Virus record (IMG/VR): IMGVR_UViG_3300010885_013421
Location: 1-20,021 of that record
Source of the DNA: a virus
Length of the DNA stretch: 20,021 nucleotides
Strand: one strand, 5' to 3'
The stretch's first letter is position 1. Each line of letters begins with the position of its first letter. Under the pieces are notes generated by a model. The model was not told the DNA's origin. It was given only the letters and a program-made list of their open reading frames with translations, and did no database searches. Below, in pieces: positions 1 to 20,021 of this stretch. The position numbers and the translations under genes were made by a program.

Positions 1-969
1 AGATGTCAGCCTTACAATAAGGCCCGACGCACCAAGGGCAGCTATCGCCGTCAGAACGGCGTTGTATGCCTGTAATACCGACCCAATAGCCGCGCCGATT
101 ATCGACGCGCCCGACCGCCTGAGCACTTCTCCGTCAGCAACAGCGCCCATTGTCAGTGTTGTGCCACCGCTTTCACGTAGGCCCCGTGCCTGTGCCACCT
201 GCACTGATGCCCCTGATATGGCAAGGTCACCCAGGGCCGTTGCACCCCACACGCCACCGCCCCGATAAGGCAGGCCATCACCAAGGCCGCCCAGTGCCGT
301 CAGATCTGCATCGTACGCCTGCACATCAGTACCGATGGCCAGGCCCAGGGCAGTACGCGCCCCGCCTGCTGTCGTCGCCCCCGTACCACCGTAGGCAATG
401 GCCAGGGTTGACCCCTGCCAAGTCCCGGTGCCAATTGTGCCAAGAGTGGTCAGATTGGTAGATCCCGCCCACGTCGAAAGGGCGGTGTTTTCGACGTTTC
501 CGAGGCCCAACGTTGCGCATGCCGCCGCCGCATTCACGTCGTCTAAAAGGGTGGCAGTGAATGCCGTGTAGGCGATTTCTGCGGCTGCCGTGCTGCTTGC
601 CGATCCTGCAAGGCGGTAGGTTGTCGATAGGGTGTGTGCGCTGGCAGTCCAAGCCAAATTGCTCGTAAGCGCCGCATGGTCGAGCGTGCCGCCTCCGCCC
701 CCACCTGCCTTCCAAGTGCCGTCATCTGCAAGAAACCGCGTCCCTAAGCCCGTTCCACCCGTGCCCAAATACCCATACGCCACCAAAGAAGATGCCCCCA
801 AAGGCGCATATCCATTGGCTGCCCCGCGATTACCCTGATCCTCCAAAACCTGGGCCGCCCCACTACGATAGATCCGCGCCTTGCCATCGGTGGGCGATAC
901 CGAGAAGTCGCCCATCATTGACGGCAAGATGTGGCGTATCCACCGCAGCAATGCGCTTACGGGCTTCAT
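1..969 (-). CDS. Tail fibre / appendage protein, C-terminus off the window
   Basis: An open frame of 323 codons starts at ATG 969-967 and reaches the left edge without a stop. The ATG overlaps the upstream TGA (968-966), the same coupling used elsewhere in this operon. The protein has a short basic N-terminus (MKPVSALLRWIRH), then a segment ending at TWKAGGGGGGTLDHAAL, which looks like a glycine hinge. Further on are two tail-fibre-type repeats: AYGGTGATTAGGARTALGL, which matches the GGTGATTA..AR..LG signature common in phage tail fibres, and VQAYDADLTALGGL, echoed later by LQAYNAVLTAIAALG. It is therefore probably a trimeric fibre that projects from the tail tip and contacts the host surface. 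The receptor-binding end lies outside the window. The family-level call is firm; receptor and exact length are unknown. Confidence 0.85.
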   Translation of the reverse strand, partial: MKPVSALLRWIRHILPSMMGDFSVSPTDGKARIYRSGAAQVLEDQGNRGAANGYAPLGASSLVAYGYLGTGGTGLGTRFLADDGTWKAGGGGGGTLDHAALTSNLAWTASAHTLSTTYRLAGSASSTAAAEIAYTAFTATLLDDVNAAAACATLGLGNVENTALSTWAGSTNLTTLGTIGTGTWQGSTLAIAYGGTGATTAGGARTALGLAIGTDVQAYDADLTALGGLGDGLPYRGGGVWGATALGDLAISGASVQVAQARGLRESGGTTLTMGAVADGEVLRRSGASIIGAAIGSVLQAYNAVLTAIAALGASGLIVRLTS

Positions 970-3758
970 CTTTGGGTGTCTCCGTGGATCAGGTACAGGT
1001 CAACCTCCAAGCTCTTTGCAGAACTATTCGTCGTGTATACGCCGATTTGCGGCATTAGTCCACCCGTAGGCAGGTCGGTCACAATCTCCGCGCCTGCATC
1101 AAGCCCATCTACAAGGCCCTGTATCCCCGATTCTGTGACCCGAAAGCCAATATCCACCCATCCCGCCCCTGCATTCTCTCCTAAGTCCTCGGTCGTTTCA
1201 GACGTGCCATCCCTCGCCACTGCGTACCAATGCCCCGTTGTGCCTGTCCTACGCACAATAACGCCGATACCTGATTGCACATTGACCGCCCCGCCATCAG
1301 GGTACGTCTCTGCACTCCACAGCCCGATCCATGCAATAATCTGCGTATTGGCTCCAAGAATCCGCGTCCTAACCCGAAACTCATAGCCGATCGGCGGCTT
1401 GCCATAGAACGGGGGCGCGGCTTCGCTGCCGATCCTGATAATCGTCCCGTAATCTGCAACGGCTACGCCCCCAACATCAGGCGTTGTAACCACCACAACC
1501 CCAGGCGTTGACCAATCCCATGAGCTTGTCAGGGGTGAAGGGGCTGACACAGGGGCCGAAGTGATATTCGTGAGGTCAGCCCCGATGAATTGCGGAGTCC
1601 AGTCCAACTCACCGATCCGGTCATCTTCAAGCCGGGTGAAGTCATCCCGCAGCACATACCGGCTTGCGGCAGACTCAACAGACATCACCTCTTCAAATAT
1701 CACCCGGTCAACCGCCACAAAGTAAGCGTCCGCACTCTTGGCAATGATGGGTTGCGCATAGACCGCCCCATCAGGAGGGCAGCCTTGAAGCCGTCCCGAT
1801 TGCCACTTATCGACCGATGTAACGGCGCTATTGGTCAGGTAATCCGTGGCCAGCGTCGATAACCCCGCCGATAGCCACTTGACGCCGATATAGACGTTGT
1901 AAGCAAGCGAATTGGCCTTGTACCTGCAATGCAGGCTGTAACGCCGCCCCGTCGCCACCGGGATCAGATCCCCATCAAGCGCCGTCGCCACCGAGGTATC
2001 AGCCAACAACAGGGCCCGATCCCCCGTTTCGGGTAGGGTATAGGTGCCGCCATCGTCAAGGCGGGCATCTGTGTCCCAAACGCCCACAATCATAGACCAC
2101 CCATCAGGGGCCCACAAATTGCCCCTGGATAGGCAATCTGCGCTGAATGTGCCCCCTCGGAAGCCCCCGCCCGTGCGAGCCAATGACGCCAATAGCTGCG
2201 GCCCCGCCCGACGCGCAACGCGGTTCGTAACCCTCTGGTAAGAACCTCGGTTCCCATAGATGTCCATAGGATATACACAAATATCCACAGGCTCACCGAT
2301 AGGCGTCTTTGAGAGGTCGGGCAAAACTGTTAGCAGACTGCCCCGCGTTGACCCTATCACCGTTTCGGTCAGGCTTGCGATATTTGGCGTAAACCCGCTT
2401 TGTCCTACATGAACTTCAAACCTGTCAATAAACGGGCTTGCAGGCATTTCCGTTAGGATGCTCATGATGTTATCACTTGCACCAACAGAATCAGCAAGCG
2501 GCCCATACATTTTGAGCTTAGGTGCAACGCCGTTATTGCCACTCATCTGCAACCAAGACGTTGTACCGCGCGTTGGCACACTGCCCCGAAGCTGCAACGA
2601 TGTTTTGACGCCTTGCACGCCCACACTATGCCGATAGCCCACAACAGTTAGTGTAATATCCGTGTCGCTATGGTAGCCGTCAGCGGTAAACGTGTATCTA
2701 TCGTCAAGCTCAACAAACGGCCAAAACATCATATCTACGGCCAATATCGCCGTGGGCTCTGCCAAGTCCGACAAACAGTTATCCGCCATCGTCTGCGCTT
2801 CGGTCAATGTATTGATAGCCGACGTTGCAGCCTCACTTATTGCCATGACACGCCGCCCATAGCTTGTAACACTGGCGCTATTGGTTGCCGTGGTGGTGGT
2901 ACGCACCGGTTGACCGCTGCTATCTAAGCTGGTGGGGTCCGACCATGTAACCGGTATTACATTTCTAATATCGTCAATAGCCTTGGAAAGCTGCGTAAAA
3001 TCATAGTATTGGTCAGCCGTAAACGTCCTATCAACTGTGCTTTTTGTGCGGTCAGGCGCATAGAAGGTCAACCTGAATGCAGACGTGCCAGAATCCCACC
3101 GATACCGAAGTTGCCAGCCAATCTGATCCGTTACCTTGGTCAGCTCATCAAGTAGGCTCTGCTTCTCTGAATTGTATTCAAGCAGCATCCAACCCGGAGA
3201 AGTTGGCGTGTAAAGTGTCACAACACTTGTACCAAGCGTATCGTCAAGGATGTCCTGTATCACAGTTTCCGCAGCCGTCCCGCCACTGCTTCCCCACGTC
3301 GCTTCAGTCTCAATTTGCCTATCTTGAAGCACGGCTATTTGGTCGCGACACCCAATATGTATCGGGTCCGCCGCCCAATCAATAGAGTCGATCTGCCCCC
3401 TGAAAACCTCAACCCAATCAGCACTTGCCGGTTGAACCCCAGCGGGCATGATGGCGGCATCAATGACGATTGCACGCCGCAGGTCAAGAAGCACCCCACC
3501 GCCGATGAGGTTTGCACGGGCCCCTGTACGCCCCGGTGCAAGGCTGTCATTGTACCGATCCCGCCGGATCTCAATGTCAGCGGTCACACCTTTAGCATCA
3601 ACATCTTCGCCCCACGACGCTGATACCAGCCAATCAAACCCCAATAGCGCCGATAAATCTTGCATAGTCCCGCTGTAATCTGCCACCCGCACACGAAACC
3701 AGCGCCCCGCTTGGGGGCTTCTAAGGGCGGCTTCTTGCGATGCGGTAGGGGTTCTCAT
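966..3758 (-). CDS. Tail hub / tail-tip protein with C-terminal carbohydrate-binding-like domains
   Basis: 930 residues from ATG 3758-3756. The ATG shares one base with the upstream TGA and has GAGGT a few bases before it, so it is preferred over an in-frame TTG one codon earlier. Residues about 1-400 look like a siphophage tail hub or baseplate protein: WVEVFRGQIDSIDW near 115-128 and the conserved-looking DELTKVTDQIGWQLRYRWD near 204-222, followed by beta-rich sequence. Residues about 420-540 may be a fibronectin III-like spacer. About 545-700 and 750-930 are beta-rich, aromatic segments resembling galactose-binding or concanavalin-type jelly rolls, for example GYEFRVRTRI and GHWYAVARDGTSE. 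The protein follows the distal tail gene and precedes the fibre, which fits the tail tip. The domain assignments are by eye. No lysozyme or peptidase motif was recognised. Confidence 0.7.
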   Translation of the reverse strand: MRTPTASQEAALRSPQAGRWFRVRVADYSGTMQDLSALLGFDWLVSASWGEDVDAKGVTADIEIRRDRYNDSLAPGRTGARANLIGGGVLLDLRRAIVIDAAIMPAGVQPASADWVEVFRGQIDSIDWAADPIHIGCRDQIAVLQDRQIETEATWGSSGGTAAETVIQDILDDTLGTSVVTLYTPTSPGWMLLEYNSEKQSLLDELTKVTDQIGWQLRYRWDSGTSAFRLTFYAPDRTKSTVDRTFTADQYYDFTQLSKAIDDIRNVIPVTWSDPTSLDSSGQPVRTTTTATNSASVTSYGRRVMAISEAATSAINTLTEAQTMADNCLSDLAEPTAILAVDMMFWPFVELDDRYTFTADGYHSDTDITLTVVGYRHSVGVQGVKTSLQLRGSVPTRGTTSWLQMSGNNGVAPKLKMYGPLADSVGASDNIMSILTEMPASPFIDRFEVHVGQSGFTPNIASLTETVIGSTRGSLLTVLPDLSKTPIGEPVDICVYPMDIYGNRGSYQRVTNRVARRAGPQLLASLARTGGGFRGGTFSADCLSRGNLWAPDGWSMIVGVWDTDARLDDGGTYTLPETGDRALLLADTSVATALDGDLIPVATGRRYSLHCRYKANSLAYNVYIGVKWLSAGLSTLATDYLTNSAVTSVDKWQSGRLQGCPPDGAVYAQPIIAKSADAYFVAVDRVIFEEVMSVESAASRYVLRDDFTRLEDDRIGELDWTPQFIGADLTNITSAPVSAPSPLTSSWDWSTPGVVVVTTPDVGGVAVADYGTIIRIGSEAAPPFYGKPPIGYEFRVRTRILGANTQIIAWIGLWSAETYPDGGAVNVQSGIGVIVRRTGTTGHWYAVARDGTSETTEDLGENAGAGWVDIGFRVTESGIQGLVDGLDAGAEIVTDLPTGGLMPQIGVYTTNSSAKSLEVDLYLIHGDTQR
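1824..1833 (+). repeat. Dispersed motif GGCGCTATTG
   Basis: Exact copy inside the hub gene; the coding strand reads AAT AGC GCC (Asn-Ser-Ala). Confidence 0.9.
2874..2883 (+). repeat. Dispersed motif GGCGCTATTG
   Basis: Exact copy in the hub gene, again Asn-Ser-Ala (TNSAS). Confidence 0.9.
3642..3651 (-). repeat. Dispersed motif GGCGCTATTG, reverse copy
   Basis: Exact copy near the hub gene start, read as GCG CTA TTG (Ala-Leu-Leu). Confidence 0.9.
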
Positions 3759-4567
3759 CAAACCTCACTTATCGTAAACGACAACTCGCGGCCAGCGCCA
3801 TCCCAAGCACCTGCGGAGTCGTCGTAAAACTGAATATATTTCCCTGAAACTTCGCTGCCTTCAACCTGCAAAGATGTCTCCTCTATAAAATCGCCTGCAA
3901 CTTCTAACCGTGGCAGATCCGAGAAGGCAGCCGTCGCCGCCCCAATCACGGCAGCCCATGAAGCAGGAATAATGAAGGGAATACTTACCAAATCATCAAA
4001 GTCCTGCGGCGCTATTGATGCTGCGTCACCCAAGATTGCTGCCGTGGCCAACATCTCTAAAAAGTCGATTGAACCGCCATAAGCAGCGCCGTCACGGTAC
4101 TTCGTGCCGTCGCTGCACTTGATATAGTGGTGCCAAGCACCCGATTCGTACCGCCACACCATCAGGGCCCAAGGCGACGACAAAGGCACCTGCACGCCAT
4201 AGGTGAGGCTTCCCCCCGCCGTCAGCCTGATATACGCGCTTCCGAATTTGGGCGATGGCGTGGCCGTTCTGCGGGTCAGCGTGCCCACCAGGGTAGTGTA
4301 CCCCAACCCCTTGCTACTGTAGGCGTAATAGGTGGCGTCATCAAAGCCCCAATGGTGCCCATATCCGCGTAACAGCCCAATCCAGGCGGTTGCCGTCGCG
4401 CTGCCTATCGGCGGCGTCCTCATGGTCCACGCGCGCTTATATGCCCGTATAGACGACAATAGCGTCCCGCTGAATGCGCGCCCACGCTCGCCCACCTCGT
4501 CAGCGTTCTCATCGGCGTTATCGTTGAGGATACCCAACTGCAAGCCGTTTACTGTAATGAATGGCAT
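3758..4567 (-). CDS. Distal tail / minor tail protein (tail-tip adaptor)
   Basis: 269 residues, starting at ATG 4567 inside the TAATG junction with the tape measure gene and ending one base into the next gene's ATG. The opening MPFITVNGLQLGIL is a typical beta-strand start of minor tail proteins of this position. SGTLLSSIRAYKRAWTMRTPP and SATATAWIGLLRGYGHHWGFDD suggest a distal-tail fold that caps the tail tube. A middle part (about 130-160) is aromatic and may be surface exposed. Position between tape measure and hub supports a role as the ring linking tube to tip. I recognise the architecture rather than a named family, so the product name is an inference from order plus weak sequence character. 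Confidence 0.6.
   Translation of the reverse strand: MPFITVNGLQLGILNDNADENADEVGERGRAFSGTLLSSIRAYKRAWTMRTPPIGSATATAWIGLLRGYGHHWGFDDATYYAYSSKGLGYTTLVGTLTRRTATPSPKFGSAYIRLTAGGSLTYGVQVPLSSPWALMVWRYESGAWHHYIKCSDGTKYRDGAAYGGSIDFLEMLATAAILGDAASIAPQDFDDLVSIPFIIPASWAAVIGAATAAFSDLPRLEVAGDFIEETSLQVEGSEVSGKYIQFYDDSAGAWDGAGRELSFTISEV
4008..4017 (+). repeat. Dispersed motif GGCGCTATTG
   Basis: Exact copy in the distal tail gene in the third phase, read within Ser-Ile-Ala-Pro. Confidence 0.9.
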
Positions 4568-7500
4568 TATGACCCCAGGATAAAACGTGGTGCGGTTGGG
4601 ATAGAGATACCCGTCTTGCGATAGCGGCGCTTGTTGGCCTCTTTCTCCAATCGGTCAAAGAGATCCGCAGGGTCGGCGGCAGTGATAGCGGCGATATTGA
4701 TAGTGATGCCACCATCACCGCGACGTTGAGAAGAAGCCGATGATGCTGCCTTACTCTGTGATACACCCTCTGCGGCAATGGCCTCAAAGCGCGCCTGAGC
4801 TATCTTGAATCCGCTCGGCACATTAGAGAGTGCCGCCGTTGCTTCTGTAGCTGCATCCGCCATCATGGCGGTTTGTGCGCTTGCCTGCGCCGTTGCGTAT
4901 GCGCTTTCGTAGGTGGTACCCGCCAAAGTCTGCATAGCTTCGGCGGTTCCTGCCGTATCCACCTTCATATCTTCCAAAGCAGCAATAGCGCCGTCAACCT
5001 TATTTGTAACTTTGCTGATAACTTCAAGAACGGTAATTATGATGTTGAGAATACCGTTCCATACGCTGCCGATTGCATAGGCAATGCCCAACACAACAAA
5101 TGCGACACCTTTCATAACAGTAAACAACACTTGGAACGCAAACTCAACAATAGGCCCGATTGCGTTGAGCACGTTGCCGAATATCTGAAATATGGTGCCA
5201 AACACCTGCATCATGGTGACTACCATCATCATCGCTGGCCCCAATTGAGATAGCACATTGCCCATGAATTCAAAGATAGGTGTAAGGGCCGAAAATACCG
5301 CAGCAATGGCCTGCATTGCAGGTATCAACCCTGCACCCAACCCATTAAAAATCGGGTCAAATGCTACCATTATATCGCCAAGAACCTTGTTTATACCGTC
5401 GGATAACCTCTGAAACCCAGGCGACAGTGTAAGGAGCTGCACGGTTGCAGCTGCAAGCGCCCCTTTGATGCCACCTGTAGCAAATCCTTCCATTGCAGAT
5501 TTTATGATGCTACCCGTATTTCCACTTGCAGAAAGCACAGTATCAAGCAGCCCCTTTCTAAACTCCATTACGGCCTTTGCGGCATCCGCATAGATTTTGT
5601 TCATCTCGTCAATAGTACCGGCAGAATCAAGCACCGCCTGATCCATGGTGGCGATGCTATCCCGCAGCATTGACGCCTGAATAGCGGGCCCTGTGCCTGC
5701 AAGCATCATCTCCGCTGCAATAGCAGCCTGATGGGCCTCCTCATAGTCTTTGGCCGCCTGTGCAGCATCCTTGGCCGCCTTAGAGGCCCCACTGCCTGCA
5801 CCCCCGCCGCCGGGGGGCGGCTCCCCGTTGAGCATATTCTGAAGCGTCTTGCCATAGTTGACAAGCGACGATTTTGCCTCATCCACCCAACCCGAAAGGT
5901 CAGGCAGTTTAAAGCTAAGTCCTGACACATTTGCAAAGTTTGACCGTGTGGCATTGAGAGACGTCTGAGCATCTGTCAGTTTCATTCCAACGCCTGCCAT
6001 TTTTGCCTGCATCCCAGGAACCTGCATCAATGCTGCAACAATCGCCTGCACCGCAGCAATTGCATCACTCGCCATATCAATAAAACCTTGACGCAAACTC
6101 TCTAACTTATCAGATACAAATGTTGATGCAGCTTCCATACCAAGTCCAAGGGCATCCATCAGGCCATCTGTGCCATGTGCCATAATGCCCATACTGGCCA
6201 GCCATTCAGTAGCAACAGACGATACCACAACCCCGATGGCATCAACAATGGTTGGAATAGTGCTAACAACCGCATAAAGTGCGCCTGCAATCTCCTGCAT
6301 CCCGCCGAAGTCGTTGACCCATAGTTCATACAGGGCGACGACGGCAGCAATCACGGTACCGGTGATGATGGCTGCAATAGACAGCATTGAAGCAGCAAAG
6401 GTGCCCACTACAATCCCAAGCCAAGCAAAGGTAGCAGCCAAGGCCGCCATCACGATCAACAGGGGCCCGCCCGCTGCATCAAGGGCAAGGGCCCCCACGG
6501 CAGCCGAGAACAGCGATCCTGCGGTCGCCAATGCCGATCCAGCCGCCGCTACCAACGCACCCGATAGAGCGGCCATCGTCGTGCCCAAGGTGCCTGCTGA
6601 TACCATTGCAGCCAACATTGAGAGGTTCATTACAGCGGTATCAATCGCCGCTGCTGCTGCAAATAGGTCAAAGCTGGCCATAGTCGCAAGCAGCGGGATA
6701 AACGCAACTGCAAGGCCGATAACCGTTGCAACCACAACGCCAACGCCTGAAACAATAGCGCCAAGGGCACCCAGGATAGATGGCGCAAACAGCATGGCTG
6801 CCCCTGTGGCCACCCCAAGCGCAACACTAAGCGCCATAAACCCACTTACACCGTAGCTAATAACCATCTGCATAGGTGCGGATAGCTGCCCAAAAGCCAC
6901 GGCCAAATAACCAACGGCATCGGCTGCTTTAGCAAGCCCGTCAAAGATGGGCTTGAGCCCCGATAGCAAGCCGGGAAGGATGGCAGAAATGGCGGGTATA
7001 GCCTTGGAAAGTGCGTCTATGAGCGGGTTTGCCATATCTGACAGCGGTATCTTGATGCTGTCCGTCAGTGTGCTCCAAACGCCTGCAAGCGTCTTACTTT
7101 GATGCTCCATCATGCCGCCATATTTCTCTTGAATGCCTAACATAATGGCATTGAGCCCAACCGCAGACGTAACAGCGCCCTTGCTAATCTGCTTATATGC
7201 TTCAGGTACGGATACGCCCATGTAATCTGCAAGCATACCGACTGCATTGATGCCCGCGTTCTTGAATTGGTTTAGCGCCCCAAGTGACACTTTCCCGGCG
7301 CTATTGATTTTGCCGAACGCTTGAATCATGCGTGGTAACTTCTGCGCCATACCATTGGGCATAGATGACGCGGCATCGCCCAAAGCCGTAAGCACCGGCA
7401 ACACATTCTCTGCGGCAAAGCCTGTAGCGATCAGTTGTTGAGCGCCTTCGGTCAGGTTTTGCGTATCAAACGGCGTTACAGCCGCCATATCTCTGATATT

Positions 7501-7746
7501 CGTCATCATGGTTTGGGCGGCTTCTGCGCTCCCAAGCATGACCTCCATACTCATTGCCGCCTGCTGAAACGACGACGCAGATTCAACGCCTGCAACAACG
7601 GCGGCTGACAGGGCAACGGCAGATGCCGCCCCTGCGGCTTGGGCGGCGCTGGTCAGAACGTCCAAGCCTTCCAAAGCTGTGTCGATACCCGCAGTCCAAT
7701 CCGAGGCGTCAAGTAGAAGCTTTGCAATTAGCGCGCCGAGATCCAT
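4567..7746 (-). CDS. Tail tape measure protein
   Basis: 1059 residues, the longest protein here. The start ATG 7746-7744 has a strong AGGAGG ribosome binding site 5 bases upstream (7757-7752) and overlaps the stop of the frameshifted chaperone (TAATG). Residues about 60-240 match the TP901-type tape measure core: SASSFQQAAMSMEVMLGSAE, then TPFDTQNLTEGAQQLIATGF, KINSAGKVSLGALNQFKNAG, and GVWSTLTDSIKIPLSDM. Several hydrophobic, alanine-rich stretches lie between about 260 and 500, and again near 790-930; such segments are thought to help open the host membrane. The C-terminal part is polar and helical. At the commonly used 0.15 nm per residue the length would correspond to a tail near 160 nm, so a siphophage-like long tail is likely. 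Confidence 0.95.
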   Translation of the reverse strand: MDLGALIAKLLLDASDWTAGIDTALEGLDVLTSAAQAAGAASAVALSAAVVAGVESASSFQQAAMSMEVMLGSAEAAQTMMTNIRDMAAVTPFDTQNLTEGAQQLIATGFAAENVLPVLTALGDAASSMPNGMAQKLPRMIQAFGKINSAGKVSLGALNQFKNAGINAVGMLADYMGVSVPEAYKQISKGAVTSAVGLNAIMLGIQEKYGGMMEHQSKTLAGVWSTLTDSIKIPLSDMANPLIDALSKAIPAISAILPGLLSGLKPIFDGLAKAADAVGYLAVAFGQLSAPMQMVISYGVSGFMALSVALGVATGAAMLFAPSILGALGAIVSGVGVVVATVIGLAVAFIPLLATMASFDLFAAAAAIDTAVMNLSMLAAMVSAGTLGTTMAALSGALVAAAGSALATAGSLFSAAVGALALDAAGGPLLIVMAALAATFAWLGIVVGTFAASMLSIAAIITGTVIAAVVALYELWVNDFGGMQEIAGALYAVVSTIPTIVDAIGVVVSSVATEWLASMGIMAHGTDGLMDALGLGMEAASTFVSDKLESLRQGFIDMASDAIAAVQAIVAALMQVPGMQAKMAGVGMKLTDAQTSLNATRSNFANVSGLSFKLPDLSGWVDEAKSSLVNYGKTLQNMLNGEPPPGGGGAGSGASKAAKDAAQAAKDYEEAHQAAIAAEMMLAGTGPAIQASMLRDSIATMDQAVLDSAGTIDEMNKIYADAAKAVMEFRKGLLDTVLSASGNTGSIIKSAMEGFATGGIKGALAAATVQLLTLSPGFQRLSDGINKVLGDIMVAFDPIFNGLGAGLIPAMQAIAAVFSALTPIFEFMGNVLSQLGPAMMMVVTMMQVFGTIFQIFGNVLNAIGPIVEFAFQVLFTVMKGVAFVVLGIAYAIGSVWNGILNIIITVLEVISKVTNKVDGAIAALEDMKVDTAGTAEAMQTLAGTTYESAYATAQASAQTAMMADAATEATAALSNVPSGFKIAQARFEAIAAEGVSQSKAASSASSQRRGDGGITINIAAITAADPADLFDRLEKEANKRRYRKTGISIPTAPRFILGS
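4983..4992 (-). repeat. Dispersed motif GGCGCTATTG, reverse copy
   Basis: Exact copy in the tape measure gene, read as GGC GCT ATT (Gly-Ala-Ile). Confidence 0.9.
6753..6762 (-). repeat. Dispersed motif GGCGCTATTG, reverse copy
   Basis: Exact copy in the tape measure gene, read as Gly-Ala-Ile within LGAIVSG. Confidence 0.9.
7297..7306 (+). repeat. Dispersed motif GGCGCTATTG
   Basis: Exact copy in the tape measure core, read as Asn-Ser-Ala within KINSAGK. Confidence 0.9.
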
Positions 7747-7934
7747 TACCGCCTCCTGCCTTTTTTAGCGTCAGATTCGGCCCGTTTGCGGGCTTTCTCC
7801 TGCTCTTCTGCCTCCCAATCGTAGAAGGCGCGCCATGTGTCCAATTCGCTTGCGGGTAGGGCAAGCACCTCATGCAGATGCTTGCCTGTGTCGCGTGCAA
7901 CTATGCAGGCAAGTTTGACGCTTCCGTCAATGCT
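7746..7934 (-). CDS. Tail assembly chaperone, frameshift-only extension (gpT-like)
   Basis: This 62-codon frame has no start of its own in a suitable place and is reached by a -1 shift at CCCAAAA (7940-7934). It then reads from AGC 7934 to TAA 7748-7746. The shifted product, about 183 residues in total, ends with LPASELDTWRAFYDWEAEEQ followed by a basic tail ending KKGRRR. The TWRAFY.WEAEEQ pattern and charged end are typical of the second half of lambda G/GT-type tail chaperones, which bind the tape measure while the tail tube polymerises. The frame stays open exactly up to the tape measure ATG. The frameshift itself is inferred, not measured, but the sequence logic is strong. Confidence 0.85.
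   Translation of the reverse strand, partial: SIDGSVKLACIVARDTGKHLHEVLALPASELDTWRAFYDWEAEEQEKARKRAESDAKKGRRR
7752..7757 (-). promoter_or_regulatory. Strong ribosome binding site of the tape measure gene
   Basis: AGGAGG on the minus strand, 5 bases before ATG 7746. It lies inside the last codons of the frameshifted chaperone extension, so tape measure translation can start independently of frameshift efficiency. Confidence 0.8.
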
Positions 7935-8296
7935 TTTGGGTCATCCTTGCCCCCACCGAACATAGCAGCGGCCGCCTCACATAGCCGCCCAAGGTCACTG
8001 CCCGAAGGTGCGGATCGCAATACCGCGTCATCCGAAGGCTCAAATAGGCGCACGAAGCTACCATTATCATCCTGACGCTCAACCAAAGCCAATGCGCATT
8101 GAACCTGCAACTTTGCCGCGTCAACCTTGACCGCGCCGCCCTTGTCCGAGGGCATGGTAAAGGCTGCGCTTTGAATGCGCCCTTTTTCCTCAACCGTTGG
8201 CTCGCGGATGAAGAGGGCCTCACCGCCAAAATCGAAGGGTTTACGGTTGAAGCTTGCGGTTGCAAGCACCTTTGCGCGGAGGTTTTTGATGTCCAT
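7901..8296 (-). CDS. Tail assembly chaperone (gpG-like, unshifted product)
   Basis: 131 residues from ATG 8296, preceded by AAGGA about 9 bases upstream. The sequence carries the features of a phage tail chaperone placed between tail tube and tape measure: a compact alpha/beta start (residues 1-35 with FDFGGEALFIREPTVEEKG), a helical middle (LQVQCALALVERQDDNGSFV), and a C-terminal helix rich in alanine. It ends with GGGKDDPKALTEASNLPA, and the slippery heptamer codes for the DPK in this tail. The protein is expected to coat the tape measure during tail assembly and to be absent from the finished virion. Its partner is the longer product made by frameshift. Confidence 0.85.
   Translation of the reverse strand: MDIKNLRAKVLATASFNRKPFDFGGEALFIREPTVEEKGRIQSAAFTMPSDKGGAVKVDAAKLQVQCALALVERQDDNGSFVRLFEPSDDAVLRSAPSGSDLGRLCEAAAAMFGGGKDDPKALTEASNLPA
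7934..7940 (-). promoter_or_regulatory. Programmed -1 frameshift slippery site CCCAAAA
   Basis: On the minus strand the zero frame reads GAC CCA AAA GCA. This gives the canonical X XXY YYZ heptamer C CCA AAA in exact register, 10 sense codons before the zero-frame TAG (7903-7901). Slipping back one base opens the frame that ends at 7746. Confidence 0.85.
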
Positions 8297-8316
8297 TGGG
8301 ATGGTCCTTGGGGCTT

Positions 8317-8970
8317 TTAGCCGATGGTTGGAGTGACAATTGTACCGTCAACCGCACGGGGGGCGGTTGACTTGAAAGTGGCGGTTGCTTTGAGCAAATC
8401 CGCTACCGCTGCATCCTCTTTTTCAGAGGGCACAATCACGAAAGCCCGGTATGCGCTGCCCGTCCCGCCGGGGGTGACTGACAGAACGACCGAGGTTCTA
8501 TTGAGAAAGATGCTTGAAAGTTTGCGACTACCCGCGCCGGGGTCCATATCGGCAGTCAATAGCGCCAAAGTCTCAACGTCAACTGTGAGTTGCATCAGAC
8601 CTGCGGCGCTATTCTTCCAACCTGAACCAAAGACGCTCGTATCCAATTCGTCAGCATCAAGGCTAATACCTGCTGCACGCCCCTCTAAGAAGGTGAGGCG
8701 CGGCAAGTAAGAGCCGCTAACAGTAATGGGGCCGGTTTTGCTGCTTGTGAAGGTGACTTTTCCAAACAGGTAATCAACCGCCAGAATATCCGACGCACTG
8801 ATTGCTATACCGTTGTCATAAAAGGTGAAAGTTGCAGTCGGGTCAAAAACTCGCTTTGCACTTGTCACCTGATAGGGGCCTGCACCGCTACCGGTCATTG
8901 CCTCAGCGACCATAGCCGTGCTTGTCCCTGTGATTTCAATGACGGTATTGTATGCGGGTGTTGCAGACAT
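8317..8970 (-). CDS. Tail tube protein, second paralog with N-terminal extension
   Basis: 217 residues from ATG 8970. Residues 107-119 (DELDTSVFGSGWK) and about 186-194 (DAAVADLLK) match DELDTSKFGSSGWK and DAAVADLVK of the gene just upstream, with nearly the same spacing between them. The two proteins are therefore related copies. This copy has about 70 additional N-terminal residues (VIEITGTSTAMVAEAMTG and onward) and a longer C-terminus. Tail tube proteins stack as hexameric rings around the tape measure. A second copy may be a minor tube protein, a decorated ring subunit or a terminal ring. Which copy forms the main tube cannot be told from sequence. The start is supported by an AGAGG-type site some 7 bases upstream. 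Confidence 0.75.
   Translation of the reverse strand: MSATPAYNTVIEITGTSTAMVAEAMTGSGAGPYQVTSAKRVFDPTATFTFYDNGIAISASDILAVDYLFGKVTFTSSKTGPITVSGSYLPRLTFLEGRAAGISLDADELDTSVFGSGWKNSAAGLMQLTVDVETLALLTADMDPGAGSRKLSSIFLNRTSVVLSVTPGGTGSAYRAFVIVPSEKEDAAVADLLKATATFKSTAPRAVDGTIVTPTIG
8557..8566 (-). repeat. Dispersed motif GGCGCTATTG, reverse copy
   Basis: Exact copy in the second tail tube gene, read as Ala-Leu-Leu. A one-mismatch copy on the other strand (GGCGCTATTC, 8605-8614) lies 38 bases away. Confidence 0.9.
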
Positions 8971-8979
8971 CGGAGCCTC

Positions 8980-9378
8980 TTAGGGTACGGCGGTTATGGC
9001 GGATACACTCTTCAGGGTGTAGCTGACCTTGACCAAATCTGCGACGGCAGCATCAATCTTCTGGTTGAAAACCCGGAATTGACCGGTGAATCCATTGGTG
9101 CCATCAAAAAGGGCTTTGATGTACACAATGCTACGGCCAAGATATGCTGTCTGAAGCTGGCCTTGTGCTGTGTCGCTTGCGTTGTAGTTGCCTGCAATAT
9201 CGGCAGATGCTTGCATCATACCGGTAATGGCGTCCTTCCACCCGCTACTTCCAAATTTGGAAGTATCAAGCTCGTCACCGTCAAGTGACCAACCCACAGT
9301 GGTAGTATCGTCAAGCACATGCCAAGTCGATCCATCGGTGGATGTGGAAAATACGCCTGTATATGCTGCTTCGGCCAT
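8980..9378 (-). CDS. Tail tube protein, first paralog (likely major tail protein)
   Basis: 132 residues from ATG 9378, starting just after the TAA of the tail terminator gene. The opening MAEAAYTGVFSTSTDGSTWH followed by SLDGDELDTSKFGSSGWKD is characteristic of major tail proteins of siphophages, which expose a beta-sandwich of about this size. YNASDTAQGQLQTAYLGRSIV and IKALFDGTNGFTGQFRVFNQ resemble the conserved core of the same family. The position between terminator and chaperone is the standard one. It shares its central and C-terminal motifs with the next gene. The compact length matches a plain tube subunit, so I favour this one as the main tube protein. Confidence 0.8.
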   Translation of the reverse strand: MAEAAYTGVFSTSTDGSTWHVLDDTTTVGWSLDGDELDTSKFGSSGWKDAITGMMQASADIAGNYNASDTAQGQLQTAYLGRSIVYIKALFDGTNGFTGQFRVFNQKIDAAVADLVKVSYTLKSVSAITAVP

Positions 9379-9789
9379 TTAGCCCTCGAAACGAAGTTGG
9401 AGGTTTATCGAAAACTTGGGGTGTTCGGTGTCGTCTTTGCCCAGATAGACGGGGCCTGACTGATTGCACATGCAATCAATATAGCCGTTTGGGGCTGTCT
9501 TTTGCAGAGAGTTCCACACAGCAAAGGCAAGCGTGCGGGTCACATCTTCGGTGTCGGGCTCACCGCGCACAAGCACCTGCACATAGAACGCCCTTACATC
9601 TTTGCCGACACCCAAGAGGGGCATCGGTGACGTGCCCCCATATTCCGCCGCGAAAACGGCCTTGTGAGGCACCGTAGCATCAGGGGGTAGCTCGGCACAG
9701 GCAAAAAGGTTTGTGCCTGCTGTGAGGCCATTGCCGCCCGAAAGAAGGGCAACGACAGCGGCGGCGGGGAGGGTGGCGGGGTTGCTCAC
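9379..9789 (-). CDS. Tail terminator protein
   Basis: 136 residues from a GTG start at 9789, overlapping the stop of the upstream gene as GTGA. The layout helix-loop (PAAAVVALLSGGNGL), beta strand (NLFACAEL), then VRAFYVQVLVRGEPDTEDVTR and helix, ending SINLQLRFEG, is typical of the small phage proteins that cap the tail tube and join it to the head, also annotated as minor capsid C-terminal or gpU-like proteins. Length (usually 120-145 residues) and position immediately before the tail tube agree. The sequence has four cysteines (two in CMCN), unusual for this family but without clear meaning. Confidence 0.7.
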   Translation of the reverse strand: MSNPATLPAAAVVALLSGGNGLTAGTNLFACAELPPDATVPHKAVFAAEYGGTSPMPLLGVGKDVRAFYVQVLVRGEPDTEDVTRTLAFAVWNSLQKTAPNGYIDCMCNQSGPVYLGKDDTEHPKFSINLQLRFEG

Positions 9790-10163
9790 GATGTCCTCAT
9801 GACTACGCGCCCGGCCTGGATCAGTTCAGCGGGGTTGGCCTGCATCATCGCGTTTTCAAGGTACTTCGGCCCGCCGCCCCTGGGATGGTTGAAAGTCAGG
9901 TTTTCATGCTGCACGACCGCATAGGGCGTATCAAACTCGATAACCGCCGTTATACGTGCTTTATCGTTGTGCATCTTGACGACGCCGCTTGCACGTAGCA
10001 AGCCTTGGTCAATAGGGGCGCGTTGGGCGGCATCGTCGCGGATCACTTCGGCCTGCTTCTGCACGCCAACAGCCATGCCATCCATCATGTCACGGGTCGC
10101 CTTGCCAAGCCTTTGCTGCATGGCGCGGCGGTTTGTGATGGCGCAAACAACGGAAATGCTCAT
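9786..10163 (-). CDS. HK97 gp10-like neck / tail completion protein
   Basis: 125 residues from ATG 10163, overlapping the previous stop as ATGA. A long N-terminal helix ending VQKQAEVIRDDAAQRAPID is followed by QGLLRASG. The signature A..AP.D.G.LR.S is the hallmark of HK97 gp10-type neck proteins. After it come strands with ITAVIEFDTPYAVVQHE and the loop PRGGGPKYLENAM, again standard for the family. The protein is expected to sit at the head-tail junction. Its neighbours on both sides are other neck proteins, which strengthens the call. Confidence 0.85.
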   Translation of the reverse strand: MSISVVCAITNRRAMQQRLGKATRDMMDGMAVGVQKQAEVIRDDAAQRAPIDQGLLRASGVVKMHNDKARITAVIEFDTPYAVVQHENLTFNHPRGGGPKYLENAMMQANPAELIQAGRVVMRTS

Positions 10164-10501
10164 ACCCGCACCTCGTAGTGTGAGGTGCTGCCAGAGGTCA
10201 GGCCAGGCAGCCGCTCCACTTGGTAGATGGTACGGGCGGCTGCGGCGCTATTGTGATCCGCGCCGGGTAGCCAAATACGATCCCCTTCAAGGGGTACGCG
10301 CGTCGTGTTGAGAATCACGAAGTGCGTAGTCTTGATGGTCGTTCCGTTCGGGCCATCGTAGCTTTTTTCAGACAGTTCGACGCGGGCAGCAACGCTTGTT
10401 GCCGTGCCCCACGTCGCTTGCCCCATACTGTTTCGGCCCGTCACAGATGACAGGTAAACAGTATCAGTCAATAGCGCCAATAGTGCAGGATTCAGCGCCA
10501 T
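10160..10501 (-). CDS. Head closure / head-tail joining protein
   Basis: 113 residues from ATG 10501 (TAATG overlap with the connector gene). The sequence fits the small beta-barrel head-tail adaptor family: TDTVYLSSVTGRNSMGQATWG, then ARVELSEKSYDGPNGTTIKT, HFVILNTTRVPLEGDRIWLP, ending in a strand YEVRV. The usual length is 100-120 residues. It would plug the portal-connector channel and receive the tail. The family is recognised by pattern only. Confidence 0.75.
   Translation of the reverse strand: MALNPALLALLTDTVYLSSVTGRNSMGQATWGTATSVAARVELSEKSYDGPNGTTIKTTHFVILNTTRVPLEGDRIWLPGADHNSAAAARTIYQVERLPGLTSGSTSHYEVRV
10244..10253 (+). repeat. Dispersed motif GGCGCTATTG
   Basis: Exact copy in the head closure gene, Asn-Ser-Ala within DHNSAAAA. 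Confidence 0.9.
10469..10478 (-). repeat. Dispersed motif GGCGCTATTG, reverse copy
   Basis: Exact copy at the start of the head closure gene, Ala-Leu-Leu. It is followed by a partial second unit (CAATAGTGC). Confidence 0.9.
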
Positions 10502-10977
10502 TACACGCCCACCTGCGTCATGGTGCTAAGCTGCGGCACAGTACCCGGCGCGGCATCTTGGCCCACATAGGTAGTGGGCTGCACCACGTCATTATCAGCA
10601 GCCAACGCCTGATTTGCTGCAACAGAGGTGCCAAGGATACTAAGCCCATTGACGCCTTGACGGGCTTGGGCCTTCAGACGCGTACCGGTTGCAGAAAACT
10701 CGGCAGCCTTGCCCGTGTACTCAACGCGGGTTTTGCCGATTGAAAGCACGCTTGCCTGTGAGTTCCACCTGCTTGCAAGGGGATCGCACGCATCGGATGC
10801 CGCCAAGTAGACGGCAGTATCATTGAGTGCGGGAAACTTCGCAAGAAAGCACGCGATCTCCTCATCGGAGAGCGTGATAGCCGCGCCCTGGACGGTATCA
10901 CCGATAAGCAGGCGCACATAATCACGCCTTTCAGCGGATGTAGTGACGCCTGGATTACCGGCATACGTCCAAGTCAT
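10501..10977 (-). CDS. Head-tail connector (adaptor) protein
   Basis: 158 residues from ATG 10977, sharing one base with the TAA of the preceding gene. The helical N-terminal half contains ERRDYVRLLIGDTVQGAAITLSDEEIACFLAKFP. It is the typical start of phage connector proteins in which RD.VR.LIGDT and LSDEEI recur. The C-terminal part (from about 115) is rich in alanine, glycine and valine and looks flexible. It binds below the portal as a ring in characterised relatives. Order (capsid, connector, closure, neck, terminator) is conserved here. Confidence 0.8.
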   Translation of the reverse strand: MTWTYAGNPGVTTSAERRDYVRLLIGDTVQGAAITLSDEEIACFLAKFPALNDTAVYLAASDACDPLASRWNSQASVLSIGKTRVEYTGKAAEFSATGTRLKAQARQGVNGLSILGTSVAANQALAADNDVVQPTTYVGQDAAPGTVPQLSTMTQVGV

Positions 10978-11864
10978 TAGGCTACCACGTCCACAATGAA
11001 GGACTCACAGATTGCAATATCCGAGGCACTTGCGGCGCTCCAAGTCCCGCGCAAGTCCACAGCCAAAGCGCCGTTTGTGGCGTAATCGGCAGGAGCAAGC
11101 ACATAGCCCTTCGTGGCATGAACGCCCGCAACAGAAATCGTCACATTGCCTTCTGCTGCCACCTTTGAAGTCCCGCCAGGGGCCTCTCGGCTGGTGATCA
11201 GGAAGTCAAAGCGGGCAACGTCGTTGGCAACCATTGCTACCGCTGTAGTGGTGACGATGGCGGTCCCGCCCAAACGCAGCTTGAAAAGCAGCGTATCGGC
11301 GGCGGCGTTTCCGGTCACCCGCACCGAACCCCGTACCCGCAGCGTTGTACCTGCTTTGAGCATGCTTGCAGGCAGGGTATGGCTTGCAAGCGTGGTTTCA
11401 GTATTGCTGTTGGTGAGGGTGGTAGACGTGATCTTTGTGTGAACGTTTCCACCCACGATCCGCGCATTTCCACTGGTTACACCGTCCGTTGTGGTCATGC
11501 GGGCAACGAAAGCATTGCTCAAGTATAGAGCAGTGTGCCAATCGTTGGTGCTTGAAATGCGCGCGCCCTTGACCCATGCAGCTTCGCCAGGGGCAAGCGT
11601 GATAAGGGTTGTGGTTCCATCTGCCTTTTTGACCACAACATTGTAAGTTGTGCCAACGTTCCAGATGACGTACCACCGGCCAAAGGCATAGCTACCGGCA
11701 ACAGCTGTAAGTGTAAGATTACGGTCTGCACCGGAAGCCGTCACCTTTTGAAAGTGGGCGCTATTGCTGGTCAATGCCCCATCAGCAGATAGGGTGAGGG
11801 CACTAAGCCCCCCGCCTGCCATCAACAGTAACGCCCCAAAAGCATATAAAGGATTGCCAGCCAT
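10977..11864 (-). CDS. Beta-rich virion protein, possibly head fibre or decoration; function not recognised
   Basis: 295 residues from ATG 11864, with AGGAGG four bases upstream, one of the best ribosome binding sites in the window, so high expression is likely. The N-terminus has a hydrophobic stretch (AFGALLLMAGGGLSALTL, about residues 8-25) that could be a membrane or secretion signal but lacks a lipobox cysteine. The rest is strand-rich with repeated T/S/A/G. It has a capsid-appendage look around FGRWYVIWNVGTTYNVVVKK and LPASMLKAGTTLRVRGSVRV, a pattern I associate with phage fibres and spikes. Its place between major capsid and connector suggests a head-borne protein. A tail role or surface display is possible. 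Confidence that it is coding is high; function is a guess. Confidence 0.6.
   Translation of the reverse strand: MAGNPLYAFGALLLMAGGGLSALTLSADGALTSNSAHFQKVTASGADRNLTLTAVAGSYAFGRWYVIWNVGTTYNVVVKKADGTTTLITLAPGEAAWVKGARISSTNDWHTALYLSNAFVARMTTTDGVTSGNARIVGGNVHTKITSTTLTNSNTETTLASHTLPASMLKAGTTLRVRGSVRVTGNAAADTLLFKLRLGGTAIVTTTAVAMVANDVARFDFLITSREAPGGTSKVAAEGNVTISVAGVHATKGYVLAPADYATNGALAVDLRGTWSAASASDIAICESFIVDVVA
11757..11766 (+). repeat. Dispersed motif GGCGCTATTG
   Basis: Exact copy in the beta-rich virion gene, Asn-Ser-Ala within TSNSAHF. Confidence 0.9.
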
Positions 11865-11873
11865 GAAGCCTCC

Positions 11874-12875
11874 TTATGCCACAACGCCGGTTAAGAAGTA
11901 CCCAAGCGCAGAATCGACGACCTTGAAGTCTTCGGCGTGCTTGATCTGGTACCACTGCTCTTCAGAGCGGAGATCCACACCATTACGGATCATGATGCCA
12001 TCAACGCTGCCGGTCAAGCCGTTCCATGTGAACATCGATCCAGCGGTGGGGTCAATGGGGGAAGGGCTTGGGGCGCGATAGGCAAGCAACACGTTTTTGC
12101 CAGCCGCGAAATCCATAGAAATCGCCGCGCCGGGATTGGCGGTGTTGTATGCAACCTCGCCAACCATCACCTCATCCAACTCAAAGAGTTGGGCGATTTG
12201 CTGGCGGGTAACCTCGCGGATGTCCTTGACATTGGTAACCGCAGTGACGCGGGCCACAATCAGGGGGTGATTCTTGACTTTGGTCCAAACCTGATAGCCC
12301 ATGCCCATCACGTTGGGGCGGATACCGGTCGCCTTTAGAACCGTCTCAATGCCGGTTTCAATGTCGGTAATTGGGTCCGAAGTGGGGTCATCCCAGGTGG
12401 GCGAAGGGGTGACATCACCCGTCCACTTGCCCGTGGTAAAGAAGTTGCTCACCCAGTTCAATTCACGCCGGAGGTACGCAGCCCGGGCCAAGGTCCGGGT
12501 AGCGGCTTGGTCGCGTGCAAGCGGGATACGCCAGTTTGCAGCCAACTCTGCGCTCATCGGGAATTCAGCTTCATACACCTGACAGAAGAAGGTGCTTGAA
12601 GTTGTGACACCCACACCAATTTGAGGCTTGCCACTGGCAGGGGCCTTGAGTTGGGTGGTATTGCGCATGGAGTCTGCACGACTGATCGCCGCAAAGTTCC
12701 CGCCCTGAAGATCAGAGGGGTATGCGGCAAAGAGACGGTGCAAGCCGCCCTGCGACTGGAAATAAGCATTGCAGACGTTGGGCAGCAAGGGGTTGATGTA
12801 CACATCCCCAGGCTGCGGATTCACGCTTTTTGCAATCTGGGTGATGCTGGGACCACCTTGGATAATGGCGCTCAT
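11874..12875 (-). CDS. Major capsid protein
   Basis: 333 residues from ATG 12875, preceded by AAGGA nine bases upstream. Recognisable elements include the start with NPLLPNVCNAYFQ, the region FFCQVYEAEFPMSAELAANW, the helix with TRTLARAAYLRRELNW, and VMGMGYQVWTKVKNHPLIVARV, a pattern (VMG..VW.K.K.HP.I..R) frequent in HK97-fold coat proteins of phages that lack a long N-terminal delta domain. Scaffold and decoration genes directly upstream support this. The end LRSEEQWYQIKHAEDFKVVDSALGYFLTG resembles the A-domain end of such coats. Hundreds of copies would form the shell. Confidence 0.88.
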   Translation of the reverse strand: MSAIIQGGPSITQIAKSVNPQPGDVYINPLLPNVCNAYFQSQGGLHRLFAAYPSDLQGGNFAAISRADSMRNTTQLKAPASGKPQIGVGVTTSSTFFCQVYEAEFPMSAELAANWRIPLARDQAATRTLARAAYLRRELNWVSNFFTTGKWTGDVTPSPTWDDPTSDPITDIETGIETVLKATGIRPNVMGMGYQVWTKVKNHPLIVARVTAVTNVKDIREVTRQQIAQLFELDEVMVGEVAYNTANPGAAISMDFAAGKNVLLAYRAPSPSPIDPTAGSMFTWNGLTGSVDGIMIRNGVDLRSEEQWYQIKHAEDFKVVDSALGYFLTGVVA

Positions 12876-12886
12876 AGCTTATTTCC

Positions 12887-13261
12887 TTATGGTGCGACGT
12901 GCGCAAAGAGGTTGACGTTGGCTTGCTCGCCGCTTGCGCCGCCCGTCAGTGCGACGCCAATAGCTGAATTGCCCGTGCTTGCAGCAACAATCTTGCCATC
13001 GGAGTCGGTCTTTACGGAGTTCCCGGCGGTAACAGACCCACCACAAACTACAGGGCAAACGCCGCTATAGATGACTTCGGCGGGCTGACCGGCAACAGAG
13101 GGTTTGTTGCCGAGAATGTAGGGCTTGACCGATGCGGCACCTGCAACAACGGCCTCACCATCGCTATTGATGCTGAGTGCGTAGTATTGCTTGGTTGAAA
13201 GGTCAACATCAGCAGGCGCAGTGAACGACTGACGATTGATATGGGTGGCAGTGGTGGTCAT
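12887..13261 (-). CDS. Capsid decoration / stabilising protein (DUF2190-like)
   Basis: 124 residues from ATG 13261, overlapping the scaffold stop as ATGA. The protein is glycine-, alanine- and valine-rich and all beta in character. YYALSINSDGEAVVAG, then SVTAGNSVKTDSDGKIVAA, then SAIGVALTGGASGEQANVNL match the pattern of DUF2190-type phage proteins, often found next to coat genes and thought to bind the outside of the capsid. The repeated G..V..DSDGK.V motif implies small beta-barrels. Family assignment is by pattern. Confidence 0.75.
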   Translation of the reverse strand: MTTTATHINRQSFTAPADVDLSTKQYYALSINSDGEAVVAGAASVKPYILGNKPSVAGQPAEVIYSGVCPVVCGGSVTAGNSVKTDSDGKIVAASTGNSAIGVALTGGASGEQANVNLFAHVAP

Positions 13262-13692
13262 TGGGCGCGGGCCTCATCGTAAAGGGTGGGATCGGCTTCA
13301 AGGGCGGCAGTAGTGGCAGCGGCCTTGGTCATGCCCTTGGCGATATTGGCGTCAACAGCTTTTTGCAGGCGTTCGGATACACCTGCGGGGGCACCTACCG
13401 AGCCGATCCGGGTAGTCAACGCACTGACGGCGGATGCCTGCTTGGCCAGCTTAACCAACTCCGCATTGATGCGGTTGTAGGCTTCGGGGCTGGCCTTTTG
13501 CACAGTGCGCAGGTCGGCAGCCAGAGAGGCATCAACGCCGGGGGGCATGGCCTTGACGATGGCGGTGAGGGCTGCTTCTTCCTGCATTTTTGCAAGGTCA
13601 GCCTGCGTCTTTGCAAATTCGGCTTGGAGCTTGGCAAAGGCTTCGTCGCGCTTGGCCAACTCTTCGGCGGTGGGGGTGGCTTCGTTGGCCAT
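13258..13692 (-). CDS. Nested short scaffold from internal start
   Basis: In-frame ATG 13692-13690, beginning MANEATPTAEEL, is preceded by AGGAG (13702-13698) with a 5-base spacer, a stronger signal than anything at the long start. The shorter 144-residue product would lack the VDKGDNP module and contain only the coiled-coil scaffold. Nested scaffold genes inside a longer head protein are known in other phages (lambda Nu3 within C). That both forms are made here is an inference from the binding site. Confidence 0.6.
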   Translation of the reverse strand: MANEATPTAEELAKRDEAFAKLQAEFAKTQADLAKMQEEAALTAIVKAMPPGVDASLAADLRTVQKASPEAYNRINAELVKLAKQASAVSALTTRIGSVGAPAGVSERLQKAVDANIAKGMTKAAATTAALEADPTLYDEARAQ

Positions 13693-13827
13693 TGAGGCTC
13701 CTGTTTGGGAAAGGGGTGCTGCCTTCAAAATAACCGCACCGGCAAGCGGGTTATCGCCCTTATCGACAAAAGAGATTTCGTTGATGCGGGTGATGAACAG
13801 GTCATTTCTCTTCTGCGGCGTAGGCAT
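13258..13827 (-). CDS. Capsid scaffolding protein with N-terminal VDKGDNP module
   Basis: 189 residues from ATG 13827. A GTG two codons earlier (13833) is possible, but the ATG lies exactly 6 bases after a -10 box, which suits a leaderless message. Residues about 8-40 carry NEISFVDKGDNPLAGAVILK, a module often seen at the start of phage protease or scaffold proteins. From about 46 on the protein becomes helical: AEELAKRDEAFAKLQAEFAK and what follows form a coiled coil, typical of internal scaffolds. The C-terminus is again alanine-rich and helical. A second good start lies at 13692. The scaffold would fill the procapsid and be removed by the protease encoded upstream. Confidence 0.8.
   Translation of the reverse strand: MPTPQKRNDLFITRINEISFVDKGDNPLAGAVILKAAPLSQTGASMANEATPTAEELAKRDEAFAKLQAEFAKTQADLAKMQEEAALTAIVKAMPPGVDASLAADLRTVQKASPEAYNRINAELVKLAKQASAVSALTTRIGSVGAPAGVSERLQKAVDANIAKGMTKAAATTAALEADPTLYDEARAQ
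13698..13702 (-). promoter_or_regulatory. Internal ribosome binding site in the scaffold gene
   Basis: AGGAG on the minus strand, 5 bases before the in-frame ATG 13692. It decides the start of the short scaffold form. Confidence 0.65.
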
Positions 13828-13833
13828 GGGCAC

Positions 13834-13863
13834 AGTGTAAAGGCGTTATTGCTGGCCTTGCAA
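13834..13863 (-). promoter_or_regulatory. Candidate leaderless promoter for the scaffold-to-tail genes
   Basis: Minus-strand -35 TTGCAA (13863-13858), 18-base spacer, -10 TACACT (13839-13834), then 6 bases (GTGCCC) before ATG 13827. Transcription would begin at or next to the start codon. The spacer contains a GGCGTTATTG-type motif (13842-13851). Not tested. Confidence 0.55.
13842..13851 (+). repeat. Dispersed motif variant GGCGTTATTG
   Basis: The only copy outside a coding region. It sits in the spacer between the -35 and -10 boxes of the scaffold promoter. Confidence 0.75.
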
Positions 13864-13888
13864 GCAGGGTAGAATCTTAGCTGCTCAC

Positions 13889-13905
13889 AGCGTCACCTTG
13901 ACGCT
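13889..13905. promoter_or_regulatory. Inverted repeat, candidate operator
   Basis: AGCGTCA and TGACGCT form a perfect 7-bp dyad around a 3-base centre. The right arm covers the -35 box of the plus-strand promoter, the classic place for autorepression. Confidence 0.5.
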
Positions 13906-13926
13906 ATAGAGCCGCTATGGTACGCT
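13898..13926 (+). promoter_or_regulatory. Candidate leaderless promoter for the plus-strand small gene
   Basis: TTGACG (13898-13903), 17-base spacer, TACGCT (13921-13926), then exactly 6 bases before ATG 13933. The geometry mirrors the divergent promoter at 13834-13863. Confidence 0.55.
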
Positions 13927-13932
13927 TGGGGC

Positions 13933-14145
13933 ATGGCCAAACGCACAGAACGCACCACATGCCGCGCGACACCCCTTGACCAAGCAATTATTGATGCAGG
14001 GGCAACAATCGCCACACTTGACACACCTGCTTTCATGGTACAGGCGGCAGCAGAAAAGGCGCGTCAGATGGTTTCACCTGCGCGCCTTGCAGAAATTGAA
14101 AGCAGGTTTTCAGATAGCGGTGCGGGTACCGCTGCCACCGATTGA
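13933..14145 (+). CDS. Small ribbon-helix-helix-like DNA-binding protein (DUF1778-type)
   Basis: 70 residues, the only convincing plus-strand gene. The layout fits the ribbon-helix-helix regulators and antitoxins of the DUF1778 type: a short strand (RTTCRAT, about 7-13), helix (PLDQAIIDAGATIA, 14-27), turn with TPAF, then helix (MVQAAAEKARQMV, 35-47), in which P..Q..I..A and F...AA...AR recur. The likely role is a transcription repressor that binds as a dimer to the dyad at 13889-13905 and controls itself and perhaps the scaffold promoter. No acetyltransferase toxin gene lies beside it. The 3' end overlaps the protease gene on the other strand by 36 bases, and the start is set by the promoter just upstream. 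Family assignment is by eye. Confidence 0.6.
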   Translation: MAKRTERTTCRATPLDQAIIDAGATIATLDTPAFMVQAAAEKARQMVSPARLAEIESRFSDSGAGTAATD

Positions 14146-15183
14146 GAAGGCAGATACTTCACCGGCTTTGATGCGCTTCCAAAGGTCGGCATCGTTCACT
14201 TGCACACCCACCCACCAAGCGCCATCAGGCGCATTTGCAGGAGTGCCACCCATTTTTGCGAGCGTCTCATGGTCAATCCATACGCTTGCAATCAGGGTAG
14301 CCTCTGCGTCTTTTTCGTGCATCTCTCGGCTTTTTACCTTGCCAAAGCCCTCATAGATGGCCTTTTTGAGACTGGCGACGTCTACCACATCGCCGCTGTG
14401 GTCAACAACGGCGGTTCCATCTGCATTCTTGGCAACGTAGGCATAGCCAAAGACCTGCTGTAAGTCAGGGTCAGTCTTGGTTATTGTGACCTCAAACCCT
14501 ATCCGCTTGGCCATCTCACCTTCTGCAACAGGCTCACTGTCAGCCAATAACGCCGACAAGGCATCATAAGCCGTCTGCAACGTCGCGCGGTTTGCCGCCG
14601 ATAACATCCGCCCCACCTTCTCAACTTCGGTGCTATCTTCCTGCATGTCCTCCTCAACCCAAGATGCACCGTCAAACTTGAAACGCCCGTAGGAGCCGTC
14701 TGCAAGCCGAACCCACCCGCCCATCTCACAACACAGGTCTAACGCCAGGAAGTAAGCGCGATCATCGCACATCCCGGCCCCTTGTGGCACGGGCATCGTG
14801 AGTGCGTTCCACCGCGCGCAGAACTCGGATTGAAGCTCGGTGGGCATCCCGGCGATCATGGTGGGGGTCAGATCTGCGGGGGTGCAGGGGATTGGTAGAT
14901 CCGGGGGGTCATAGGCGACGTCATAGGGCCAGCCCGCCTCATCATAGTACCCCTTGGCAAGCCTTGCCCCACCAAAGGCAGGGGTCAAGAGATCTGTCAA
15001 CCCCAAAGCCTTGGCACGGCGTTTGATATGGCGCTTTGCACGCCCTACATTTGCTGCACGGCCAACAGATTGCATTGCTGCAAGCAGGTCGGCCTCATTG
15101 GCAATGGGGTAGGAGCCATCGGGAAGGGCCTCGCCTTTGCTGGCCATTTCGCGGCGTTGGGCGGCGGTGTAAGCTTTGTCCAT
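14110..15183 (-). CDS. XkdF-like prohead protease with N-terminal extension
   Basis: 357 residues from ATG 15183 (TAATG with the portal stop). Residues 1-65 show the recurring phage module REMASKGEALPDGSYPIANE followed by a basic helix (GRAKRHIKRRAKALG). Residues about 226-350 match the XkdF-type putative serine protease: GFEVTITKTDPDLQQVFGYAYV, VDHSGDVVDV, REMHEK (His near 289), and the terminal AFSIGG (Ser near 347), which are the candidate catalytic surroundings. The middle (100-200) is less conserved and contains the low-complexity acidic run EEDMQEDSTEVE. Fusion or association with the capsid gene block is usual. It should cleave scaffold and capsid subunits during maturation. Its 3' end overlaps the plus-strand gene. 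Confidence 0.8.
   Translation of the reverse strand: MDKAYTAAQRREMASKGEALPDGSYPIANEADLLAAMQSVGRAANVGRAKRHIKRRAKALGLTDLLTPAFGGARLAKGYYDEAGWPYDVAYDPPDLPIPCTPADLTPTMIAGMPTELQSEFCARWNALTMPVPQGAGMCDDRAYFLALDLCCEMGGWVRLADGSYGRFKFDGASWVEEDMQEDSTEVEKVGRMLSAANRATLQTAYDALSALLADSEPVAEGEMAKRIGFEVTITKTDPDLQQVFGYAYVAKNADGTAVVDHSGDVVDVASLKKAIYEGFGKVKSREMHEKDAEATLIASVWIDHETLAKMGGTPANAPDGAWWVGVQVNDADLWKRIKAGEVSAFSIGGSGTRTAI
14545..14554 (-). repeat. Dispersed motif variant GGCGTTATTG, reverse copy
   Basis: In the protease gene, GCG TTA TTG (Ala-Leu-Leu). Confidence 0.75.
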
Positions 15184-16445
15184 TATTCTGCCTTGGGGGT
15201 AGGGAGTTTCGGAAGCCCTGCGCTGTCCCGCACATACTCTTCAAGGGCGGCATCGGGGGTGAGGATGCCTTCTTTGACGGCGGTGCCTAAGAGGCTTGCA
15301 AGGGCTGACAGGTTGGGGCTATCAATGGGGCCGTGTGTTAGCTTTGGCATATACTTAGCATCAATGCCGTTTAGTTCGCACAGTGGTTTGATTGCCTGTT
15401 GGTTGAAGCAATCGGCTATATCGGTACACCAACCGGTGAGAACGATGCCTAAAAGCTCGGTTTGGTCGGCACTAAGGGCGAAGCTGCCGCTTGCCGACTG
15501 GCCCAATAGCAGGAATTGTGTCAATAACGCCGATGCAATGCGCTGCTCATACATATTTGCAAGGGCAAGGCCATCCACGCGCGGGCGCTGTGCCCCTGAC
15601 AGCATACCGATGTCCCAACCGGTACGGTTCCCATCAGCATCATAGGTTGAAGGCCGAACAATGCCCGACCGTTCGCCGCGTTGCATAGTGGCTACGGACT
15701 TCTTGACTGAATCGACGGTGGCTACGGCTACTGTGTCGCCGCCCGCCGCTGCGGTGAATGTGTCGATAGGCACCTGTAGATCGAGCATACCGGTTGCATC
15801 ATGCCGTAAACCGATCTGCAAGTCGGTAAGGGTGTCCATCAGGTTTCTATAATAAATATAGAGCGAACGCAGGATCGCCCGCCCTTCGGGGCTGCCCATG
15901 GTGGGATCGGCAATGTAGTGCAGGCTCTTTGCCGCAGAGATTACGGCGTGCTGCCCGGCATTGGTAAGCTGTTCCAGGGCTACGACGTGTCGCCCATCAT
16001 CATCCCAAATCCAACTAAGCCGGGTATCTTGACGGCAAAAATAGAAGCCTTCCCAGCCCAATAAGCCGCTACCAATGCGCTTATACACTACCTCATGCCA
16101 TGACCAACCCAACATCGCGGCGGATAGCATCTCTGCAAGCACCTGCCCCCATGAGACGGCCATTTCTTGCCATTGGGTACGCACAAAATCAGCGGCGGTG
16201 ATGGCGTTGGGGTCACCGCCAATACTCGGCGCAATTGACCATCGGCATTGCTGGCAAATCGCGGCGATAATGCGCTGTGTCGTCGCGATCAACCCGTGAT
16301 TGTCAAGCATCTCCCGATATTTACGGTCTGCCTGTGTGCCCTGTAGCTCACGATGAACCTCGTCTGATCCAGGGTATGAGCGGTTACCATAGACGGGGTA
16401 GCCGGAGAAGCCAATGCGGGCGAAGTTGACGGCAGGATCAGACAT
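15183..16445 (-). CDS. Portal protein (DUF935 / Mu gp29-like)
   Basis: 420 residues from ATG 16445; 31 bases separate it from the terminase stop. The order IIAAICQQCRWSIAP, then MLSAAMLGWSWHEVVYKR and GLLGWEGFYFCRQDTRLSWIWDDDGRHV, is typical of DUF935 portals, where W.E..Y.. and a loop with aspartates precede the conserved core. QLTNAGQHAVISAAKSLHYI and ALANMYEQRIASALLTQFLL correspond to the crown and stem helices. Portal proteins form the 12-fold ring through which DNA enters. The downstream neighbour is a protease, the upstream neighbour the terminase, the canonical arrangement. The length is slightly below the roughly 500 residues of Mu gp29. Confidence 0.85.
   Translation of the reverse strand: MSDPAVNFARIGFSGYPVYGNRSYPGSDEVHRELQGTQADRKYREMLDNHGLIATTQRIIAAICQQCRWSIAPSIGGDPNAITAADFVRTQWQEMAVSWGQVLAEMLSAAMLGWSWHEVVYKRIGSGLLGWEGFYFCRQDTRLSWIWDDDGRHVVALEQLTNAGQHAVISAAKSLHYIADPTMGSPEGRAILRSLYIYYRNLMDTLTDLQIGLRHDATGMLDLQVPIDTFTAAAGGDTVAVATVDSVKKSVATMQRGERSGIVRPSTYDADGNRTGWDIGMLSGAQRPRVDGLALANMYEQRIASALLTQFLLLGQSASGSFALSADQTELLGIVLTGWCTDIADCFNQQAIKPLCELNGIDAKYMPKLTHGPIDSPNLSALASLLGTAVKEGILTPDAALEEYVRDSAGLPKLPTPKAE
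15522..15531 (-). repeat. Dispersed motif variant GGCGTTATTG, reverse copy
   Basis: In the portal gene, GCG TTA TTG (Ala-Leu-Leu within SALLTQF). Confidence 0.75.
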
Positions 16446-16476
16446 TGGGAAAGGCTACCTCTGTTTGGTGGTCGCG

Positions 16477-17928
16477 TCAAGCATTGAGGGCGTTCATGGC
16501 GGCGGCGGTAAAGCTGTGATTCTTCTTTGGCCCAAAGGTGTCGTCAAGTCCATATCGGCACCCGTCCAATGCGTGCTTCAGTGCTTCCTCGTCCACAAAG
16601 TGATAGAAGCTCTGAATAAGTGACTTGCAATCTTCACTAACAAAGAACCGATCTTCCATCTGCGCATGAGAGATTTCGCCGTGGCCAAACTCAACCGAGC
16701 CCTTGGTCTTGTTGGGCACCTCAAACTTGAATGGGCATACACGCACGCCTAACTCTTTCGCAACCGCAAGCTCAAACGCCGTGTTGCACGATTGGCCCAT
16801 GCCAAGCTTCCCGGCGCTATTGACATCCCCGCGCGCCCTTCTGATTGCCGTGGCGGGTATGCCGATGGCCTTTAGCAGCTTCACAAATTCGGCGGCGTCC
16901 ATTGCGGGCGTCGTCGTCTCTTTGCTTACATATTCACCCAAGACAAGGTAGGTATATGGTGCCTTTGTGCCTACAATGCCCTCAACATAAATCGCAGTCT
17001 TGCCCCCACCTTCACCCCAATCTGCGCCTATACGGAACTGGTCAATCTTGTAAGTATCCAACATCCAACGCAGGCTTTTTATGTGGCGGTCCCCAAAGGC
17101 TTGGAAACGTCGCCCGATAGTCAAACCCTCCCACCCACCATTGATGCGCTGTTCTGTTTGCCCCTGTGCCGCCGCCTTCTTTTTCTGTGCCTCAATATCT
17201 TCAGGCGTGCGGTGGGGGCTATCTTTCATTGATAGCACAATGATGATCTTCTCCCACACTTCGGCGGGGGCCATCCCTGATTCGGGGTCGCCTTCTACCT
17301 CTTTCTTTAGCCATCCCAGGGGGGCATTGACAGCAGTAAAGCCTATCAGGGTGGGGCCGTTGCCCACCGACACGCGCATACGCCCTGCGGCCCAATGGCC
17401 GGGCTTAGGGGGCTCATCGAAGAAGATGGCGTCTACTGTGCCGGATTCAAGGCTCTTTGCGTCTTGGGTGCCGCTCTTGAATTGCACCTGATAGCCGTCT
17501 TTGAAAACAAGCCATGTATGCCGCTTTCCCTTCTCAATGAAACTGTAACCGCTTGCTTCTGACCATGTACATGAGGGGTGCAAGACGTTGGGCGGTTCTA
17601 CCTCGTGCATCTTTGCGCAGAACTCAGGATAACCGCTCTCAAAGTCTTTTATCACGCACCATGCCTTCCCATGCGTGCGCGTTATCGGTCGGTAGGGGTG
17701 CCACCCAAGACCCTGCCACCATATTTCAGCGCAGATAAGGCGGGTTTTCCCTACCTGATTACCCGCCATCACGATCCGGTTGACGCCCTGTGCCATGTGG
17801 GCGCGACGTTGCCCTGGGCTCATGCCGCCCTTGCCTGCCTTGAAAGTCGCATAGACCATCAGGGGGTCATTGGCAATCTTTGCAACCAGGCGCAAAGCTT
17901 CTGGATCGTTTGGTAGGGCTCGGCTCAT
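16477..17928 (-). CDS. Terminase large subunit
   Basis: 483 residues from ATG 17928, which overlaps the small-subunit stop as ATGA; a GTG at 17955 is in frame but would overlap 31 bases. Walker A is AGNQVGKTR (about residues 55-63) and Walker B is AIFFDE (about 167-172), the ATPase motor. The C-terminal nuclease shows its acidic residues in RIGADWGEGG (Asp near 303), RGDVNSAG (Asp near 368) and RYGLDDTF (near 460-467). FQSGTQ-like FKSGTQDAKSLESGTVD precedes Walker B as in related phage terminases. The enzyme docks on the portal, pumps DNA into the procapsid and cuts it. cos or pac packaging cannot be decided from this sequence alone. Confidence 0.92.
   Translation of the reverse strand: MSRALPNDPEALRLVAKIANDPLMVYATFKAGKGGMSPGQRRAHMAQGVNRIVMAGNQVGKTRLICAEIWWQGLGWHPYRPITRTHGKAWCVIKDFESGYPEFCAKMHEVEPPNVLHPSCTWSEASGYSFIEKGKRHTWLVFKDGYQVQFKSGTQDAKSLESGTVDAIFFDEPPKPGHWAAGRMRVSVGNGPTLIGFTAVNAPLGWLKKEVEGDPESGMAPAEVWEKIIIVLSMKDSPHRTPEDIEAQKKKAAAQGQTEQRINGGWEGLTIGRRFQAFGDRHIKSLRWMLDTYKIDQFRIGADWGEGGGKTAIYVEGIVGTKAPYTYLVLGEYVSKETTTPAMDAAEFVKLLKAIGIPATAIRRARGDVNSAGKLGMGQSCNTAFELAVAKELGVRVCPFKFEVPNKTKGSVEFGHGEISHAQMEDRFFVSEDCKSLIQSFYHFVDEEALKHALDGCRYGLDDTFGPKKNHSFTAAAMNALNA
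16813..16822 (+). repeat. Dispersed motif GGCGCTATTG
   Basis: Exact copy in the large terminase nuclease domain, Asn-Ser-Ala within DVNSAGK. Confidence 0.9.
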
Positions 17929-18521
17929 TCGTCGTCTTTGCTCAACATCTCCCACACTTTCTGCGCATCATCGGCGTATGTGGTGATGTTTTGCACAGTG
18001 CCGCTGTGCTCAATTTCTTGCTTGGGTGGGCGAAAGTTGGGGCGGCAACTCAATCGCCATTGAGCCGTTCCTGCGCCGCGCGGGTTGGCAACGTGCTCTT
18101 TGCCCCTTACAATAGCGCCGTTAGCATCTCTGCTATCCGGGTCACGCGCAATCACCACATGATCGTCTGCATGGGCTTCGCGGATCAGTATATGCTCTGC
18201 CACTGAATCGGCACGACTGATTGCATCAAAGAAACGCAGGGCAGCGGCGTCTCTTTCGGTGAGGTCGTTTTCGTCAAGCTCACCGTCGTTGATGCGGTCG
18301 GCTATGTCACGCCCCGCTGCTTTGGCGCGGCAAACGCTGCGATGTGTCCAAGTCGCCTTGCAACTTTGTGTAAGTGCGCTTTCAATTGTGTACCGGCTTG
18401 TGCGGATCAACCCGCAGGCTCTCGTCAGTTCTTCGGGGGTGATGCGCATGAAGATGGGGATGGGGCCCGTCCCCTTATGCCCACCACCACCGCCCCCATA
18501 GGGGTAGCGGGGGTCAGCCAT
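17925..18521 (-). CDS. Probable terminase small subunit
   Basis: 198 residues from ATG 18521, overlapping the glycosyltransferase gene by 8 bases and the large terminase start by four. The N-terminus has the glycine hinge YGGGGGGHKG. Residues about 30-75 (ELTRACGLIRTSRYTIESAL and the next helix with THRSVCRAKAAG) look like a helix-turn-helix, as in small terminases that bind the packaging site. The middle is helical and acidic (GELDENDLTERDAAALRFFD), suiting oligomerisation. The C-terminal part is polar and may contact the large subunit. Position directly before the large subunit is the main argument; the sequence family itself was not recognised with certainty. Confidence 0.6.
   Translation of the reverse strand: MADPRYPYGGGGGGHKGTGPIPIFMRITPEELTRACGLIRTSRYTIESALTQSCKATWTHRSVCRAKAAGRDIADRINDGELDENDLTERDAAALRFFDAISRADSVAEHILIREAHADDHVVIARDPDSRDANGAIVRGKEHVANPRGAGTAQWRLSCRPNFRPPKQEIEHSGTVQNITTYADDAQKVWEMLSKDDE
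18110..18119 (-). repeat. Dispersed motif GGCGCTATTG, reverse copy
   Basis: Exact copy in the small terminase gene, Gly-Ala-Ile within NGAIVRG. Confidence 0.9.
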
Positions 18522-19380
18522 GGGGGGCCTTCCTATACTTCTCGCGCAGGATGCAGGGGGCTGTACGTGGCCAGTCTATGACGTGATGCAGTCGAACCTC
18601 TCCCGACCGTGGATCGCCCATGACGCCCACCTTGACGCAGGATGGAGCATACATGACGGTGTAGAAGCTCTTGACGTAGGTTCCTGATTCAAGGTAGGCT
18701 TCGGACATGCCGCCGGGGGTAGCTTGGGTTTGGTTCTGATCCAACTTTACCTGCATGGCAGTAAAGAACAGCGCGCCGGTTCTTGTAAGTGTAACATAAG
18801 TATTTACATCCTCATTGAGCCTTCCAAAGAAGTTGAAGGGCCTATCAACCGAGCAAATAAACGAGTTCATAGCCTTGCGCCGAAGCGTTGGCGATCCACC
18901 TGCCGAAGCCCCACCAATATGATCGCCGCCTTGACTAATTGCAAGTGTCAACGCAGGGATATTCTCATAAAACGATACAAGCGCATCAAGTATTTCATTC
19001 ATCGTTCGCAATACTCTTGTATATTCAAACTCATATTCGTCATCGGAACAATAATAATACTTGGTATAATCATCATCCAACACCATAAAATACCTGCATC
19101 CAACCTGCTTAGCCATCCCGAAGCAGGCATTGCGCGCATAGGTCGTGGTGCGCCGGTTGTTGAAGTTATCGCCTTCATCGAAGGTTTTAGACAACTCCTC
19201 TTTAGAGAACATCAATACCTGATCGCCATACTTTGCCCTGTAGTCGTTGCCGGTCTTGTCCTCATCGTCAATCACGATGTACAGTTTGCCCGTATAGCCT
19301 GCCTTCGCAAGAGTCGCGTATGTAATCACCTTATCAGGGCGTCCATGCGATATGATGAAGATGCAGAAGTCCTCACGCAT
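18514..19380 (-). CDS. GT-A glycosyltransferase, resembling TET-associated (TAGT) phage enzymes
   Basis: 288 residues from ATG 19380, which overlaps the preceding stop by 8 bases; an AGAGGAG site lies about 9 bases upstream. A Rossmann-like start FIISHGRPDKVITYATLAKA followed by YIVIDDED, then YARNACFGMAKQVGCRYFMV and the metal-binding DDD (102-104) of LDDDYTKYYY, is the pattern of nucleotide-sugar transferases. The ISHGRP opening and long spacing to DDDY recall the TET-associated glycosyltransferases, proposed to attach sugars to hydroxymethylated bases of phage DNA. Neighbouring ParB-like and terminase genes fit such a setting. No TET/JBP oxygenase is in the window, so the substrate remains open. 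Cell-surface or virion glycosylation is the alternative. Confidence 0.65.
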   Translation of the reverse strand: MREDFCIFIISHGRPDKVITYATLAKAGYTGKLYIVIDDEDKTGNDYRAKYGDQVLMFSKEELSKTFDEGDNFNNRRTTTYARNACFGMAKQVGCRYFMVLDDDYTKYYYCSDDEYEFEYTRVLRTMNEILDALVSFYENIPALTLAISQGGDHIGGASAGGSPTLRRKAMNSFICSVDRPFNFFGRLNEDVNTYVTLTRTGALFFTAMQVKLDQNQTQATPGGMSEAYLESGTYVKSFYTVMYAPSCVKVGVMGDPRSGEVRLHHVIDWPRTAPCILREKYRKAPHG

Positions 19381-20021
19381 CTTTGGGCTCCTCTTGTCTG
19401 ACTAAGAGGCGTAGACGTTCGGACATCTTCACAAAGCCGTTCTCAACCGCCTTATTGTAGTCAATGATGACAAGTGCCGAGTTCTCAAAGAGGGCTTGCA
19501 CCGTGGCGTCTGCATGGGCGTAAAACTCTGCGATGTTTTTGAAGTTGAAAGAAGTATGGCGCATGGCAGCCAACTTCAGGAACATTGCAATATCTTGGGG
19601 GAGTTCTGCCTTGTCGATGTCGGCTATGAGTTGCAATGTCTTGGCGTTATCAAACAGTTCTGTTACCTCTGGCTTTTTGCCTTTCGGTTCATAGACGGGG
19701 ATCTTGATCTTGGTGGTGTACTTCGGATCGCCAATCGCACCGTTTGCTTTGCCGCCTTCATCGTCATCGTCGCCATCGCCATCACTCTCACTGCCCCCCA
19801 TGTTTGCCTCATCAGCAACAGGGTTCGTAAACATCCCCAACTCATCTTCTGATAGGAACAACCCCGTCAAATCATCGCCTGCCGCCTGCAACTCTTGAAG
19901 GATGGGGGCGACAAGCAGGGGATCATCCTCGCTTGCTTCGGTGCTCCAATTATCGACCATGCCGTATTTCTCGGCGGCTAATTGGCTATCGAAGGTGCGC
20001 GGGCGAACGGGGATCATCCAC
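19373..20021 (-). CDS. ParB-related phage protein, N-terminus off the window
   Basis: The visible part has 214 residues from ATG 20017, but the frame continues upstream as TGG to the edge, so the start is probably outside. PVRPRTF near the start and LAAEKYGMVDNWSTEASEDD resemble the ADNR-TSELAEW stretch that follows the catalytic part of ParB-like nuclease proteins; LLVAPILQELQAAGDDLTGL continues the likeness. A serine/glycine/aspartate linker (about residues 74-90, DGDGDDDDEGG) follows. After it comes a conserved-looking unit: KIKIPVYEPKGKKPEVTELF, then MFLKLAAMRHTSFNFKNIAE, FYAHADATVQALFENSALVI and IDYNKAVENGFVKMSERLR. I have the impression of having seen this unit in phage ParB or methylase-linked proteins, where it is of unknown function. 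A role in DNA modification or packaging is possible; not certain. Confidence 0.5.
   Translation of the reverse strand, partial: WMIPVRPRTFDSQLAAEKYGMVDNWSTEASEDDPLLVAPILQELQAAGDDLTGLFLSEDELGMFTNPVADEANMGGSESDGDGDDDDEGGKANGAIGDPKYTTKIKIPVYEPKGKKPEVTELFDNAKTLQLIADIDKAELPQDIAMFLKLAAMRHTSFNFKNIAEFYAHADATVQALFENSALVIIDYNKAVENGFVKMSERLRLLVRQEEPKDA

Follow-up and report, generated by a model that had tools for sequence, protein, structure and literature searches.

A lineage-specific 10-base motif dispersed over both strands of related lake phage genomes

Why should one 10-base word recur, on both strands and in gene after gene, along a phage genome? The question arises for a 20,021-base stretch of viral DNA (referred to here as the window), which covers the structural half of a tailed-phage genome and encodes tail proteins, a tape measure protein, major head protein, scaffold, protease, portal and large terminase, as well as a TET-associated glycosyltransferase (TAGT) and a ParB-like protein. 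For an 8.3-kb stretch of the window, the deposited phages offer no near match. A sequence-only reading had claimed strong over-representation of GGCGYTATTG on both strands, and our counts reveal that it is stronger than first stated: the window contains 17 copies of this word against 0.16 expected (100 dinucleotide shuffles, the largest giving one), and 20 copies, ten on each strand, of the consensus GGCGNTATTG. All 13 copies of GGCGCTATTG reported earlier are present (0.25 expected from an order-3 Markov model), and so are the three reported copies of GGCGTTATTG, of which a fourth, on the minus strand at 1256, had been overlooked; the copy with a single mismatch at 8605 reads GGCGCTATTC, as announced. 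With one mismatch allowed, three copies of GGCGATATTG (at 2742, 4690 and 13339) also belong to the motif. The fifth base of GGCGNTATTG is free, but none of the 20 copies in the window has G there. The other nine positions seldom show a single substitution, the core being all or none, and the pattern read backwards does not occur in the window.

Three IMG/VR contigs with 77-92% portal identity also carry the motif, with the same density: L009 (25 copies of GGCGNTATTG in 18.4 kb), L077 (16 in 13.3 kb) and L323, the full contig of L318 (20 in 18.9 kb). Together with the window they contain 81 sites in 70.6 kb, i.e. ~1,150 per Mb. L009 comes from the Lake Soyang freshwater virome (PMC7553992), and the carriers of the motif are a small group of lake bacterial viruses; when tail protein and terminase were used to search for further viral relatives, the same contigs came back and nothing more. 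The four carriers are mosaic, in that terminase, capsid and DNA-modification genes are swapped while the motif stays. The large terminase of the window differs from that of the other carriers, and no relatives of it were found in a search of viral contigs and phages; the major head protein of L077 differs from that of the window (36% identity). In L077, the segment 9885-11257, which encodes a divergent scaffold and major head protein (36-37% identity), is flanked by genes 61-95% identical to those of the window. Next to the terminase, the window carries TAGT as its modification gene, L009 and L077 carry Mom, and neither was seen in L323 between the resolvase-like and small-terminase ORFs. TAGT adjoins the ParB-like gene in the window (18514-20017), and Mom fills that slot beside ParB in L009 and L077, which suggests a swappable DNA-modification cassette. 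The protein encoded at 18514-19380 is classified as beta-glucosyl-HMC-alpha-glucosyltransferase in PHROG and as TET-associated glycosyltransferase in Pfam, and its close relatives (57%) occur, next to a partitioning protein, in records that bear the label Escherichia phage.

The presence of such swapped modification genes would agree with GGCGNTATTG being the recognition site of a phage DNA-modifying enzyme or, as in the T5, phiKMV-like and tf phages, of a nicking enzyme, the nick sites of tf being a dispersed 9-mer. We consider this quite improbable, since the tf nicks lie on one strand (PMC3517423) and the motif is equally frequent on both, and since the modification genes vary among the four phages, neither having been seen in L323 in the interval named above, whereas the motif is constant.

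Comparison of the window with L009 shows how individual sites have fared. In the tail genes we found GGCGTTATTG at 1256..1265 (-; the 931-aa gene) and GGCGCTATTG at 1824..1833 (+). They are followed by the GGCGATATTG variant at 2742..2751 (-) and GGCGCTATTG at 2874..2883 (+), both retained in L009, by GGCGCTATTG at 3642..3651 (-), retained there as GGCGTTATTG, by GGCGCTATTG at 4008..4017 (+) in a 269-aa gene, and by the GGCGATATTG variant at 4690..4699 (+), again retained. The tape measure gene contains GGCGCTATTG at 4983..4992 (-), 6753..6762 (-) and 7297..7306 (+), the last of which is retained in L009, as is the copy in the major-tail-protein-like gene (8557..8566, -). The copies at 10244..10253 (+) and 10469..10478 (-) are retained with the free base changed from C to T, and another copy lies in a 295-aa gene (11757..11766, +). 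Beyond the GGCGATATTG variant at 13339..13348 (+), GGCGTTATTG is found in an intergenic position (13842..13851, +; retained in L009), in the prohead protease gene (14545..14554, -; in L009 the free base is changed from T to G, and Leu to Val) and in the portal gene (15522..15531, -; retained with T changed to C). GGCGCTATTG recurs in the large terminase gene (16813..16822, +) and in the presumed small terminase gene (18110..18119, -), and the remaining stretch, 18120-20021, is without the motif.

Since these phages are related, and since the sites favour one codon phase, the pattern might be suspected to be an artefact, arising from codon usage, repeated peptides or the common descent of the sequences. 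Over the four phages, phase 2 holds the majority of the sites, phase 0 a smaller number and phase 1 few; the earlier claim that the copies occupy all three phases is corrected to this uneven distribution. However, a synonymous codon shuffle, which retains each protein and its codon usage, gives a mean of 0.71 copies and a maximum of 5 in 2,000 trials for the window, against 19 coding copies, and a mean of 1.15 and a maximum of 7 for L009, against 23 observed. With a mean of 0.7 against 19, codon use and peptides cannot explain the motif, just as the sequence-only reading had asserted of peptide conservation; enrichment holds under a third-order Markov null and a codon-shuffled null alike, and relatives carry the motif, so that neither of the two outcomes named beforehand as refuting that reading was observed. 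Codon alignments show, in addition, that 10 of 15 aligned sites are retained between the window and L009 (1.2 expected), 7 of 17 for L323 (2.4 expected) and 4 of 6 for L077 (1.6 expected), where the expectation was taken from the same genes and the same codon phases. Half of the sites retained in L009 have changed at the free fifth base alone, sometimes with alteration of the amino acid, and other sites were gained or lost between the two phages. The codon shuffle and the conservation above the same-gene, same-phase background refute the explanation by artefact, against which the gain and loss of sites among relatives also speaks, and we regard it as hardly credible. The motif is maintained by selection on the DNA itself, independent of the protein.

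The sites are evenly spaced, with a mean coefficient of variation of 0.66 against 0.93 for random placement (P 5e-5, which is optimistic because the four phages are related and not independent). The smallest spacing in the four phages is 132 bp, and none of the 77 spacings is below 100 bp, against ~8.5 expected; helical phasing of the spacings was not detected in these phages. Most sites are intragenic, and with respect to gene strand 45 of the 81 are sense and 36 antisense, i.e. there is no bias. The core appears to be preferentially preceded by YATC, mainly at sense-strand sites, which may be codon bias.

Analysis of more distant relatives reveals that the motif is confined to the lineage described above. 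Phages at ~50% portal identity (L078 and L319-L322) have one copy or none, and MCP relatives at ~30% identity have nothing past a stray copy. Two further contigs, G421 (L324-L326) and G422 (L327), with 52% portal identity and ~63% GC, carry another 10-mer, TGGCAGNGGC, dispersed on both strands (31 copies over the 43.8 kb of G421, 12 over the 19.4 kb of G422), for which a codon shuffle of 23 kb of G421 genes gives 1.5 copies against 14 observed. G421 and G422 are nearly identical where they overlap and therefore represent one case, and the spacing of TGGCAGNGGC in them is not clearly even. Among the genes of their lineage are one for a C5-cytosine methylase and one for a ParB-like protein. We scanned 72 phage and bacterial stretches of >= 11 kb for 10-mers that have one free base and are dispersed on both strands; the two motif lineages score 10.6 to 22.1 and all others <= 7.6. 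The repeats of L014, L216, L319 and L322 were rejected as dispersed motifs, being tandem, one-sided or local arrays. L319 (3704-4008) and L322 (271-640) contain clustered iteron-like repeats, TGGGACACWT and TTGGTTACAC, which are possibly replication origins or transposon ends; in L014 (6130-8440) the ACACCCGTGTTGA repeats, on one strand and at multiples of 66 bases, belong to a repetitive protein gene and are no dispersed motif.

It had been suggested that the phage simply shares a host-wide motif, akin to an uptake sequence or to HIP1. In ~1,500 bacterial look-ups (Pseudomonadota 399, Alphaproteobacteria 289, Sphingomonadales 251, Burkholderiales 250, Actinomycetota 199, Bacteroidota 118 and 20 others, some genomes being drawn twice) the highest density of GGCGNTATTG was ~60 sites/Mb against ~1,150/Mb in the phages, which leaves the suggestion unsupported; the result counts against a widely shared host motif but falls short of proof. 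In 299 Pseudomonadota TGGCAGNGGC is at background level. A host search via inverted and direct motif pairs yielded, among the matches listed, chance-like hits and was ill designed, since true sites always lie at least 132 bp apart; among the matches listed for the motif sequence in the literature we found apparently unrelated primer or sequence matches. An iterated motif of a host outside the sample, which would have reached the phage by ancestry, recombination or the same selection, is in our estimate unlikely: uptake sequences are likewise asymmetric 10-mers, intragenic, evenly spaced and present on both strands, but in addition to the low density in the bacteria sampled, close inverted pairs are absent here and relatives switch to TGGCAGNGGC.

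A Chi-like role, in which host RecBCD or AddAB would stop degrading linear phage DNA at the motif, the phage would stock both strands with it and the hosts of different lineages would read different Chi sequences, also appears rather unlikely. The site is asymmetric, intragenic, lineage-specific and present on both strands at one per kb, and L009 and L077 encode a Holliday-junction resolvase, but its nine fixed bases exceed the length of known Chi (5-8 bases). Known Chi sequences are enriched in hosts and in phages without recombinases of their own (PMC3784561), and Pseudomonas Chi is without strand bias (PMC5959072); however, that enrichment is host-wide, whereas none of the sampled genomes is enriched for GGCGNTATTG, and the motif is about five times as dense as Chi in E. 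coli phages (PMC3784561).

The reading that we tentatively prefer, with somewhat less than even confidence, is that a sequence-specific DNA-binding protein, probably one of the phage's own, uses GGCGNTATTG as its lineage-specific site and acts genome-wide and irrespective of orientation. A 10-mer that is protein-independent, evenly spaced, orientation-free and follows the lineage argues for a reader that recognises this sequence and acts over the entire genome. That the phage encodes this reader fits best, since the motif goes with the phage lineage, is a different one in the sister lineage and is unseen in the bacteria sampled. According to this model, sites at ~1 per kb on both strands would be retained by selection on the DNA, and the presumed phage protein would read them at many places in the genome, whatever the orientation of the genes, with a role that may consist, e.g., in silencing, compacting, marking or protecting phage DNA. 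We found no such protein in the contigs, which represent chiefly the structural rather than the replication and regulatory half of the genome, and the reader may instead be host-encoded. It is conceivable, although we are more doubtful here, that in this family of tailed phages the motif is a lineage-specific 10-bp tag, swapped between sister lineages, that it serves a co-evolving phage protein as a code for self-recognition or genome organisation, and that this code differs from stoperators, Chi, uptake sequences and nick sites.

Elsewhere, iterated motifs have led to the machinery of uptake, to recombination at Chi, to networks of repressors and to methylation systems. In the present case, a 10-mer is held once per kb across a clade with freely swapped capsid, terminase and DNA-modification genes, and a sister lineage holds another 10-mer; some factor in infection presumably reads the whole genome at a spacing of ~1 per kb. 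If the host is found, one motif count in its genome would tell whether the motif is a signal of the host or a code of the phage, and the motif can already be used as a marker for fragments of the clade.

Comparison with known systems reveals partial similarities to several of them. The DNA uptake sequences of Neisseriaceae and Pasteurellaceae are likewise iterated words of ~10 bp, genic, evenly spaced and on both strands, but they extend over the host chromosome and frequently form close inverted pairs acting as terminators; a chromosome-wide excess of GGCGNTATTG was not seen in the ~1,500 bacterial look-ups, and no pair in the four phages is closer than 132 bp. HIP1 of cyanobacteria is highly iterated too, but it is a palindrome, GCGATCGC, host-wide and methyltransferase-linked (PMC4390886), while GGCGNTATTG is asymmetric. 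With the nicks of T5, phiKMV-like phages and tf the motif has in common a short dispersed consensus that differs between related phages, and it differs from these one-strand sites by its 10 + 10 distribution in the window. Like Chi, it is asymmetric, present on both strands and enriched in phage DNA; unlike Chi (which occurs at 0.2/kb in the genome of E. coli and at 1 per 3 kb in that of P. syringae; PMC3784561, PMC5959072), it is longer, has a density of ~1/kb against ~0.2/kb and has no enriched host among the genomes sampled. The stoperators of cluster A mycobacteriophages (L5, Bxb1) lie predominantly in one orientation relative to transcription and are read by the phage repressor (PMC6550527), whereas our motif is mostly within genes (45 sense, 36 antisense), and no repressor was found in the contigs, which mainly span the structural half. 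As in the stoperators, however, the site is asymmetric, of similar length and dispersed over the phage genome, and its consensus is lineage-specific (PMC6550527), differing between related lineages, here GGCGNTATTG versus TGGCAGNGGC.
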